A stretch of DNA of 60,474 nt, from the IMG/VR virus record IMGVR_UViG_3300008267_000327, positions 1 through 60,474 of that record; one strand, given 5' to 3'. This DNA comes from a virus. The position numbers and the translations under genes were made by a program. Every line of letters begins with the position of its first letter. The stretch's first letter is position 1. A model generated the notes under the pieces. That model searched no databases, had not been told where the DNA came from, and saw only the letters and a list, made by a program, of their open reading frames with translations. Shown here one piece after another: positions 1 through 60,474 of the stretch.

Positions 1-25
1 TTTTATCACCTCACAATATGATTAA

Positions 26-1027
26 GTGAAAACACTTTTAATTGACGGAAATAATCTCTATATGATTGGGTATAACGGAGTTAGAGATTTGTTTTCACAG
101 AATGAACACATCGGTGGAATTTACCACTTTATTAATACAATCAAAAAGTTTTTAGAAGAACATAATTACGACAAGGTGATTGTGTTTTGGGATAGTGAAT
201 CCAACACTTCTATCAGAAAACAAATTTATCCTACTTACAAGGCGAATAGAAAAAACGAGATGAGTGAAGAACAATACGATTCTTATCTTCACCAAAGACA
301 AAGAGTAAAACAGTATTTAGAAGAAGTATTTGTAAGACAACTTGAAGTTCCCGGAAACGAAGCGGATGATTTAATTGGACAATACTGTAAGATTGCATTA
401 GATGAGAATATAACCATCTTCTCTTCAGATAAGGACCTTACACAGCTCATATCAGAAAGAGTCCAAATTTACTCTCCTATTAAGAAAGAATACTATAAAT
501 TAGGTGATAAGATATCACTTAATAAAGTTGATATCCCCCATCAAAATGTGTTATTAACAAAAGTATTTGTTGGTGATAAGTCAGATAACATCTGTGGTAT
601 TGAGGGTTTAGGTGAAAAAACTTTGGTTAAGTTATTCCCTCAAATGCTGACAAAATACATCACTATAACCGAATTATTGGATAATGCTCGTATTTTACAG
701 CAAGAAAAAAAACCACCAAAAATATTAGAAAAAATTTTGACTGGAACCTCAAAAAATGGTATACTTGGTGAAGAGTTCTACAACACAAATTTAAAGATTG
801 TGGATTTAGGAAATCCACTTGTCACAGATGAGGCAAAAGAATTAGTGGAACAGGTGTATGGAGATACAATTGACCCCACAGATAGGGGATACAAGAATCT
901 AATGAAAATGATGCTTGAAGACGGACTCTTCAAGTATCTACCAAAAGATGATAACGCATGGGTTAATTTCTTGAGACCCTTTTTAAAACTTACAAGAAAA
1001 GAAAAAAGAATAATCAACAAAAACTAA
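26..1027 (+). CDS. rnh: 5'-3' exonuclease / flap endonuclease (T4 RNase H-like)
   Basis: This 333-residue protein reads as a FEN-family 5' nuclease, which removes RNA primers and flaps during phage DNA replication. Seen: the acidic metal-binding residues of the family, D7 in 'LLIDGNN', D56 in 'VFWDSES', E112/D114/D115 in 'GNEADDLIG' and D135/D137 in 'SSDKDLTQ'. The helix-3-turn-helix 'VGDKSDNICGIEGLGEKT' follows at about residues 182-199. The conserved 'YPTYKANR' lies near residue 68. Length is close to T4 RNase H (305 aa). The start is GTG at 26; the region upstream looks like the tail of a preceding gene just outside the window. The helicase gene follows two genes downstream, so this belongs to the replication cluster. 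Identification of the family is firm; equivalence to T4 rnh is by family and context. Confidence 0.92.
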   Translation: MKTLLIDGNNLYMIGYNGVRDLFSQNEHIGGIYHFINTIKKFLEEHNYDKVIVFWDSESNTSIRKQIYPTYKANRKNEMSEEQYDSYLHQRQRVKQYLEEVFVRQLEVPGNEADDLIGQYCKIALDENITIFSSDKDLTQLISERVQIYSPIKKEYYKLGDKISLNKVDIPHQNVLLTKVFVGDKSDNICGIEGLGEKTLVKLFPQMLTKYITITELLDNARILQQEKKPPKILEKILTGTSKNGILGEEFYNTNLKIVDLGNPLVTDEAKELVEQVYGDTIDPTDRGYKNLMKMMLEDGLFKYLPKDDNAWVNFLRPFLKLTRKEKRIINKN

Positions 1028-1034
1028 AATAAAC

Positions 1035-1487
1035 ATGAAAGAGCAACAAGACAGCACAAAACTCGAGTTTCTTTTGACACTGAATGACAACATCATTGTT
1101 CAAAGATTTTTTAACGTGAGAGGGTTCAACCCAAAGGCTAAAAACTCATTAGAGTTATATAGCTTCATGAAAAGTATCAAAGAAAGTCTGAGTTATGACT
1201 TGAAAATGAAAACAGTTATCTATATGATGGATAACAAAGACGCGATAATGCATGACCCAAATGTGATGAGCACTTCTTACACAGATGATGCGGAATACTT
1301 CAATCTTTATGTGAAGTTGGGAGAACAGACAATTTGTCACAGAATTTTCGACGGAAAGATGTTTCCACCAAAAGTTCGTTATACGGTTGACGTAAGACCG
1401 TTCTTGAAAGAAATCTTGAGAGGATTGACTGACATCTTTTCAGATTACAAACTAACTTACAAATATTTGGATTATCAGTTGGCTTAA
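1035..1487 (+). CDS. conserved-looking hypothetical protein between exonuclease and helicase
   Basis: A 150-residue soluble protein that I do not recognise. It starts with ATG 7 nt after the exonuclease stop and is followed by the DnaB-type helicase after 35 nt, so it is probably co-transcribed with replication genes. No membrane segment, signal peptide or cysteine motif is visible; composition is mixed with many charged residues. Its position between a T4 rnh-like gene and a gp41-like gene would suit a replication accessory protein such as a helicase loader, but nothing in the sequence shows this and it remains an inference from location only. Confidence 0.8.
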   Translation: MKEQQDSTKLEFLLTLNDNIIVQRFFNVRGFNPKAKNSLELYSFMKSIKESLSYDLKMKTVIYMMDNKDAIMHDPNVMSTSYTDDAEYFNLYVKLGEQTICHRIFDGKMFPPKVRYTVDVRPFLKEILRGLTDIFSDYKLTYKYLDYQLA

Positions 1488-1522
1488 AAGATATTTATCA
1501 ATAAAAGGGGGCACCATACATT

Positions 1523-2854
1523 ATGAAAAAAAACTTTGATTATTTAGGGAACACATTTCAGATTCAGTTGATTAGTCAACTCATTATCGACAAATCATTT
1601 GCGAATTCAATAATGGATGTTTTGGACCCCAACTACTTTGATAACAAGTATTTCAAAATCATTATCCAATTAACAAAAGAGTATTACAAAAAGTATGAAT
1701 CAACACCATCTTTTGATACCCTTGAACAACTAATTAAGTCAGAAATTACTCAAGAATTGGTTGCTAAGATTGTGTTGGATACCTTAAAACAAGTAAAAGA
1801 TGCTCCGTTTGAAGGAAGCATGTTTGTCCAAGAAAAGGCATTAAAATTCTGTAAACAACAAGAATTACAGAAGGTAATGGAGAAGGCTCAGAAAATAATT
1901 TCTGAAGGAGATTTTGAATCTTATGACAAGGTGGAGGGTTTAGTTAGAGATGCTTTACAAGTGGGACAAACAGATAATGGTATAACAGATATCTTCTCGG
2001 GTTTGGATGAAGTTTTGAATGAAGATTACAGACATCCGATACCTATGGGAATCCCCGGAATTGATAAATTACTTAAAGGTGGACTGGCGAAAGGTGAGAT
2101 AGGGGTTATACTTGCACCAACCGGAGTAGGTAAAACAACTATCTTAACCAAAATCGCAAACACGGCTTTCAATCTTGGATACAATGTTCTTCAAATATTT
2201 TTTGAAGATAATCCAAAAATTGTTCAGAGAAAACACTTCACTCTTTGGACGGGAATTGAACCGGACAACCTCAACCAACACAGAGAAACTGTGATGTCTA
2301 AAGTTGAAGAGATTAAGAACACAATGCAAAACAGACTGATTTTACAAAAGTTAGCATCTGACACATACAATATGACCAATATTAAAAATATGGTTAGAAA
2401 GATGATTGCGGATGGAACAAAGATTGATTTGATTATGTTAGATTACATTGATTGTGTTACCCCTGAATCATCAAGTAAAGATGAATGGAAGGCGGAAGGT
2501 TCTGTAATGAGAGGGTTTGAAGCTATGTGTCACGAACTAAATTTGGTAGGATGGACCGCAACTCAAGGAAATAGAAGTTCAATTTCATCTGAGGTTGTAA
2601 CAACAGACCAAATGGGAGGTTCAATTAAGAAAGCACAAGTTGGACACGTAATTATATCAATCGCTAAAACTCTTCAACAAAAAGAACTTAACTTAGCAAC
2701 AATTGCTATCACAAAATCTAGATTGGGTAAAGATGGTGTAGTGTTTGAGAATTGTAAATTTAATAATGAACTACTTGAGATAGACATTGAGTCCTCCGTA
2801 ACATTCTTAGGATTTGAAGAACAACAAGAAGAAAGAAAAAAAGAAATGGATTGA
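1523..2854 (+). CDS. replicative DNA helicase, DnaB/T4 gp41 family
   Basis: A 443-residue RecA-fold helicase that would unwind DNA ahead of the replication fork with the primase encoded at 37000-37893. Seen: an N-terminal helical domain typical of DnaB (residues 1-150), Walker A 'APTGVGKTT' near residue 198, Walker B 'LIMLDYID' near 303, and a later 'ATQGNR' sensor-like motif. Length matches DnaB/gp41 proteins (430-475 aa). A TATTTATC box at 1492-1499, inside the gap from the upstream gene, may be a promoter; a purine-rich GGGGG stretch precedes the start. The final codons overlap the TTG start of the next gene by 4 nt. The helicase looks intact. Confidence 0.93.
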   Translation: MKKNFDYLGNTFQIQLISQLIIDKSFANSIMDVLDPNYFDNKYFKIIIQLTKEYYKKYESTPSFDTLEQLIKSEITQELVAKIVLDTLKQVKDAPFEGSMFVQEKALKFCKQQELQKVMEKAQKIISEGDFESYDKVEGLVRDALQVGQTDNGITDIFSGLDEVLNEDYRHPIPMGIPGIDKLLKGGLAKGEIGVILAPTGVGKTTILTKIANTAFNLGYNVLQIFFEDNPKIVQRKHFTLWTGIEPDNLNQHRETVMSKVEEIKNTMQNRLILQKLASDTYNMTNIKNMVRKMIADGTKIDLIMLDYIDCVTPESSSKDEWKAEGSVMRGFEAMCHELNLVGWTATQGNRSSISSEVVTTDQMGGSIKKAQVGHVIISIAKTLQQKELNLATIAITKSRLGKDGVVFENCKFNNELLEIDIESSVTFLGFEEQQEERKKEMD

Positions 2855-3408
2855 CTGAAATAAGTAAAATAATACTCATAGAACCCCTCCCTTTTTTAAT
2901 GGAAGACCTCAAAACATGTTATAGTGAATTAAATAAAAGGCATGAGATACATTTTTTAAACATTGGTATAGTAACACAAGACAATCTTCAAAACAATAAA
3001 ATGACAATTATATCAGATAAAAATTCTGAGAGTGAATTAAAAATTACAAGTCCTTTAGCGTCATTTGTAAATAGAAAATCAATAGACGGAGATGCTCAAA
3101 AAATGACTATTGAAGTGAAAACAAAAACCTTCAATTCTCTTTGTGAAGAATTACAGTTGATTGAAATTGAAGAATTACATGTTGATACCGAAGGATATGA
3201 CTATGAAATACTTTTAAGTATTAATACTGATACAATTAAAATAAAAAAAATATATTTTGAAATATGGGCGTTCAATGAAGATGATATCAATGGTTTAATA
3301 AATACAGGTAGTAATTTACTTCCAAAAATTGAAAATAAATATATTGACTACACGAAAGAAATTGTATCAATGGACAGAATGCCAACATATTATTATTATA
3401 AAAATTAA
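2851..3408 (+). CDS. FkbM-family methyltransferase, N-terminally truncated
   Basis: This 185-residue protein resembles the C-terminal two thirds of FkbM-type SAM-dependent O-methyltransferases. Seen: 'IILIEPLPFLMEDL' at residues 7-20, matching the acidic post-I motif of the family, then 'LHVDTEGYDYEIL' near residue 110, the family's hallmark, followed by 'KIYFEIW'. Missing: the N-terminal glycine-rich motif (D-x-G-A-N-x-G) that binds SAM; the frame begins right after where it should be. The only available start is TTG at 2851, overlapping the helicase stop by 4 nt. This looks like a gene whose 5' end was lost when it came to lie against the helicase. It may be inactive. FkbM enzymes usually methylate sugars, so a surface or glycan role would be the family expectation. 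Confidence 0.7.
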   Translation: MTEISKIILIEPLPFLMEDLKTCYSELNKRHEIHFLNIGIVTQDNLQNNKMTIISDKNSESELKITSPLASFVNRKSIDGDAQKMTIEVKTKTFNSLCEELQLIEIEELHVDTEGYDYEILLSINTDTIKIKKIYFEIWAFNEDDINGLINTGSNLLPKIENKYIDYTKEIVSMDRMPTYYYYKN

Positions 3409-3429
3409 GATATTAAATATCTTGTTTTT
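3407..3429 (+). terminator. probable intrinsic terminator after methyltransferase gene
   Basis: A 7-bp stem AAGATAT/ATATCTT with a 3-nt loop is followed by G and TTTTT. It overlaps the stop codon of the methyltransferase. It is AU-rich, so termination strength is uncertain. Confidence 0.5.
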
Positions 3430-3463
3430 CCAAAAAAAACTTATTATTTTTTAATAGAAATTG

Positions 3464-3492
3464 AGGTCGCTTTATCGGCGACCTTATATTTA
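3464..3492 (+). terminator. GC-richer hairpin, possible terminator
   Basis: A 7-bp stem AGGTCGC/GCGACCT with loop TTTATCG precedes a weak U-rich tail (TATATTT). It stands out from the AT-rich gap before the HNH gene. It could terminate transcription or mark the edge of the inserted endonuclease gene. Confidence 0.5.
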
Positions 3493-3521
3493 ATATTAAA
3501 TAACTCTTTTTTAATTAAAAA

Positions 3522-4070
3522 ATGAATATAACAAATTCAGTGGAGAATATATTATCAGTCGACTGCCCGGTGTGTGGTAAATTAAAAACTTACAAAACAA
3601 TAAAGGGATATAACAAATGTAAAACCAAACCTTGTAAAAGTTGTGCTAATTCACTTAAAAACGGTGGTGATGGTAATATTCATCCTTTTGATGGGTTAAA
3701 AAAATGTGTCAAATGTGATGAAGTAAAATCAGTAGATTTTTTTCATCGGTATAAGAAAACCAATAGATATCATAGTTTGTGTATGGAATGTAAAAAACAG
3801 GCATTTAGAAATTACCAAAAAGAATTTGGTAGGTTCGCCAGACACGGAATTACTAAAAATGACTATGAAGAAATGTATAAAGAACAAAATGGAGAATGTT
3901 TTACCTGTGGAGTGAATTATGATGTTTTATATATAGACCATAACCACACAACAGGTTTAGTTAGAAAGCTACTATGTAGGGATTGTAACTCGGCGTTAGG
4001 ATTATTAAAAGAAAATAAAAAAACAATAAACAATTTAATTAAATATTTAGAAAATTATGGAAATATCTAG
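3522..4070 (+). CDS. HNH endonuclease with Endonuclease VII-type fold (putative homing endonuclease)
   Basis: This 182-residue protein ends in a recombination endonuclease VII-type HNH domain: 'CFTCG' near residue 127, 'YIDHNHTTG' near 144, then 'LLCRDCNSALG'. The paired CxxC motifs bind structural zinc and DHNH is the catalytic core. In front are two more cysteine clusters, 'CPVCG' plus 'CKSCAN' (residues 18-45) and 'CVKCDE' plus 'CMECKK' (60-90), likely zinc fingers for DNA recognition. The 3' end overlaps the start of the ribonucleotide reductase gene by 14 nt, as expected for a free-standing homing gene lodged beside a conserved metabolic gene. A second HNH gene lies just past the reductase. 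Confidence 0.85.
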   Translation: MNITNSVENILSVDCPVCGKLKTYKTIKGYNKCKTKPCKSCANSLKNGGDGNIHPFDGLKKCVKCDEVKSVDFFHRYKKTNRYHSLCMECKKQAFRNYQKEFGRFARHGITKNDYEEMYKEQNGECFTCGVNYDVLYIDHNHTTGLVRKLLCRDCNSALGLLKENKKTINNLIKYLENYGNI

Positions 4071-5757
4071 TCGCATTTTAAGTGAAATAACGGTGCACAT
4101 GAAATATTCAAAATACCAACCTGAGTTAAAAAGAAGGGAAACTTGGTATGAATTAGTAACAAGAAATATGGAGATGCATATCAAATCGTATCCCCATTTA
4201 GAACAAGAGATAAGAGACAACTATCAGTTCGTCTATAATAAGCAGGTGTTACCATCTATGAGGTCAATGCAATTTGCGGGTAAACCAATTGAAAATGAAA
4301 GAACAAGAAGATGGTTGGTTGCAGATTCAATTGAAGGTTGGGCCGACGCTGTTAAAGTATTGGTTAAATCATATTTCTTTGGAGGTTCAAAGATTGAATT
4401 TGATTTCAGTGATATCAGACCAAAGGGGGCGAGACTAGTAACATCAGGTGGTAAGGCACCAGGTCCTCAACCACTTAAAGAGTGTTTGATTAAACTTGAA
4501 GGTATATTAGAGGCAAAAGAAGATGGAGATAGGTTGAGTCCAATAGAAGCCCACGATATGATTTGTCATATTGCTGACGCGGTTCTTAGCGGAGGCATCC
4601 GGAGGGCAGCTCTGATAAGTTTGTTCTCTGCAACAGATGATGAAATGATTAGTTGTAAATCAGGTGCTTGGTGGGAAAAACATCCACAAAGAGGTAGAGC
4701 AAATAACTCGGCATTATTACTCCGTCACAAAATCACCAAAGATTATTTTATGGACCTTTGGAAAAGAATTGAGGCAAGTGGTGCGGGAGAACCCGGAATT
4801 TATTTCACAAATGATAAAGATTGGGGAACTAACCCTTGTTGTGAGATTGCTTTAAGACCGTTTCAATTTTGCAACCTTTGCGAAGTAAATGTTTCAAATG
4901 TTGTAAATCAAGAAGATTTTGAATCTAGAATTAAAGCTGCTACGTTTATAGGAACATTACAAGCAGGATATACAAACTTCCACTACCTTAGACCAATTTG
5001 GCAAAGAACAACTGAAAAGGACGCCCTTATTGGAGTATCAATGACAGGTATTGGTTCAGGCGCTGTATTGGCTTTGGATATGAAAACCGGAGCAAAGATT
5101 GTTAAAGCGGAGAACGAGAGGGTTGCAGGATTATTAGGCATCAATAAGGCGGCAAGAACAACAACTGTTAAACCTGCCGGAACAACATCATTAACGCTTG
5201 GAACCTCTTCAGGTATTCACGCTTGGCACAATGAATATTATATAAGAAGAGTTAGAGTTGGAAAAAACGAGGCAATATATGGTTATTTGAGAGACAATCA
5301 CCCCGAGTTGATTGAAGATGAATACTTCCGTCCACACGACACAGCAGTCATTGGTATCCCACAAAAAGCTCCGGAAGGTTCTATATTGAGGAATGAATCA
5401 CCAATTCAATTGTTGGAAAGAGTTAAAAGAGTTCATATGGAATGGATTAAACCCGGACACAGAGGTGGTAGCAACTCACATAATGTATCTGCAACAATTT
5501 CAGTAAGGGAGCATGAATGGCCTGCTGTAGGTGAATGGATGTGGACTGAACGTGAACATTATAATGGTTTATCTGTACTCCCCTTCGACGGAGGAAGTTA
5601 TACCCAGGCACCTTTTGAGGACTGTACCAAAGAAAAATACGAAGAGTTAATGGAAACACTAAAAGATGTTGATTTATCTAAAATAGAAGAATTAGATGAT
5701 GATACACAGTTAGGTGCGGAACTCGCGTGTAGCGGTGCGGGATGTGCGGTAGTATAA
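4057..5757 (+). CDS. nrdJ: adenosylcobalamin-dependent (class II) ribonucleotide reductase with internal deletion
   Basis: Class II reductase converting ribonucleotides to deoxyribonucleotides with B12 as radical source. Seen in 566 residues: N259, C261 and E263 in 'TNPCCEIALRPFQFC', matching the radical cysteine and its partners (N406/C408/E410 in Lactobacillus leichmannii RTPR), C272 matching C419, and the C-terminal shuttle pair C558/C563 in 'CSGAGC'. Missing: after 'MRSMQFAGKPIE' (residues 68-79) the text jumps to 'TRRWLVADSIEGWADAVK'. The usual intervening segment, with the NNC-type redox cysteine (C119) and the GGGVGFS-like loop, is absent. Since C119 pairs with C419, the encoded enzyme may be inactive. 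The frame is kept across the junction. N- and C-termini look complete. It is flanked by two HNH endonuclease genes. Confidence 0.9.
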   Translation: MEISSRILSEITVHMKYSKYQPELKRRETWYELVTRNMEMHIKSYPHLEQEIRDNYQFVYNKQVLPSMRSMQFAGKPIENERTRRWLVADSIEGWADAVKVLVKSYFFGGSKIEFDFSDIRPKGARLVTSGGKAPGPQPLKECLIKLEGILEAKEDGDRLSPIEAHDMICHIADAVLSGGIRRAALISLFSATDDEMISCKSGAWWEKHPQRGRANNSALLLRHKITKDYFMDLWKRIEASGAGEPGIYFTNDKDWGTNPCCEIALRPFQFCNLCEVNVSNVVNQEDFESRIKAATFIGTLQAGYTNFHYLRPIWQRTTEKDALIGVSMTGIGSGAVLALDMKTGAKIVKAENERVAGLLGINKAARTTTVKPAGTTSLTLGTSSGIHAWHNEYYIRRVRVGKNEAIYGYLRDNHPELIEDEYFRPHDTAVIGIPQKAPEGSILRNESPIQLLERVKRVHMEWIKPGHRGGSNSHNVSATISVREHEWPAVGEWMWTEREHYNGLSVLPFDGGSYTQAPFEDCTKEKYEELMETLKDVDLSKIEELDDDTQLGAELACSGAGCAVV

Positions 5758-5777
5758 TAAAAAATAAAAATTACATA

Positions 5778-5803
5778 AAGCCGGGTGAATTACCCGGCTT
5801 TTT
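5778..5803 (+). terminator. intrinsic terminator after nrdJ
   Basis: A perfect 9-bp stem AAGCCGGGT/ACCCGGCTT with a 5-nt loop GAATT is followed by a T run. It ends the reductase transcript. A GTG at 5785 lies inside the stem and is an unlikely start for the following HNH gene. Confidence 0.9.
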
Positions 5804-5816
5804 CTATTATAGGTGA

Positions 5817-5824
5817 TATTTATA
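5817..5824 (+). promoter_or_regulatory. TATTTATA promoter-like element
   Basis: TATTTATA lies 14 nt before the ATG at 5839 and just after the nrdJ terminator. The same box precedes many virion genes in this window. Its position supports ATG 5839 as the start of the HNH gene. Confidence 0.5.
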
Positions 5825-5838
5825 GTAAAACACCTATA

Positions 5839-6354
5839 ATGTTATTAAAAGAAAATGCAATAAGAAAAGAAAGAATCTATAAAGGTAAAAATAGATATTA
5901 TAATTTTATTTTCCTATGTTCTGGCTGTGGTAAAGAATTAAATGTTCAATCCTCTTCACTTAAAACACACTCAGGTAAGTGTATGAGATGTACACAACTA
6001 AAAGAGCCGTATAAATACATTTATAATGAGTTGAAATTACATAAAAAAAGAACTACTCCGGTTGAATTAACATTTGAAGAATTTCTTGAAATAATTAAGT
6101 CGAGAGAATGCCATTATTGTGGTGAAAAATTGATTTATGAAGAGTATTCTAGGGTTTGGGGTAAAACAAATAGTAGGGCACATCAACTTGATAGGAAAAA
6201 TAATGATTTAGGTTATACAAAAGATAACGTTGTTACTTGTTGTTGGGAGTGTAATAGATTGAAATCAGATAGATTTACTTATGAAGAATTCATTCAGTTA
6301 TCACCAATCTTAAAAAAAATAACAAATGAAAGAAAACAAAAAGGAACAACCTAA
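5839..6354 (+). CDS. HNH endonuclease (second putative homing endonuclease)
   Basis: A 171-residue protein from ATG 5839; a longer reading from GTG 5785 would begin inside a terminator stem and is rejected. Seen: an N-terminal zinc cluster 'CSGCGKEL' plus 'CMRC', and a C-terminal HNH module with 'CHYCGEKL', then 'HQLDRKNNDLGYTKDN', then 'CCWECNRLKSD'. This is the usual order zinc pair, H-N catalytic stretch, zinc pair. It sits immediately downstream of the reductase and overlaps the next small gene by 29 nt. Likely a free-standing mobile endonuclease. It is not closely similar to the Endonuclease VII-type protein upstream, so the two were probably acquired separately. Confidence 0.83.
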   Translation: MLLKENAIRKERIYKGKNRYYNFIFLCSGCGKELNVQSSSLKTHSGKCMRCTQLKEPYKYIYNELKLHKKRTTPVELTFEEFLEIIKSRECHYCGEKLIYEEYSRVWGKTNSRAHQLDRKNNDLGYTKDNVVTCCWECNRLKSDRFTYEEFIQLSPILKKITNERKQKGTT

Positions 6355-6508
6355 ACTTCTCCCTTCTTATTATTACTATAACGAACAAGGGTTATTTGTT
6401 TTCACAGAAGAATACCATAAAAATAGAGGATACTGTTGTGGAAATAATTGTTTGCATTGTTGTTTTGAACCTAAAGCGCAAAAAGGGAATACTACAATAA
6501 AAAAATAA
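6326..6508 (+). CDS. small cysteine-rich DUF5522-like protein
   Basis: This 60-residue protein carries 'YYYNEQGLFVFTEEYH' followed by 'GYCCGNNCLHCCF', matching the pattern I know for DUF5522 proteins of Bacteroidota (aromatic strand, then GYCCGNGCRHCP). The cysteines probably bind a metal. Function is unknown. It overlaps the HNH gene by 29 nt in another frame, which suggests the HNH gene was inserted directly upstream. The gene is likely host-derived; cellular homologues are single small proteins of similar length. Confidence 0.75.
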   Translation: MKENKKEQPKLLPSYYYYNEQGLFVFTEEYHKNRGYCCGNNCLHCCFEPKAQKGNTTIKK

Positions 6509-6516
6509 TCAACATA

Positions 6517-6524
6517 TATTTATA
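6517..6524 (+). promoter_or_regulatory. TATTTATA late-promoter-like element, 4 nt before ATG
   Basis: TATTTATA ends 4 nt before the ATG at 6529 of the gp25-like gene, the first gene of the baseplate cluster. If it is the -10-like element, the mRNA would begin at or very near the start codon. No TTTG box sits 19-20 nt upstream. Confidence 0.55.
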
Positions 6525-6528
6525 ACAT

Positions 6529-6996
6529 ATGGCAGACGGTATTACATATGGTATAAATTTTCCCTTTAGAGATTCTTTGACTGGTGAGTATTTACAACTT
6601 ACACAATATCAAAAGGACGAGATAAGGGCGGATTTAATCCACCTTTTACTTACAAGAAAGGGGTCAAGGTATTATTTACCAACTTTTGGAACTAGAATAT
6701 ATGAATTTATTTTTGAACCTTTTGATGGTTTAACTTTTGACGCAATCGAGTCAGATATTAGAGACGCAATTACCACATTTATGCCAAATCTAATTGTTAA
6801 TAACATAACAATAGAACCAGCATCAATTGAGGATGAATCACCTGCAGGGGCATCTAGTTCTGTTATTGATGATGTTCCATATATATTTAGAGTTCCGGGT
6901 AAAGGAACTGCTGACTATACCGCAAAAATTAAAATAGATTACTCTACAGATTCTGCAACATTTGCTCAGAGTGATTTTGTAATTATTAATATTTAA
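6529..6996 (+). CDS. baseplate wedge protein, T4 gp25-like
   Basis: This 155-residue protein matches the gp25/IraD-like baseplate family, which forms the core of the wedge in contractile tails next to the gp6 homologue. Seen: an N-terminal 'GINFPFRDS', a helical region 'KDEIRADLIHLLLTRKGSR', then the conserved 'YYLPTFGTRIYEFIFEP' and 'AIESDIRDAITTFMPN'. Family members run 110-160 residues, so length fits. It is followed after 6 nt by the gp6-like gene, the standard order in contractile-tail phages, and opens the structural cluster. Confidence 0.9.
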   Translation: MADGITYGINFPFRDSLTGEYLQLTQYQKDEIRADLIHLLLTRKGSRYYLPTFGTRIYEFIFEPFDGLTFDAIESDIRDAITTFMPNLIVNNITIEPASIEDESPAGASSSVIDDVPYIFRVPGKGTADYTAKIKIDYSTDSATFAQSDFVIINI

Positions 6997-7002
6997 AATA
7001 AC

Positions 7003-8733
7003 ATGGCAAACGGAAAAATATCATATACAGTAAGAGATTACGAAGGAATAAGAACAGAACTTTTTAATTATGTAAGAACATATCAAGAAACTGTTTTACA
7101 ATACGCCCAACAAAGGTCTTCTATTTATAACATTGCAAGAACATATGGATTAAAAATCCCCGGACTGAGACCATCCGTTTCTCTTGTGGATTTTTCAATT
7201 ACTGTTCCAGCATTTGGTGATAAAGAAGACGAAAGATATTTGGGTATTTTATTGAGAGGTTCTCAAGTAAGCGGTGCGGGACAAGTTTTTGAAAACTTAC
7301 ATGATATTGATTTCTCATCCCCTTATAACGCTGAAGGTGCTCCAAACAGATTAAAAATACCTAACTTTAATGGTAATGGTGTCCTTGTAAACTATACAAT
7401 TACTAAAAGAGAAGTTGTTATAAACGGAATAACTAAAGTTTTTAAAAGAACAATAACCGCGAATGATGTTAGGCCATTTTTTGAATTGTTTTTACCTGAA
7501 AAAAACGTTTTAGGAATTACAAGTGTATTACTCAAAAGTGGAACAAATTATACAAACACCCCAACATCTGCGGAGTTTTTAGGTTCTGATAATAGATGGT
7601 ATGAGGTCGACGCTTTGGCGGAAGATAGGATTTTTATAGAAGACCCAACAAAAGTTTCTGACCAACCAGGTATAAAAGTGGGTAAGTATATTCAAACAAG
7701 TAACAGGTTTATGTCTGAATTTACACCTGAAGGGTTTAAGAAAATTATTTTTGGTGGTGGAACAAACTCAGCGCAAGAAGCATTAAATCAATTTACATCA
7801 GTTGGTTCAACTTTAAACTTACAAAATTATTTTAATAATTTTGCTTTAGGTTCTACCTTAACACCTAATTCCACATTGTTCATTCAATATAGAATAGGTG
7901 GTGGACTGGCGACAAACCTCGGCGTCAATGTAATTAATCAGATTGGAACCGTTTCATTTTTTGTAAATGGACCTTCTGATGTTACAAACAATTCTGTTAT
8001 AAATTCTTTGAGATGTAATAATGTCACCGCCGCAATTGGAGGTGCTAATGCACCAACCACTGAGGAAGTTAGAAACTTTGTTTCATTTAACTTTGCGGCA
8101 CAGAAAAGAGCGGTAACCATACAAGATTATGAGGCACTTTTAAGAAACATGCCGGCACAATTTGGTGCACCTGCTAAAGTTGCGATTACAGAAAACAATA
8201 ATAAAATAGACATACAAATTTTATCTTACGATACATCAGGTAAATTAACTAATGTTGTATCTAATACATTAAAACAAAATATTGCAAACTATTTGTCAAA
8301 CTATAGAATGATGAATGACTACATTTCTGTTATGACTGCAGATGTGATAGACTTATCAGTAAACGTTTCTGTAGTTCTAAACGCGGCACAAAACTCAGGA
8401 CAAATCATTACTGATATAATAGATAATGTTTCAAATTATTTTGACCCACTGAATAGACAGATGGGTGAAAATGTTTATTTAGCGGAACTAAAAAGTATAA
8501 TACAAAGACAAAATGGGGTTGTAACAGTAACAGGTCTTGATGTGTTTAATAACGTCGGAGGTCAATATTCATCTTCTCAAACATCTATGACATATTTGGA
8601 CCCTGAAACAAGACAAATAAGACCAATTGATGATACTTTGTTCGCTCAACCAAACCAAATATATCAAATTAGGTATCCCGGAAAAGACATCAAAGTTTCT
8701 GTTAAGAATTTCCAATCTGTCTCTTTTTCATAA
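7003..8733 (+). CDS. baseplate wedge protein, gp6/J-like
   Basis: A 576-residue protein placed directly after the gp25 homologue. It would dimerise to build the inner baseplate ring. Seen: 'SYTVRDYEGIRTELFNYV' at the N-terminus, and a C-terminal half with 'AAQKRAVTIQDYEALLRNMP' and 'VYLAELKSIIQRQNGVV'. The latter two resemble the conserved 'v.T..DYe.l' and 'V..SdI...I..v.GV' stretches of the gpJ/gp6 baseplate family. Length is close to T4 gp6 (660 aa). Assignment rests on these motifs plus synteny. Confidence 0.82.
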   Translation: MANGKISYTVRDYEGIRTELFNYVRTYQETVLQYAQQRSSIYNIARTYGLKIPGLRPSVSLVDFSITVPAFGDKEDERYLGILLRGSQVSGAGQVFENLHDIDFSSPYNAEGAPNRLKIPNFNGNGVLVNYTITKREVVINGITKVFKRTITANDVRPFFELFLPEKNVLGITSVLLKSGTNYTNTPTSAEFLGSDNRWYEVDALAEDRIFIEDPTKVSDQPGIKVGKYIQTSNRFMSEFTPEGFKKIIFGGGTNSAQEALNQFTSVGSTLNLQNYFNNFALGSTLTPNSTLFIQYRIGGGLATNLGVNVINQIGTVSFFVNGPSDVTNNSVINSLRCNNVTAAIGGANAPTTEEVRNFVSFNFAAQKRAVTIQDYEALLRNMPAQFGAPAKVAITENNNKIDIQILSYDTSGKLTNVVSNTLKQNIANYLSNYRMMNDYISVMTADVIDLSVNVSVVLNAAQNSGQIITDIIDNVSNYFDPLNRQMGENVYLAELKSIIQRQNGVVTVTGLDVFNNVGGQYSSSQTSMTYLDPETRQIRPIDDTLFAQPNQIYQIRYPGKDIKVSVKNFQSVSFS

Positions 8734-8821
8734 CCAATTTATTTATTGAATTCCTCACCTATTTTTTAAGGTATAGTATTTGTAAAAATACGCCCTAAAC
8801 TATTTATTCAATAAAGACTCA
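8734..8821 (+). promoter_or_regulatory. promoter region with TATTTATT box and inverted repeats
   Basis: This 88-nt gap holds TATTTATT at 8801-8808, exactly 13 nt before ATG 8822. It also holds a 6-bp hairpin GTATTT/AAATAC at 8776-8791. A 10-bp inverted repeat TTTATTGAAT/ATTCAATAAA lies at 8742-8751 and 8806-8815, with the right arm overlapping the promoter box. The hairpin may terminate the upstream transcript weakly; the large repeat could be an operator or chance in AT-rich DNA. Confidence 0.45.
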
Positions 8822-11800
8822 ATGGGAATCTCACAAAGGATAAGAACCGAAATTGGTATCAACAAAACAATTAATGTAGAATTACAACAGGAATTCAATT
8901 ACCTTGAAATCCTTTCTCTGAAAATACAACAAGAAGAAGTTTATACAAAAGGTTGTTCAGACTACGGAGTAGTGGTCGGAAGAGTAACCGCAAACAATGG
9001 ATTTGGTATTCCAAATGCAAAAGTAACAGTTTTCATTCCGATTGATAATATCGATAGAACTAACGCTGAGATATTTTCAATATATCCATATGTAACCCCT
9101 GACGATAAGAATGAAGATGGATATAGATTCAACTTATTACCGTATGAGAAGTCATACACAAATCACGTTCCAACAGGGACATTTCCATCAAGATATGATT
9201 CACTAACAAATAAAACAGCAATCTACATTTATGACAAGTATTACAAATTTACTGTAAAGACAAATGAAAGTGGTGATTATATGATTATGGGTGTTCCACT
9301 TGGAGTTCAGGTTATTTTTATGGATTTGGACTTGTCAGACATGGGTGAATTTTCATTAACACCTCAAGATTTAGTTAGAATGGGAAGAGCAACAGAAGCT
9401 CAGGTTGCCGGGAATTCTTTCAAAGCTTCGAATAATCTTAACTCACTCCCTCAAATATTATCATTAAGGAAATCAATTGATGTTTCCCCATTATGGGGAG
9501 ACCCTAGTATTTGTCAAATTGCTATTAATAGGGTTGATTTTGACTTAAGAGATGATGCAAATATTGATATACAACCAACTTCCGTTTTCATGGGCTCAAT
9601 TGTTTCGTCTGTTGACAACAAAACAGTCAAAACGGGATGTAAGCCCGCAACAGAGATGGGAAATAATTGTAATTTAGTTGCGGGACCCGGACAAATACTA
9701 TGTATTAGACAAACAATATTTCAAGACTCGTATGGATTACCTGTATTAGAACAGTATAGATTTGATGGTGGGGACGACGTAATTGATACAGACGGTTCAT
9801 GGTTAGTTGATGTCCCAATGAACTTAGATTATGTAACCATCAACGAATTTGGAGAAAGAATATTATCAAACGACCCAAAAGTCGGTATACCAACAAAAGG
9901 TAAATATAGATTCAAAGTCAAATGGAAACAATCAGAGGATTTGGGAAGAAGTGTGGTAAGAGCAAATTATTTGGTTCCTAACATAAGAGAATATGGGTGG
10001 CAGAGTGCTGCTAATGACCCAAGATTATCTCCCGGTAGTCCACAGTATATAGAATTTATGAAATCTTACGCCTTTAGTTTAGATTGGTCTGATTATGTAT
10101 ATAGCACAGGGACAACTGCAGGCAGAAGAATCTTACAAAGTTTTGTAAATTGTGAAGATAGATTTTACCCTTTTGAATATAATAAGGTTTATACAGTTTC
10201 AAATTTTATTGACCAATACCACAAAGGGACAAATAGAGGTAGATTCATTGGTATAAAACAAATTACAGATTCTTCTTGTGATAGTGGAGTTTATAAATTC
10301 CCAACCAACGACGGTGTAAGAAACACAGATATTCTTTTCAGTTTCATTAATTTTTTATTAGGGATATATACATTGTTATTAATTGGTTTATTACCTTTAA
10401 TACACGTTTTGGCATTCATTTGGCCGGTATTGAAACTTTTATTTACATTTGTTTATACGATAATTGCGTGGTTTGTGTATTTTTTATGTAAATTGATAGA
10501 TTCGGTTCCGTTTGTTAGCGTTGATTGCCAAAGACCTATGAACCCAAGAGATTTTTTCAATCAAATTGGAGACCCATTCAAAAAAATATCGATACCGATA
10601 ATAACATATCCTGAGTGTGAGATGTGTGCTTGTCAGACAGAAGATGTTGAAACTGCAGACAATCCAGCAGCGACATTTCAACAAATGGCAGCACAAAACT
10701 CATCTCTTTCTTGTTTAATTGACACACAAAATCCAAATGCGTTTGGTAATATTGCCGACGAACAATACTGTATCGACAATACATTCCTTCTTCCTGTAAG
10801 TGGCGCTAGCTGCCAACTTGCAATAAACGAAAGTTGTAACTGTGCTCAATCATTCAACGGAGGTGTCGGTAAAATTATAATGGCTGGTAATGGAGAAAAC
10901 AAATATTGGAAAAGAACCCCTGCAGATATTTTAGGTAATTGTGGGTCAAATCGATATTATGCTCACTCCGAAGATTTAACTTTAGGAGAAAGATTAAATC
11001 TTTTTAATACTAAAGGTAAATATTTTAATAACTTACCCGGGAATGGGCCATATAATCCATTTGGAGGGTGGAACCAAATTAAGGTTCAGGTAAGACCGGA
11101 TTTACCTGCTAATAACAATAAGTCCCACTTTGACAATGTTATAGCGATTTTAGTCGATGAGGGTTGTAGTGAAAATTTTGCAACAGGAACTATTTTATCT
11201 TTCGATGATATATCCCAAACAAAGGATGCAAATATTTTAAGTGGTCAAAACATTACTTACATAAATAATGTTGGAGATGAAATTACTATAAAAACAGTTA
11301 CAGGGACACCAAAAAATGTTTCTAGTGTAACATATTCATTTGCTGACCCATCAGACTCTGCAGGTAATCGAGCGTTACAAACAATATACGCAGTTGACCA
11401 AACATCCGGAATAACACAATTAGTTATTGCAAAATCTGTGGGTAAGATAATAACATTTACACCACAATTACCACAAACAAATCAGTTACTGGATGGAGTA
11501 TATTCAAATTTAGTGTCGATAACAACTTCCCTTGGTCAAGGTGCAACTTTTAATGTAACAGTTAGTGGGGGTATTGTGGTGTCTGTTAGTTTGTCGAATT
11601 CAGGATATGACTATGAAGTTAACGACGAGTTGACAATATCAGGAAATTTATTCAGTGGCGTTAATGGTGGAGATGACATCATAATTTATGTTAATAGTGT
11701 CACCGCACAACAACTTGCCAACGTGGTCTTACAAAAGTTCCCAACAGATATTGAATATTTTCAAGTGATAACCGCAACGACATATGGTAATTTTATAAAT

Positions 11801-14389
11801 TTAAACCCCGTAATACCAACCGGAAAATACAACGACCCATCAAGACCAAATTATAATTCATTAAAATATAGGTTTACCGATAATTTTCAAGTTCAAATGG
11901 TCGAAAACTGGGTAGGTAATTATACCACTTTCATGGGGCGACCAGTACCGAGATTAATTTGGAACACTGACGATATATACAGACCAATATATGCGATGCC
12001 GGACCAAAAACAATTCTACGTTGTTTTTTTGATGAGAGGGGTTGACCCGAACTCAGCTAGACAAACAACTAAGATAGATGTCAGTAAATTATTCGGATAT
12101 GATTACGGGACTCATATTGTTACAGGAGATTACAAATTGAATATACCCATACAACCGGGACTAGTCTTACCAAGACACAACGAGATAAAATTTACAACAT
12201 CTACGAGTAAGGGAAGAAGTATATTTTTTGACTCTTACCTATATCAAACAACTTCATCCTTTACAGGGTTTACAAGTAACTTTGTTGCCAATTATTCCGC
12301 TTTGGATGCAAGCACTCTAAACACTGGATTAACCATTGGTTCGAATGGGTTCTTAGTGGATGATGCGGTCCCTTATACAAAGTTAGACACTTCTAAGATT
12401 GGAACATTAAATGGTTATGTTTGTGCAAACGAAGCAAATAATCTATTCGCCAAAAAATTATATTTTGATAATGACTCATATAAGTATGTTTGGAATGCGG
12501 GTCCGTATCAGGTACAAGACCACTGTACAGATGATAATGGAAATGTTTTTCATCTTACACCAACGTATCAGTTTGAACTAGATGATTATAGACCCGGTCT
12601 TGGTATCAATAGAGGTGGAGGACCAACGGGAAAACAACATAGAGGGTACTACACAAATGAATATCTCGAAGGAGGGTCATATTTTTATGTCCAAGGAGGA
12701 CAGGTCCGGACCTTTTCTCTTGGTAACTATAATTACTATAGTCCTGAGATTAACCCTGAATTTTTTATATATTTCTCCCCTGTTTATCCAACAGGAACGA
12801 CAACCACATTTCAAAACAATACTCAAAAAATTGTTATGAGAACTGACAGACTACCATCTTCATCTTGGAGAAATGACACACAAGGAAATAATACATTTTT
12901 ATTACATCAGAACAGAGGATTCTCATTTTTCTTTTATAATGACGACGGAACAATAGGTGCTAGTTATTTGAACCAAACTGTTGGATATACTTCAGGTGAC
13001 TTTACTGAAGATGCGGATAATCAATTTGAACAAAGTATACAAACTACATTTACCTGCTCAGGACTTGTCCCATTAAAATGTTACCAAGGAAATGGAGAAA
13101 CATTTGGAGTGAAAGCAATAGGAGATGATTGTTATACCAATCCGAGTATCGTTAGGAATGGATGTTACGTTTTTGTTGACAAAGCAATTGTTAGATTAAT
13201 CAAAGATTTTAAAGCCTTAGGTGAGTGGAAAACAAGATTTAAAGTTAATATGGCGGCATGTAGAGGGTTGTTTGGTCACACTTTCTATAATAATTGGATT
13301 AATGGAACTTTATTCATGCCACCACTAAAAAACAATAGATTTTTTACAAGACCATCGGGAACCTCCTCAGGTAATAGACCATTCAATAAGTTTTGCAAAG
13401 ATATTGCAGTATTACAGGATGGAACAAATAGTTTCTTCTATAGGTCTTCACCATACACAGGAACAAAATTTGTAGGAAAAGCAGCACCATCTAATTCTAG
13501 AAACTCACTTCAACTACTTTATCCCACAACAATTATGGATATGGGTCCAAGAGATGAGTTTGGATATGAACTAACACTATCTGAGAATTACTTTGGTTAT
13601 AACATGAATAAAATGAAACAAACTTCTTACCAAGATGTTTCTAACATTTTGAACTTATTTTTAATATCAAGACAAATAAGTGCGAGTTTTTGGGCTAAAC
13701 TTTTTACCGCAGGAGATGCCTCTGTTGCCACTTTCTTTTCAAGACCCAAAAGAAGATTCGATGGGGATTATGCTCAAGCAATATCTATTAATTCTGAACT
13801 TGGTGTTGAAGAATTTGATTTCGAAACATATGATTATAGCACCGGTTCTACAACAGGTCAAAATACTTTTTATTTAGGTGATAGATTGATTGGTATATTT
13901 TTCTCGTCTGACACACAAACAAGAGATTTCGTTTCCCCAAGAAGAATTATTAGAAATGACTCTGTATTACCGGGAGTTTATGACAACCTTCCTATTTTCA
14001 GTCAAGAAGTGCCTATGTATAAATGGGGTATAAATTTTTCTAACGACAGTAATTCTATTTTTGGTAATGAAAAGAATGATTGGAAAACCTCAGGCTCAGA
14101 CATACAAAAATTTAAATACCAATCTTTAGACAGAACTAATATTCTGTATAATTATTTTATGGGTTATTTGAATCTTCCTATAGGACAGAACGGATATATT
14201 TTCAACCTAAGAGACATAGGTGGTAATAATTACATTTTTGAAGGAGACCAAACTCCCGGACAAGTTCTTGTTAATCCAAGTTCCAGATACACTGTGGGTG
14301 CACCGTATTATTTCTATTTCGGTCTTTACAGGGGTAATAATGCGCTCGATAAATTTAATATAAAATACTTAGGATTTGAAACTTTATAA
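8822..14389 (+). CDS. giant structural protein (1855 aa) with carboxypeptidase-like N-terminal domain and central hydrophobic segment
   Basis: The largest gene of the window, inside the baseplate cluster, so most likely a baseplate or tail protein. Seen: an N-terminal domain around residues 45-180 with 'GRVTANNGFGIPNAKVTVF' and 'FTVKTNESGDYMIMGVPLG', the pattern of carboxypeptidase-regulatory (CnaB-like) beta sandwiches. At residues 505-563 comes an almost uninterrupted hydrophobic stretch, long enough for two or three membrane spans, and right after it a cysteine cluster 'CEMCAC'. The remaining 1250 residues are Gly/Asn/Thr-rich beta-type sequence with scattered cysteines. The start ATG follows a TATTTATT box by 13 nt. 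The 3' end overlaps the next gene by 14 nt. No enzymatic motif is visible. I do not recognise a close T4 counterpart. Confidence 0.8.
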   Translation: MGISQRIRTEIGINKTINVELQQEFNYLEILSLKIQQEEVYTKGCSDYGVVVGRVTANNGFGIPNAKVTVFIPIDNIDRTNAEIFSIYPYVTPDDKNEDGYRFNLLPYEKSYTNHVPTGTFPSRYDSLTNKTAIYIYDKYYKFTVKTNESGDYMIMGVPLGVQVIFMDLDLSDMGEFSLTPQDLVRMGRATEAQVAGNSFKASNNLNSLPQILSLRKSIDVSPLWGDPSICQIAINRVDFDLRDDANIDIQPTSVFMGSIVSSVDNKTVKTGCKPATEMGNNCNLVAGPGQILCIRQTIFQDSYGLPVLEQYRFDGGDDVIDTDGSWLVDVPMNLDYVTINEFGERILSNDPKVGIPTKGKYRFKVKWKQSEDLGRSVVRANYLVPNIREYGWQSAANDPRLSPGSPQYIEFMKSYAFSLDWSDYVYSTGTTAGRRILQSFVNCEDRFYPFEYNKVYTVSNFIDQYHKGTNRGRFIGIKQITDSSCDSGVYKFPTNDGVRNTDILFSFINFLLGIYTLLLIGLLPLIHVLAFIWPVLKLLFTFVYTIIAWFVYFLCKLIDSVPFVSVDCQRPMNPRDFFNQIGDPFKKISIPIITYPECEMCACQTEDVETADNPAATFQQMAAQNSSLSCLIDTQNPNAFGNIADEQYCIDNTFLLPVSGASCQLAINESCNCAQSFNGGVGKIIMAGNGENKYWKRTPADILGNCGSNRYYAHSEDLTLGERLNLFNTKGKYFNNLPGNGPYNPFGGWNQIKVQVRPDLPANNNKSHFDNVIAILVDEGCSENFATGTILSFDDISQTKDANILSGQNITYINNVGDEITIKTVTGTPKNVSSVTYSFADPSDSAGNRALQTIYAVDQTSGITQLVIAKSVGKIITFTPQLPQTNQLLDGVYSNLVSITTSLGQGATFNVTVSGGIVVSVSLSNSGYDYEVNDELTISGNLFSGVNGGDDIIIYVNSVTAQQLANVVLQKFPTDIEYFQVITATTYGNFINLNPVIPTGKYNDPSRPNYNSLKYRFTDNFQVQMVENWVGNYTTFMGRPVPRLIWNTDDIYRPIYAMPDQKQFYVVFLMRGVDPNSARQTTKIDVSKLFGYDYGTHIVTGDYKLNIPIQPGLVLPRHNEIKFTTSTSKGRSIFFDSYLYQTTSSFTGFTSNFVANYSALDASTLNTGLTIGSNGFLVDDAVPYTKLDTSKIGTLNGYVCANEANNLFAKKLYFDNDSYKYVWNAGPYQVQDHCTDDNGNVFHLTPTYQFELDDYRPGLGINRGGGPTGKQHRGYYTNEYLEGGSYFYVQGGQVRTFSLGNYNYYSPEINPEFFIYFSPVYPTGTTTTFQNNTQKIVMRTDRLPSSSWRNDTQGNNTFLLHQNRGFSFFFYNDDGTIGASYLNQTVGYTSGDFTEDADNQFEQSIQTTFTCSGLVPLKCYQGNGETFGVKAIGDDCYTNPSIVRNGCYVFVDKAIVRLIKDFKALGEWKTRFKVNMAACRGLFGHTFYNNWINGTLFMPPLKNNRFFTRPSGTSSGNRPFNKFCKDIAVLQDGTNSFFYRSSPYTGTKFVGKAAPSNSRNSLQLLYPTTIMDMGPRDEFGYELTLSENYFGYNMNKMKQTSYQDVSNILNLFLISRQISASFWAKLFTAGDASVATFFSRPKRRFDGDYAQAISINSELGVEEFDFETYDYSTGSTTGQNTFYLGDRLIGIFFSSDTQTRDFVSPRRIIRNDSVLPGVYDNLPIFSQEVPMYKWGINFSNDSNSIFGNEKNDWKTSGSDIQKFKYQSLDRTNILYNYFMGYLNLPIGQNGYIFNLRDIGGNNYIFEGDQTPGQVLVNPSSRYTVGAPYYFYFGLYRGNNALDKFNIKYLGFETL

Positions 14390-16088
14390 TTTCAGGATTA
14401 TACCAAGCCAACTTAAGTATAAGTCAGCACCTTCTGTTGACCAAAACATTGTATTGTCATTAGATAACACACAAAAGGTTGGGATTGAATATGATAGAAT
14501 TAGAACTCTAAATTTGGCAGAAGTTTACGAACAGGAAAGACAAGAAAGCACAATATTTAGACCCACATTCAACGTTAATTTTTTATATTTCAACGCATAC
14601 ACTGGCACAACTAATTATATTCCTTTCCGAAATAATCTTTATTTTACCGCACCAGAAGTATCTGCATTGAACAACACATGGGTTGGATACCCACAATATT
14701 ATGAATTTGATTTTTTTAGACCTGATGTTATAGATGGTCACATACAATATAAAACTAAAAGTGCATTCACATATAATTGGACATACTATCTAAGTTATGC
14801 TTATAATAATAACTATGATAAAATGTTGACACATAGTTTGAATAATAGTAGTCTTGTTTGGCAAGCTAAAAGGGGTATACCATTTAGAGTCAGACCAATA
14901 AGTATAAACGGGGACCCACTAATTTCTTTTGAGTGTATAAGCCCACACGGTTTACAAGTTGCGGAGTCCGTAGAACTATCTATTGGATATGGACCAACGA
15001 ACGACAAAATATTCGAAGTTTATTCTTTGGGTAATGGAAAATTTGATAGTGAAAAAAATGTATTCAACATATATGATATAGGATACACAGGAAACACATT
15101 TTCCAACGGGAAAAAAGGGACTTTCAAAAGAGTAACAAATCCTGAAAATTTGGAGGAAACAACGTCAAAATATTACGTAAGAGAACACAAATTACTTACA
15201 AATATTGATGACTTAATTATTAATAAAACCGGTTTTGAGAAAAATGGTTTTTTAGAAAAAAGTCAAATAACTTTAAGTTCTATTACCCCCGACTTTAAGA
15301 CTAAAATCACAAGAAGAAGTAGTAGTAATACATACAGTATAACCGCATCCAAAGACATAGATTTGAATATTTTATTGGACAATCAAAAAAGACCAATAAC
15401 TCAGTTATTTTTAACTATAGTAAACAAAGGATATTCTGGTTATTTCAATAAACCTTTGAATAACAGTGCGATTAAAGAAGGTTGGTTATTTAATATTAGT
15501 AATGTTACAACACCTTATTGGGCCGATAGTAATTCCTCAGTATATACTGACATTCCAACATCATCTTATACTTTGACAGACATAAGTGGAAACACAAAAA
15601 CTTTTCATTACAATCAAGATTTGAAAGAGGGCGATGTTCTATTAGGTGCTTTTTGTGAATGGAATGATTACGACCAAACAGAGAGAGTAATTTCTGAGTA
15701 TTATCATAAGATAAATTTTAATCAGGATGTTTTTCAAACAAGCGATACACCAAGTGAAAATACTAATGGATATTATTATAGTCCACACATGATGATGAAA
15801 ATTAGAGATTTTGCGGACACTATAGAAACAGGAGATATAAATAATATTGACCAAGTTCCGGGATACTCTTTTTTTTCAGAGTCTGACCAAGAGTTCAGAT
15901 GGAGAGATTTATATACATATGGTTTTATTGATGAGTTAGGTAATGGTGTTGACTATCCATACCTTAATAATTGTCATTATCCTTTCACTAATACTATTTT
16001 CAGATTGATACCTGAAGGTTTGGATAGTAATGGTGAATTAATGGGATTAAATATACCAACAAAACCTTTAATAGATGGATGCGAATAA
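14376..16088 (+). CDS. uncharacterised tail/baseplate structural protein
   Basis: A 570-residue protein translated from TTG 14376, overlapping the giant gene by 14 nt, and itself overlapping the next gene by 14 nt. It is rich in Asn, Tyr, Phe and Thr with no membrane segment, signal peptide or catalytic motif, as in phage tail beta structures. The tight coupling by overlaps suggests stoichiometric expression with its neighbours. I do not recognise a family. Role is inferred from location in the baseplate/adhesin operon. Confidence 0.78.
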   Translation: MKLYNFRIIPSQLKYKSAPSVDQNIVLSLDNTQKVGIEYDRIRTLNLAEVYEQERQESTIFRPTFNVNFLYFNAYTGTTNYIPFRNNLYFTAPEVSALNNTWVGYPQYYEFDFFRPDVIDGHIQYKTKSAFTYNWTYYLSYAYNNNYDKMLTHSLNNSSLVWQAKRGIPFRVRPISINGDPLISFECISPHGLQVAESVELSIGYGPTNDKIFEVYSLGNGKFDSEKNVFNIYDIGYTGNTFSNGKKGTFKRVTNPENLEETTSKYYVREHKLLTNIDDLIINKTGFEKNGFLEKSQITLSSITPDFKTKITRRSSSNTYSITASKDIDLNILLDNQKRPITQLFLTIVNKGYSGYFNKPLNNSAIKEGWLFNISNVTTPYWADSNSSVYTDIPTSSYTLTDISGNTKTFHYNQDLKEGDVLLGAFCEWNDYDQTERVISEYYHKINFNQDVFQTSDTPSENTNGYYYSPHMMMKIRDFADTIETGDINNIDQVPGYSFFSESDQEFRWRDLYTYGFIDELGNGVDYPYLNNCHYPFTNTIFRLIPEGLDSNGELMGLNIPTKPLIDGCE

Positions 16089-16881
16089 TTTGAGAATAAG
16101 ATTAGATAACACAAATAATAAAGAACTTACAATCCCTGTTGAGATTAACTGGGATTTTTGTGGTCAGGACCAATCAATTGATTTATATGAGGACGAAGTT
16201 GTAAAAGAGGTGATAGGGATTGGATATGACTTCGAAGTTCAGAGGTTTCCACACGATATAGACCCGATTACAAAAAAAACCGAAATTAATTATGAATTCT
16301 ATTTTTACTCGGGAGGTTCACTGACCTCAACAACAAGTTGGCATAATAGCTATTTGACTGAGGGAATCACCACAAAAAATATATATTACTTCGAAAATGA
16401 TTTTACAAGGTCTTTTTTCAAACTTGACCTCTACGATAGTGTGGACGATAAAAGACAAACAAATTATATCACAGTCATTATACCAACTCAACAGGGATAT
16501 AAAACAGATGCGGTTCTTAACACAACACCTGTTAAAATAAAAATACCAAAGTTCACATTAGACTATGTAGGGGACAAGGAAGGGTTTTTCATTTACTGGT
16601 TAAAAAAATTACAATTTTTGAATATCAATACTTTCTATATGACCGCAAAGTTCTACAATGCAAGTCTCGGGATTTTTACTAAAATGATGAACACCCCACA
16701 AGGTTCACTACCCCCGAGTCAAACATTTAATTTTGACTCAATAAAGTATTTCTATTACAAAGTAGTATTTGATTACACGAACAAAACATATAGGATTTTC
16801 AGATTTGACCCTGTCACAAACGTAGAGGAAAGGGTTGGGACAACTACACCCATAACTTGGTATGAATATGTAAACCCTTAA
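16075..16881 (+). CDS. uncharacterised tail/baseplate structural protein
   Basis: A 268-residue protein starting at ATG 16075 within the end of the preceding frame. It has the same aromatic, Asn/Thr-rich composition as its neighbours, with many 'FYF' and 'YYF' strands, and ends in 'PITWYEYVNP'. No recognised domain. It is followed by the PKD-containing gene after 2 nt. Likely a virion protein of the tail tip, by location only. Confidence 0.75.
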   Translation: MDANNLRIRLDNTNNKELTIPVEINWDFCGQDQSIDLYEDEVVKEVIGIGYDFEVQRFPHDIDPITKKTEINYEFYFYSGGSLTSTTSWHNSYLTEGITTKNIYYFENDFTRSFFKLDLYDSVDDKRQTNYITVIIPTQQGYKTDAVLNTTPVKIKIPKFTLDYVGDKEGFFIYWLKKLQFLNINTFYMTAKFYNASLGIFTKMMNTPQGSLPPSQTFNFDSIKYFYYKVVFDYTNKTYRIFRFDPVTNVEERVGTTTPITWYEYVNP

Positions 16882-16883
16882 AA

Positions 16884-17966
16884 ATGGATTATTATAATAT
16901 AATAATATCACCTGAGACAATTAAAAGTGATTTAGTAGATGTCACATATTCCGGAGGAACGGTTGGGGTGTATTCTGCTATGACGCAAGTTATTACTGGA
17001 GGACCTGAAAGAACTTCTTTATTGACAGGACTAACAATTCCTATATTAATAAGAGAGACTATTAATGATATGGGATACTACGACCCATTCGATGGTGCAA
17101 TTTTACAACAGGATGTTGTAACAAATTTTTTATTTTCGTCAACAACAAATAGTCCATATGAGGTTTTTGTCTATAACACATCGAGTGAGATAAATAAATT
17201 TTTGGAGTTATCAACTTATTTGGTTGATTGGGGTGACGGGACTTCAAAACAAAGAATTACGGGGTTTACACCCAACTACGTGAGACACCAATATCCAAAC
17301 TCATCTAGTGGTTATACAATAACATTAGAACAAACTAATCCTTGGGGATTAACAAAAGTTGAAAAAAATATTACCTTACCTTATAGTAATATTACAATAC
17401 GTAATCCTAAAGGGACTGCATATTTTTTACCCGGGAATGGTAATTGGTCTGCAACACCAATAAGTTATAATTATATTTTTTCGGGTGATTCAGAAAATAA
17501 TGTTAATTCACAAATATCGTCTAATAGTGTAATAGTCCCATATTATGTTTCAGGACAAACTAAGTCAAGACTTAAAGACTTTGAACAATATGGTTCGATA
17601 AAATATCCGGCACCCGGAGTCCCTGTTATAAAAAACCGAGAAATATTTGGTATTATAAATAATATTACACCAACTTATACCGGATATACTATACAAGGAA
17701 TAGATTATTACGATTATTCAGATGGAACTAGTATATTTTTTGCAAGTTCATCCGGATTAACGTCTGACAATATTACTGCGGAACCCATAACAAAAAGAGA
17801 GGTTTTAATAAATGTTATCGACCAACCACAAATTCAAACTAATGTGTATATTGAAAGGGGTAAAAATAGTGCATACGAAAGAATTCAAAGGTTGGGTGAG
17901 GTTGATAATGTTGGTGATTTGGTAAATTACGGATATGGATTTTTCAATGTTGAAAAGAAGATATAA
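16884..17966 (+). CDS. tail protein with PKD-like domain
   Basis: This 360-residue protein contains a PKD-like beta sandwich around residues 105-165: 'TYLVDWGDGTSKQRITGF' followed by 'YVRHQYPNSSSGYTITL'. The WGDGT plus later HxYxxxGxYxV pattern is diagnostic of PKD domains, which mediate protein-protein or carbohydrate contact. No signal peptide, as expected for an intracellularly assembled virion part. The C-terminal 200 residues are not recognised. It ends 23 nt before the next gene, and that gap holds a TATTTATA box. A structural or receptor-contact role is inferred. Confidence 0.72.
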   Translation: MDYYNIIISPETIKSDLVDVTYSGGTVGVYSAMTQVITGGPERTSLLTGLTIPILIRETINDMGYYDPFDGAILQQDVVTNFLFSSTTNSPYEVFVYNTSSEINKFLELSTYLVDWGDGTSKQRITGFTPNYVRHQYPNSSSGYTITLEQTNPWGLTKVEKNITLPYSNITIRNPKGTAYFLPGNGNWSATPISYNYIFSGDSENNVNSQISSNSVIVPYYVSGQTKSRLKDFEQYGSIKYPAPGVPVIKNREIFGIINNITPTYTGYTIQGIDYYDYSDGTSIFFASSSGLTSDNITAEPITKREVLINVIDQPQIQTNVYIERGKNSAYERIQRLGEVDNVGDLVNYGYGFFNVEKKI

Positions 17967-17968
17967 AC

Positions 17969-17976
17969 TATTTATA
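17969..17976 (+). promoter_or_regulatory. TATTTATA late-promoter-like element, 13 nt before ATG
   Basis: TATTTATA is followed by exactly 13 nt of A-rich sequence and ATG 17990. The spacing equals that at 8801-8808/8822 and at 39921-39928/39942, which argues that the element is functional. Confidence 0.55.
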
Positions 17977-17989
17977 ATAAAATAAAAAA

Positions 17990-18898
17990 ATGGCAATTGG
18001 AACTTATGGAACGGTGAGACCAAGTGATGTATCACCTGAAGATGTGGAAATAATTATGAATTATACACCTTCTCGAGATGTTACAGAAAATTTTGTTTTA
18101 AGAACGTTGGACGCACCAACAATACTTAAACCATATTTCAATAATTCTCAAACGGGAGGGAATACAAATGTGGAAGTAATTGGTGGATTATACAATCTAA
18201 CACTCCCTGCGGACATATTTAATGCTTTGGGGTTTTATACTTTGTATATTAGACCCGCCCAAATAAGAACTTCGATTTCTGATTGTGGTGTTTTGAGTGC
18301 ATTACCTAACGTGAAAGGTATCATAATTGATTTATCAAATGTCCCATCAAGATTTATAAATAAATTTGTTCCACAAGGTTTAGTAGGATTTAGAATCGAA
18401 TATCTTAATCCTGATGGAAGTAAAATACCAAATTTTTTCAGAATAATCACTTCATGTTTTTTTTGTGAACCGGTGGTGGTTAACCAAACTAACACAACAC
18501 AAAAGTCTATAAGATATAGATATGTTGATGGAATATCTAATCTTTTATTCCTGACAGTTTCACCATCATCATCACCAACTAATAAACCGAATGCAACACC
18601 ATTTATTGGTCAACCTAATCAGAGTATTATAATCACTAATACTTTTTTCAACCCAATAACTGTAGACATTCAGATGGCAGAATACGACATTGATACATTA
18701 GCAATTGCTCTTTACGGTAATCAAAGTAAATCAATTGATGACGGTATTTACACAATTTACGATTCTAATAATAATATATTTAGACAATACAATTTATTCG
18801 AAATTAGAGACCAATTCAACTCATTGTTGTATGAGGTTAGACAAAATAGAAATAATAATATTGATTTTAGCAAAAGCTTTAACAACATAACTTCTTAA
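17990..18898 (+). CDS. uncharacterised tail/baseplate structural protein
   Basis: A 302-residue protein without recognised domain. N-terminal 'SDVSPEDVEIIMNYTPSRD' is followed by beta-rich sequence. Its TAA stop shares its last A with the ATG of the next gene, so translation is coupled to the 1011-residue tail protein. The preceding TATTTATA element would make it the first gene of a sub-operon. Role in tail assembly is inferred from this coupling. Confidence 0.76.
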   Translation: MAIGTYGTVRPSDVSPEDVEIIMNYTPSRDVTENFVLRTLDAPTILKPYFNNSQTGGNTNVEVIGGLYNLTLPADIFNALGFYTLYIRPAQIRTSISDCGVLSALPNVKGIIIDLSNVPSRFINKFVPQGLVGFRIEYLNPDGSKIPNFFRIITSCFFCEPVVVNQTNTTQKSIRYRYVDGISNLLFLTVSPSSSPTNKPNATPFIGQPNQSIIITNTFFNPITVDIQMAEYDIDTLAIALYGNQSKSIDDGIYTIYDSNNNIFRQYNLFEIRDQFNSLLYEVRQNRNNNIDFSKSFNNITS

Positions 18899-21800
18899 TG
18901 GCAACAACAATAAAATCAACAAAATATTTTTACCCACCAAGACCTGGTAGTGGTTCTGCAACCTTTTCTGACAATATAGTTGGTTTACAGCTTGTTGATG
19001 GGGGAGGTCTCACACAGGGTAATTTTGAGTTTACAACGGGGGTTGTTGATAAGGTAAACAGAACTTTCGGCGTTGGTGCATTTTCTGCTCCGGTTAATTT
19101 GGCCGATTTAAACATTGAAAGTTTATCACAAAGTAAATTAATATCTGAACAGTTCAAGGTATATCCCAACTATGATATTTCACAAGTATTAAATTTTTCT
19201 TTATATGGTTCTTTGTCTAAAAGATTCAGTGTTTCAATAACAAATATAATTAATTATTTTCCGGCGTCTTTGGATGTTTTATTTACCACTCTGAACTTCT
19301 CAACCGGAAACACTGCAGTTAATATTTTATATGATTCAGTAAATGATGAAACCTATTTTGAGGTAAATGTTGATAGAATTCATAATCCTTTTGGTATTGA
19401 TTATACGGCCAGCGCGGCAACCAACTTGGCCGCATCAACAACTGAAATATCACCATATAGAAATTTATATAATACTTATTTAGATTATGCGATTTCAATA
19501 AATGATGTTGAATATAAGGTAAATTCTTTTTTACCTGCTCAAAGTTTCACAACAGGTTATATTGCGTTTTACGTTTCAGGTTCACCATTTGGTAATACAT
19601 CAACCGCAACAACAAATAGTTTTCAAATAAGACCAAATGATTTTATTGTTGATAAAGTTTTTTCTGAAAGTTTTGATGAAATTGAAAAGTTTTTACTCAA
19701 TAGATTGGTTCAACCAATTTACACTGCGGTTTTTCAAGTTCCCGCTCAGAACAATTACGGACAATTCTATGTCGATTATCAACAAGTAACTTGGCCAAGA
19801 GACGGGGATTGGAACTTAGATATTAGGAGTTTTTTATTTGAAGATTATTTAACACAACTTCAACTAATCGCAGAGAATTTAGATTCTTTTAAAACTAATC
19901 TAATTTCTAGATTTTTAACTGCTGGTTCTCTTAAAGAGTTTGATACTATTGGTAGAAAAGTAGAAAAAGTTTTTCAAATCTACGGTAGAAGTTTTGACGA
20001 GATAAAAAAATATATTGACGGTCTTTCATTTGCAAACTCTGTCAATTATAATCCTCTTAATGATTTACCGTCAGAACTTTTAAGTGATTTAACTTATACA
20101 TTAGGTTGGGGTGCAAATTTTTCACCAATAACAAATGAAAATTATTTAAGTTCGGTGTTTGGTAACCAACAAAAACCAAACTATCCGGGATATGCAAAAG
20201 CTCTAACACCAACCGAGTTAAACTATGCTTTTTATCGTAGTTTAATTTTGAATTCGTCATATGTTTTTAAATCTAAAGGGACAAGAAGAAGTGTTGAGTT
20301 TTTATTAAATTTAATTGGTGCACCAGAATCACTCGTTGAATATAATGAACATGTATATTTGGCGGACCAAAAAATAGATTTAGAAAACTTTCAAAAACAA
20401 TTTGCTAAAATATCAGGAGGAACACAGGTAATTGAAACTCCGGCATATGACCCGGGAAACACTTTCAAAATTAATGGTATAGAGTTTACTGCATTTACAA
20501 CGGTTAATGAGTTTAGAGATGTTATTGTAAATGAGTCTGATTACCCTATGGATGCTCAAGGATTTCCGTATGCACCATTAGATACTGATTCTGTGTTTTT
20601 CCAAAAAGGCGCTGGATGGTATGAACAAACCCCTTCACACAGAAGTCCTGAAGAGTTGGTTATTACGGGTAATGTTTTTACAGGTCAAAATACAAGTATA
20701 CAAACACAACTTAAACCGTTTAGCTATGGTCAAGAATATTTAAATGTTTTTAGAAAGTTCCCATATATAAATGATGGGTTTAAACTAACTAAAATTATAG
20801 ACAATAATAAGTCTTGGCTTTCGGATGATAATAACCTTAGAATTTCTAATCAAGCCAATTATAATGCGTATTACTATACCGACGATGAGAAGTTAGTTTT
20901 GAATGTAAAAAATATAGATTTATTTCTTAATCCCGGACAAGGACTTTCGTATGAAATTTGGGAACAATCAAGAAGGTATGATTATCCGATTCCTGAAAGT
21001 GGACTAACAGAATATTATCCTGTTCCTGGCGGAGTAGACTCAACATTTGTTAATCCCCAACCAAAAAAGAAAACTTTCTTTGAGTTTTCACAAACTTTTT
21101 GGCAAAACATGATTAATACTCGTAATCGATTATTCATAACCGATGGAAAGACAGGTGGATACCCAACATTACAATCTTTATGGTGGAAATATATCCAACA
21201 ATATGAAAATATTGGGATTCAAAATTATCAATACACTTATCAAAAACTAATTAGTTATGTTATTGGTATGGGTCCATATTGGTTAAAGTTGGTTGAACAA
21301 ATGATTCCGGCAACTACAATATGGCAAGGAGGTATAAGGTATGAAAATTCTATACTTCATAGACAAAAATTTGTTTATAGAAGAAATAGAGAATGTGAAA
21401 TCAGAAGTTCATTATTACCTAGAGGAGGTAAAGGTGTACCAGGCTCATTTAAACCGGGTGCAAATCCGTTGACAATACCTTTTTCAATAACAACAAACGC
21501 AACAGAGTATACCGCAAATAATCAATTTCTACAAATTTTTATTTACCCTTGGTTGAATGGAGATACAAGTGTATCCAATTTCATGGGTATTTTGAATAAT
21601 AGAGTAAATTCTTTATTGGAATCGAATGGATACACCATTACAACATGTAACAATATAAATTCTTTAGTCTCTGAGTGGTATATGGAATTGAAAATTGATA
21701 ACCAAGTTTTAATTAAAGAGAAATTTTATACTGGTTACGGTCCTAATGACGCACCAACCAATACAAATTGGAAAACAACTCTTTATAATTACTTACCAAA

Positions 21801-21933
21801 TGTTGTAACGTATGGATTGAATTATTCAATCGAAGGTGAAAAACTAAAAATATCAAATTTGGGTAATAACCAAAATTTTGTCAATCAAAATTTGACATTA
21901 AACGTGGGTATAAATTTAAATCTAACTTGTTAA
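18898..21933 (+). CDS. large baseplate/tail protein with P2 gpI-like segment
   Basis: A 1011-residue protein. Its centre (about residues 255-490) holds 'LPSELLSDLTYTLGWG' and 'SKGTRRSVEFLLNLIGAPE', which resemble the wedge-forming tail protein I family (P2 gpI type: helical bundle followed by a KGT.r.ie..l..lG motif). Such proteins connect the gp6-like ring to fibres. A second half (residues 550-900) is rich in Tyr/Trp and contains 'GPYWLKLVEQMIPATTIWQGG', another motif typical of phage tail tips. The family call is from these short stretches only. It starts at ATG 18898, overlapping the preceding stop by 1 nt. Confidence 0.7.
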   Translation: MATTIKSTKYFYPPRPGSGSATFSDNIVGLQLVDGGGLTQGNFEFTTGVVDKVNRTFGVGAFSAPVNLADLNIESLSQSKLISEQFKVYPNYDISQVLNFSLYGSLSKRFSVSITNIINYFPASLDVLFTTLNFSTGNTAVNILYDSVNDETYFEVNVDRIHNPFGIDYTASAATNLAASTTEISPYRNLYNTYLDYAISINDVEYKVNSFLPAQSFTTGYIAFYVSGSPFGNTSTATTNSFQIRPNDFIVDKVFSESFDEIEKFLLNRLVQPIYTAVFQVPAQNNYGQFYVDYQQVTWPRDGDWNLDIRSFLFEDYLTQLQLIAENLDSFKTNLISRFLTAGSLKEFDTIGRKVEKVFQIYGRSFDEIKKYIDGLSFANSVNYNPLNDLPSELLSDLTYTLGWGANFSPITNENYLSSVFGNQQKPNYPGYAKALTPTELNYAFYRSLILNSSYVFKSKGTRRSVEFLLNLIGAPESLVEYNEHVYLADQKIDLENFQKQFAKISGGTQVIETPAYDPGNTFKINGIEFTAFTTVNEFRDVIVNESDYPMDAQGFPYAPLDTDSVFFQKGAGWYEQTPSHRSPEELVITGNVFTGQNTSIQTQLKPFSYGQEYLNVFRKFPYINDGFKLTKIIDNNKSWLSDDNNLRISNQANYNAYYYTDDEKLVLNVKNIDLFLNPGQGLSYEIWEQSRRYDYPIPESGLTEYYPVPGGVDSTFVNPQPKKKTFFEFSQTFWQNMINTRNRLFITDGKTGGYPTLQSLWWKYIQQYENIGIQNYQYTYQKLISYVIGMGPYWLKLVEQMIPATTIWQGGIRYENSILHRQKFVYRRNRECEIRSSLLPRGGKGVPGSFKPGANPLTIPFSITTNATEYTANNQFLQIFIYPWLNGDTSVSNFMGILNNRVNSLLESNGYTITTCNNINSLVSEWYMELKIDNQVLIKEKFYTGYGPNDAPTNTNWKTTLYNYLPNVVTYGLNYSIEGEKLKISNLGNNQNFVNQNLTLNVGINLNLTC

Positions 21934-21936
21934 TAA

Positions 21937-24093
21937 ATGGCTTTAAGTTATAATCTTAGTGTAGTTGGAGACTGTAATCTAAGTGGAACAGGTGTAATCA
22001 CCATTTCATCGATTTTTGGAGGGACACCACCATACACAGTTCAATGGACAAGTCCAAATTTGAACTATGACGTTGGGTCGGCAACAGGATTTACATCATC
22101 GAGAACAAACCTGTTTTCGAGAACATACGAGATTTTAATAACCGACAGTTCACTACCACAAAATAATTTTTTGAATGTTTCCGTTCCTATATCTGATGGT
22201 GTATGTTGTTATGTTTCAGGGGTTCAACATACTACTTGCGGGTTAAACAATGGAATAGTAACAGGAACTTCATCTTCCGATTTTTCGAACACAATTTTTA
22301 CGTTGTATGATAATAACGATAATCCTTTACAAACTGAAACTATAACATCAAATAATGCTTTATTTGTTAATTTAAGTGCCGGAAGTTATTATATGACAGC
22401 GGTTGATGTCGGAGGTTGCACAGGAAGAAGTGAAAGTTTTATTATCGAGAGTTCAAACTCTTTGGATTACGGTTTATATGTTGTTTCCGATTCTTCATGT
22501 GATATAACACCGGTAGGTAAAATATTCGTTACAGGACAAACAGGGGCCCCACCATACATATACGAATGGAATAATGGTTTTTCGGGTGATAGTATCACTG
22601 GTATTTCTAGCGGTAATTATTCAGTCACTGTTACAGACTCTAACGGATGTTCAAAAACAACCGCAACATTTGTTGATAAAGTAATTCCGGTTAATGTAAT
22701 ATCAACAACCGCAACACAGCCAACATGTCTATCGAATGACGGTTCATTCACTATGTTAATAAGTGGAGGAACACCACCGTATTACTATTCTGCCAGTACT
22801 GGAGACATTCAAATTTCTTACTCCAATCAATATACACTTAATGGGTTAGGTGGAGGATTTTATTTTGTAGAGGTTACCGACGCCGCTTTCTGTAAAACAA
22901 ATTCCTCAGTTGTAATTATATCTCCAACAGGAATGAGTTCAGTAAATGTTGTGATAAATAATTCATCATGTTCATCGACAGATGGTTCAATACAAGTTAA
23001 TGTTGAGGGAGGAAATTCGCCTTACACTTATACTTTGATTTATCCTGATAGTAGTTCCAAAACAAACTCAACAACACAACCTAATTTTCAATTCAGTGAT
23101 TTATCAACAGGAACCTACACCCTTTTTGTTTCAGATTACTCAGGTTGCACATTTTCAGAAGAATACAGTGTTTTAACAAATAATACATTTGTTGTTTATG
23201 GTCTATCTACAGGTGCGACTTTCGGAAACAACAATGGTATTGTAAAAATTATCAAAACAAGTGGGGGAACAATACCATATACATATTCGATAGACAACAC
23301 AATAAACGATTTAAGAAATCCCTCTGATGAGGCAATATTCTTTAATATTTCACCGGGTCAACATACAATATCTGTAACAGATTCATTGGGATGTAAAAAA
23401 ACCGCACAAATTTATGTAGATAATTTACCTTCGGTGGATTTTTATCTTAATGCAAAATCAGCAGGTAGTGGTAATGACGGAGAAATAACCGCATTTATAA
23501 GTTCTGGAACTCCACCATTTACATTCGATTGGTCTGATAATGTTTCAGGAAACCCTCAAAGTATCAAAGTCACAGGTCTAAGTGGAGGGACTTACAGTCT
23601 AACGGTTACCGATTCAAATAATTCAACATTACAAAGGACGGTCGATATTGCACAAATCAATGTGTTTTCTTCTTATGAAACATACGTAGTTGGGGAAAAT
23701 AATTTTCAATCTAACACTAATTCAAAATATAGTATGTCTAAAATGTTGAATGAAGGATATGAAGATTTAACTGTTGGTCATAGTGGTTGCACACTTAACA
23801 GTGCAAATTTTATTGCGAATATTCAAGTTGCACCATATGGAATTCAAAGTGCCACAACTTTTTATACCACTAACTCATTAACAAATGCTCCGGACGATAA
23901 TCTTTGGTTAGACACTGCAAAAAATTTATTAATGAGTATTACTGGGATTGGGGATGTTATAATAGATGAAGTCGAAAATACTTTTATAATAACTAGTGAT
24001 GTAAAAAATCAGTATCTTGTAAATGGAGACATATCGACCTTATCGATAAATTTGTCATTACGTGTAGAGTATGATATTGATTGTATGATATGA
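21937..24093 (+). CDS. SprB-repeat tail protein / adhesin
   Basis: This 718-residue protein is built largely from about six SprB-type repeats of 80-95 residues. Each shows 'GGTPPYT' or a variant near its start and 'GxYxVxVTDSxGC' near its end, for example 'TGAPPYIYEWNNG' with 'GNYSVTVTDSNGCSKT', and 'SGTPPFTFDWSD' with 'GTYSLTVTDSNN'. SprB repeats are known from Flavobacterium gliding adhesins. A non-repeat C-terminal domain of about 140 residues follows from 'ETYVVGENNF'. No signal peptide, so this is a virion protein that borrows a host adhesin fold. It probably forms a fibre or decorates the baseplate. Its last codons overlap the next gene (ATGA). Confidence 0.82.
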   Translation: MALSYNLSVVGDCNLSGTGVITISSIFGGTPPYTVQWTSPNLNYDVGSATGFTSSRTNLFSRTYEILITDSSLPQNNFLNVSVPISDGVCCYVSGVQHTTCGLNNGIVTGTSSSDFSNTIFTLYDNNDNPLQTETITSNNALFVNLSAGSYYMTAVDVGGCTGRSESFIIESSNSLDYGLYVVSDSSCDITPVGKIFVTGQTGAPPYIYEWNNGFSGDSITGISSGNYSVTVTDSNGCSKTTATFVDKVIPVNVISTTATQPTCLSNDGSFTMLISGGTPPYYYSASTGDIQISYSNQYTLNGLGGGFYFVEVTDAAFCKTNSSVVIISPTGMSSVNVVINNSSCSSTDGSIQVNVEGGNSPYTYTLIYPDSSSKTNSTTQPNFQFSDLSTGTYTLFVSDYSGCTFSEEYSVLTNNTFVVYGLSTGATFGNNNGIVKIIKTSGGTIPYTYSIDNTINDLRNPSDEAIFFNISPGQHTISVTDSLGCKKTAQIYVDNLPSVDFYLNAKSAGSGNDGEITAFISSGTPPFTFDWSDNVSGNPQSIKVTGLSGGTYSLTVTDSNNSTLQRTVDIAQINVFSSYETYVVGENNFQSNTNSKYSMSKMLNEGYEDLTVGHSGCTLNSANFIANIQVAPYGIQSATTFYTTNSLTNAPDDNLWLDTAKNLLMSITGIGDVIIDEVENTFIITSDVKNQYLVNGDISTLSINLSLRVEYDIDCMI

Positions 24094-24368
24094 AACAAAT
24101 TCAAATATCCACTATATCAGGAGAGACACCAATAGATGTATATATCTCAGATTATTTGAGAACTAATCAATTATTATTAGGAAGTATCAATAGTCCAACT
24201 TCTTTACCTATAAATTCATCGTTATTTAATACAATGGATAATGTATTATTAATCATGAGTGCATCAAATGGATGTCAAACAATAAAACTACTCCCCTGCA
24301 CACCACAACCTAGCTCGACATCTTATCCAACACCAACCCCAACACCGACTCCAACACCAACCTTTTAA
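24090..24368 (+). CDS. small fibre-module protein with Thr-Pro tail
   Basis: A 92-residue protein from ATG 24090, overlapping the SprB gene stop. Seen: an N-terminal module 'MKQIQISTISGETPIDVYIS', which has relatives at the start of the genes at 28702, 28923 and 32559, and a C-terminal low-complexity Thr-Pro tail. In the gene at 28923 the same module is followed by a Thr-Pro linker and another domain. Here the frame stops within the Thr-Pro run. It may be a shortened version of such a modular adhesin, because a 58-residue reverse gene begins at the same point. It could equally be a free-standing connector. Confidence 0.68.
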   Translation: MKQIQISTISGETPIDVYISDYLRTNQLLLGSINSPTSLPINSSLFNTMDNVLLIMSASNGCQTIKLLPCTPQPSSTSYPTPTPTPTPTPTF

Positions 24369-24541
24369 GATTTATCTTTTTTATTTTGTTCCTTTTCGTA
24401 AAGTTTCAATAATTTCAAAGAATCTTTATAATTCTTTTCTAATTTATCGATTTCTTCAACACTGACAAAATTTTCACAGGCAGAGTTATATCTTTCTTCC
24501 GCTTCTTTTATAATTTTTTTTATTGTTTTTAACAACTTCAT
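24365..24541 (-). CDS. small 58-aa lysine/glutamate-rich protein on the reverse strand
   Basis: Reading the minus strand from ATG at 24541 gives a 58-residue protein that starts 'MKLLKTIKKIIKEAEERYNS' and is highly charged and helical, probably coiled coil. Its stop overlaps the stop of the converging Thr-Pro gene by 4 nt. The reason to believe it is real is upstream: a minus-strand TATTTATA box sits exactly 4 nt before its ATG, the same spacing as at 6529 and 41072. It interrupts the adhesin operon and may have been inserted together with its promoter. Function unknown. Confidence 0.6.
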   Translation of the reverse strand: MKLLKTIKKIIKEAEERYNSACENFVSVEEIDKLEKNYKDSLKLLKLYEKEQNKKDKS

Positions 24542-24545
24542 ATAA

Positions 24546-24553
24546 TATAAATA
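24546..24553 (-). promoter_or_regulatory. minus-strand TATTTATA promoter-like element
   Basis: On the minus strand this reads TATTTATA, then TTAT, then the ATG of the 58-residue gene. It is the only copy with clear promoter placement on that strand and supports the directionality of the motif. Confidence 0.5.
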
Positions 24554-24599
24554 TTTTCAATCAGTTGTTTATTAAAAATAAAGAAATTCTATAATTATT

Positions 24600-24632
24600 A
24601 AGTATTAAAAAATACTTTTCCTGTTATTTATA
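24600..24632 (+). promoter_or_regulatory. hairpin plus TATTTATA element upstream of 1074-aa adhesin
   Basis: An AU-only hairpin AAGTATT/AATACTT (about 24600-24618) is followed by TATTTATA at 24625-24632, 18 nt before ATG 24651. The hairpin may insulate the adhesin operon from upstream transcription. Confidence 0.45.
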
Positions 24633-24650
24633 AAAGAAGAAATTTAAAAT

Positions 24651-27600
24651 ATGGCACCTAGTGGTTGTTATTACGTTGGAATTTTGACCTACAGCTTGAG
24701 TGGTTGTCAAGATGCGTGCTTATCAGTAACCGGAAATGGTTATTATTCCGATTTCATAGTTTTAGCAACTAATGCAACTATTTTTACTGATTCAGGGTGC
24801 ACAACCACTGCTCCGTCGGGTTATTATTCAAATACTTTATCTGCGGGAACTTTGTGTTATACCGTTGGTTTGAGTGGGTTAGTTACTTCCGTGTCAACTT
24901 GTTTTGCAACACCAACCCCAAGCCCAACACAAACACCAACAGTTACACCGACTAGTGTTTTTACAACACAATTTGTGAGTTGTGAAGATGGTTCGAATAT
25001 TTTTAGATTCAGAGGTAGTTCAATACCAACCACAACCGGTAATACTTATTTCATAAGTGGTGGGACTGAATTCGTCGGTTGTGCGACAATAATTCAAAAT
25101 GATGGTAGAGGACCATTGTTGGATTCAAACGGAGTAATTTTCACATCGGTCAACGATTGTGGAGATGGATTATGTCCTAGAACCACAAGGACCGCTTCTA
25201 TACTTTCGAGATGTTCTGACGGACAAATTGTTTATTTCAATGTAGATACAGATACTGCGTTTATCGGTGCCACATACACATATCAAGGAGAATGTTATTC
25301 CTTTATAAAATTTGACGGACCCGGAGGACCATATATTGGTTCCCCACAGTTCAAAGATTGTATATCTTGTTCATTCACACCAACACCAACCCCAACACCA
25401 TTTCCAACACAAACAGTAACTCCATCAGTTTCCTCGTCACCAACCTCTTGTGCATATAACGAATTTTGTTTCAATACCTCTCTATTTAGTTTATCGGGAT
25501 TCAATGGTAATTACCAATCCACACAAAATTATTATAATAGTAGATTATATTACACAGGAGATGGAATCACCACAGGTTTTATATATCATACAGGGACTCA
25601 ATGGTGTTTGAGTAGTTCTTTAGGCGGAACTTGTCAATTGAAAGGTAAAAGTCCTTGTTATTCAAACTGTCCTGACATATCTTCAAATAATTTTGTTAGT
25701 GGACTTTGTCCCACACCTACTCCATCACCTAATAATTGTTCAACATTAAATTTTGATGCTTATTTTGATTGTGATTATACCCCTATTCCAACACCGACAA
25801 CCAGTATAGATTGTGGAAATGTAGATTTTACTTTTTCCACAACTCCCGGAACACCATCACCAACAAATACATCAGTTTATACCGTTGGTTTAGATTTTAA
25901 TATATTCAAAACCTCACAAACACCAACACCTTCATTTACCGCGACTTTAACACCAACCCCAACTAATAGGGTTCAAATATCAGGTCAGGCGACATTTACA
26001 ATTATTGATTCAACATTTGACTCACCTATTACTAAAGTATTGGTTAGCTGTTTCACAGGTGAAGAATATTATGTTACAAATCAGTTGATTTTTGAATCAA
26101 CAATAGTTTCACTTGGGTTTATAATGTCTGTGTTAATTATTACACCTTCCGGAAATCAATACCTATGTGTAAGATATGATAGAGATGTAACTAATTTATC
26201 ACCAAACTCAAATGTTATACAAATTTATTCAATTTATGGAAACTGTGACTCATGTGATATCAGAATAACACAAACTCCAACAGTTACACCAACACTAACC
26301 TCAACCCCGACTCAAACAACTACAAACACCCGGACTCCAACATCCACACCAACACAAACACAAACCCTTACACCATCTGTCACAATAGGACTCACCCCAA
26401 CTATGACCCCTTCAAATACAGAAACTTTGACACCTACACCAACTAATACTATGACATCAACACCAACTAATTCTAACACACAAACGCAAACCCCTTCGCA
26501 AACAATAACCGTAACTCCAACCAAAACTATAACTAAAACACCAACACAAACTAAAACATCTCAAGTCACACCAACACAAACTAAAACACAGACTACAACT
26601 CCAACAAATACTGTGACTTCAACAACCACACCTACAATTACAAAAACACCAACAATAACACCAACTATCACAGCAACGATAACTAATACTGCAACGATAA
26701 CTAAGACACCAACACCATCTAATACCGCAACGCATACAAAAACTCCGACACACACTCAGACGCCAACGCCATCTTTTACTATCGGTATAACACCTTCTGA
26801 AACGGCTAAGACCACTGTAACACCAACTAAGACACCAACTAACACACCAAGTCAGACGACAACAATGACACCATCAACGACTAGAACTGTGGCATTCAGA
26901 ACTACTTGGCAAGACCCTAATGGTATACAAACAATTGCGGAATTACCATTACTTAATTATCCTGCCGCTTTCCCGTTAGTCGTAAATTGGGGAGATGGAA
27001 CTGATTCAACACTTACATCTTATACTGACCCTGAAGTAGTTCACATGTATGGTGATGGAAACGCATATCAAGTGACTATTGTTGATAGTTTGAAATATGT
27101 TTTTAGTTTCGGTTTATCATCTTTATCTCAAGAAAGAAAAAATATGTTGAAGAGTGTAGATGAGTGGGGTATGTTTGAGGCGTTCACTACAACAAGACTT
27201 TTTGAAGGTTGTGAAAATCTAAATTGTGCTAGTGTTATAGATATTCCTTCATTCAATAATACTTTTGATTTAAACAAAATGTTCTATGATTGCACCGGAT
27301 TAACATCTATCAATCTTGTTGAGAATTGGGACGTATCACCGGTAACGGGAACGACCTATATGTTCTACAATACCAATTTCAACATATCTGAATTGAATTC
27401 TTGGGATACTTCTAACATTATAAACATGAGTTATATGTTCGGTAGTAATCCATCTTTTAATTCTGATATCACCCAATGGAATGTGTCAAATGTTACAAAT
27501 ATGAGTGGAATGTTCTCTGATACTAATTCATTCAACCAAGACCTTTCAACATGGGAAAGCAGTGGTTCAAGTTTAAGTGCGGTTACAAATATGTCAAATA

Positions 27601-27875
27601 TGTTTAATGGTGCTTTATCATTTGACCAAGACTTAGGTGGTTGGAACATATCTAATGTTTCTAACTTCAGTGGATTCATGAGCGGTGGGGTTCCTTTGAG
27701 AACGGCTTTCTTAGATTCCATTTATACAAATTGGAGCACATTATCAGTTCAACCAAACTTAAATCCTGTCTCATTCGACGGAATTTATTATTCAATCAGT
27801 GGAGGACAGGCTGGGAGGGATGTGTTAACAAACGCACCCAATAACTGGACTATAATAGATGCCGGAGGAATTTAA
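24651..27875 (+). CDS. modular tail adhesin: Cys modules, Thr/Pro-rich stalk, PKD-like and DUF285 repeats
   Basis: A 1074-residue chimeric adhesin. In order: a cysteine-containing module with '[15 protein letters not shown]' (residues 1-85), which recurs in two other genes here; short Thr-Pro linkers; disulfide-like modules ending in 'CISC' or 'CDSC'; a long Thr-rich stalk (about residues 540-745) of TPT, TQT and TNT units; a PKD-like stretch '[10 protein letters not shown]'; and a C-terminal domain of DUF285/BspA-like repeats with '[20 protein letters not shown]' and 'NMSGMF'. DUF285 repeats are common in bacterial surface proteins. No signal peptide. It most likely forms a tail fibre whose tip contacts the host. 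The Thr-rich stalk could be a site of O-glycosylation, an inference only. Confidence 0.82.
26270..26886 (+). repeat. Thr/Pro-coding low-complexity tract
   Basis: About 617 nt of near-repetitive ACACCAACA-type units encode the Thr-rich stalk of the adhesin. Shorter tracts of the same kind occur near 24330-24362, 24907-24953, 25376-25440, 25918-25965, 29128-29302, 30040-30157 and 32795-32932. They are long dispersed homologies between neighbouring genes. Confidence 0.85.
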
Positions 27876-27892
27876 AAAAATAAAAAAAAGTT

Positions 27893-28678
27893 ATGTCCAA
27901 AGTATACGTTTATGAAAGTTGTGAACCCTTAATTAAGGTTACAAACAAGTTGACTCAAGTTGTGCAAACTGAAAGGTTGAGGTTTACTTATACACAAGGA
28001 ACAATTTTCAAAGACAATGGAGGTATATGTTGGAATTTTATTGGTGAATTTGAAAGTGATTACATGTCCAATCCGGAAGTTTTTACCGTCAATTATAAAG
28101 GAAATTATTTTGAAAAAACCGGAAATTTATCATCCAATATATTCCCAACTTATGACGAGTGTCTAACAACTAACTTAAGTTCTTGCACACAGACATATTT
28201 TAGTGCAACAAGATGTAATAGTGGAAATACAGTTAACGTTAGAGTTTGTAATGTAGGACCAACAAATGGTAACGTAAAGTTATTACCAACAATAGGTCAA
28301 ACATGTGGCGTGTATAATCCTAGTGGAGATGATTTTTGTGTAACATTGAATTCACAAATTTCTGAGGTTGAAACTGAATACGAAATTATTACACCGGGTT
28401 GGTTGAATTATGACTGTGTTAATTGTCCAAGTTTGAAAACTTATATAGCGAACAGTTGTGATGGTAGCATTACGGGAGTTACAATTTATGACTATTTAAC
28501 GTCACAAACTTTGAGTGATAACACAGTAGTTTCAACTTTTACAAATAAAGGATGTTATGAGATAATATCTTATGAAGGTATAAAAATTATTTATGGATAT
28601 AATATATCAAACTCATATTTTATTTCGAGAACTTTCAACAACTGCGAAAGTTGTCAGATAAATAATTTAAACGCATAA
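27893..28678 (+). CDS. cysteine-rich tail-associated protein
   Basis: A 261-residue protein with 15 or more cysteines, mostly spaced as C-x(2)-C or in 'ATRCNSG'- and 'ANSCDGS'-like contexts. Similar units occur in the 1074-residue adhesin ('SCEDGSNIF', 'RCSDGQIV'). Each unit seems to be a small beta module of 60-70 residues ending in CxxC. No signal peptide or membrane segment. Because it lies in the adhesin operon and shares modules with its neighbours, it is probably a fibre or adhesin subunit. No named family recognised. Confidence 0.72.
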   Translation: MSKVYVYESCEPLIKVTNKLTQVVQTERLRFTYTQGTIFKDNGGICWNFIGEFESDYMSNPEVFTVNYKGNYFEKTGNLSSNIFPTYDECLTTNLSSCTQTYFSATRCNSGNTVNVRVCNVGPTNGNVKLLPTIGQTCGVYNPSGDDFCVTLNSQISEVETEYEIITPGWLNYDCVNCPSLKTYIANSCDGSITGVTIYDYLTSQTLSDNTVVSTFTNKGCYEIISYEGIKIIYGYNISNSYFISRTFNNCESCQINNLNA

Positions 28679-28701
28679 AAACTAAAATATTTGTTTATCC
28701 A

Positions 28702-28923
28702 ATGGGAATACAGGTAAATATCAATGGAATTACGGGTCAAAGTCCTTTCAACATATATATTTGTTTGACAGGTGGAACGCAATGTATTTTTATAGATAAA
28801 ACAGAAAATAATACATATCAATTTTTAATACCACCACCTTACGATACTTTATCATCATATATGTTAAAAATAATCGATGGAAATAATTCGATAATAACCG
28901 GACAAACAATAGTTACAGGATAA
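28702..28923 (+). CDS. small fibre-module protein
   Basis: A 73-residue protein opening with 'MGIQVNINGITGQSPFNIYI', the same module as at the N-termini encoded at 24090, 28923 and 32559. It ends after the module with no Thr-Pro tail. Its TAA shares the final A with the ATG of the next gene, which encodes a longer version. Probably a compact beta domain used as a connector or cap in the tail fibre complex. Function inferred from neighbours only. Confidence 0.68.
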   Translation: MGIQVNINGITGQSPFNIYICLTGGTQCIFIDKTENNTYQFLIPPPYDTLSSYMLKIIDGNNSIITGQTIVTG

Positions 28924-29570
28924 TGAGCCAATTAATAACCATATCAAATATAACCGCTAATACACCATTTGAAATTTATTATTGTGACTCAATGAGTGCT
29001 AATTGTATCTATGTCACATCGGCGTCTACAACACCAATAACCTTTTCAGTTCCTGATTCTGCATCAACGACCGATTTTATTATAAAAATAATAGATGTAG
29101 AAAATTGTGAGATAGGTAAAGAGGTTTATATAACGCCAACACCTACAAGTAGTTTGACTAGAACCCCTACACCAACTTTAACACAAACACCAACTTTAAC
29201 ACAAACAAATACTTCCACTCCAACCTATACACCCTCAAATACTTATACTCCATCTGTTACACCTACATTAACCAAAACACCAACAACAACACCTGTGATT
29301 TCCACACATCTCATAGGGAAAAATACATTTAATACGTCGATAGATGTTTGTAACGATTTAGTATCCCAAACAGAATATTATACTTACATATCAGAAGCAA
29401 ATATAGAACCAATAATTAGTGTTATTGTTTATAGTGCCAGTGCAAATGGTGTTCTATATAATCCTGTAATTGGTTATGGAAAATATGTAAAAATGAAATG
29501 GGGTAATGAATACTATGCTACGCAATTAAGTAATACAGGTCAAATAACTGATTTTGTGTTATGTGTTTAA
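28923..29570 (+). CDS. fibre-module protein with Thr/Pro linker and C-terminal domain
   Basis: A 215-residue protein with three parts: the recurrent N-terminal module ('MSQLITISNITANTPFEIYY', residues 1-70), a Thr/Pro/Ser linker (about 75-125), and a C-terminal domain of about 85 residues beginning 'THLIGKNTFNTSIDVCNDL'. It is translationally coupled to the preceding short paralogue. The design module-linker-head is what one expects for an exchangeable adhesin. The head has no recognised family. Confidence 0.72.
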   Translation: MSQLITISNITANTPFEIYYCDSMSANCIYVTSASTTPITFSVPDSASTTDFIIKIIDVENCEIGKEVYITPTPTSSLTRTPTPTLTQTPTLTQTNTSTPTYTPSNTYTPSVTPTLTKTPTTTPVISTHLIGKNTFNTSIDVCNDLVSQTEYYTYISEANIEPIISVIVYSASANGVLYNPVIGYGKYVKMKWGNEYYATQLSNTGQITDFVLCV

Positions 29571-29584
29571 AAAAAAAATAGAAA

Positions 29585-30709
29585 ATGAGTTGTCAAAACG
29601 TTAGTTTAATTTATTTAGGACCAGATTTTAATGGTGACCCGTGCACATATAACGGAACTTCAGCCGTGGACTATTACTACAACGGTTTTTTTAATATAGG
29701 AGAACAAATTTTTAACACTTTTCCGTGTTCACCTGAAGACGGGGTAAAAGACGGAATGTATATATATGGTGCAGGTGATAATAGAGTTTATATTGTTGTT
29801 GGTTTTTCAGGTGGTTTGGATGGTGTTATACAAGTTACAGGAACTTGTTACAGTTGTGCTATCGGATTAATAAAAAATAGTTCATTTTATTCTTATTATG
29901 ATTGTTGTGGTGAATATGTAGAAGGCACAGTTACCGACGTTAGTTCAATAACTGTAAATCTTGATATAACAAGACCATATACAAGAAATACTATAGTTGT
30001 TGTGCAACCCCCATCTAAAATTGAACCTATTTGTGCGACAGTCACACCAACCCCAACACCAACAAGAACCTTAACACCAACACCTAGTGTCACAGTTACT
30101 GCAACTGTTTCAAGAACACCAAGACCAACACCAACACCAACTCAAACACCGAGTAATGCGAAAATTGTCCCTGTTGTTGTTAACACTTGTGATTCAAATA
30201 CTTTATTCCCAATGGAGGTCGAGTGTTATACAATCAGTAACCCAACAACAAATTTAAGTTCTGATGGGGCAATAGGGATAAATATTCTTGGAGGACAAGG
30301 ACCATACAATGTTACATGGGCTTATGACGGTAGTAAAGGAACTACTTTATCTAATTTACCTCAAGGAAGTTATCCGGTCCAAGTGATAGATGCTTACGGT
30401 GATTTTAACCAAACAGTTATTTGTAAGTTAGGTTCAGATTTAACTTGTAGTCTCAGTGGAACTTGCACAGAGGTTCTTGGATGTGATTTGAATATAAGTA
30501 TATCGGTAAGAAATAGAACTTATAATAATAATGACGGTGCTTTATTTGTTACAATTCAAAACTCTTATAGTGTTCCGTCCATTTTATGGAGTCCCGGTGG
30601 ACAAACAACATCTTTTATTGATGGTTTACCAAAAGGTGTATACACGGTTACCGTCCAAGATACAAAAGTTCAGGGTTGTATAAAAACATTATCATACACA
30701 TTAAATTAA
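29585..30709 (+). CDS. adhesin with Thr/Pro linker and SprB-like repeats
   Basis: A 374-residue protein. Residues 1-150 form a cysteine-containing module ending near 'CYSCAIG'. Residues 150-195 are Thr/Pro-rich. The C-terminal 175 residues hold two SprB-like repeats, with 'LGGQGPYNVTWAYDGSKG' and 'GSYPVQVIDAYGD' in the first and 'SILWSPGGQTTSF' and 'GVYTVTVQD' in the second. It thus combines the repeat type of the 718-residue protein with the linker type of the 1074-residue adhesin. Likely a virion adhesin. Confidence 0.75.
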   Translation: MSCQNVSLIYLGPDFNGDPCTYNGTSAVDYYYNGFFNIGEQIFNTFPCSPEDGVKDGMYIYGAGDNRVYIVVGFSGGLDGVIQVTGTCYSCAIGLIKNSSFYSYYDCCGEYVEGTVTDVSSITVNLDITRPYTRNTIVVVQPPSKIEPICATVTPTPTPTRTLTPTPSVTVTATVSRTPRPTPTPTQTPSNAKIVPVVVNTCDSNTLFPMEVECYTISNPTTNLSSDGAIGINILGGQGPYNVTWAYDGSKGTTLSNLPQGSYPVQVIDAYGDFNQTVICKLGSDLTCSLSGTCTEVLGCDLNISISVRNRTYNNNDGALFVTIQNSYSVPSILWSPGGQTTSFIDGLPKGVYTVTVQDTKVQGCIKTLSYTLN

Positions 30710-30727
30710 TATAATAAAAATAATTGA

Positions 30728-32533
30728 ATGACTTATTTTGTTAAATTGACCGAAGGAAATTCATCAGGAAATTATAATATATACTATGATAGTATAACGC
30801 CTGGCACTTCAAACCTTATGACTTTAGTTGCAACAAATACGCCAGCAACTAACGTTACTTTGGGACAATTGTTACAAGGGGTTGAAGTAAGTTCGCCTGT
30901 GGTTCCTAATAAGGTTATTGTATATGGAATTGAGTGTGATGTGGCACTAAATTTAACTTTTACAAGTTCAACATTTGTAGTGATACCCCCAATATATTGT
31001 ATCACATATCTCACTGACACACAAAAAACATTACAACTCATACCTCAGACAACGTTGTATAACGGAGAAATACAGTGGGCGACAACTGATGGGACTAAAA
31101 ATCTGAGATGGAATCCATATTATAACGGAGGAAGAGGAAGATGGGAAATGATTGTGGATACGAATCTTATTCTTGTAAATGAACTTAAAACTAATGGACT
31201 ACCGGAAGGTAACTGGTTTTTTATTGGTTCTATTATTGGTAGTTCAGTTGACACCTTGAACAGAACTTTGGTTGTAAGTGAGGGAATTTGTGCACCCACA
31301 CAAACCTTCTCTTGTAGCCTTAAATCAACACCAAATAGTTGTTCAGGTTCAAAGACCTATGACGGAACTATAACTGTAACTGTTTTAGGTGGAACACCAC
31401 CGTATACATATGATAATGGTATATTAGAATCAACTTGGCCGGTTTTCAATTCCGTTGCACCGGGTGACTATATAATTGTAACAAAAGATTCGGAGGGTAA
31501 TGAAACAAGTTGCTCAACAACAGTTGGAGACGGAGATAAAAAAATAGATTTCACTGTTAGTCTGAACTATGTAACAAATGATGTATTCTCAAATTTTGAT
31601 ACTAAAACTAAGAGAACATCATTCGATTTATCAGTTCAACCCGCAATACCTGCGGGAACAACAATTACTGTAACTTTAAGTTTTACAGATATTAGAGCAG
31701 TGTCATCACCAGGGACAGGAACAGTTTCTAACACATTAGAAATTAGTAAAAATGGTGATGTAATTCCAATTACAAATATTGTAACGAGAGAAGTAAATAC
31801 ACCAAGAGATAATTGTAGTAACTATAATACTATCGAATCAATAGTATTGAGAGATGTAACATTTACACTCACAAGTGGAGATGTTTTGGAAGGGTCCATA
31901 ACTTCAACAGTTAATCTTACATCACCACAAGTTGATGTAACGAGCAATTGTGCGACAGAATTAAAAAATAATTTTTATATACAAAAATTGACTTTGACAA
32001 GTAATTGTAAATGTTGCACTGTAACCTCCGCAGAAGCGACGCCACTTCAAATTATGGATAATACAATTACCGCAACAGTAAAATCTAATCCGGGTGCGGT
32101 TCCAATCCAACTTGCATACAGTCAAGCGGATTGTGATACTGCATGTGAGGCAACAATTGCAACATATTACACTTCATGTTTTACTTTAGCACCTAATTGT
32201 GAATTGTTTACAGACACAACATTAACAACAAAAGCACCCATAGGATATTATTCTGATTATACTTATTGTCATTATTTCAATGGTGATGTTATTGTTGATA
32301 CGAGAACGTGTTCTTTTGGACCACCTACAGATACTATAAAATATTATAAAGCGGATGTGTTCAGATGTTCACCATTTAATTGCACGGTTCCTATCGATAA
32401 TATTATAGTCTCTGTAGACCCCAACTACACTTTGATTGCGAACTCATACTACAGAGATGTCGAATATTCGGATTTTGTATATGAAATTACACAAACAAGA
32501 GGTGTTACAGGACCTGCAACAAGAAATCTTTAG
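30728..32533 (+). CDS. modular tail adhesin with SprB-like repeat and Cys module
   Basis: A 601-residue protein. A SprB-like repeat is visible around residues 200-265 ('VLGGTPPYTYDNG' then 'APGDYIIVTKDSEGNETSC'). At about residues 460-540 there is a copy of the cysteine module of the 1074-residue adhesin: 'CDTACEATIATYYTSC', 'LFTDTTLTTKAPIGYYSDY', then a terminal 'DTRTC'. The N-terminal 190 residues are not recognised. It lies between other adhesin genes with no signal peptide. Together these features indicate a mosaic fibre protein produced by domain exchange. Confidence 0.75.
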   Translation: MTYFVKLTEGNSSGNYNIYYDSITPGTSNLMTLVATNTPATNVTLGQLLQGVEVSSPVVPNKVIVYGIECDVALNLTFTSSTFVVIPPIYCITYLTDTQKTLQLIPQTTLYNGEIQWATTDGTKNLRWNPYYNGGRGRWEMIVDTNLILVNELKTNGLPEGNWFFIGSIIGSSVDTLNRTLVVSEGICAPTQTFSCSLKSTPNSCSGSKTYDGTITVTVLGGTPPYTYDNGILESTWPVFNSVAPGDYIIVTKDSEGNETSCSTTVGDGDKKIDFTVSLNYVTNDVFSNFDTKTKRTSFDLSVQPAIPAGTTITVTLSFTDIRAVSSPGTGTVSNTLEISKNGDVIPITNIVTREVNTPRDNCSNYNTIESIVLRDVTFTLTSGDVLEGSITSTVNLTSPQVDVTSNCATELKNNFYIQKLTLTSNCKCCTVTSAEATPLQIMDNTITATVKSNPGAVPIQLAYSQADCDTACEATIATYYTSCFTLAPNCELFTDTTLTTKAPIGYYSDYTYCHYFNGDVIVDTRTCSFGPPTDTIKYYKADVFRCSPFNCTVPIDNIIVSVDPNYTLIANSYYRDVEYSDFVYEITQTRGVTGPATRNL

Positions 32534-32558
32534 CATAACACCACCATAATTGAAATAT

Positions 32559-33362
32559 ATGTCATCAATAATCAGAATAAATAACATAAATGGAACTCCA
32601 CCCTACGTAGTGTATGTATGTGACTTTTATGAAAATAATTGTCAGTATATTACAACCCTTAGTGGTGCTGTCACACCTCCGATTGATATAGTATTGACCA
32701 GTGGTTTTACAAGTGTTCCAATTGTGTTGATAAAAATTATTGATAACACCGGATGTGTAACGAAACATACACAAATTTGTGCTGATTTTCCTTCACCAAC
32801 ACCTACTGTTACAACAACACCAACTCAAACACCAACCTTTACACCAACTAACACTATTACACCTACACTAACACCATCCATAACACCTACAAATACAGAA
32901 ACACCAACTCAAACACCGACAGTATCGCCATCATCTCCTGGTTGTTGGTTGTATCAAGTATCAACAACAGAGGCGTTATTACAAGATTTCAGTTTCTTTG
33001 ATTGCGCTGGAAGTCTAAATAGCGGCTCTGTTGATAATACTTCACCTATTTATTTTTGTGCACAATATGGTTCTCCTTCCACAATTGGAAATGTGAATTT
33101 CACTTTGAGTGGGGATTGTCCTACTTACTACGTATACTCCTATGGTTATGATTTATCAAGTTGTCCTTGTGGTACACTAGTCACTAATTCATATTATAGT
33201 TATGATAATCCACTGACAGTTGGTTCCGTATTATATACAAGTATTTTTGGTGGGGCGTTGAACTATTTTGCCCCTGATGGTTATTACGCGGCGGAAATCG
33301 GGGACTGTATTGCAATTAGTGGAGGTGTTGGGGTAATTTCGAGTATAACTCCATGCCCATAA
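32559..33362 (+). CDS. fibre-module protein with Thr/Pro linker and Cys-rich head
   Basis: A 267-residue protein from ATG 32559; a TTG three codons earlier is possible, but the ATG aligns with the paralogues. N-terminal module 'MSSIIRINNINGTPPYVVYV' (1-75), a Thr/Pro linker (about 80-130), and a cysteine-rich head ending in 'YFAPDGYYAAEIGDC' and 'SSITPC'. That end is a third copy of the GYY module. Last gene of the adhesin run before the promoter at 33424. Likely an adhesin subunit. Confidence 0.72.
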   Translation: MSSIIRINNINGTPPYVVYVCDFYENNCQYITTLSGAVTPPIDIVLTSGFTSVPIVLIKIIDNTGCVTKHTQICADFPSPTPTVTTTPTQTPTFTPTNTITPTLTPSITPTNTETPTQTPTVSPSSPGCWLYQVSTTEALLQDFSFFDCAGSLNSGSVDNTSPIYFCAQYGSPSTIGNVNFTLSGDCPTYYVYSYGYDLSSCPCGTLVTNSYYSYDNPLTVGSVLYTSIFGGALNYFAPDGYYAAEIGDCIAISGGVGVISSITPCP

Positions 33363-33423
33363 AATAAAATAAATTTAATAAATCAAAAATAACAATTTGT
33401 AAAAAATCTTTTAAATAAAAAAC

Positions 33424-33431
33424 TATTTATA
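33424..33431 (+). promoter_or_regulatory. TATTTATA late-promoter-like element, 3 nt before ATG
   Basis: TATTTATA is followed by TTT and ATG 33435, so a transcript from here would be essentially leaderless. The preceding 70 nt is pure AT-rich spacer. Confidence 0.5.
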
Positions 33432-33434
33432 TTT

Positions 33435-35526
33435 ATGTCTTACATTATTAAAAATACTTCAGGATTAGTTAACACAAGAGTGACCGACGTTGGAAGAAGA
33501 AGATTATCACAAGGAAGATTTGACATTGCTTACTTCCAAATTGGTGATAGTGAAGTTAATTATCAATTAATTGACACCAACAGAATTGTAAACAACAACA
33601 TTCTAACTCCGGCATTCAACTCACAAAATGATGTTGGAACCCCACAATCTAATAAACAAAATGTCAAATATCCGTATTATGTAAATGGAGGTAATGGAAA
33701 TACTTATGGTATTCCATACATGGAAAGTAATGTGGATTCCGTTTACAACTCTGCGGGTTCTAAAGGTTTTTTTAGTTCGACAACATACAACTTGTGCACA
33801 AACACCTAATTCACCGCAAGTAAATGATTTTGTTACATTATATTTAGATGGTATTGGTGATTGTCAAAATATCTCACCATCACCTATTCTTACATATAAA
33901 ATACAATCTATTACAACCGCAGGTTCTAATTACACTATTACATTAGACAGAAATGTTCCTGATTATTCAAATTTAGGTTTAAGTGGTGATTTCGCTAAAG
34001 CACATGTTTACCCGTCGGGAATGACACAATTATATGATACTATTACACCACAACCGTTTTGGCAGACAGATACTTTGAATTTTGAATCTCCATGTGATGT
34101 AATTAACCGTGAAAATACTTTGATTTGGAATATGAACATCCCTTGGACTGAAAGTCCTGCAGGTTTATTCAGTAATGTGTCAGAATCATATAAAGAATAC
34201 AATTCGTCAACATACATAGGAACTAAAGAACTTTTGGGGTATAATGAAAACTCAGGACAAACAGATACAGGAGAAGTGTTTTATTACAACTCTTTTGATG
34301 AAAAGATAAATTTATCACCAAGTGACCAAAAGGCGATTGCTATTATACATTATACAAACCAAGATATTGATTTTGTTTACGGGGAAAAATTTGCAACACA
34401 ACCTTTTGACCCAACCGACCCCACTAATACAACAGGATTGGCTAGAAACTTTATGTTAAGTTTACCAACTGTTATGTGGCACAAAACAACAGGAACAACA
34501 ATAGGGTTGAATTTGTTTATTGACCCACCTAACAGGAGTGACTTATTTGATGCAGGTCCATATTATATCAAATCAAAAGTTAATGATGATATGAATGACC
34601 CAGGAATTAGATATTATCATTTATGGGATGATAATGCGGATGAAAAAAATCAACTTAATAGAGTTGGTAAAGTGTTTCCGGACCAACAAATCATTATTAT
34701 AGATGATGAGGAATTGGTTGCTGCGATGTCTTATAAAGCCAATCGAAATTGGACTCTCCCGGCACCAAAACTTTCTTTGATAACACCAAATACTTGTTTT
34801 ACAAACAACCAAGTTGCGGAAGGTATTATGTCTTTACCAAATGAAAGAATGTGGGTTACTTACAGATTTGATTCTGATTATTTCACAGAATCACTTCATT
34901 GTAATTATTATTCATATATAGATGGACCAAGTAGTGCTTGCACACCAACAACACAAAATGTTGCGGTGAGATTTGGTTCTGAATTTCCATTTTTAGCTGA
35001 TGGCTCTTTGAGTGGTTTTTCTGCTAATGGTATGAAAATTTTATGTCAAAAAGTAATTGGTGGAGGTAGACCTAACCCAACACAATGGAAAATGATAGAT
35101 GTGACCAATCAACTCACATCAACCATGAGTAATGGATATATTACACTACAAGGTCTGACAGGAAGAACATTTGAGATTTCTTTGAGTGGATATAATAATG
35201 CAACATCTTATAATCTAAATAACTACATAACATTACCTGCTGCGAATGGACAATCTGATGTAATGAATTTTGGGGAAGAATATTATTTCTATGGTAATCT
35301 TCAAACAGATATCACAGCAACAATTTATCAGATGAGATATCTTGTCACACTAAATAGAAATCAATTCACGAACACTTCTAATCCTACATGGACTTCGGGA
35401 ACTACTTCATTTATTAATGAAATTGGACTTTATAATCAAGAAAAAGAGCTTATGATTGTATCTAAATTGCAATCACCACAAATTAGACAGGGGATTCAGC
35501 AATTTGTTGTTAAGCTAGATTTTTAA
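33435..35526 (+). CDS. baseplate/tail fibre protein split by a +1 frame change
   Basis: The first frame (33435-33809, 124 aa) opens with 'VNTRVTDVGRRRLSQGRFDI' and 'YFQIGDSEVNY', resembling the TD.GR..la.G...i...iGDSE start of tail-fibre and baseplate attachment proteins. It stops at TAA 33807-33809. The frame one nucleotide on continues without a break to 35526 and clearly carries the rest ('NSPQVNDFVTLYLDGIGDCQ' onward, about 570 aa). Candidate shift sites are the T7 run near 33768-33774 or the CACCTAAT around the stop. The protein reads naturally if the shift is near the stop. It is either a sequencing or assembly indel, a real mutation, or a programmed +1 shift. The full product would be about 695 residues. 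Confidence 0.75.
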
Positions 35527-35529
35527 CAT

Positions 35530-36126
35530 ATGAAAAAAAACATATCAAAAGATTCACCCAAAATACTTGGGTTGGATGTATCGACAAAGACAACAGGTAT
35601 TTGCCTGTTCGATATTGAATCAAAAGAATTATTGGAGCTAACACACATATCTCCAAAGGTTAAAACTGAAAGTAAAATTGAAGAATTATTGCTCAAAGCG
35701 GCAGTTTTCAGAGAAAAAATACAAACTTATGTTGGGTTAGGAATAACTACAGTTGTTATCGAAGAACCACTCCTTAACTCAAACAATGTCTATACAGTAG
35801 GAACACTAATGCGTTATAATACTTTAATTTGTAAAGAAGTTTATGATGTATTGGGAATCGTTCCTGAATTTATCACCACATATAACTCCCGGAAATTCGC
35901 ATTTCCTCATCTTGTTAAACAGAATGACAAAGGTAAATTTGTCCTGTTTGGAGGATATCCAAAAGATATCGACAAAAAAGTAATTATTTGGGAACTCGTT
36001 GCAAAAAGAGAACCACAAATTCAATGGTTATATACAAAAAATAATACATTGAAAAAAGAAAATTATGATATGTCTGATAGCTACGCCTGTGCTCTTGGTT
36101 ATTTGAAGTCGAAAGAAATTTGGTAA
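35530..36126 (+). CDS. RuvC-like Holliday junction resolvase (RNase H fold)
   Basis: A 198-residue nuclease of the RuvC-like superfamily. Seen: strand and first acidic residue in 'KILGLDVSTKTTGICLFD' (D16), second in 'TTVVIEEPLL' near residue 78, and the final pair in 'YDMSDSYACALGYL' near residue 183. This order D-E-D/D is the RuvC catalytic tetrad. It would resolve branched DNA before packaging or in recombination, acting in place of an endonuclease VII resolvase. It starts 3 nt after the tail gene. The 3' end contains the -33 box of the next gene's promoter. Confidence 0.82.
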   Translation: MKKNISKDSPKILGLDVSTKTTGICLFDIESKELLELTHISPKVKTESKIEELLLKAAVFREKIQTYVGLGITTVVIEEPLLNSNNVYTVGTLMRYNTLICKEVYDVLGIVPEFITTYNSRKFAFPHLVKQNDKGKFVLFGGYPKDIDKKVIIWELVAKREPQIQWLYTKNNTLKKENYDMSDSYACALGYLKSKEIW

Positions 36127-36150
36127 TGTAAATCTCGTTTCATATCTTTG
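36119..36150 (+). promoter_or_regulatory. Bacteroidota-type promoter TTTG-N20-TATCTTTG
   Basis: TTTG at 36119-36122, 20-nt spacer, TATCTTTG at 36143-36150. The box ends 4 nt before ATG 36155, so the mRNA is predicted to be leaderless or nearly so. Confidence 0.75.
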
Positions 36151-36154
36151 TGGT

Positions 36155-36496
36155 ATGAAAGAATTAATTGATAAGTATAAAGAAGCTAAAGAGTATGCCG
36201 ATACTCTTTATAATCAGATATTAGATACCCCCGATGGGTTTTTATATGTAACTTGTCTGCGATGTTACGGTTCTATACGTTGGGAAACCCACCTAAATGA
36301 GTTTGTAACCCAAGACCTCTGTAATGAGTATTACGGAGACAACGGTATTGTTGAGGTTTATACAAATAACCCAAATAACAGTATCGAATCATATTGGGGT
36401 GTTAAGGTTATGACTGAAGAGGAAATTATTAATATGTCAAAAGAAAACATATCAATGACTAGTGCAATAACTAGTTGGATTACAAAAGGACTTTAA
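36155..36496 (+). CDS. hypothetical small acidic protein
   Basis: A 113-residue protein of unknown function. It opens with a charged helix 'MKELIDKYKEAKEYADTLYN', then has 'YVTCLRCYGSIRWETH' with one CxxC pair. It is preceded by a strong host-type promoter whose -7 box lies 4 nt before the ATG, suggesting early, independent expression, as is usual for small takeover or accessory proteins. No membrane segment. Confidence 0.72.
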   Translation: MKELIDKYKEAKEYADTLYNQILDTPDGFLYVTCLRCYGSIRWETHLNEFVTQDLCNEYYGDNGIVEVYTNNPNNSIESYWGVKVMTEEEIINMSKENISMTSAITSWITKGL

Positions 36497-36502
36497 AATA
36501 AA

Positions 36503-36534
36503 TTTGGCAGTTTCAGAACTATTATATACCTTTA
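36503..36534 (+). promoter_or_regulatory. Bacteroidota-type promoter TTTG-N20-TACCTTTA
   Basis: TTTG at 36503-36506, 20-nt spacer, TACCTTTA at 36527-36534, then CATT and ATG 36539. The stretch TTTGG(C/T)AGTTTCAGAA after the -33 box is shared with the promoter at 42127. Confidence 0.75.
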
Positions 36535-36538
36535 CATT

Positions 36539-37000
36539 ATGAAACAACTACCATACATCCAAACATCTACCGCAATCATCGGTTATTCAGAGTCATTAAT
36601 TGCTAAAAACGAAAGTAACGACTGTTTTGTCAGGGCGGTTGCTTCGTCTTTTGACTGTCCTTATGACACCGCCCACGCATGGGTAAAAGAAAAATTTAAC
36701 AGAGAAGACAGAAAGGGAACAAAATGGGCCGTATGTAAAATGGCAACTATGTCATCTCACGGACAAACTTTTAACGAAAAATCAATAAAGGTTGTCAGTA
36801 ATCTATTAACAATAGATTCGAAGAAGAATAGGGTTAAAAGAACCACTCTTAATCAATTCATTAAAAAGTATCCAACAGGGACTTATATCTTGATTGTTAG
36901 GGGACATGCGTTTACATTAAAAGATGGTTCGGTCATTGGAAATACTAGTGATGCTAAATCACTCAAAAAAATTGTTCATGACGCTTTTGAAATAAAATAA
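36539..37000 (+). CDS. putative papain-like (C39/C1-fold) cysteine peptidase-like protein
   Basis: A 153-residue protein with 'ESNDCFVRAVASSFDCPYD' near residues 25-43 and 'ILIVRGHAFTLKDGSVIGN' near 116-134. The pattern NDC-x-x-RA followed much later by a GHA strand and an Asn/Asp is typical of small papain-fold proteins found in phages (catalytic Cys, His, Asn). Whether it is an active protease, a deubiquitinase-like enzyme or an inactive homologue cannot be told. It has its own host-type promoter, and its stop overlaps the primase start by one base. Confidence 0.6.
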   Translation: MKQLPYIQTSTAIIGYSESLIAKNESNDCFVRAVASSFDCPYDTAHAWVKEKFNREDRKGTKWAVCKMATMSSHGQTFNEKSIKVVSNLLTIDSKKNRVKRTTLNQFIKKYPTGTYILIVRGHAFTLKDGSVIGNTSDAKSLKKIVHDAFEIK

Positions 37001-37893
37001 TGATGCAAGAAGAAACTCAAATTGTATTAGAACTTATCGAGGAAGTTCTCGGGGAACCAAAAAAGTCCTATGAAAGCAAACTGCAATTCGGATACAACTG
37101 TTGTGAGTGTGATGAAGGTAGAGGTAAAGGTAATTTAGAAATAAACTTGGAGAAACACGTTTATCATTGTTGGTCCTGTGGAATATCAGGACCACTTGGT
37201 AAATTATTTGATGAATATGGTAATAAGAAGTTAAAGAAAACTTATCTACTAATCCGACCCGACGAGTTCAAAATACAGGAGAAGAAAAAAAATCAACTTA
37301 AACCACCATCCGGGTTTGTTAAAGTCACCGAGGCAACACCTGTTTATCCACCACATAAAGAGGCGTTCAATTATCTTAAAAGTAGGGGAATAACTGATGA
37401 GATTTGTGAGAAGTATAATATTGGTTTAACAACCACCGGTGATTATCAGGGAAGGATTATTATACCATCATATAACAATGAGGGGGAACTAAATTACTTT
37501 ATTGCGAGGTCTTGGAACCCAAAAGCCCGAATGAAGTATAAGAACCCACCTTGTGAGAAAGACCAGATTATCTTCAACGAGAACCGGATAGATTGGGAAC
37601 AGGATATATTCTTATGTGAGGGGGTGTTTGATTCCATATTCTTACCAAACTCAATACCGATGCTTGGTAAGTTTATGTCTGATTTATTGTTTACAACTTT
37701 ATACGAGAAAGCAAAAGGTAATATCACTATATGTCTCGACAGTGATGCTTGGGAGAACAGTTTATCATTATATCACACCTTAAATGGTGGGGTATTATAC
37801 AATAGAATTAAGTTAATCAAATTACCCGGAGATAGTGATATTGCTGATTTGAGGGGAGAAATTAAAGAAGAATATTATTTTAACATTTTATGA
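37000..37893 (+). CDS. DNA primase, DnaG/T4 gp61-like
   Basis: A 297-residue primase that would lay RNA primers for the helicase encoded at 1523. Seen: an N-terminal zinc-binding domain, 'YNCCECDEG' (C34-C37) and 'HVYHCWSCG' (C57/C60); a short linker; and a TOPRIM fold with the acidic motif 'LCEGVFDSI' (E206) and 'CLDSDAW' (D246/D248). Length is somewhat below T4 gp61 (342). Two adjacent ATG codons at 37000 and 37003 are possible starts. It overlaps the next gene by 4 nt (ATGA). Confidence 0.9.
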   Translation: MMQEETQIVLELIEEVLGEPKKSYESKLQFGYNCCECDEGRGKGNLEINLEKHVYHCWSCGISGPLGKLFDEYGNKKLKKTYLLIRPDEFKIQEKKKNQLKPPSGFVKVTEATPVYPPHKEAFNYLKSRGITDEICEKYNIGLTTTGDYQGRIIIPSYNNEGELNYFIARSWNPKARMKYKNPPCEKDQIIFNENRIDWEQDIFLCEGVFDSIFLPNSIPMLGKFMSDLLFTTLYEKAKGNITICLDSDAWENSLSLYHTLNGGVLYNRIKLIKLPGDSDIADLRGEIKEEYYFNIL

Positions 37894-38246
37894 AAATAGG
37901 AATTATTGGAAGTAGAACATTTAATAACTATGAACTTCTTAAAGAGGTCATGTCCGACTACATTTATCAAGGGTCTTTACTTGACTGTGAACTTGTTGTA
38001 AGTGGTGGTGCAAATGGTGCGGACAAACTTGGTGAGAAGTGGGCCAAGGAAAATGGGATTCCCACTCTCATATTCAAACCGGATTGGAATAAGTATGGTA
38101 AATCTGCCGGTTTTATAAGGAATGAAGATATTATAAAAAATTCTGATTTTGTAGTTGTATTTTGGGACGAAGTCTCGAAAGGGACTAAAAGTTCCATAGA
38201 TTTAGCAATAAAACACGATATTCCTGTGAGAATTGTTACTTTTTAG
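37890..38246 (+). CDS. SLOG-family protein (DUF2493/YspA-like)
   Basis: A 118-residue Rossmann-like protein. Seen: 'MKIGIIGSRTFNNYELL' at the N-terminus, 'LVVSGGANGADKLGEKWAKE' (residues 32-51), 'FKPDWNKYGKSAGFIRNEDI', and 'DFVVVFWDEVSKGTKSSIDL'. This is the full motif set of the DUF2493/YspA branch of SLOG proteins, thought to bind nucleotide or nucleotide-derived ligands. Members are frequent in phages; precise function is not known, with suggestions of signalling-nucleotide sensing or counter-defence. It overlaps the primase stop by 4 nt. Confidence 0.85.
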   Translation: MKIGIIGSRTFNNYELLKEVMSDYIYQGSLLDCELVVSGGANGADKLGEKWAKENGIPTLIFKPDWNKYGKSAGFIRNEDIIKNSDFVVVFWDEVSKGTKSSIDLAIKHDIPVRIVTF

Positions 38247-38294
38247 TTCGTTTTTTAGATATTTTCTAAATCTTGTAGATAAGAAAAAAAAACT

Positions 38295-38325
38295 TTTGGT
38301 GGTAACCAAAAAGGTCATATCTTTG
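38295..38325 (+). promoter_or_regulatory. Bacteroidota-type promoter TTTG-N19-TATCTTTG
   Basis: TTTG at 38295-38298, 19-nt spacer, TATCTTTG at 38318-38325. The leader to ATG 38347 is 21 nt and contains TTCTAAATCAAT, which recurs in the leader at 38594-38613. A small hairpin TTTAGA/TCTAAA lies upstream. Confidence 0.75.
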
Positions 38326-38346
38326 TGTTCTAAATCAATTAAGGGT

Positions 38347-38580
38347 ATGAAGAACAACAATATCAAAGTAGGGGATTTCGTTAAAGCGATGTTCAATGGT
38401 TCACCGGTTCGAGGTGTTGTGACAGATATTAAAAAGGGTGTAATAGTAATTGAAAAGTATCAAGGAACGGGTCATTGGGACGTTACAACGGGTTACACTA
38501 CTTACACAGGAACTAATACCTTCTTGAATATAAGAAAAATTGATAGTATCGAAAAAATAAATTTGGCGGTTCAAAAATAA
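38347..38580 (+). CDS. hypothetical small protein, possible SH3-like fold
   Basis: A 77-residue protein from ATG 38347. An upstream in-frame extension would run through the promoter and is rejected. It has short beta-like strands 'IKVGDFVKAMFNG' and 'RGVVTDIKKGVIVIEKY', a pattern compatible with a small SH3- or KOW-like barrel, but this is a guess from strand pattern. It is driven by its own host-type promoter. Its final codons contain the -33 box of the next promoter. Confidence 0.7.
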   Translation: MKNNNIKVGDFVKAMFNGSPVRGVVTDIKKGVIVIEKYQGTGHWDVTTGYTTYTGTNTFLNIRKIDSIEKINLAVQK

Positions 38581-38593
38581 CATCTTACTTTTA
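38562..38593 (+). promoter_or_regulatory. Bacteroidota-type promoter TTTG-N20-TACTTTTA
   Basis: TTTG at 38562-38565, 20-nt spacer, TACTTTTA at 38586-38593, a 20-nt leader and ATG 38614. It starts with TTTGGCGGTT, close to the neighbouring promoters. Confidence 0.72.
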
Positions 38594-38613
38594 CATTCTA
38601 AATCAATAAAACA

Positions 38614-39081
38614 ATGACAACAACTACCACAACTCCGACAACCTCAGTAATCAAATTGACAAAAAACCCGGTATTAGCGGGAGACGTATTTTACGGAAAC
38701 ATCGAACTTACAATCAAGGATAAATCACATAATGTGATTGTATCAAACCATATGAAAGAGGATAAAAAATATGAGTTCCGTTTGGCAACAAAGTGTCAAG
38801 CAGGATTCATCTCAATTTCTGATTATACTGATACACCAAAAGGTGTGATTACTAGTTGGAAAAAAGGTGCTCTTGTTAACATTCAGGTTAAGAATGAGTA
38901 TGGAACTTGGAGTAATGTTTATACTGTAAAAACCGGTAAGTGGCATTCAATTGACAAGTCATTTTTGGATGTGTTGACTGTAGGTGATATGAGACAATCA
39001 TTTCCTGACATGTGTGATGATAATTTGTGGAAAAAGTTAGGTGCTAAAACTTGGGCGGACAAAGCGTTCGTTCAGAACTAA
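38614..39081 (+). CDS. hypothetical protein preceding the tRNA island
   Basis: A 155-residue protein beginning with a Thr-rich run and followed by beta-rich sequence ('VFYGNIELTIKDKSHNVIV', 'CQAGFISISDYTDTPKGVI') and a helical end 'DNLWKKLGAKTWADKAF'. No recognised domain, signal peptide or membrane segment. It has a clear host-type promoter with the same leader type as the upstream gene. The RNA island follows directly after its stop, so the tRNA could be processed from this transcript. Confidence 0.72.
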   Translation: MTTTTTTPTTSVIKLTKNPVLAGDVFYGNIELTIKDKSHNVIVSNHMKEDKKYEFRLATKCQAGFISISDYTDTPKGVITSWKKGALVNIQVKNEYGTWSNVYTVKTGKWHSIDKSFLDVLTVGDMRQSFPDMCDDNLWKKLGAKTWADKAFVQN

Positions 39082-39222
39082 AAAACTAGTCCGCAGGCCA
39101 CGGAATCGAAACACGGAGAACGCCTCTCAGAATAGAGTTCACTCTTGCACAGGCACACTACCTCCCCGAATCGTTTGTCGGCAAAGTTGGCAACTCTTAT
39201 ATGAGGTTCAAAAGTTGCAAAT
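39082..39222 (+). ncRNA. GC-richer structured region upstream of tRNA
   Basis: This 141-nt stretch has no convincing gene and is visibly richer in G and C than its surroundings. It contains several hairpins: CTCT/AGAG around 39125-39138, CCGA/TCGG around 39157-39182, and GCAACT/AGTTGC at 39190-39218 with an inner CTC/GAG. The last hairpin ends 4 nt before the tRNA. It may be a second non-coding RNA, a processing leader, or the remains of tRNA genes. I found no complete cloverleaf in it on either strand. Confidence 0.4.
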
Positions 39223-39308
39223 AGTCAGGTGGCGGAATGGAAGACGCTATACTTAAGCAGTTGAAGCTGGGTAATTCAACAATACAGGTTCAAATCCTGT
39301 CCTGACTA
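39223..39308 (+). tRNA. tRNA-Leu-like (probable anticodon UAA), poorly paired anticodon stem
   Basis: Seen: acceptor stem AGTCAGG (39223-39229) with CCTGACT (39301-39307) and discriminator A; a Leu-type D arm TGGCGGAATGGAAGACGC; and a perfect T arm ACAGG-TTCAAAT-CCTGT. The total of 86 nt fits a type II tRNA with a long variable arm. The loop CTTAAGC would give anticodon UAA (Leu). However, its stem pairs only in about three of five positions, and the downstream GTTGAA/TTCAAC pairing competes with it. Amino acid identity is therefore likely and anticodon uncertain. CCA is not encoded. Confidence 0.7.
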
Positions 39309-39323
39309 CTAAAATTTTTTATT

Positions 39324-39605
39324 ATGACATTTTTTATCAAGTTTATTTTGGTTATGGTTGCCATGATTTTGGCTGACGTTTGTTGGACTATGTATTTCAT
39401 AGAGACAGAAAAGAGAAGGTCAGTACCAGCTGGATTGTGGGGCGCAGCAATTCTACTATTTGGTTCTTTGGTAACGATGAACTATGTAGATGACCACCGG
39501 TTATTAGGTGCTGCGGTTATTGGCTCATTTATTGGTGTTTACATTACAATCGAATGGAAAAAGAAAAAAGAAAAAAATAAGGATAGTGTTTCAAAAGTTT
39601 ATTAA
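39324..39605 (+). CDS. small integral membrane protein
   Basis: A 93-residue protein with three predicted membrane segments: 'FFIKFILVMVAMILADVCW' (3-21), 'GLWGAAILLFGSLVTMNYV' (38-56), and 'LLGAAVIGSFIGVYITIEW' (60-78). It ends in a lysine-rich tail, which suggests a cytoplasmic C-terminus. It follows the tRNA by 15 nt. It could act in superinfection exclusion or lysis control, but nothing specific identifies it. It overlaps the next gene by 20 nt. Confidence 0.75.
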   Translation: MTFFIKFILVMVAMILADVCWTMYFIETEKRRSVPAGLWGAAILLFGSLVTMNYVDDHRLLGAAVIGSFIGVYITIEWKKKKEKNKDSVSKVY

Positions 39606-39906
39606 AGTTAAATTGAGTGAAATAGAAAAACCTCGAAATCTTAGTTGGAGTAAAAGACAATTACGACTCGAAAAAGAACTACTCTCAAAACCTTTGAAAT
39701 ATCCTCTGATAATTTCAAAAGACATGAAATTGTTGGACGGTAATCATAGATACCAAAGTTTATTAAATAATTTTGGAGAAGAATATGAGATAGTTGTTAG
39801 AAAGATTTCAATAACCAAAAGAGTTTATAACCTTTTGGTTTTTCTGTTTTCTCCAATTCTAATACCGGTTGGAGTATTTTATTTTTGTAAGTCAATTTTC
39901 AATTAA
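39586..39906 (+). CDS. ParB N-terminal-like domain protein with C-terminal membrane segment
   Basis: A 106-residue protein, most likely from GTG 39586, which overlaps the preceding gene and follows an AAGGAT purine stretch. Seen: 'FIKVKLSEIEKPRNLSW', 'YPLIISKDMKLLDGNHRYQS' and 'IVVRKI', the sequence pattern of ParB/sulfiredoxin-like nuclease folds, whose conserved 'DGNHR' resembles the catalytic G-x-H-R. A hydrophobic helix 'LLVFLFSPILIPVGVFYF' closes the protein, an unusual addition for this fold. Function unknown; perhaps a membrane-tethered nuclease or CTP-binding protein. Confidence 0.65.
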   Translation: MFQKFIKVKLSEIEKPRNLSWSKRQLRLEKELLSKPLKYPLIISKDMKLLDGNHRYQSLLNNFGEEYEIVVRKISITKRVYNLLVFLFSPILIPVGVFYFCKSIFN

Positions 39907-39920
39907 AGACTCTTTTATTG

Positions 39921-39928
39921 TATTTATA
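39921..39928 (+). promoter_or_regulatory. TATTTATA promoter-like element, 13 nt before ATG
   Basis: TATTTATA ends 13 nt before ATG 39942, the same spacing as at 8822 and 17990. No TTTG box at -33. Confidence 0.5.
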
Positions 39929-39941
39929 TAAAAAAAGTTTG

Positions 39942-41054
39942 ATGAAAGTTATTTTAACAGAAAAACAATATGAAAAACTCAAAGGTGAAATGGAAGAAGC
40001 CTTGGGTGTCCCGGAAGGTATATTAGAAGTAGGGGAAGAAATCTACGATTTGATTATAAAAAATTTGGAAGAATTCGAAGGAGATATTGATGATTTAAAT
40101 CAAGACGGTATTGAATTCGAACACACATTTAAAGTAGGTGACCACTATTTCTATAGAGTAAAATTGAATTTCCAAATTGAAGAACACGAAGAAGCCAAAA
40201 AAGTCGATATGGTTGGAATGAGTTCTGAAAATGAAGCCGAATTAGACGACAGATTTGTTTTACAAAGTAGAAGAGACCCGGATGAGATAATTATAGGATT
40301 TAAATTTTTTATCGAATCAGGACAAGGGGTAGAAGACATAGTTGATTATATAAAAAAATATAGGAAAGAAGATATTCCGTCACTAACTCATGAAATTAAA
40401 CATGCTTTCAGAGACGTAAAACAGAAAGGCGATAAACCTAGAGATAGGTCCATTTATGTTGCAACACAAATGATTAGAGAAACGTTTGGTTATGTTCCGG
40501 CATTAAACGAATTCTTGTTTAATTCATATTTCATACACGTAATAGAAAATGTTGTCAGACCTACAGAAATGGCTGCGGAAATGAGAATCAATAATGTATC
40601 ACAAAAAGAGTTTCTGAATTTCTTTCTAAATACGGAAATGATTCTAAGACTAAAACAAATACAAAATTTCAGTTATACCGAATTCAAAGAAAAATTGAAA
40701 ACAAAAGATATTGACAGAATCAAAAAACTTTTAGACGCCATCGATTCCGATTATGATGGAAAGAGTGATGAAGAAATTGTTAATGAATTTCTCAAATTAT
40801 TTTTAGTCAATTTGACTAACAGTAAAAATGAAGTCATGAAAGAGATTCTGACAAATAATATGTTTGAAAAAATGTTCGGACTTAGAGGAGATAAAGACCA
40901 ATTTTTTAGAAAATTCGTATCATATACTACCAAGTTTGGTTATGATTACGATGCATTTTTTGAGAGTGAAGAAAAATACTTCCACCGGGTTGCGAACCAA
41001 ATGATAAAAAAACTTGCCAAGTTGTATGCTATGGCTAAGAAAGACTCTGAATAA
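39942..41054 (+). CDS. putative zincin-like (HExxH) protein, possibly virion-associated
   Basis: A 370-residue protein from ATG 39942. Seen: 'LTHEIKHAF' with H150-E151-x-x-H154, the zinc-metallopeptidase signature, and downstream acidic residues in 'RPTEMAAEMR' (E209/E213) that could supply a third ligand. The N-terminus 'MKVILTEKQYEKLKGEMEEA' is a short amphipathic helix. The preceding TATTTATA element puts it with the virion genes, so an internal or structural protease is possible. No signal peptide. It might instead be a structural protein in which the motif is chance, but the strand-helix context supports the zincin reading. Confidence 0.65.
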   Translation: MKVILTEKQYEKLKGEMEEALGVPEGILEVGEEIYDLIIKNLEEFEGDIDDLNQDGIEFEHTFKVGDHYFYRVKLNFQIEEHEEAKKVDMVGMSSENEAELDDRFVLQSRRDPDEIIIGFKFFIESGQGVEDIVDYIKKYRKEDIPSLTHEIKHAFRDVKQKGDKPRDRSIYVATQMIRETFGYVPALNEFLFNSYFIHVIENVVRPTEMAAEMRINNVSQKEFLNFFLNTEMILRLKQIQNFSYTEFKEKLKTKDIDRIKKLLDAIDSDYDGKSDEEIVNEFLKLFLVNLTNSKNEVMKEILTNNMFEKMFGLRGDKDQFFRKFVSYTTKFGYDYDAFFESEEKYFHRVANQMIKKLAKLYAMAKKDSE

Positions 41055-41059
41055 TCAAA

Positions 41060-41067
41060 TATTTATT
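41060..41067 (+). promoter_or_regulatory. TATTTATT promoter-like element, 4 nt before ATG
   Basis: TATTTATT, then TGAA, then ATG 41072. Same 4-nt spacing as the copies at 6517 and, on the minus strand, 24553. Confidence 0.45.
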
Positions 41068-41071
41068 TGAA

Positions 41072-42082
41072 ATGAAAGATATTATACTCAAAATCATTAT
41101 GGAAGAGGTTGAAAACCAAAACCCCCTCACCCCTATTGAAGTAAAGTTATTCAAAGAATTAAATAAAGGCACAAACAAGTTAGAGTCAGACAAAAAAATA
41201 TTAGAAAAATTAGATACTATTCTGGCTTATCTATCTATACCAAAAAAAACTGCAAAGTATTATCTTGCTCTTTATAAAGCAAACTATAGACCGGAAGGAG
41301 ACTATCAAAATTTAACTTCAGATGAATTTTTTGGTTTAAGGCATTTACCACCAACAAGAACAACAAACGTTGAGTCGGACACATATTCAACCGCAAAACT
41401 ACCTTTCAAGGGTTCAAATCTTTATGGTAAGTGGGAAAAAGATTCTAAAGGTGTTGAATACTATGTTATTGTCTCTTACAATTGGTATCCAATTTATTTA
41501 TTTAAAGAAGATAAATGGTATAAAATTTATCACCCATATTCTACTTCAACTAGTAAACAAATGTCCAATGTAAATCCAATTGAATATGATTCATCTATTG
41601 GAACGGATGTTATTTTTGTTACAAAAGATGAGATGGGTGCTTTAAGGTATAATGCGACTTATGAGGACATCATGAGTAAAAAACCAAAAGAGTTATTAAA
41701 AAGAAAAGAAGATTTTTTAAGTAAAAGGGCGACATCAGTAGGTGGAGGTAGATGGGGAAATTATATTAAAGTAAAATTCAAAATAACAGACATAAGAGAA
41801 GAAGGAGATAAGGCGGTTATTGATGTTACTGTAATTGACGCCGGACCAACTGAAGGTGACGGTTCAAGAAAAATGATTCCGACAAAAGGAAAATACTTAA
41901 CAGGAGAAATACCTGATATAACTAAAGAAAAGGTAGAAAAAACTATCAAAAATAAAATTTTATTAAATTTCAAACAGTTTCTTGGAAATTTTCCAAAATG
42001 GAGCGAAGAAACCGGTTATGATTTGGATACTTATCCTGAAAAACATACAGTCAAATTTAATTTTATACATCCAAATGTGTAA
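41072..42082 (+). CDS. hypothetical protein, probably virion-associated
   Basis: A 336-residue lysine-rich protein of unknown family. The N-terminus 'MKDIILKIIMEEVENQNPL' is an amphipathic helix ending in acidic residues, similar in style to the starts encoded at 39942 and 55729. The middle contains a beta stretch 'YYVIVSYNWYPIYLFKEDKW', where a ligand or structural domain could sit. Promoter of the TATTTATT class; a strong terminator directly follows, so this is a single- or two-gene unit. Function not recognised. Confidence 0.75.
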   Translation: MKDIILKIIMEEVENQNPLTPIEVKLFKELNKGTNKLESDKKILEKLDTILAYLSIPKKTAKYYLALYKANYRPEGDYQNLTSDEFFGLRHLPPTRTTNVESDTYSTAKLPFKGSNLYGKWEKDSKGVEYYVIVSYNWYPIYLFKEDKWYKIYHPYSTSTSKQMSNVNPIEYDSSIGTDVIFVTKDEMGALRYNATYEDIMSKKPKELLKRKEDFLSKRATSVGGGRWGNYIKVKFKITDIREEGDKAVIDVTVIDAGPTEGDGSRKMIPTKGKYLTGEIPDITKEKVEKTIKNKILLNFKQFLGNFPKWSEETGYDLDTYPEKHTVKFNFIHPNV

Positions 42083-42087
42083 TTAAT

Positions 42088-42118
42088 AATCCCTCCCCAT
42101 AAAGGAGGGATTTTTTTT
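42088..42118 (+). terminator. strong intrinsic terminator
   Basis: An 8-bp stem ATCCCTCC/GGAGGGAT with a 7-nt loop is followed by eight T. It separates the late-type unit upstream from the host-type promoter at 42127. Confidence 0.92.
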
Positions 42119-42126
42119 ATAAAAAA

Positions 42127-42158
42127 TTTGGTAGTTTCAGAAACATTTACTATTTTTA
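42127..42158 (+). promoter_or_regulatory. Bacteroidota-type promoter TTTG-N20-TATTTTTA
   Basis: TTTG at 42127-42130, 20-nt spacer, TATTTTTA at 42151-42158, a 19-nt leader, ATG 42178. The spacer begins GTAGTTTCAGAA, almost identical to the promoter at 36503. Confidence 0.75.
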
Positions 42159-42177
42159 CACCCTAAACAATTACAGT

Positions 42178-42483
42178 ATGAAACCAACTACCAAATCAGC
42201 ATCCGGAACATCATTCCACAACACAACATTTCAAGCAACGCCAAATCAACTTTTAGAATTGTTGGGAGAACCTTATGGTGACTACAATGATGGAAGTGAT
42301 AAGACCAACTTTGATTGGACTATGGAAACTGAAACCGGTGATGTCTTTACAGTATATGATTGGAAATATTACCACGTATTAGATATGAACACAGTTTATG
42401 AGTGGCATATTGGTGGTAAGGGTAAGAATATTACAGAAATTGCGTTACAAGAAATAAATCAATTACTTAATAATAAAAATTAA
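42178..42483 (+). CDS. hypothetical small phage protein
   Basis: A 101-residue protein with 'TPNQLLELLGEPYGDYNDGS' and 'YDWKYYHVLDMNTVYEWHIG', a mixed alpha/beta pattern. No family recognised. First gene after a strong terminator and host-type promoter, so probably an early gene leading the cluster that runs through 46 kb. Four nt separate it from the next gene. Confidence 0.72.
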   Translation: MKPTTKSASGTSFHNTTFQATPNQLLELLGEPYGDYNDGSDKTNFDWTMETETGDVFTVYDWKYYHVLDMNTVYEWHIGGKGKNITEIALQEINQLLNNKN

Positions 42484-42487
42484 TGTT

Positions 42488-42760
42488 ATGCCAACATTTT
42501 ATGCAGACGATATTGACATCGAACCACATGAATTCGTGTCGGCGTGTCGAAAAAAAGAAATTCAAGAACTGATAGAAGAGTTAGTAGAATCAGGACATTT
42601 ACCACCAAGTGTTAAATCGTGGTCAAAAAAAGAAAACCCAAAGGGATTTCATCCAATGGAAGTCCGATTAGAAACCTCATTGGATAAATTACATGGAAAT
42701 TATCACCGACTAACAAGTGAGGAAGAAGAAACTATAATTAAAATTGCGAACAGATTATGA
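42488..42760 (+). CDS. hypothetical small phage protein
   Basis: A 90-residue acidic, helical protein ('CRKKEIQELIEELVESGHLP', 'SLDKLHGNYHRLTSEEEETI'). It is not recognised functionally. It overlaps the nuclease gene by 4 nt (ATGA) and is in an operon with it. No membrane or metal-binding motif. Confidence 0.72.
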   Translation: MPTFYADDIDIEPHEFVSACRKKEIQELIEELVESGHLPPSVKSWSKKENPKGFHPMEVRLETSLDKLHGNYHRLTSEEEETIIKIANRL

Positions 42761-43412
42761 ATTTAAAAGATATTGCACAAGAAATAAGAAACGTTATTTC
42801 GCAGAAACAATCAGAGTTGGGGTTAGAGTTTTTCGAGGAGGAACACAAATACCAAATGAAGGATACGGATGGGAAAATCAAAAACGACTTTCCCTCCGTA
42901 TCTAAGGTATTAAAATGTTTTTATGACGAGTTCCCAACGGAAGAAGCGGCTTACAAGAAATCAGGTGGAGACCCCGACGAACAAGAAAGGTTGATAAAAG
43001 AGTGGGCCGATGCGGGTGATTACGCAACTAATATGGGTAGTAGAACTCACTTTATCTTGGAAATAAATTGTGGCTTATGGAGAATAAAGATAAGACGGGG
43101 TATGGGTTGGTTATAACTGATTGGAAGACGAACAAAATTAAGAACTTTCAAACAACCCGTTATACCAAAAAAATGAAAACACCATTTCACTTTGTGGATG
43201 ATTATGCACTCGGACACTACTACATTCAGTTACCTCTGTATTGTAAGTTGTTCTTGAAGATGTTGGAGGGTAGTAAGTATGAAAACCTGAGTCTCTATGG
43301 TGGTGTTGTAGTCCTGTTAAAGGATGACTCGGATTACGTGGAGTATAGAATACCAAAAGAAGTCATTAGCACAACGATGCAAATGACAGTAAAAAACTAT
43401 CTTAAAAAATAA
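42757..43412 (+). pseudogene. RecB-like PD-(D/E)XK nuclease gene with internal, frame-changing deletion
   Basis: Frame 1 (42757-43116) encodes the N-terminus of a RecB-like phage nuclease, ending correctly at 'MGSRTHFILE' near residue 104. It then reads out of frame to a stop. From about 43066 the next frame carries the C-terminal half: 'WLMENKDKTGYGLVITDWKTNK' and 'HYYIQLPLYCKLFLKMLEG'. The 'DWKTN' is the second half of the catalytic motif. The middle of the protein, including the PD-type acidic residue usually just before 'KVWL', is missing. The junction lies around 43055-43066 and shows AATAAA-type microhomology. Re-initiation could make two fragments, but neither would hold a full active site. 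Confidence 0.78.
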
Positions 43413-43417
43413 ATAAT

Positions 43418-43858
43418 ATGACAGCAGTAGAATGGTTAATAAATGAACTTCAACTTTATTATGAAGGGAAATCAAAACTTGTTTATTATGAAATTATTGA
43501 ACAAGCCAAAGAAATGGAAAAGCAACAGATGCATAAATGTGCTTCATTTTGGAGAGGTAAAGAAAATAAAATAGAAATACCAATATTTGAACAATACTAC
43601 AATGAAACTTATGGAAGTAAGGGAAGTGATGTTCCTCAATTAAAATATAAAGATGGGACACCAATAAGGTCTTATGATTCTGCTAAAATACAAGAAATGG
43701 TAAAGTTAATGAATGAACCCACATCTTCCCAAACAGAAATATCAGATGAGGAGATTGAGAAGGAAGCGTCAAGGATACACGGGGTAGGTTCTATGCTCTG
43801 GGAAGAAGGTGCTAAATGGTATAGAGAACAATTAAAAAGTAAAATATGTCAAAAGTAG
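43418..43858 (+). CDS. hypothetical phage protein
   Basis: A 146-residue protein beginning 'MTAVEWLINELQLYYEGKSK', followed by a helical segment 'IIEQAKEMEKQQMHKCASFW' and an acidic C-terminus. This start is a common feature of small proteins in Bacteroidota phages; function unknown. It overlaps the next gene by 13 nt. Composition and codon use match its neighbours. Confidence 0.75.
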   Translation: MTAVEWLINELQLYYEGKSKLVYYEIIEQAKEMEKQQMHKCASFWRGKENKIEIPIFEQYYNETYGSKGSDVPQLKYKDGTPIRSYDSAKIQEMVKLMNEPTSSQTEISDEEIEKEASRIHGVGSMLWEEGAKWYREQLKSKICQK

Positions 43859-44703
43859 AAGAATTAAGGGCGAAATACCCAAAAATAACAAACGCAACCT
43901 TCAAAAAATTTGAAGAAGGAGATGAAACAAAAACAAAAAAATACCTACCATTTATGTTAAAATTGTGGGTAAATAGAAGTAGTGAAATTTCAAATTCAAC
44001 AGAACTGGTTAAGTTGGTTAATATGTTTGATGAACTTTTACCATATATTGAAAATAAGGACATTTACCACAAGGACTATGAGGATATTACTTTTTTCCTA
44101 AAAGTCATTAATGATGCGATGAATGAAAAAAATGAAAAAACCTTTGTCCGGAAGGAACATGCAAATGTTCTTCACGAATGTGATGAATATATTTTATTAC
44201 AACCACTAACACATAGAGGTTCATTAAAGTATGGGGCAAATACCAAATGGTGCACTTCAAGTAAAAAAGATAAAAACACTTTCGAAAGATACACTAAAAA
44301 TGGATTTCTCGTTTATTTTTTATCAAAAAAAGAAGATAAGTCAGAAGACGTAAAAAAATTAGCTTTTTTTTCTAACTATGGTGATGACCCCCTACTTTCC
44401 GGTGTAGAACTATATGACTCTTTGGACAAACGAATTTCTTTTACCAGAGTCGTAGAAGGTGGATGGGATATAAACCAATTATTTGCGGCAATGGCCATCT
44501 ACCGGGCGAACTTCACAAACGAAACTAGAGTGACCTATGCAAAACAATCAATCAATAAGGCGGTCTTGACCCTCACAAGTATAGATTTCGACTTATTGAG
44601 ACAACAAATCGATATAGTTGAGAAATCAAAAAATAATGACTATATTAGTGATATAAAAGAAAAAATAAACGAGTTTATAAAACAAATTCCAGTAAACATA
44701 TGA
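43846..44703 (+). CDS. phage protein with 'KYGANTKWCTSS' motif, function unknown
   Basis: A 285-residue protein. The central 'LTHRGSLKYGANTKWCTSSK' followed by 'FERYTKNGFLVYFL' is a conserved pattern I know from uncharacterised proteins in many tailed phages (YGxxTKWCT with an invariant Trp-Cys). It suggests an enzyme or ligand-binding site, not a structural role. The ends are helical and lysine-rich. Overlaps: 13 nt with the previous gene, 4 nt (ATGA) with the next. Operon membership with nuclease and recombination genes hints at DNA metabolism or host takeover, but this is inference. Confidence 0.7.
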   Translation: MSKVEELRAKYPKITNATFKKFEEGDETKTKKYLPFMLKLWVNRSSEISNSTELVKLVNMFDELLPYIENKDIYHKDYEDITFFLKVINDAMNEKNEKTFVRKEHANVLHECDEYILLQPLTHRGSLKYGANTKWCTSSKKDKNTFERYTKNGFLVYFLSKKEDKSEDVKKLAFFSNYGDDPLLSGVELYDSLDKRISFTRVVEGGWDINQLFAAMAIYRANFTNETRVTYAKQSINKAVLTLTSIDFDLLRQQIDIVEKSKNNDYISDIKEKINEFIKQIPVNI

Positions 44704-44939
44704 GCGAAATAATCGGACAACCCCAAATCTCCCTAAAAGAACAACCCACAATAGTTTGTGAGTCATGTGGTTCTGAATTCTTTAGAGAAGTAACAATGTT
44801 AAAAAAAGTATCACGACTACTAACCGGAGCGGCAAACGACACAATTGTTCCATTCCCAACTTACATGTGTAATAGTTGTGGTTATGTTAATAAAGATTTA
44901 AGAATATTTGATGACGAAACACCAAAAATTGAAGAATAA
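44700..44939 (+). CDS. small zinc-ribbon protein
   Basis: A 79-residue protein with two CxxC knuckles, 'CESCGSEFF' (near residue 20) and 'YMCNSCGYVN' (near 57), separated by about 35 residues. This spacing suits a zinc ribbon. The acidic C-terminus 'FDDETPKIEE' is flexible. Such proteins may bind DNA, RNA or RNA polymerase. It overlaps the previous stop by 4 nt and is followed after 1 nt by the gp47 gene. Confidence 0.78.
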   Translation: MSEIIGQPQISLKEQPTIVCESCGSEFFREVTMLKKVSRLLTGAANDTIVPFPTYMCNSCGYVNKDLRIFDDETPKIEE

Positions 44940-44940
44940 A

Positions 44941-45427
44941 ATGATAAAAAGACTATTACACTTTTCTGATTTACATATCAGATTATTTAAGGACCACGAC
45001 CTTTACAAAAGTATTTTACAGACTGCCTTGTCTGAGTGGAAGGCACTTGCTCCTGACAGAATAGTATTCACCGGAGACCTGGTACACAGTAAAAACCAAA
45101 TGACACCTGAACTTATCGAGTTTGTTGCTTGGGTATTAACTGAATGTTCCAAGATTGCAAAAACTGTTGTCATTATTGGTAATCACGACTTCCTTGAGAA
45201 CAACACCCAAAGGTTGGATGCTCTAACACCAATCATCGATTCACTCAACAATGAAAATGTTACATACCTAAAAAACAGAGGTGTATATGAGGATAGTAAT
45301 ATAAATTGGTGTGTATATTCTCTTATGGAACACAACATTCCACCGGATATTAGTAAATCTGATAAAATTCTATATAAACTCTATTGATTCCCTCGTTGAA
45401 GGTAATGAAAAATTAGTTAATTATTAA
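44941..45427 (+). pseudogene. 47: recombination endonuclease subunit gp47 (SbcD/Mre11-like), truncated by internal deletion
   Basis: The readable frame (44941-45387, 148 aa) holds the first half of a metallophosphoesterase: D10/H12 in 'FSDLHIR', D46 in 'FTGDLVHS' and N81/H82/D83 in 'IGNHDF'. It ends in 'ISKSDKILYKLY' and a stop. T4 gp47 is 339 aa, and the later GH-type histidine motifs are absent. From about 45371 another frame reads 'FYINSIDSLVEGNEKLVNY' to TAA 45425-45427, one base before the next gene, as the original end should. So an internal piece of roughly 190 codons was lost with a change of frame. Without the missing histidines the nuclease should be inactive, although gp46 downstream is intact. 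Confidence 0.8.
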
Positions 45428-45428
45428 A

Positions 45429-46046
45429 ATGGAAGTTAAACTCAATTTATCCAACACAGAACATAAAGAACTAATATCTTATTGCAATCTTAATGACTTA
45501 TTGGTTAGTGAAGTAGTCAAGAAATCCTTTACAACTGGTTTTAATATTGAGAGATATGGCTTATTATCAGAGGGTGCTAAAGTTATAGAAAAGGAGGTAG
45601 AGAAGATTGTGGAAAAAAGAATTGAGATTCCTGTTGAGGTTATAAAAGAAGTCGTTAAAATTGAATATGTGGAGATTGAGAAACCTGTAGAAGTAATTAG
45701 AGAGGTTGAAAAAATTGTTGAAGTTCCTGTTGAAAAAGAAGTGATAAAGATAGTTGAGGTTGAAAAAGTAACGGAAGGAACTACACAGGTCATTGAAGTA
45801 ATAAAAGAAGTTGAAAAGATTGTGGAAGTCCCGGTTGAAGTAATAAAAGAGGTTATAGTAGAAAAGGAACAGGATACTACAAAACTTAAAGCGTTAGAAG
45901 AAACATTACAAAAATTAAAATCCCAACTCATAGAAAAAAATAAAATAATTGAAGGGTTGGAAACTAAAATAAACCAAGTTCAAGCAAACTCCTCATCACA
46001 AGTTACATATTTGAGGGGTTCAAATTTGAACGATAAACTTTTTTAA
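45429..46046 (+). CDS. Val/Glu-rich repeat protein with coiled-coil end
   Basis: A 205-residue protein with three parts: an N-terminal 55 residues 'VKLNLSNTEHKELISYCNLN' that resemble a short DNA-binding or oligomerisation unit; a central tract (about 56-145) of imperfect units such as 'EVIKEVEKIVEVPVE'; and a C-terminal coiled coil ('KALEETLQKLKSQLIEKNKI'). The repeat alternates hydrophobic valine/isoleucine with Glu/Lys and may form an extended beta or helical fibre. Function unknown. It follows the gp47 remnant by 1 nt. The 3' end contains the -33 box of the next promoter. Confidence 0.75.
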   Translation: MEVKLNLSNTEHKELISYCNLNDLLVSEVVKKSFTTGFNIERYGLLSEGAKVIEKEVEKIVEKRIEIPVEVIKEVVKIEYVEIEKPVEVIREVEKIVEVPVEKEVIKIVEVEKVTEGTTQVIEVIKEVEKIVEVPVEVIKEVIVEKEQDTTKLKALEETLQKLKSQLIEKNKIIEGLETKINQVQANSSSQVTYLRGSNLNDKLF

Positions 46047-46056
46047 ACTATATTTG
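46025..46056 (+). promoter_or_regulatory. Bacteroidota-type promoter TTTG-N20-TATATTTG
   Basis: TTTG at 46025-46028, 20-nt spacer, TATATTTG at 46049-46056, then CATT and ATG 46061. A textbook host-type promoter with 4 nt between box and ATG. Confidence 0.8.
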
Positions 46057-46060
46057 CATT

Positions 46061-46417
46061 ATGACACAATTAGTATTATGGATGATTATGGCTTATGGAA
46101 TAACCAATATCGTCGTTTATGGAAGTATTTTCAACGGACCGAGAGAATTTATCAGAAAGTGGTCTGAATCAACATTACCATTCAATTCATTAGGGACATT
46201 CATCAAGAATATGACTAGCTGTCCTATGTGTTTTGGAACTTGGTTTGGATTTTTTGCAGGAATTTTCTTATATTCACCAGTACACGAAATATTAGGTGTT
46301 AGTTCATACGGTTCTTGGTTTTTCGATGGAATGTTAAGTTCCGGAGCAGTATGGGCAATCAACTCAATTATCGAATGGTTCGAACAAAACAGACCAAATA
46401 ACAATCAAATATTATAA
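46061..46417 (+). CDS. DUF1360-like membrane protein
   Basis: A 118-residue protein with three hydrophobic segments: residues 1-22, 'GTWFGFFAGIFLYSPVHEIL' (near 66-85), and 'FFDGMLSSGAVWAINSIIEW'. Between the first two is 'NMTSCPMCFGTWFGF', the C-x-x-C-x-G-x-W signature of DUF1360 phage proteins. The family is widespread in tailed phages and uncharacterised. Expression from its own strong host-type promoter with a predicted leaderless mRNA suggests early synthesis. One nt separates it from the next gene. Confidence 0.78.
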   Translation: MTQLVLWMIMAYGITNIVVYGSIFNGPREFIRKWSESTLPFNSLGTFIKNMTSCPMCFGTWFGFFAGIFLYSPVHEILGVSSYGSWFFDGMLSSGAVWAINSIIEWFEQNRPNNNQIL

Positions 46418-46418
46418 T

Positions 46419-46622
46419 ATGCCAAAATCAAAACAAAGAAAAGGACATAAGAAAAAAGTCCAAGTAAGAACCGCGGCTCTTAAATCAGAACAACTTAAGT
46501 TCCAAAAAGAAATGATGGAGAAAATGGAAGAATTGAGACAGAAGTTTCAAGAACAGTCAGGAACAACACAAAACCCAGAAACAAATGAAATGGGACTTAT
46601 TCAACCCAAAGCCGGAATTTAA
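46419..46622 (+). CDS. small basic coiled-coil protein
   Basis: A 67-residue protein with a strongly basic start 'MPKSKQRKGHKKKVQVRTAA' and a helical coiled-coil stretch 'EQLKFQKEMMEKMEELRQKF'. The basic end could bind nucleic acid. No family recognised. It lies in an operon between the DUF1360 gene and gp46 (10 nt gap). Confidence 0.7.
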   Translation: MPKSKQRKGHKKKVQVRTAALKSEQLKFQKEMMEKMEELRQKFQEQSGTTQNPETNEMGLIQPKAGI

Positions 46623-46632
46623 TTATAAAAAT

Positions 46633-48963
46633 ATGAGTCATAAACTAGACACAACTACATTAGAGAACCCTTACATACAAGTTATTTGGGAAGACATCCC
46701 GGAGAACTTCACCCAAGAAAGAATCAAATCTGTTAAGCAGTATTTCCAAAAGAAATATAACTCAAACAACATTAATGTTGTGACCAAAGTTAAGACGGAA
46801 GAAGGTGTTCAACAAACCATAGACATTTCTGCAAATGTTATGGATAAGAACTACCAAAACGAATTGGTTAAGTCTCTTGTTGAGGCAAAAGGTCATACCG
46901 CTCTTTTACCAAGTATTATGAATATCGATACTGCGGTTGAACAGAAAATGTTGTTAGACGAAGTTGAAATTACCCCATTTAAGAAGTGGTATATCAGGAA
47001 AATTGAGTTCAGTAATTTCTTATCTTATGGGGAGAATCAAGTGATTGATTTTGATAAGTGTAATGGTATTACTGTGGTTGAGTCAGACCCACCTAACTTC
47101 GGAGGTAAGACAGTTCTTACTGTGGATTTGTTAATGTTTCTATTTTTCAATACAACTACCAAAACACAAAAGGCGGAAGAAATCTTTAATAGATTTACCG
47201 ATAAAAATAAAGTAAGTGTTAGTGGTGAGATTACTATTGATGGGGAAGATTACATAATCGCAAGAAATATTGAGAGGAAGAAAAACAAGGCGGGAGAATG
47301 GAATGTTAAAACCGAGTTGGAATTCTTTAAGAAACTTGCCGATGGACAGTTATTAAACTTCACCGGAGAACAGAGAAGGGAAACTGAAAACTTCATTAAG
47401 AAATCTATTGGAGAACAGGATGATTTTCTTATGACCATCTTAACCACCGCATCAAATTTGGAAGATTTAATTGACGCTAAACCAACAGCAAGAGGACAGG
47501 TGTTATCAAGATTCTTGGGGTTGGAGTTTATTAAGAAGAAAGAAGAAACTGCCAAGGAAATCTATTCTGAGTTCTCAAAGGGTATGATGTCTAATGTCTA
47601 TAATACGGAGTCATTAAGACAAGATAATGAAACCAGTAAATCTGAGATTGATAATTTAAAACAAGAAATCAGAGATGCTGATGAAAAAAATCTTGATGTT
47701 GAGCAGAGGTTAAAGAAGGGTCAGGACTATAAGGATAATCTTCTCAAATCAAAATATACTGACTTGGACCAAGAATTGGTTGTATTGAAACCTGAGATTC
47801 TTAAAACCGGCATTGGGGATTTCGAAAAGAAAATTGAACAAATAGAACAACAAATCAAAGATGTCAATGTGGTTGAACCAAAAGAGTTCTACCACGAAGA
47901 CAAACACGATAAAGTTAAAGAAGACTTAAACAAAACCAAGATTGAACTTAACAGGGCTCACGATAGATGGGAAGACATAAGTGATATGGTTACCAAGTAT
48001 GGTAATGGGGTTGAATGTCAACACTGCGGTATTAAGTTGATGGAAGCAGAACTTACCAAAAAGAAAATATCAGAACTTGATGAGTGGAAACAAAAAGTGG
48101 ACGAACTTACCGATAAAGTTAAGGGACTTGAAGAAGAGGAAAAGTCATTTAGAAACTTGAAACAAGAATTTGATACCTACGAGAGAAACAAACTTATTAA
48201 AGAAAAGTATGAATTGTCTTTGGAATCAGAACAAATGAAAATGGACCAACTCAAAGATAAATTGGTTAGGTATGAAGGAGTTCAGGAGAAGATTAAAAAG
48301 AACAATGAGATTGATGCTCAACTCATAAAGGCTAATATGAGAATTGATGAATTGATGAACGAGAAAAGAGGATATGAAAGAATCAAGGTAACAAACAATC
48401 TCAACGTCGACAAGTTCAATGAAAGAATTGAGAAGAACAACGAGATAATCACAAAAATTGCGGAGGAGTTTGAGAGAGAGAAGTTGTATAAAATTTACTT
48501 GGATGTGTTTGGAAAGAATGGTATAACCAAGATGATTATGAAAACCATGATGCCACTTATCAATCAAGAACTTCAGAGATTATTAGTTGATTCTTGTTAT
48601 TTCAATTTGGAAATCAGAATCAGTGATAAAAACGAGGTTGAGTTCATCATGATTGATGGTTCCACCGGTATCGAGAAACTTATGTCCTCAGGTTCAGGAT
48701 ATGAAAAAACAATTGCGAGTATGGCTTTGAGGGCGGTATTGGCTAAAGTAAGTTCATTACCGAAACCAAATATCCTTGCTTTTGATGAGGCGTTCGGAAA
48801 GATTAGTAATGAGAACCTTGAGTTAGTTGGAGAGTTCTTCGGTAAGATTAAAAGTTATTTCGAAAAGATATTTGTAATTAGCCATAATCCACTTATTAAT
48901 AATTGGGCTGATAGCGTTGTTAGGGTAACTAAAGTAGATAATGTTAGTAAAGTAACCCAATAA
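46633..48963 (+). CDS. 46: recombination endonuclease subunit gp46 (SbcC/Rad50-like ATPase)
   Basis: A 776-residue SMC-like ATPase from ATG 46633. Seen: 'IEFSNFLSYGENQVIDF' near residue 125, Walker A 'PPNFGGKT' near 156-163 (the first glycine of the usual GxxGxGK is replaced), long coiled coils on both sides of a zinc hook 'CQHCG' near 461, the signature 'MSSGSGYEKTIASMALRA', Walker B 'ILAFDEAFGK' near 712, and the H-loop 'FVISHNP'. It should pair with gp47 to process DNA ends. An extra N-terminal domain of about 115 residues precedes the ATPase head; T4 gp46 (560 aa) lacks it. Intact, unlike its partner in this window. Confidence 0.9.
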   Translation: MSHKLDTTTLENPYIQVIWEDIPENFTQERIKSVKQYFQKKYNSNNINVVTKVKTEEGVQQTIDISANVMDKNYQNELVKSLVEAKGHTALLPSIMNIDTAVEQKMLLDEVEITPFKKWYIRKIEFSNFLSYGENQVIDFDKCNGITVVESDPPNFGGKTVLTVDLLMFLFFNTTTKTQKAEEIFNRFTDKNKVSVSGEITIDGEDYIIARNIERKKNKAGEWNVKTELEFFKKLADGQLLNFTGEQRRETENFIKKSIGEQDDFLMTILTTASNLEDLIDAKPTARGQVLSRFLGLEFIKKKEETAKEIYSEFSKGMMSNVYNTESLRQDNETSKSEIDNLKQEIRDADEKNLDVEQRLKKGQDYKDNLLKSKYTDLDQELVVLKPEILKTGIGDFEKKIEQIEQQIKDVNVVEPKEFYHEDKHDKVKEDLNKTKIELNRAHDRWEDISDMVTKYGNGVECQHCGIKLMEAELTKKKISELDEWKQKVDELTDKVKGLEEEEKSFRNLKQEFDTYERNKLIKEKYELSLESEQMKMDQLKDKLVRYEGVQEKIKKNNEIDAQLIKANMRIDELMNEKRGYERIKVTNNLNVDKFNERIEKNNEIITKIAEEFEREKLYKIYLDVFGKNGITKMIMKTMMPLINQELQRLLVDSCYFNLEIRISDKNEVEFIMIDGSTGIEKLMSSGSGYEKTIASMALRAVLAKVSSLPKPNILAFDEAFGKISNENLELVGEFFGKIKSYFEKIFVISHNPLINNWADSVVRVTKVDNVSKVTQ

Positions 48964-48967
48964 AAAA

Positions 48968-49438
48968 ATGAAGAAATTAAAACCAAATCAAATAGAAAAA
49001 ATAGAAGAAACTTTAAAGGATTTTAAATGTTTACTTCAAAGGTATAGGGAAGTTAAAGATAATTCTGAAAAGTTAAATTTGTTTTTCACTAGAAATAGAA
49101 ATCCAATTTGGGATATAACAAATATAAATTTTTTCAGAACCGGATTAAAATCTGAAGTTGCGGTTCAAGACAAAAGTCAAATTTTAGTTGATGACCATTT
49201 TATCCAAAGAAGTAAATCTTTAAAATTTATATTTGACGAGTTAGATAACCAGGAGGATATGTCTTTAGAAGATTTTATTAATTTAGTAAAAAGATTATGT
49301 TCTACTGTAAAATTGACCCGAGAAGAACATAATAAGGTTACCCTGTTTGCAAAGAAAAACCCAACATATCTAAATTATGAGACATATGTTGCTTGTGGAA
49401 TAAAAGTAGATGGATTATCCAATTTTATTTTGAAATAA
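48968..49438 (+). CDS. hypothetical protein
   Basis: A 156-residue, lysine-rich, mainly helical protein ('KIEETLKDFKCLLQRYREVK', 'MSLEDFINLVKRLCSTVKLT'). No recognised domain. It begins 4 nt after gp46 and probably shares its transcript. The -33 box of the next promoter overlaps its stop region. Confidence 0.72.
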   Translation: MKKLKPNQIEKIEETLKDFKCLLQRYREVKDNSEKLNLFFTRNRNPIWDITNINFFRTGLKSEVAVQDKSQILVDDHFIQRSKSLKFIFDELDNQEDMSLEDFINLVKRLCSTVKLTREEHNKVTLFAKKNPTYLNYETYVACGIKVDGLSNFILK

Positions 49439-49459
49439 AATATAAAGGTATTATATTTG
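49429..49459 (+). promoter_or_regulatory. Bacteroidota-type promoter TTTG-N19-TATATTTG
   Basis: TTTG at 49429-49432, 19-nt spacer, TATATTTG at 49452-49459, then CTTC and ATG 49464. Again exactly 4 nt from box to start codon. Confidence 0.78.
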
Positions 49460-49463
49460 CTTC

Positions 49464-49952
49464 ATGCAAACATTCTTACCATACTCCGACTTCAAAAAAT
49501 CCCTTGAAGTCTTGGATAACAAAAGATTAGGAAAACAGAGGGTAGAAACATATCAGATTATATCTGCTATAACTAGAAGACCAAAATTAGACGGGACACC
49601 ATACAAGGGTTGGATAAACCATCCTTGTTCAATAATGTGGCAAAAATTTGTCCCTGCGTTAAAATTTTACTATAATTGTTCAATAGACGAATGGGTCAAA
49701 AGAGGTTTTAAAAATACAATGGTTAAAGAAATAATTGAAGAACCAATTATTTTACCTGATTGGTTTGGGTTTGAAGATTTTCATTCATCCCATCGGGCCA
49801 ATCTACTAAAAAAAGAATTAACTTATTATTCAAAATACAGTTGGACTGAAAATCCACAAGACCCTTATGTCTGGTTAGATAAAGATGGTAAGTGGTATAA
49901 ACAAATTGCAGGACAAAAGGATAGAATCTATTATGAAACAACTCAGTTTTAA
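49464..49952 (+). CDS. pyrimidine dimer DNA glycosylase-like protein (MSMEG_6728 family)
   Basis: A 162-residue protein beginning 'MQTFLPYSDFKKSLEVLDNK' and 'RLGKQRVETYQI', the diagnostic N-terminus of the pyrimidine dimer glycosylase/MSMEG_6728-type family. It is followed by 'NHPCSIMWQ' and 'SHRANLLKKE'. Family members excise UV-induced pyrimidine dimers or are inferred to do so. In a marine or freshwater phage this would protect virion DNA after infection. It is driven by its own host-type promoter and overlaps the next gene by 20 nt. Confidence 0.85.
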   Translation: MQTFLPYSDFKKSLEVLDNKRLGKQRVETYQIISAITRRPKLDGTPYKGWINHPCSIMWQKFVPALKFYYNCSIDEWVKRGFKNTMVKEIIEEPIILPDWFGFEDFHSSHRANLLKKELTYYSKYSWTENPQDPYVWLDKDGKWYKQIAGQKDRIYYETTQF

Positions 49953-50460
49953 CAAAAATGGAGAAAAACATGAACCAATAAAATTTTGGAATTTAGACGA
50001 TGGTAATATCATCGCGATTTATCAAGGAAATCGAGGTAAAAATCCTGAACTTGATTACATTGTAAAATATTTGGCACCCGGGAAAAGATTAAGGGCACCA
50101 TCACACACCCATTGGATTGTGGACTTACTTATAAAAGCGGAAAGACATAAAGAAATTGTAAAAAACTTTATTCAAGAATGGTATGAATTGTATGATATAA
50201 TCGAACCCTTCAATTCAAACGAAGAAAGAAAATCTTATAAACCGTTTTACAGACATTATATGACGGGTAAGTATTTCACTCTATGTCCTTATGGTGATTT
50301 TGGGGTTGAATTTTTATCCATACTTATAGAATTATTTATAAAGTGTGAAAAACAAAGTGAAGGTGCATATATGTTTAAAAATATGTTAGGGTTAGTAAAA
50401 GATTATTGTGAAGGAAAAAAAGATTTTTACCAAATAATTTCTCATTCTAAAAGAGTTTAA
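49933..50460 (+). CDS. hypothetical protein
   Basis: A 175-residue protein from ATG 49933, starting inside the glycosylase gene. It contains 'DDGNIIAIYQGNRGKNPELD' and 'RAPSHTHWIVDLLIKAERH', which looks like a compact globular enzyme-type sequence, but no family is recognised. Co-transcribed with the DNA repair gene, so a nucleic acid role is possible. Confidence 0.72.
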   Translation: MKQLSFNKNGEKHEPIKFWNLDDGNIIAIYQGNRGKNPELDYIVKYLAPGKRLRAPSHTHWIVDLLIKAERHKEIVKNFIQEWYELYDIIEPFNSNEERKSYKPFYRHYMTGKYFTLCPYGDFGVEFLSILIELFIKCEKQSEGAYMFKNMLGLVKDYCEGKKDFYQIISHSKRV

Positions 50461-50469
50461 ATACCTTTG
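50438..50469 (+). promoter_or_regulatory. probable Bacteroidota-type promoter with weak -33 box
   Basis: TACCTTTG at 50462-50469 with TTTC (not TTTG) 20 nt upstream, and an 18-nt leader to ATG 50488. Confidence 0.55.
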
Positions 50470-50487
50470 TCAAAACAAATAAAAATT

Positions 50488-50997
50488 ATGAAAAAGTATC
50501 TACTGTTGGTTTTTGGTGATTTAGAAAAAGAAAATGTGATTGATGCGGTATTTCATGGAATGACTACCGTTGTAGACTCCAAATTTTTGAAGTTTCAATT
50601 TACAAATGGAACCGGAATATTCCATTTTGCGTCAGAAGTGAACCATGAAGATTTGTATGACTTTATTACCGGACTTTTTTATGGTATATCTGAAAACTTT
50701 ATACTGACAGAAGTGTCTGACAAATTGACAGTTCACATGGAGGATAAAGTTAAGGCACACTTATTGGATTTAGATAATGAAACAGAATCAGTAGAAATGA
50801 CCTTTGATTTTTCAACAATGAATAAACCCGGTATAGAAGAGTTTAGTGATGACTTTGTTGAATTTATTTTAGACGAATTCAAAAAAGAAGTTAAACCTCC
50901 AACTTTGAATCAAATCTTAGATAAGATTAATGAAAAAGGAATAAAATCCCTTTCTGCATACGAAAAAGAAATTTTAGACAACTATAGTAAAAATTAA
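50488..50997 (+). CDS. hypothetical acidic protein preceding the sigma factor
   Basis: A 169-residue acidic protein from ATG 50488; an upstream TTG would lie in the -7 box. It has a clean alpha/beta pattern ('YLLLVFGDLEKENVIDAVFH', 'VSDKLTVHMEDKVKAHLLD') and a helical C-terminus 'TLNQILDKINEKGIKSLSAY'. No family recognised. It is 3 nt upstream of the sigma factor, so it might act with it, but this is only context. Confidence 0.72.
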   Translation: MKKYLLLVFGDLEKENVIDAVFHGMTTVVDSKFLKFQFTNGTGIFHFASEVNHEDLYDFITGLFYGISENFILTEVSDKLTVHMEDKVKAHLLDLDNETESVEMTFDFSTMNKPGIEEFSDDFVEFILDEFKKEVKPPTLNQILDKINEKGIKSLSAYEKEILDNYSKN

Positions 50998-51000
50998 ATT

Positions 51001-51801
51001 ATGAAAGAAAAAAATTCGGTAATTCCAATTAACCAAGAAGAAATCTCCTCTTATTTGAAAGATATCAGGAAGTTAAAAGTTATGACACCTGATAGAGAAA
51101 GATTTCTATCTGAGAGAATGCAGTCAGGAACCCTGACCACTGAGCAAGAAAAAGAAATAAAAAAAGAATTACTTGAAGGTAATTTGAGATTCGTTATTAC
51201 TGTGAGTAAACAATATCAAAATCAAGGTTTAGAATTACCTGATTTGATTGCGGAGGGTAATTACGGACTATTGAGAGCAATTGAAAATTTTGATTGGACA
51301 AAGAACCTAAGATTCATATCCTACGCTGTATGGTGGGTTAGACAATCAATTTTACAGTCTTTGAACGAAAACGCTCGGACAATTAGATTCCCAGTTAATG
51401 TCGTCCAAGAGTTTCAAAAGGCTAAAAAAGAACAAGAAATTACGGGAGAAGAACTACCGGATAAATACGTGAACTTACCATACACTATTAATTTAGATAA
51501 TCCTTTGAATGAAGAAGGAGATACTCTATTGGATGTTTTAGAAAACCCGAACTCAGAAAAACCTGAGGAAGTTTTCTCAACTAAAGACGTTCTAAAAGAT
51601 AAACTAATGTCAATTCTTAACATCCTTGATGAAAGAGAGAAAGTAATTATAGAGGATTATTTTGGTCTCACAGGTAGTCAAAGAACTTTAGAAGACATTG
51701 GAAATGATTTCGATTTGACTAAAGAAAGGGTTCGTCAGATTAAGGAAAAGGCTCTCAGGAAACTACGAAACGAATCGAGTATACTATTCGATTATTTATA
51801 A
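51001..51801 (+). CDS. RpoD-like primary-type RNA polymerase sigma factor
   Basis: A 266-residue sigma-70 protein that would direct host RNA polymerase. Seen in order: region 1.2 ('NQEEISSYLKDIRKLKVMT'); region 2 ('GNLRFVITVSKQYQNQGLEL' and 'LIAEGNYGLLRAIENFDW', then 'FISYAVWWVRQSILQSL', the -10 recognition helix); a short region 3; and region 4 ('LEDIGNDFDLTKERVRQIKE'), the helix-turn-helix for the -35/-33 element. This complete architecture resembles the Bacteroidota housekeeping sigma factor and not T4 gp55, which lacks region 4. It may recognise either of the two promoter types seen here. A terminator directly follows. Confidence 0.92.
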   Translation: MKEKNSVIPINQEEISSYLKDIRKLKVMTPDRERFLSERMQSGTLTTEQEKEIKKELLEGNLRFVITVSKQYQNQGLELPDLIAEGNYGLLRAIENFDWTKNLRFISYAVWWVRQSILQSLNENARTIRFPVNVVQEFQKAKKEQEITGEELPDKYVNLPYTINLDNPLNEEGDTLLDVLENPNSEKPEEVFSTKDVLKDKLMSILNILDEREKVIIEDYFGLTGSQRTLEDIGNDFDLTKERVRQIKEKALRKLRNESSILFDYL

Positions 51802-51812
51802 TTTCAAATTTA

Positions 51813-51844
51813 GGGTGTATTTATTTAATACACCTTTTATTTTT
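51813..51844 (+). terminator. intrinsic terminator after sigma factor gene
   Basis: An 8-bp stem GGTGTATT/AATACACC with loop TATTT and a U-rich tail TTTTATTTTT. The tail also forms TATTTTTG (51838-51845), a possible -7 box for the next gene, 18 nt before its ATG, but without a TTTG box. Confidence 0.8.
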
Positions 51845-51863
51845 GTAATAAAACAACATAATT

Positions 51864-52148
51864 ATGAAAAAATTTATAAAAGAAAATTTTACAACAATTG
51901 TTTTAATAATTTCCGTTTTGACATTGTTCAAAAGTTGTGGAGACTCACGAGAGCTATCTTCAATAAAAAAAGAAATTAAACAAATCAAAGATTCTACATA
52001 TACTAAAAATGAGTTGAATGTGGAATTGAAAGTATCGGGATTAGAGGCCGAGAAAAGAATGATACAAGCGACAGATAGAAGTATCTTAGATGTTCAAAGA
52101 CAAACTCAGATAGAACAGGAAATAAAACAATTAAGAGGAGGTAAATAA
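51864..52148 (+). CDS. small membrane-anchored coiled-coil protein
   Basis: A 94-residue protein with one N-terminal membrane segment ('FTTIVLIISVLTLF', residues 9-22) followed by 'KSCGDS' and a charged helical domain that should be coiled coil ('SIKKEIKQIKDSTYTKNEL'). The cysteine is close to a lipobox position but the residues before it do not fit one well. Start of the lysis-like cluster; the stop overlaps the next ATG by one base. Likely periplasmic and membrane-tethered, perhaps lysis or envelope related. Confidence 0.7.
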   Translation: MKKFIKENFTTIVLIISVLTLFKSCGDSRELSSIKKEIKQIKDSTYTKNELNVELKVSGLEAEKRMIQATDRSILDVQRQTQIEQEIKQLRGGK

Positions 52149-52945
52149 TGAATTGGTTCCAAAGAAATTTTAAAACATTAATCTATTGTTCCTTTTTGGT
52201 TCCAATACTTACGGTTGCAATCGTGTCAATATCTCACGTAACAAAATGGTATGGAATATCAAACCCTCTTAGTTGGGCAATTTACCTTTCAGTAGGTATT
52301 GAAATTGCTGCTTTGTCGGCACTTGCTGCAATATCTGCAAAGATGGGGAAAAAGGTTTATTTTCCATTTATCATCGTGACTTTAGTTCAGTTCATTGGAA
52401 ACATATTTTTCGCTTATCAATATATTGATGTCAACAGCGAATCATTTAAAGATTGGGTGGATATGGTGGACCCACTAGTGACCTATTTAGGTGTGGAGTC
52501 CGGTAATGTCATAGGACACAAAAGATTTCTAGCTTTGTTTGCAGGTGGAATGCTTCCACTTATTTCATTGTCGTTTTTACATATGTTAGTGAAATTTGAA
52601 GAAGAGGAAAAGAAAACTCCTAACATAGAACCAATTATTGACATCGATGCTTTAAGTATAGAAGCGGGAAAAAAAGAGGCGGAAATTGAAAAAGAAAAAT
52701 ATACACCAACCGATGAAGACCTAAAAAAATTAGAAGAAGTTTTGTTAAAATCATCTCAAGCACCAAAAAACGCTTCTGAAATGATATTGACAACTGAGGA
52801 AGATATTATCAAATCAATACCTCCGGATGATGAAATGTCTGATTGGGATATCACACTTATGGATGGTTTGGAAGACGAAAGTATCCAAGAAATACCTGAA
52901 CAAAAAGAGGAACCCATTAAAAAAACATTAGTTTACACAAAATGA
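52148..52945 (+). CDS. polytopic membrane protein with acidic cytoplasmic tail
   Basis: A 265-residue protein with four hydrophobic segments in the first 160 residues ('TLIYCSFLVPILTVAIVSI', 'WAIYLSVGIEIAALSALAA', 'VYFPFIIVTLVQFIGNIFF', 'FLALFAGGMLPLISLSFLH'). A long charged, Glu/Lys-rich C-terminal tail of about 100 residues follows. Lies between a membrane-anchored coiled-coil gene and an amidase gene, so a holin-like or lysis-regulating role is possible, although the size and long tail are unusual for a holin. Confidence 0.7.
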   Translation: MNWFQRNFKTLIYCSFLVPILTVAIVSISHVTKWYGISNPLSWAIYLSVGIEIAALSALAAISAKMGKKVYFPFIIVTLVQFIGNIFFAYQYIDVNSESFKDWVDMVDPLVTYLGVESGNVIGHKRFLALFAGGMLPLISLSFLHMLVKFEEEEKKTPNIEPIIDIDALSIEAGKKEAEIEKEKYTPTDEDLKKLEEVLLKSSQAPKNASEMILTTEEDIIKSIPPDDEMSDWDITLMDGLEDESIQEIPEQKEEPIKKTLVYTK

Positions 52946-52946
52946 A

Positions 52947-53555
52947 ATGGTTAATATCGAAGAATATAACAAATTTATAGGCGTTGGTAAAACCAAAGTA
53001 AAAAAACAAATTATTATTTGTCATACGTCAAGGGAGGTTGAGGAATACTTAACCTCCTTAAAATTTAGATACAATCAAAAATATGACAAAATACCTCATT
53101 ACGTTATAACCAAATCCGGAAAAATCTTACAACTACTTCCCAACCAAGAATACAGTAATTTTTTCTACGATGAAAGTATCAATAGAAATTCTGTAATAGT
53201 TTCTTTGGAAAATTTAGGTTGGTTAGAAAAGAAACCACTCACAAATCAATACATTAACTGGAAAGGAAATATTTATATTGACAAGCCTTATGAAAAAAAG
53301 TGGAGAGACTATTTTTTTTGGGAACCATATACCGATTTTCAATTTGAAAGTTTACTTAATTTAAGTTTAGAACTTTGTAGTAATTTGAAAATACAAAAAA
53401 AATGTACTGGTCACAACACAAAAATAAATGGAGTTAAAAATTTTGATGGAATTGTTTTCAGGAGTAATTATGACGAAAGATTTACTGACCTCAACCCATC
53501 CTTTAATTTTGAAAATTTTTTAAATAAAATACAATATGAGCAGATATCACGATGA
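52947..53555 (+). CDS. N-acetylmuramoyl-L-alanine amidase-like endolysin
   Basis: A 202-residue peptidoglycan amidase of the Amidase_2/PGRP fold that cleaves the amide bond between MurNAc and L-Ala for lysis. Seen: 'QIIICHTSRE' (H26), 'YDKIPHYVITKSGKILQLL' (the strand typical of the family), 'VIVSLENLGW' and 'CTGHNTKINGVKNFDGIV' (H156). The second cysteine/aspartate zinc ligand is expected in the 'NFDG' region. No signal peptide, so it needs a holin to reach the wall. It starts 1 nt after the preceding gene. Good agreement with amidase length (150-200 aa). Confidence 0.82.
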   Translation: MVNIEEYNKFIGVGKTKVKKQIIICHTSREVEEYLTSLKFRYNQKYDKIPHYVITKSGKILQLLPNQEYSNFFYDESINRNSVIVSLENLGWLEKKPLTNQYINWKGNIYIDKPYEKKWRDYFFWEPYTDFQFESLLNLSLELCSNLKIQKKCTGHNTKINGVKNFDGIVFRSNYDERFTDLNPSFNFENFLNKIQYEQISR

Positions 53556-54099
53556 TAGATACGATGAAATAAAATCCTTGATTAAGAAATCAAGATATAT
53601 TAACGAACAGAACGAAAGGATTAATATCGGAAAAAGTATCGAAGATAGAATTAAATCAGATACCGGTTATGAAACCGCCGAAGACCCTGAAGAAGAAGAA
53701 AAGAAAACCCCGGACGATAAAGTTCAAAAATATAAAATTGGTGGTGGAATTTTGGCACTACATGGTAAGCAAAGAGATAAATTACAAATCACTTCCGATG
53801 ATAAAAGTGCGTTCATGGAAACAATGGATGAATTTATCGAGGAGGTTTCCGATTTGGTTGACTTCAATGAGCTGAACGTTTATACAAATAACGTTGAATG
53901 GTCCGGTAAAATAATAGACCAAGACATGGATTTTATTTTCACTATAGGAGAAAGTAATGGGATTTATATAAATGGTGATGCCGTGAAAGTGGACCCTGAC
54001 TTTTTGGATATGATTAATAAACTTCAAAGGTTTTATGAAAAATTCAAATCAAAATGGTCAAAAATAATCGCACAAAGAAAAATAACTAAAGAAGAATGA
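53536..54099 (+). CDS. hypothetical acidic protein
   Basis: A 187-residue protein with a charged, disordered-looking N-terminus (residues 1-60 with 'AEDPEEEEKKTPDD') and a C-terminal globular part ('FMETMDEFIEEVSDLVDFNE', 'YINGDAVKVDPDFLDMINKL'). It overlaps the amidase by 20 nt and the next gene by 4 nt. Not recognised. Position in the lysis-like cluster is the only clue. Confidence 0.7.
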   Translation: MSRYHDDRYDEIKSLIKKSRYINEQNERINIGKSIEDRIKSDTGYETAEDPEEEEKKTPDDKVQKYKIGGGILALHGKQRDKLQITSDDKSAFMETMDEFIEEVSDLVDFNELNVYTNNVEWSGKIIDQDMDFIFTIGESNGIYINGDAVKVDPDFLDMINKLQRFYEKFKSKWSKIIAQRKITKEE

Positions 54100-54440
54100 A
54101 AAATTTATTAGAGACTTCTGTCAAAATATTTATTGTAATTGCAATATTGTATCTTGTCTTCAATTCTTTTTTTAACACTTCAATAGACCAAGAGTATAAA
54201 AAGTCTATTGATTCATTGAATACGAATATACAGATGCTTGAGAAAAAACAAGATAGTCTGAATCAGGATATCAAGAATTATCAAACTGAAATTACTAAGG
54301 TGGATAATACCATCCAAACAATAAAAAATCAAAAAACAATTGTTAAAGAATACTATCATGAAAAAATTATTTCTATTGACGGTTTTTCTCGTAGCGAAAT
54401 CGACACTTTTTTCACAAACCGTTACGGATACAACAACTAA
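54096..54440 (+). CDS. putative inner-membrane spanin-like protein
   Basis: A 114-residue protein with one N-terminal membrane helix ('VKIFIVIAILYLVFNSFF', residues 9-26) and a long periplasmic coiled coil ('DSLNTNIQMLEKKQDSLNQD', 'TKVDNTIQTIKNQKTIVK'). This is the i-spanin (Rz) layout. The 3' third is overlapped out of frame by the next gene, which begins 18 bases after position 54340, a layout like Rz/Rz1. It lies two genes after the amidase. The assignment is from architecture; spanins have little sequence conservation. Confidence 0.62.
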   Translation: MKNLLETSVKIFIVIAILYLVFNSFFNTSIDQEYKKSIDSLNTNIQMLEKKQDSLNQDIKNYQTEITKVDNTIQTIKNQKTIVKEYYHEKIISIDGFSRSEIDTFFTNRYGYNN

Positions 54441-54768
54441 GTGTTTTCCAATTCCTATGGTTAAACTAATAATGAAGGACCTTCTCAGTGGAGATGAGGC
54501 GAAAGAACAATTAAAACTTTCGGAACTACAACTTAAAGAGATGGAAAACAAAGTAAATTTGAAAGATAGTATAATTTACAAGATGAATGAGAAAGAGAAA
54601 ACTTACATGCAGTTGATTTTTGACGAAAGAAGTAAATACAGCATATTAGAAGACCATACCAAGAAGGTTGAAAATGGTTTAAAGATAGAAAAATTGAAAG
54701 GAAGGTTCAGTAGAAGTATTCTTGGTGGGGGAGTCGCAATATTAATTTTATTATTAATTTTAAAATAA
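54358..54768 (+). CDS. exported coiled-coil protein nested in spanin-like gene
   Basis: A 136-residue protein from ATG 54358 in another frame, sharing 83 nt with the preceding gene. It has a signal-peptide-like start 'MKKLFLLTVFLVAKSTLFSQ', a coiled-coil middle ('ELQLKEMENKVNLKDSIIYK'), and a C-terminal hydrophobic helix 'ILGGGVAILILLLILK'. The nested start recalls Rz1, but Rz1 is a small lipoprotein and this has no lipobox and a C-terminal anchor. It may be an outer-envelope partner in a non-canonical spanin pair. Its stop overlaps the next ATG by 1 nt. Confidence 0.6.
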   Translation: MKKLFLLTVFLVAKSTLFSQTVTDTTTKCFPIPMVKLIMKDLLSGDEAKEQLKLSELQLKEMENKVNLKDSIIYKMNEKEKTYMQLIFDERSKYSILEDHTKKVENGLKIEKLKGRFSRSILGGGVAILILLLILK

Positions 54769-55013
54769 TGGCACTAACTAATACAGAAAAAAAAGAAATT
54801 GAGACTATGATTCGTAAAGAAATTAAAAACTTTATGGATAGTTCGACTATTAAACAGTTCGAAGATAAATTTATGGAAAAAATTATCAAGGACATAAAAA
54901 GAGGTAAGTTAGAGGGAGAGGTGAAAGAGATAACATTAAAAATGTTCAGAGAATTCTATCAATTCATGTGGATGAATAGAAGTTATTGGGAACCAAGATT
55001 AAAAAATGCTTAA
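54768..55013 (+). CDS. hypothetical small helical protein
   Basis: An 81-residue, almost entirely helical, lysine/glutamate-rich protein ('KKEIETMIRKEIKNFMDSS', 'GKLEGEVKEITLKMFREFYQ') ending in 'MWMNRSYWEPRLKNA'. No recognised family. Translation coupled to both neighbours: TAATG overlap upstream and 1 nt before the next ATG. It precedes the lysine-rich virion-like genes and may be a small head or internal protein. Confidence 0.68.
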   Translation: MALTNTEKKEIETMIRKEIKNFMDSSTIKQFEDKFMEKIIKDIKRGKLEGEVKEITLKMFREFYQFMWMNRSYWEPRLKNA

Positions 55014-55014
55014 T

Positions 55015-55713
55015 ATGGAAAATTCAAAAGAGTTGTTTAGAAAAAAAATTTCAGATGCTTTTAATTCTTTACCAGAAATAAATACTAAAACTATGCTTGA
55101 TTCGGTAAAGTATCAAGGTATGGTTAAAGAAGACGGTGAAGTTGAAGAAAAATGGAGTGAAAAATATAAAAAAAGCATTGATTGTAATAACCCTAAGGGA
55201 TTTAGTCAAAAGGCTCATTGCCAAGGAAGAAAGAAGAAAAAAGAAACCAAAGAAGCGACTGGTTCAGGTTCTTCAGGAGGATATGAAGCACCTTTATTTG
55301 GTGAAGAAAAAGATACTGAAAAATTTGAAGCTCCTGTGGCTTTTGCCGATAGTGAATTTGTAAGGAGAAGTCACTCAGAAACCAAAAAAATTGAGGCGAC
55401 TGAAGCGACAGGTAGTGGTTCTGTAGGAGCATACTCAACACCCGCATTTTTAGCAAAATCAACAAGTAAAAAAAATTGGAGAGGCAAATCAAAAACACAA
55501 ATACCGGGAGGAACTTTTGTATCTGTAAAGAAAAAATGTAAAAAGTTCCCATACTGTAACCAAGGTGATATAAACGCTCTCAATATCTTCAAAGAAGAAT
55601 CAGTTCAAGAAGCGATAAAGACGGTCTCTGAAAAATTAAACCTCAGTGAAAATGTAATTAAAGCTATTTTGGATTATGAGTATGAAAAATTGGGTAAAGA
55701 AAGATATTTATAA
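55015..55713 (+). CDS. lysine-rich virion-type protein with repeated ATGSGS-G-Y motif
   Basis: A 232-residue protein from ATG 55015 (an ATG at 55006 is also possible). Seen: 'SIDCNNPKGFSQKAHCQGRK' near residues 52-71, a conserved basic Cys/His motif seen in virion-associated phage proteins; two copies of 'EATGSGSxGxY' near 87 and 137, each followed by a P-x-F/L phrase; and a C-terminal 'KKKCKKFPYCNQGDINALNI'. The basic parts suggest DNA or RNA contact inside the capsid. Function not established. The repeats look like binding tags for a capsid or scaffold partner, an inference. Confidence 0.65.
   Translation: MENSKELFRKKISDAFNSLPEINTKTMLDSVKYQGMVKEDGEVEEKWSEKYKKSIDCNNPKGFSQKAHCQGRKKKKETKEATGSGSSGGYEAPLFGEEKDTEKFEAPVAFADSEFVRRSHSETKKIEATEATGSGSVGAYSTPAFLAKSTSKKNWRGKSKTQIPGGTFVSVKKKCKKFPYCNQGDINALNIFKEESVQEAIKTVSEKLNLSENVIKAILDYEYEKLGKERYL
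55705..55712 (+). promoter_or_regulatory. TATTTATA promoter-like element, 16 nt before ATG
   Basis: TATTTATA overlaps the end of the preceding coding region and lies 16 nt before ATG 55729. It matches the late-type element of the structural genes. Confidence 0.4.
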
Positions 55714-55728
55714 TAAAATAATATTAAC

Positions 55729-57108
55729 ATGAAATTATCAGGAAAAAGTATAGACAAACTTGTTGAAAGTATTTTGAACGAGGAAATAAATAACAAAGTT
55801 TCTTTAGTAGTTGAGAAATTAAAAGGTAAACAACATAAATTAGATGTTGCGGCACCGAAAGGTAAATTAACTAAAGCGGATTTTGACAAATTAAGAGGTG
55901 CAAAGAAAAAAGAAGCCAAAGAAGGTAAGGGAATGTGTGAACAATGTGGTAGTGAGATGTCCGAAGGTGTATGTAATGAATGTGGAAGTGTTGGTGTTTT
56001 TGAAGGGGACGATATAGAAGTTGGAGAAGGAAATAAATTTTCCGGAGAATTAGAAAAAGCGAGAAAAGAAAATAAAAAAGAATTTACTGTTGATGGCAAA
56101 ACTTATCCTGTAAAAGAAGGTAAGGAAAAATGGATTCAAAAAACAGGGATGAAAAAAGGTGCACTACATAAAAAACTTGGAGTTCCTGAAGATGAGACAA
56201 TACCTGTTTCTAAATTAAAATCATTAAAAAAAGAATTACAAGGTAAATCTAAGGGTGATAAGAAACTTTCAGCGTCAGACCTGAAACTTCTTAAACAAGT
56301 CAATATGGCGTTAAATTTAAAAAGTTTAAAAGAAAGTAGTGTTTTAAACTTAACTGAAACAGAATTGGTTGACATGATTGAAAACATTGTTTTAGAACAA
56401 AAAACCAAAAAAGAGGAAGATATTAAAGTTTCAAAAGTGACAAACAAATTGAAGGATACAATAAGTAAAAAATATGTGCCAGGTTTGGCAAAAACACAAA
56501 AAAGTTTGGATGCAAGTAAAAAAGAAAATGATGATTATATTGCATCTGTTACCAAAAAAATGAAAGAATATTTAAAAAATGGTTCTGAAGAAACATATGA
56601 ATCTAATCCCGAAAAATTCCCACAAGGAAATGGACAAATGAAAAAAGGAGATGTTAAAGCATACTCTCCATCAGATGCTGTTGAAGAATACATTGAAGCG
56701 TTTTCTTATCCCGGTATGACAAACTTAGTGTATGACGAAATTAAACCTGAAGAAGAAAAAATAGAAATGTATCTAAAAGGTAATTCTAAAACAGGTAATG
56801 CTGAAGTTGATGAATCAGGAAAGGCGTTAGGTAATGTTGTTCCAAGTAAGACAGGGGAAAGATTCATGAAGAATTACAAAGACAATTTATACGGTGCAGA
56901 ACAAATGGGTGCTTCTTATAAGAGATATCCACAAGACACTATTGAAGTTGCTGGAGAAAAAAGAAAAGACGGAAAATTGAAAAATACAAGTAAGGCTCAA
57001 AAAGTTTTAAATAAAGTCGAAGAATCGGAAGAAAAGAAAGAAAAAATAATTTCCGAAGAGATGAATAAGATGAAAAATCTTATTTCTTACAATAAGAAAA
57101 CTCAATAA
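55729..57108 (+). CDS. lysine/glutamate-rich internal or scaffold-like protein with zinc-ribbon knuckles
   Basis: A 459-residue, highly charged and largely helical protein. Seen: an N-terminal helix 'KSIDKLVESILNEEINNKV', a zinc-binding pair 'CEQCGSEMSEGVCNECGS' near residue 70, a globular stretch 'WIQKTGMKKGALHKKLGVPE' near 137, and 'LNLTETELVDMIENIVLEQ' near 207. Composition (Lys, Glu, few aromatics) is like T4 internal or scaffold proteins. The I/L-x-E phrases such as 'NIVLEQ' resemble T4 prohead protease sites. Both points are analogy, not proof. Preceded by a TATTTATA element. No enzyme motif. Confidence 0.62.
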   Translation: MKLSGKSIDKLVESILNEEINNKVSLVVEKLKGKQHKLDVAAPKGKLTKADFDKLRGAKKKEAKEGKGMCEQCGSEMSEGVCNECGSVGVFEGDDIEVGEGNKFSGELEKARKENKKEFTVDGKTYPVKEGKEKWIQKTGMKKGALHKKLGVPEDETIPVSKLKSLKKELQGKSKGDKKLSASDLKLLKQVNMALNLKSLKESSVLNLTETELVDMIENIVLEQKTKKEEDIKVSKVTNKLKDTISKKYVPGLAKTQKSLDASKKENDDYIASVTKKMKEYLKNGSEETYESNPEKFPQGNGQMKKGDVKAYSPSDAVEEYIEAFSYPGMTNLVYDEIKPEEEKIEMYLKGNSKTGNAEVDESGKALGNVVPSKTGERFMKNYKDNLYGAEQMGASYKRYPQDTIEVAGEKRKDGKLKNTSKAQKVLNKVEESEEKKEKIISEEMNKMKNLISYNKKTQ

Positions 57109-57118
57109 AAATTCACAT

Positions 57119-57126
57119 TATTTATA
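57119..57126 (+). promoter_or_regulatory. TATTTATA promoter-like element before hairpin-embedded start
   Basis: TATTTATA lies 27 nt before ATG 57154 and just before a perfect hairpin that contains this ATG. Confidence 0.4.
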
Positions 57127-57136
57127 AATTGATTAT

Positions 57137-57168
57137 ATTCTCCATAGTAAACTATGGAGAATTTTTTT
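57137..57168 (+). terminator. 11-bp hairpin with U-tract that contains the next start codon
   Basis: A perfect 11-bp stem ATTCTCCATAG/CTATGGAGAAT with loop TAAA is followed by a T run (57162-57168). It looks like an intrinsic terminator for the upstream gene. The ATG of the next gene (57154-57156) lies in the 3' arm, so the same structure could block translation. Confidence 0.8.
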
Positions 57169-57612
57169 AATTGGATGTCACAACCCATTCCAAAGGATGA
57201 AGTAATAGTTTGGTTTAATATTCATAACATGAGTTATGAGAAAATTGAATTGTATGGTGATATTTTCAAATCACTGTATCAAATTATTAATAATACCTAC
57301 TTAGGTTCCGACAACTCAGAAACAAAAATATTTTTGAGTGATGAAGATAACCAAAACCATTTTGAATGGTGTTGGAAAACTATTTTGGATTTGTTCAAAA
57401 AAGAAAATATACATTTGAAACCGGATGGACAACTAAAAAACTATTTCAAATCCTTTTTTTCTGAAACTTTTTATGAGCCAAATCAAAAAAATATCAAATT
57501 GGCAATTCCCAATTTTCTAGATGATGTGTTTTGTTTAGACACTCCTTTTACGAAATCGGACTTAGATTTATTAACAGAAGTCTATAACTTATTAGAAAAA
57601 AATATGGAATAA
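57154..57612 (+). CDS. hypothetical protein starting inside a terminator-like hairpin
   Basis: A 152-residue protein. From ATG 57154 it starts 'MENFFNWMSQPIPKDEVIVW'; a second ATG at 57175 would avoid the hairpin. The rest is globular with 'YEKIELYGDIFKSLYQIINN' and 'HFEWCWKTILDLFKKENIH'. No family recognised. If 57154 is used, the ribosome must open an 11-bp stem, which may make expression depend on transcription or translation through the region. I prefer 57154 because the encoded residues look natural, but the choice is open. Confidence 0.7.
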   Translation: MENFFNWMSQPIPKDEVIVWFNIHNMSYEKIELYGDIFKSLYQIINNTYLGSDNSETKIFLSDEDNQNHFEWCWKTILDLFKKENIHLKPDGQLKNYFKSFFSETFYEPNQKNIKLAIPNFLDDVFCLDTPFTKSDLDLLTEVYNLLEKNME

Positions 57613-57670
57613 ATCCCTTTTCTATTTACACCAGCAATAAAAAAATTAAATTTTATTAAAATAAACAATT

Positions 57671-57853
57671 ATGGAAACATTAGAACAAATCAAAACTTTG
57701 GTAGAGTCATTAACCACTGACACAACCAAATTCTACGCAGGAAACAAAAGTGCGGGAACAAGAGCTAGAAAATCGGCTCAAGAACTAAAATCTTTGCTTC
57801 AACAATTAAGAGGTGAAATTTTGGAAAACAGAAAGACTACTGAAAATGCTTAA
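57671..57853 (+). CDS. histone H1-like DNA-binding protein (Hc1 family)
   Basis: A 60-residue protein matching the small Hc1-like histone H1 proteins of Bacteroidota: a first helix 'EQIKTLVESLTTDTTKFYAG', the conserved 'NKSAGTRARKSAQELKSLLQ' and a final helix 'LRGEILENRKTTE'. Cellular members are about 58-60 residues long, so it is full length. It should bind DNA and could condense or remodel the host or phage nucleoid. It probably derives from the host. It overlaps the next gene by 8 nt. A TATTTACA stretch 40 nt upstream is a weak promoter candidate. Confidence 0.85.
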   Translation: METLEQIKTLVESLTTDTTKFYAGNKSAGTRARKSAQELKSLLQQLRGEILENRKTTENA

Positions 57854-58034
57854 TTTGAATACTTTATTTTTTTTCATACTAGTCTTTACATCCTTAGTCT
57901 CTTTAAGGGGCTTTGGTAAAATTATAGGCTCCCTGTTAAGTGGAGAACCCTTAATCTTGGTATTCAGTAATAGGGAGCTTATATATTTTTCATTATCATT
58001 TAGCTACGTAATAACATATATTTTTAACAAATGA
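57846..58034 (+). CDS. very small membrane protein
   Basis: A 62-residue protein from ATG 57846, overlapping the histone-like gene's end. Two hydrophobic segments: 'LFFFILVFTSLVSLRGFG' and 'LIYFSLSFSYVITYIF'. No signal or motif. It overlaps the following gene by 4 nt (ATGA), so it is in an operon. Possibly a small envelope-acting protein; function unknown. Confidence 0.65.
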   Translation: MLNLNTLFFFILVFTSLVSLRGFGKIIGSLLSGEPLILVFSNRELIYFSLSFSYVITYIFNK

Positions 58035-58465
58035 GTTTTTATAAAGAAATACTACCATTCATTGATTTTATTCATTCAATAAGAAAACTTGAATCATATT
58101 TGAGTTTTGATATGAAATTCCCGGTTAAATGGAATTTACCTAAAAATCTTGGCGAAGAAGGACAATTAATTCCTTTCGAAGTTGGTGTTGATAATATGAA
58201 AGGATGGTCATTCGTTAGCAAAACTGATGAAAGTGAAATCAATTTAGTTTTAACAAAGATTTTAAAAATTATCAAGTATAATAAAGAAAGAGAAATCAAA
58301 GAAAGATTATTTAAAGATACTGTGGATAAATTGAAATCTACATTCGAAAAAACAGATTTAGATAAACTTCAAAAGTTATATTTTGATTTTGAATCAGATT
58401 ATGACGAAACATCTTTAGACGATGAGCAAAACGGACAGGAATCAACAAGCCTTAACGTGGCTTGA
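58031..58465 (+). CDS. hypothetical acidic protein
   Basis: A 144-residue protein with a mixed N-terminus ('EILPFIDFIHSIRKLESYL', 'NLGEEGQLIPFEVGVDNM') and a helical, acidic C-terminus. No family recognised. It is in an overlapping run of small genes: 4 nt with the membrane protein upstream and 44 nt with the next frame. Confidence 0.68.
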   Translation: MSFYKEILPFIDFIHSIRKLESYLSFDMKFPVKWNLPKNLGEEGQLIPFEVGVDNMKGWSFVSKTDESEINLVLTKILKIIKYNKEREIKERLFKDTVDKLKSTFEKTDLDKLQKLYFDFESDYDETSLDDEQNGQESTSLNVA

Positions 58466-58622
58466 GAAAGAAAAACAAAAGGATAATCTCGAAATTAAAT
58501 CAACTAAGGATAAACTCATAAAAGAAATTAAGGGTTTAAACAAAGAAGAGTTATTCAAAAAAGAACCTGAAAAAAAGACGACAATATGGCAGAAGATAAG
58601 ACAAATGATTTGGGGGAATTAG
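58422..58622 (+). CDS. small lysine-rich helical protein
   Basis: A 66-residue protein with a basic coiled-coil-like body ('ALTWLEKEKQKDNLEIKST', 'KDKLIKEIKGLNKEELFK') and an end 'TIWQKIRQMIWGN' that could be an amphipathic membrane-binding helix. Starts within the preceding gene (44 nt) and overlaps the next by 37 nt, a dense arrangement but each frame has good codon use. Function unknown. Confidence 0.6.
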   Translation: MSKTDRNQQALTWLEKEKQKDNLEIKSTKDKLIKEIKGLNKEELFKKEPEKKTTIWQKIRQMIWGN

Positions 58623-58816
58623 AAAAATTGGCATTGATTGCCGATTCGTTACAAACCTTATTCAAAGGAAGGTCATCTGTTGCTTTAGAGTTGAATAAAG
58701 AGGAATATATAAAAATGATTAACCATTTCAGGGAAATCGACAGACATCACAAACAATTCACAATTGATATCTCAGGAACTAATTTTCTTTTTATTTTGGA
58801 CGAGGATATGTTGTAA
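58586..58816 (+). CDS. small hypothetical protein
   Basis: A 76-residue protein from ATG 58586 with 'GELEKLALIADSLQTLFKGR' and 'EEYIKMINHFREIDRHHKQF', then 'FTIDISGTNFLFILDEDML'. It is mostly helical with a final beta strand. It converges with the minus-strand gene, overlapping by 26 nt at their 3' ends. No family recognised. Confidence 0.65.
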   Translation: MAEDKTNDLGELEKLALIADSLQTLFKGRSSVALELNKEEYIKMINHFREIDRHHKQFTIDISGTNFLFILDEDML

Positions 58817-59435
58817 ACTTTCTATATAATATCTTTTTGTCAATACCCGCCCTTCCCAAAACTTCAAATAAATATTTTTTCTGAGCTGACGAATAATCTT
58901 TAACGAATATACAATCAGTCCTTTTATTTTTAAAAAAATAGTCTGTCAAACAGTCTAAAAATCTTGTAGATTCATCCTCACTCTTCAAAGAAAATAAAAA
59001 TACTTTCTCATTCATTTGAATAATAATTTTATTATTCAAACTTGAAATCATTTTAACACCATCTCCTTTAATGTAATTCTTTATTAATTCAGAAGTTGTA
59101 ATTTTTTTATTCTTTTGAATGTCAAATATTTTTTCTTCTTTTTTGTAGGGTTGAATCTTCACTAAAGTCATATTATCATCCTCTAACTTTACCTTTATAT
59201 TTCTACCATATTCATCAGTCATATAAATTGGAAAAAGTTGTCTATCTGTTAGTTCAACCAGTCCAACTTCGTAATTACAATCCGCTCCATTCTCAACTTT
59301 TTTTTCGAAGATGACTTCTTCATTTATTTTAGTTATCTTTTTATAAAAAGAATCTGCTTTACCAAAGGTTATAAATTTCTTTATTATTCTTTTTTTGGTT
59401 TTATTTTTGAACAAAACAACAATATAGTTCTCCAT
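58791..59435 (-). CDS. hypothetical protein on reverse strand, divergent from dnaJ
   Basis: A 214-residue basic protein, one of only three reverse genes. It has alternating strand/helix sequence ('YIVVLFKNKTKKRIIKKFIT', 'IIIQMNEKVFLFSLKSEDE') and a basic C-terminus 'KKILYRKFTTYPRPK'. No recognised family. Its ATG (59433-59435) is one base from the dnaJ ATG on the other strand, so each gene's promoter must lie within the other's coding region. It converges with and slightly overlaps the gene at 58586. Confidence 0.78.
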   Translation of the reverse strand: MENYIVVLFKNKTKKRIIKKFITFGKADSFYKKITKINEEVIFEKKVENGADCNYEVGLVELTDRQLFPIYMTDEYGRNIKVKLEDDNMTLVKIQPYKKEEKIFDIQKNKKITTSELIKNYIKGDGVKMISSLNNKIIIQMNEKVFLFSLKSEDESTRFLDCLTDYFFKNKRTDCIFVKDYSSAQKKYLFEVLGRAGIDKKILYRKFTTYPRPK

Positions 59436-59436
59436 T

Positions 59437-60369
59437 ATGAAAAATTACTATGAAATTTTAGGAATTGAAGAGAAAGCAACACAAGAAGAAATAAAAAAAG
59501 TTTTTCGTAAACTTGCCATCCAACACCATCCGGACAAAGGTGGAGATGAAAACAAGTTTAAAGAAATTAATGAAGCTTATGAAGTTCTTGGAGATGAGAA
59601 CAGACGTAGAGAATATGATAATAGAAAAACCAATCCTTATGGAGGAACTCAGTTTGAAGATTTGTTTTCTCAAATGTTTGGTGGGAATAATCCATTCGGA
59701 GGAGGTAATCCTTTTGAACAGAGAAGACAACAAGCCGCCCCATCTAAAATTATAAAACTTAAGATAACTCCTGTAGAATCATTTTTGGGTTCTGAAAAGA
59801 AAATTTTATACTTTAAGGAAAATCACTGTGGAAACTGTAATGGTTCAGGTGGAGACCAACAATCCTGTGGTGGTTGTGGAGGTGTTGGATTCAAAATAAA
59901 AACATTTGGCACCGGATTCATGGTTCAACAGGTTAGAACTGCTTGTGAGAACTGTGGGGGTAGAGGGTATACTTTGATTCATAGATGTATTACGTGTGCC
60001 GGCAAAGGAACAAAAACTGAAACTAACGAGATTAATATTAAACTCCCTGTTGGGATTGATAATGGACAATATGTCAAATTACAAGGTCTTGGTGATTTTC
60101 AGAATGGAATATACGGTGATTTGGTTATACAAATAGAATTAGAATCTAGTGAAGGTTTCGAAAAAATAAACAACGATTTAATCTATAATTTGTTTTTCGA
60201 TTTGGAAGATTTGAAGAAAGATGTATATACTATACCACACCCAAGTGGTAAATTAAATACAACTGCACCTAAAACATTTGATAGTTCTAAACCTTTACGA
60301 CTCAAAGGTAAAGGATATAATGGCGGAGACATGTATGTTAAACTACATGTCAAATTTGACAGGGGTTAA
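59437..60369 (+). CDS. dnaJ: DnaJ-type co-chaperone
   Basis: A 310-residue Hsp40 that would stimulate host DnaK. Seen: J domain (residues 1-65) with H31-P32-D33 in 'HHPDKGGDEN'; a Gly/Phe region (about 70-105, 'MFGGNNPFGGGNPF'); and a zinc domain with four CxxCxGxG units, 'CGNCNGSG', 'CGGCGGVG', 'CENCGGRG' and 'CITCAGKG'. Two C-terminal substrate-binding domains follow. Cellular type A DnaJ proteins are about 375 aa, so it is a shortened but complete type A protein. A TATTTTTG box (59402-59409) is a possible promoter 27 nt upstream. Phage DnaJ may help fold capsid or tail proteins or remodel replication complexes. Confidence 0.93.
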   Translation: MKNYYEILGIEEKATQEEIKKVFRKLAIQHHPDKGGDENKFKEINEAYEVLGDENRRREYDNRKTNPYGGTQFEDLFSQMFGGNNPFGGGNPFEQRRQQAAPSKIIKLKITPVESFLGSEKKILYFKENHCGNCNGSGGDQQSCGGCGGVGFKIKTFGTGFMVQQVRTACENCGGRGYTLIHRCITCAGKGTKTETNEINIKLPVGIDNGQYVKLQGLGDFQNGIYGDLVIQIELESSEGFEKINNDLIYNLFFDLEDLKKDVYTIPHPSGKLNTTAPKTFDSSKPLRLKGKGYNGGDMYVKLHVKFDRG

Positions 60370-60474
60370 TTACAGAAAATTCTTTATTAGTTGAATTGTT
60401 CCATAAATAGAAGTTGCAAACATATAAAGACCTAAAACAACCAAAAACTTTTCTTTGATTGACAAACTATCTTT
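60370..60474 (-). CDS. partial reverse-strand gene for a small membrane protein
   Basis: The minus strand reads in one frame from the window edge to a stop at 60370-60372: the last 34 residues of a protein, containing a hydrophobic helix 'FLVVLGLYMFATSIYGTI'. Its stop directly abuts the dnaJ stop. The start is beyond the window. Family not recognised. Confidence 0.55.
   Translation of the reverse strand, partial: KDSLSIKEKFLVVLGLYMFATSIYGTIQLIKNFL

Follow-up and report, generated by a model that had tools for sequence, protein, structure and literature searches.

TATTTATA, a probable late-promoter box of two large groups of phages, and its candidate gp55-like sigma factor

The window analysed here, a whole stretch of 60,474 nucleotides from the IMG/VR record IMGVR_UViG_3300008267_000327, belongs to a large tailed phage carrying T4-type baseplate genes and covers a fragment of its genome. 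An octamer, TATTTATW, lies directly in front of several of its genes, which raises the question of whether it is a promoter element and, if so, which protein reads it. A sequence-only reading had listed these boxes, interpreted them as a late-type promoter element with quantised spacing to the start codon, and proposed a distinct late transcription system. Every listed box and gap is found in the sequence, including the minus-strand site at 24553-24546 (gap 4). The sites retained, together with related features, are collected in Table 1.

Table 1. Box sites, hairpin arms and sigma factor gene in the window; the gap is the distance in nucleotides from box to ATG.
Feature	Position	Strand	Context
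Late promoter box (probable in function) TATTTATA	6517..6524	+	gp25 baseplate gene, ATG 6529, gap 4, leaderless class; 29/42 orthologs
Late promoter box (probable in function) TATTTATT	8801..8808	+	1855-aa gene, ATG 8822, gap 13; 37/39 orthologs
Late promoter box (probable in function) TATTTATA	17969..17976	+	302-aa gene, ATG 17990, gap 13; 15/18 orthologs
Late promoter box (probable in function) TATTTATA	33424..33431	+	ATG 33435, gap 3, leaderless class; 18/25 orthologs, gap 4
Late promoter box (probable in function) TATTTATA	55705..55712	+	459-aa gene, ATG 55729, gap 16; 17/18 orthologs
Probable late promoter box TATTTATA	39921..39928	+	ATG 39942, gap 13; box in 2/2 orthologs, gap 4
Probable late promoter box TATTTATA	5817..5824	+	HNH-type endonuclease gene, ATG 5839, gap 14; in hairpin loop
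Possible late promoter box TATTTATA	24625..24632	+	ATG 24651, gap 18; pattern and position only
Possible late promoter box TATTTATT	41060..41067	+	ATG 41072, gap 4; pattern and position only
Possible late promoter box TATTTATA	24546..24553	-	58-aa ORF, ATG 24541, gap 4; pattern and position only
Hairpin 5' arm ATTATAGGTG	5806..5815	+	around the 5817 box; would not be part of a transcript begun past the box
Hairpin 3' arm CACCTATAAT	5831..5840	+	overlaps the start codon at 5839
RpoD-like sigma factor gene	51001..51801	+	Pfam regions 1.2, 2 and 4; not the favoured reader

The number of octamers in the window is not above chance (31 copies against 25.1 +/- 4.7 expected, a total reached by 11 of 100 shuffles), but their placement is non-random, as had been claimed. 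The box lies within 30 nt upstream of 10 of the 54 window genes. A Markov model built on those upstream regions predicts 0.83 such genes and never exceeded 5 in 2000 trials. More than 550 IMG/VR relatives were matched for one phage group and at least 600 for the other, the two groups being that of the window and that of the cultured Flavobacterium phage immuto. Among 8-mers in the 50 nt upstream of genes, TATTTATA shows the strongest enrichment across 107 dereplicated loci (146 copies against about 5 expected), a figure that overstates the independent events, since related loci have common ancestry. Tests on single genomes are free of this problem. De novo 8-mer searches in three related phage contigs of about 320 kb each (G024, G005 and G012) ranked TATTTATA first, second and second by z-score in the contigs of 317, 326 and 322 kb, with 43- to 57-fold enrichment; the other top word, ATATTTAT, overlaps the box. 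Around half of all TATTTATA copies in these genomes (50/95, 44/97 and 49/98) lie within 40 nt upstream of a same-strand ATG, while only 12, 9 and 11 copies of the reverse complement occupy that position. The reverse complement thus lacks comparable enrichment, and the element is directional.

Conservation of the box was followed through the orthologs of the window genes. It is kept in 69-95% of the orthologs of five genes (6529, 8822, 17990, 33435 and 55729) and is absent before those of gp6 (0/49), gp46 (0/48), gp47 (0/54) and the RpoD-like sigma factor (0/57). Orthologs of most other window genes also lack it, a few carrying it at 3-16% and one in 2 of 4. The footprint removes one site of the sequence-only reading, the box before 57154 (site 57119, gap 27), which is found in 0/38 orthologs and is followed by terminator-like sequence. 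The TATTTATT copy at 51818 was likewise rejected as a promoter: it forms the loop of a terminator-like hairpin (51801-51835) at the 3' side of the RpoD-like sigma gene, an arrangement that recurs in relatives. Upstream of gp25, three loci (L114, L137 and L168) carry two boxes 27 bp apart (gaps 30 and 3), which suggests tandem late starts.

Chance, or an AT-rich bias near gene starts, would be in keeping with the window total and with the AT-rich upstream regions. This explanation is refuted by the ortholog footprint and is further opposed by the Markov control on those same regions, by the directionality of the signal and by the lack of a comparable one in other AT-rich phages; we regard it as practically negligible.

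The same element is found in immuto (160 kb), where TATTTATA is the top upstream 8-mer and 23 of its 45 copies are found no more than 40 nt ahead of genes, including those for terminase, portal, sheath, tube, hub and tape-measure. When virion modules were grouped by the analyst from immuto's own annotation, the box preceded 14 of 55 virion-module genes and 9 of 177 others (p 6e-5). An exact box is missing before some virion genes, one being the major capsid gene of immuto. The 70 loci analysed from the immuto group hold 291 copies of the box, of which 106 are upstream, against 4.0 expected. As a positive control, the same 8-mer test recovered the T4 late consensus TATAAATA from T4 at rank 2. 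No comparable TATTTATA signal was seen with this test in Mel-JY01 (rank 91, 5/63 copies), LR756508 or part of Tenacibaculum PTm1. The enrichment before virion and endonuclease genes is thus position-specific, strand-specific and conserved, and the interpretation as a late-type element that shares the strand of its gene, mainly precedes virion genes and differs from the T4 box holds; its timing is presumably late. The host of the window's group was sought by scanning bacterial genomes for gp6, and no relative was found. Many genes in loci L332-L348 of the immuto clade are preceded by another repeated element, TTTAGGTATCAATAATTAA, possibly an early promoter.

In every data set, the gap between box and ATG is bimodal, at 3-4 and at about 12-17 nt. 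An A is conserved at the fourth and fifth nucleotides past the box and coincides with the ATG position in short-gap genes, so leaderless mRNA is the simplest reading for these. Both spacings would fit one start point, about 4-6 nt after the box on the conserved A, with transcription beginning at the A of the ATG when the gap is 3-5 nt and before a short leader when the ATG lies 12-17 nt after the box. The quantised spacing of the earlier claim therefore stands as a bimodal distribution and would reduce to two gene classes, leaderless and short-leader. Furthermore, in both phage groups the positions -17 to -14, counted from the box start, form an A/T block (GC 12-14%, against 30-32% in the flanks). 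A separate weak signal, TTG-N17-21-TAnnTTTG, precedes some genes, mainly in one genome; these genes and the box genes are nearly disjoint, with 1 gene in common per genome. Promoters of the TTTG / TAnnTTTG type are the housekeeping promoters of Bacteroidota, whereas the TATTTATA box has no TTTG.

A box that acts in the 5' leader, on translation or on RNA processing, could also explain why the gap to the start codon is so small (3-4 or 12-17 nt) and why none of the top upstream 8-mers of these phages resembles a Shine-Dalgarno sequence. We consider this improbable. The box marks a specific gene set, and most genes, operon-internal ones like gp6 among them, lack it; the box is accompanied by the A/T block at a fixed upstream distance; and a hairpin layout found at endonuclease genes is sensible only if the RNA starts after the box.

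In this layout, the hairpin is escaped only by RNA started after the box. It occurs at 8 of 20 endonuclease-type genes, recognised by simple motifs and partly checked with Pfam, and at 12 of 681 others (p 9e-9). The window gene at 5839, with a Pfam HNH match just below cut-off, is an example: the read-through RNA folds at -15.2 kcal/mol (z -3), and RNA from 5829 on is unfolded (0). The same late-promoter hairpin has been documented for T4 I-TevI, segB and Aeh1 mobE (PMC2988022), also endonuclease genes, with the 5' arm upstream of the box and the 3' arm over the translation start. In those cases the Shine-Dalgarno is hidden, whereas here it is the start codon region, and the box is TATTTATA. 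The layout lends independent support to the promoter reading.

Which protein reads a promoter of this kind? The sequence-only reading had suggested a search for a gp55/gp33-like factor. No gp55-like gene lies within the 60-kb window. The T4 gp55 family model matches one ORF in each of 7/7 large relatives and in immuto (gp118), each match being weak alone. The proteins of the two phage groups are homologous to each other (E 5e-17), and their profile scores 37.3 against T4-family gp55, compared with at most 21.6 in 100 column shuffles. The homology to the gp55 family (PHROG_234) is distant and collinear across sigma domain 2 (hhalign probability 62%). A fold model (pLDDT 74) aligns with gp55 as seen in the T4 late open complex (7d7c_F) with Z 10.3 over 121 residues at 4.8 A, and the other top structural matches are also sigma factors, although for helical folds a Z near 10 cannot settle the matter on its own. 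A PDB search with the sequence profile gave no relevant match, and Foldseek against the PDB, with the full model and the C-terminal domain, returned nothing under E 0.001. A candidate sigma homologous to gp55 thus exists in phages using the box, and it probably reads TATTTATA. Mel-JY01 carries a relative (36%) of the immuto gp55-like protein and shows no comparable box signal, so membership of the sigma family is not enough to predict use of the box.

The RpoD-like sigma of the window is another potential reader, the gp55-like protein then doing something else. It has regions 1.2, 2 and 4, is highly conserved and occurs in 24 of 25 large relatives. Profile searches detected no such protein in immuto, which has the gp55-like protein and uses the same box; the RpoD-like sigma is therefore the weaker candidate, was rejected as reader, and in our judgement is unlikely to fill this role. 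A clamp-binding role for its conserved LFDY tail was also rejected, since an origin from RpoD may be enough to account for the tail; the motif is missing from family-B polymerase C-termini, and no other convincing protein with this tail was found.

The most probable explanation, held with good though incomplete confidence, is that TATTTATA is the late-promoter -10 element of the two large phage groups. A phage gp55 homologue of about 235-270 aa would bind the host RNA polymerase core and read the box as its -10. The presence of this homologue speaks against the wholly separate transcription system proposed earlier. The arrangement looks instead like a divergent form of the T4-type late system, whose box has changed, whose sigma is larger and whose promoters have gained an upstream block; sigma and box would be paired in it, and expression would be late. 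As in T4 (PMC2988020), an 8-bp A/T box at -10 precedes virion genes, the sigma of the gp55 family has domain 2, and homing endonucleases have the late promoter in a hairpin. Three features are new. The box centre is TTT here and AAA in T4, where the consensus is read on the non-template strand; in these phages the T4 consensus is far less enriched than TATTTATA. The A/T block, about 15 bp upstream, has no counterpart in T4, whose late promoters have no conserved element upstream of the box and whose sites have a GC of 50% at this position. Finally, the gp55 family has no domain 4 and a short C-terminal clamp-binding motif after domain 2, whereas the sigma here has about 95 extra C-terminal residues that form a helical domain; its best matches, which are weak, are to sigma region 4 (Z about 5). 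The gaps from box to ATG also differ, being mostly 24-28 nt in T4, where transcription begins about one helical turn away from the box.

Clamp-activated late transcription in T4 involves a gp45-type sliding clamp and the gp33 co-activator, a small protein that evolves fast. No such clamp was detected in these phages above the cut-offs of the PF02916, PHROG_223, PCNA and beta clamp models, which a diverged clamp could escape. It is conceivable, although we would not favour it, that the late sigma fuses a gp55-like domain 2 to a region-4-like domain and reads box and A/T block without a T4-type clamp. A two-domain protein of this kind would be the fused late sigma of which, according to a review of T4, no natural example has been found (PMC2988020), and the extra domain bears on the question of why none is known.

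Searches of the available literature found no report of this box. The proposed system would supply a rule for recognising late promoters in two abundant phage groups, whose late genes were not predictable before, and it names a testable candidate reader in a cultured phage. It would also imply that, in a gp55-type system, the centre of the box is open to change.

Further observations concern the proteins of these phages. An N-terminal tag resembling MKKIIRLTESDLTRLVKKVIxE is present in dozens of proteins of G005, G012 and G024 (e.g., G012 39107 and G005 172690), at 9 of 40 short-gap box genes and 29 of 944 genes without a box; it is perhaps a capsid-targeting tag. Several window genes, including a tail-type gene and gp47, are seemingly split or shortened (33435-35526, 42757-43412 and 44908-45387), probably because of indels in the assembly or true frameshifts; the relatives of the 33435 gene mostly consist of a single ORF of about 730-790 aa. 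A run of proteins with Thr-Pro repeat linkers (24081-33362) likely comprises tail or decoration proteins.

Follow-up and report, generated by a model that had tools for sequence, protein, structure and literature searches.

In a group of large Bacteroidota phages, promoters of the Bacteroidota type appear to be positioned so that part of the genes would be transcribed as leaderless mRNAs. The pattern probably reflects a rule of the host ribosome, which would accept an AUG right at the 5' end or else leaders from approximately 8 nt upwards, rather than a switch acting early in infection. Mechanistically, the position of the promoters (−33 TTTG, −7 TAnnTTTG) would make the A of the AUG the first transcribed base, and the ribosome would initiate from the 5'-terminal AUG of the resulting mRNA. 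Two geometries would be permitted and intermediate leader lengths avoided, each gene would tend to retain its class through evolution, and the host-type set and a putative late-type set (TATTTATA) would each employ both geometries.

Bacteroidota mRNAs are devoid of Shine-Dalgarno sequences, and the way in which the ribosomes of these bacteria pick their starts is a subject of ongoing research. Phages with 0-nt or leadered genes, two promoter types and one lineage without the first class offer a natural comparison for what permits leaderless initiation. Besides pointing to a putative late-type promoter, the pattern eases the prediction of gene starts in large Bacteroidota phages.

Promoter sites and genes in the window

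The window is the whole stretch of viral DNA analysed here (60,474 nt). An earlier note on this DNA had described four host-type promoters lying 4 nt before an ATG and three others with leaders of 19–21 nt; all of them are present as described (d, distance in nt from the end of the box to the ATG; d4, 4 nt):

36119..36150, + strand: promoter, TTTG (36119-36122)-N20-TATCTTTG (36143-36150)-TGGT-ATG 36155, d4
36503..36534, + strand: promoter, TTTG-N20-TACCTTTA (36527-36534)-CATT-ATG 36539, d4
46025..46056, + strand: doubtful promoter, TTTG-N20-TATATTTG (46049-46056)-CATT-ATG 46061, d4
49429..49459, + strand: promoter, TTTG-N19-TATATTTG (49452-49459)-CTTC-ATG 49464, d4
38295..38325, + strand: promoter, TTTG-N19-TATCTTTG, 21 nt to ATG 38347
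38562..38593, + strand: promoter, TTTG-N20-TACTTTTA, 20 nt to ATG 38614
42127..42158, + strand: promoter, TTTG-N20-TATTTTTA, 19 nt to ATG 42178

These sites carry the two elements of the Bacteroidota sigma-A promoter class, a −7 box (TAHHTTTG) and a −33 TTTG some 19–20 nt upstream of it, the last base of the box being A at 36539, 38614 and 42178. A scan of the 60 nt preceding each of the 71 called genes finds TTTG-N18..21-TAnnTTTR sites four times at distance 4, once each at 19, 20 and 21, and at no other distance; shuffling the upstream regions gave a mean of 0.004 sites at distance 4, with a maximum of 1 in 5000 shuffles. The bare box TANNTTTRNNNNATG, counted in the window regardless of the −33 element and of gene position, occurs about as often as chance would give (6 times, with 4.4 expected).

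In F. johnsoniae, RNA-seq located the transcription start most often 4 or 5 nt past the box, which runs from T−12 to G−5 (available portion of PMC6847099), and start mapping in F. psychrophilum places the box at −12 to −5 (available portion of PMC9723704). Since the flavobacterial box spans −12 to −5, d4 mRNAs are predicted to begin on the A of the AUG, in agreement with what the earlier note had proposed; both the spacing that would set +1 on the start codon (4 nt) and an AUG start codon were found.

The genes behind the d4 promoters, together with a sigma factor gene, are the following:

36155..36496, + strand: gene of 113 aa, function unknown, predicted leaderless
36539..37000, + strand: phrog_3754 gene, 153 aa, function unknown, predicted leaderless
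46061..46417, + strand: phrog_781 gene, 118 aa, function unknown
49464..49952, + strand: pyrimidine dimer DNA glycosylase family gene (PF03013; Pfam 76.7 bits, cut-off 23), predicted leaderless
51001..51801, + strand: RpoD-like sigma factor (phrog_351, 178.8 bits; 72 viral relatives)

Family searches yielded no function for most of the leaderless proteins, and comparison of the window DNA with named phages gave no DNA-level relatives. Either promoter set might be read by the RpoD-like sigma factor. A search for it in host genomes returned three loci, none of them in Bacteroidota, and the sigma-protein tree with per-locus class counts was too thin per locus for placing gains and losses.

Box-to-start distances in related phages

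Ten phage records were read at length (2742 genes; G003, G004 and G006 were covered to 100000, 320000 and 320000 of 102417, 321139 and 326291 bases, respectively), and other related records as loci of at most ~20 kb. Gene starts were assigned during ORF calling by a plain first-ATG rule, and some of them are wrong (e.g., that of the G002 copy of the 49464 gene). ORFs of less than 50 codons were dropped (80 in one analysis; 60 open codons for the count of d4 start codons), as were genes starting within 60–150 bases of a joined-sequence end, a limit that varied by script.

The distance from box to ATG is bimodal in the ten records: out of 282 boxes, 47 are at d4, 24 at d5–7, 6 at d8–12 and 108 at d13–24, with permuted motifs giving 0–7 at d4. 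The two discrete leader classes proposed from the window alone are supported. A strict TTTG at −33 accompanies 29/47 boxes at d4 and 64/108 at d13–24, compared with 277/3017 boxes anywhere. In 65 d4 sites chosen without reference to the −33 element, T occupies −36, −35 and −34 in 49, 45 and 50 cases, G or T stands at −33 in 58, and G at −32 in 39. The leader word that the note had seen as common to the leadered genes also recurs, as CTAAA.?CAA, in 9 of the 76 two-element leaders of these records (0.5 in shuffled leaders). On the other hand, TAHHTTTG boxes precede 4 of 233 starts in phage immuto, none of them at d4, and crAss001, FCL-2 and B40-8 showed no d4 box and phi14:2 a single one; given this near-absence, Bacteroidota phages as a whole do not share the feature. 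No cultured phage with the full host-type d4 class was found.

If start codons had been misassigned and translation began downstream, the ATG at +1 would be incidental. The first-ATG rule, with at least one copy (that of G002) miscalled, speaks for this explanation, which we nonetheless consider very improbable: the peak is specific to distance 4 and to ATG (53, vs. 2 GTG and 3 TTG), and relatives of the 36539 protein are matched from residue 1. The 49464 start codon is likewise supported, since all 22 phage-record matches of its protein, including those in actinobacterial phages, start at residue 1.

Conservation of the 4-nt spacing in relatives, the test that the earlier note had proposed, differs by site. 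The spacing is retained at 36539 in 10/10 loci and at 49464 in 13/18 distinct upstreams. At 36155 it is patchy (3/10 loci), the promoter being absent from most close relatives, and the distant orthologs in G005 and G009 also have it. It was found in 0/34 relatives of 46061, for which reason that promoter is doubted and was dropped as a firm member. The relatives of 38614 are likewise leadered, as is the relative of 42178 in L012/L005/L049.

A putative late-type promoter and the conservation of leader class

A second motif, TATTTATA, probably acts as a late-type promoter of large Bacteroidota phages. In the window it is found in both geometries:

6517..6524, + strand: TATTTATA box, leaderless geometry, 4 nt before ATG 6529 of a baseplate-wedge gene
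17969..17976, + strand: TATTTATA box, leadered geometry, 13 nt before ATG 17990

Up to 30 nt from a start lie 342 of its 752 occurrences (median of 56 permuted 8-mers, 5%), and its distances fall at d3–5 (90), d6–10 (20) and d11–20 (200). In immuto, an annotated and cultured relative with T4-like gp20 and gp23, it stands before structural genes, being located upstream of terminase, portal, tail sheath, tail completion, baseplate hub and tape measure; TATTTAT(A/T) boxes lie at 3–4 nt from the ATG of the immuto genes at 10527, 81525 and 142474. T4-type late promoters consist of a TATAAATA box, for which a gp55-type sigma acts together with a clamp; like them, TATTTATA is short, made of A and T and situated near the start of structural genes, and on the sense strand it is the reverse complement of the T4 late box. 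The TATAAATA box itself is scattered on the sense strand (133/2739 genes), with no comparable distance peaks.

Leader class proved to be conserved gene by gene. In ortholog pairs with diverged upstreams, it agrees in 402/520 for TAHHTTTG (262 by permutation) and in 217/229 for TATTTATA (119 by permutation), and for both motifs 0/5000 shuffles reach the observed value. These figures leave G008 out and exclude members whose upstream is at least 60% identical to a kept one; as this filter is ungapped, still-homologous promoters shifted by gaps could add to the agreement. G008 itself is practically without the leaderless class in both the host-type set (1/22 against 65/156) and the TATTTATA set (0/44 against 90/246). 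It is conceivable, although rather unlikely, that leader length constitutes a heritable, promoter-independent translation class, fixed genome-wide for each early and late gene, which G008 lost in its leaderless form in both sets at once. Such a joint loss would be expected if the initiation machinery of host or phage (e.g., bS21 or an initiation factor) decided on the use of a 5'-terminal AUG.

Genome compaction might also push promoters against the ATG where intergenic space is short, leaderlessness being then a by-product without a role. We regard this as possible but rather unlikely. The median distance to the upstream same-strand stop is 28 nt for two-element d4 genes vs. 56 nt for d13–24, and the −33 element falls inside the end of the preceding gene at 36155, 46061 (its TTTG within the coding end) and other sites. 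Yet compaction predicts neither an empty zone at 8–12 nt (6/282) nor class agreement among orthologs, and G008, equally gene-dense (368 genes, 270 kb), has almost no leaderless sites. Furthermore, translation could proceed mainly from longer read-through mRNAs, with the abutting promoter as an accessory. A simple scan recognised a terminator in the 100 nt upstream of 1/35 two-element d4 genes, and the preceding genes end 25–42 nt away at 36155, 36539 and 49464; this alternative is unlikely, however, as the spacing stays constant while promoter sequence changes, and a hairpin-like G/C-rich stretch with a T-run was seen by eye directly upstream of several 49464 orthologs (L056, L061, L102, G007).

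The earlier note had taken the leaderless class as early, and the split as regulated translation at takeover. The gene-specific and conserved class would suit such a stage-selective switch set by leader length, but the late-type and host-type sets have like leaderless shares in nine records (0.20–0.45 and 0.27–0.54, respectively), so the leaderless class would mark no stage. With the same two classes before structural genes, leaderlessness is not early-specific and the 'early only' reading was dropped. The empty zone is more simply explained by what the ribosome can use: as both promoter sets use both geometries, the split would mirror what the host ribosome accepts. That some relatives encode bS21 (6/21 records) would also suit the switch, but bS21 does not track leaderlessness: searches of G009 and of the window, both of which show leaderless genes, turned up no bS21, the records being fragments, and a bS21 link is unsupported. 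Altogether, stage-selective translation appears quite unlikely.

Relation to hosts and known leaderless systems

Leaderless mRNAs also form a small minority in Bacteroidota hosts (PMC9723704, PMC7366714 and PMC6847099): 5.5% of 890 CDS in F. psychrophilum (available portion of PMC9723704), and in B. thetaiotaomicron ~3.7% of 5'UTRs are <10 nt (available portion of PMC7366714). As far as these sources go, the sigma-A-type promoter and its implied geometry are the same as in the phages; the host class is a small one seen by RNA-seq, whereas in the phages it is predicted, comprises about one third of the genes with a close box, and extends over two promoter sets. A point for translation selective at takeover is that the d4 share exceeds that of two Prevotella replicons (880 kb; a comparator other than the phage's own host, presumably one of the freshwater Flavobacteriia), 47/282 vs. 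8/139 (p 0.002), but with two-element promoters only the difference is not significant (39/122 vs. 5/25, p 0.34).

The bS21 encoded by lake Bacteroidetes phages has been proposed to favour the translation of phage mRNA (available portion of PMC9723584), and the words "promoter" and "leaderless" are absent from the main text of that paper. The 317–326 kb relatives resemble those phages in genome size, lake habitat and bS21. A search by title and abstract start, in mainly open-access literature without preprints, found no description of leaderless genes in Bacteroidota phages.

Leaderless phage transcripts were first observed in lambda (PMC3160421), and phage transcripts are often leaderless according to a remark in PMC5312081, both sources being considered in part. 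As in lambda, the mRNAs predicted here would start at or near the AUG; unlike the other leaderless phage transcripts described in these portions, their class would be set by a conserved promoter spacing in phages of a phylum without Shine-Dalgarno sequences, and a gap in leader length separates it from a second, leadered class.

Promoter distances in the window and its relatives

The 60,474-base window is an IMG/VR virus record, and probably a fragment of a larger phage genome, since relatives reach up to 326 kb. All seven sites claimed by the earlier note are found in it, in two geometries:

ATG 36155, 36539, 46061 and 49464: TTTG-N19/20-TAnnTTT(G/A) promoters ending 4 nt 5' of the ATG
ATG 38347, 38614 and 42178: leader-class promoters, 19-21 nt from the ATG

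No further two-element site lies within 60 nt upstream of the window's 71 called genes, for which shuffled upstreams lead to an expectation of 0.004 distance-4 sites; taken without its -33 element, the bare box pattern is no more frequent in the window than chance would give. A tRNA-Leu gene (anticodon aag, 39223-39309) lies between leader-class genes, and a hairpin with a T-run (42092-42121), by eye resembling an intrinsic terminator, separates the gene end at 42082 from the promoter at 42127.

Ten phage records with 2742 called genes make the geometry and its enrichment apparent at sequence level. The 282 TAHHTTTG boxes that lie no more than 50 nt from a start divide into 6 at 0-3 nt, 47 at 4, 24 at 5-7, 6 at 8-12, 108 at 13-24, 54 at 25-35 and 37 at 36-50, whereas permuted motifs place 0-7 at distance 4. 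A strict TTTG, which played no part in box selection, is present at the right spacing in 29/47 boxes at distance 4 and 64/108 at 13-24, vs. 277/3017 boxes anywhere. Start codons at distance 4 are almost exclusively AUG.

RNA-seq of F. johnsoniae locates predicted starts most frequently 4 or 5 nt past a -7 box numbered T-12 to G-5 (PMC6847099), and the box of F. psychrophilum is likewise at -12 to -5 (PMC9723704); a 4-nt gap would thus make the A of ATG position +1. As for start sites and translation, we infer as most likely that transcription by a host-type RNA polymerase begins at the A of AUG, that ribosomes initiate from this 5'-terminal AUG, and that leaders under ~8 nt would suit neither initiation mode well and hence be avoided. 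The window also encodes an RpoD-like sigma factor (51001-51801; 72 viral relatives found), whose best plasmid-borne matches come from Bacteroidota, with up to 41% identity. A bS21 gene was found in 6 of the 21 phage records searched (G001, G004, G005, G006, G007 and G016), and none in the window.

A probable second promoter set

The word TATTTATA, the reverse complement of the T4 late box, occurs 752 times, and at 342 of these sites a start follows within 30 nt, vs. a median of 5% for 56 letter permutations; the other permutations that score high are this word read in overlapping registers (e.g., ATATTTAT). Its distances to the start (90 at 3-5 nt, 20 at 6-10 and 200 at 11-20) make the two leader classes common to both promoter sets. 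The sets rarely share a gene: the HTATTTATA form precedes 309 genes and the other set 293, with both upstream of 21 vs. ~33 expected under independence. The word also lies upstream of other window genes besides these two boxes:

6517-6524: TATTTATA box, 4 nt before the baseplate-wedge gene start at 6529
17969-17976: TATTTATA box

In the cultured Flavobacterium phage immuto (MW353175), TATTTAT is found within 40 nt upstream of 32/233 annotated starts, including terminase, portal, tail sheath, tail completion, baseplate hub and tape measure, so the motif is late-type there. It is likely a late promoter of large Bacteroidota phages, and would have this role in the window's own phage; no enrichment at starts was seen in Prevotella, crAss001, phi14:2, FCL-2 or B40-8. 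The suggestion that leaderless mRNAs are reserved for takeover finds no evidence here, both sets carrying both leader classes.

Conservation of sites and of leader classes

Relatives of the window sites, gathered by three scans, bear out the predicted conservation of the 4-nt spacing unevenly. It is kept at 36539 in 10/10 loci, with CATT or CATC between box and ATG. At 49464, a pyrimidine dimer glycosylase family gene, TAnnTTT(G/A) stands at distance 4 in 13 of 18 distinct upstreams (42 loci, window not counted), the others having a one-mismatch box at 4 (two), a box at 26 (one) or no box (two); the inter-box sequence varies widely, and the spacing is therefore retained while the promoter changes. 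One homolog of this gene (G018:C1:95829-96305) has a TAA inside the frame. For 36155 the spacing is kept in 3/10 loci (2/7 distinct) and in distant orthologs in records G005 and G009. It is kept in 0/34 loci for 46061, where the box of two counterparts (L020, L022) reads TATATTTT and the TTTG is part of the conserved end of the preceding reading frame (45429-46046), a gene whose coding sequence is repetitive and charged, with runs rich in V, E and K. The primase gene at 37000 is without such a promoter in the window, but 14/37 cluster members carry one at a distance of 4 or 5 nt. Leaders are retained in relatives of 38614 (6 loci) and 42178 (3 loci); 38347 has no relative among the loci examined.

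Orthologs with diverged upstreams agree in class in 402/520 pairs for TAHHTTTG (262 by permutation) and 217/229 for TATTTATA (119 by permutation), matched for either motif by 0/5000 shuffles; an earlier version with looser classes gave 7/20,000. Compaction, with a median distance to the upstream stop of 28 nt vs. 56 nt, contributes to promoter-ATG proximity, but accounts neither for the empty zone in the distances, nor for this class agreement, nor for record G008. The leaderless share is 0.27-0.54 (TAHHTTTG) and 0.20-0.45 (TATTTATA) in nine records, and in G008 1/22 (p 3e-4) and 0/44 (p 2e-8), with genes counted as independent; being a single lineage, G008 represents at most one evolutionary event. 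In G008, 24 genes correspond to orthologs that are leaderless in other records; a motif can be recognised at seven of the 24, with a leader in six cases. The G008 lineage (L172-L185; relatives L107, L109 and L110) nearly lacks leaderless genes in both sets, yet is as gene-dense as the others.

Leaderless genes in hosts and other phages

Leaderless mRNAs are already known in bacteria, Bacteroidota and phages; in the literature searched, no description was found of a leaderless class in Bacteroidota phages, or of a two-geometry rule across two promoter sets. Published values are leaders >10 nt in 87% of predicted F. johnsoniae transcripts (PMC6847099), leaderless mRNAs for 5.5% of 890 F. psychrophilum CDS (PMC9723704), and ~3.7% of B. 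thetaiotaomicron 5'UTRs below 10 nt (PMC7366714). Leaderless genes are thus known from hosts as a minority. Of 139 boxes in two Prevotella replicons (880 kb, 801 genes), 8 stand at distance 4, which is less of an excess than in the phages (Fisher p 0.002); when the comparison is restricted to two-element promoters at 4-7 nt, phages (39/122) and Prevotella (5/25) do not differ significantly (p 0.34). Zero distance-4 sites were found in immuto, crAss001, FCL-2 and B40-8, and one in phi14:2; in immuto just 4/233 starts have a TAHHTTTG box of the host type shortly before them, and TATTTAT boxes are used instead. From these counts, the leaderless class is neither unique to the window's phage group nor general among the phages of the phylum.
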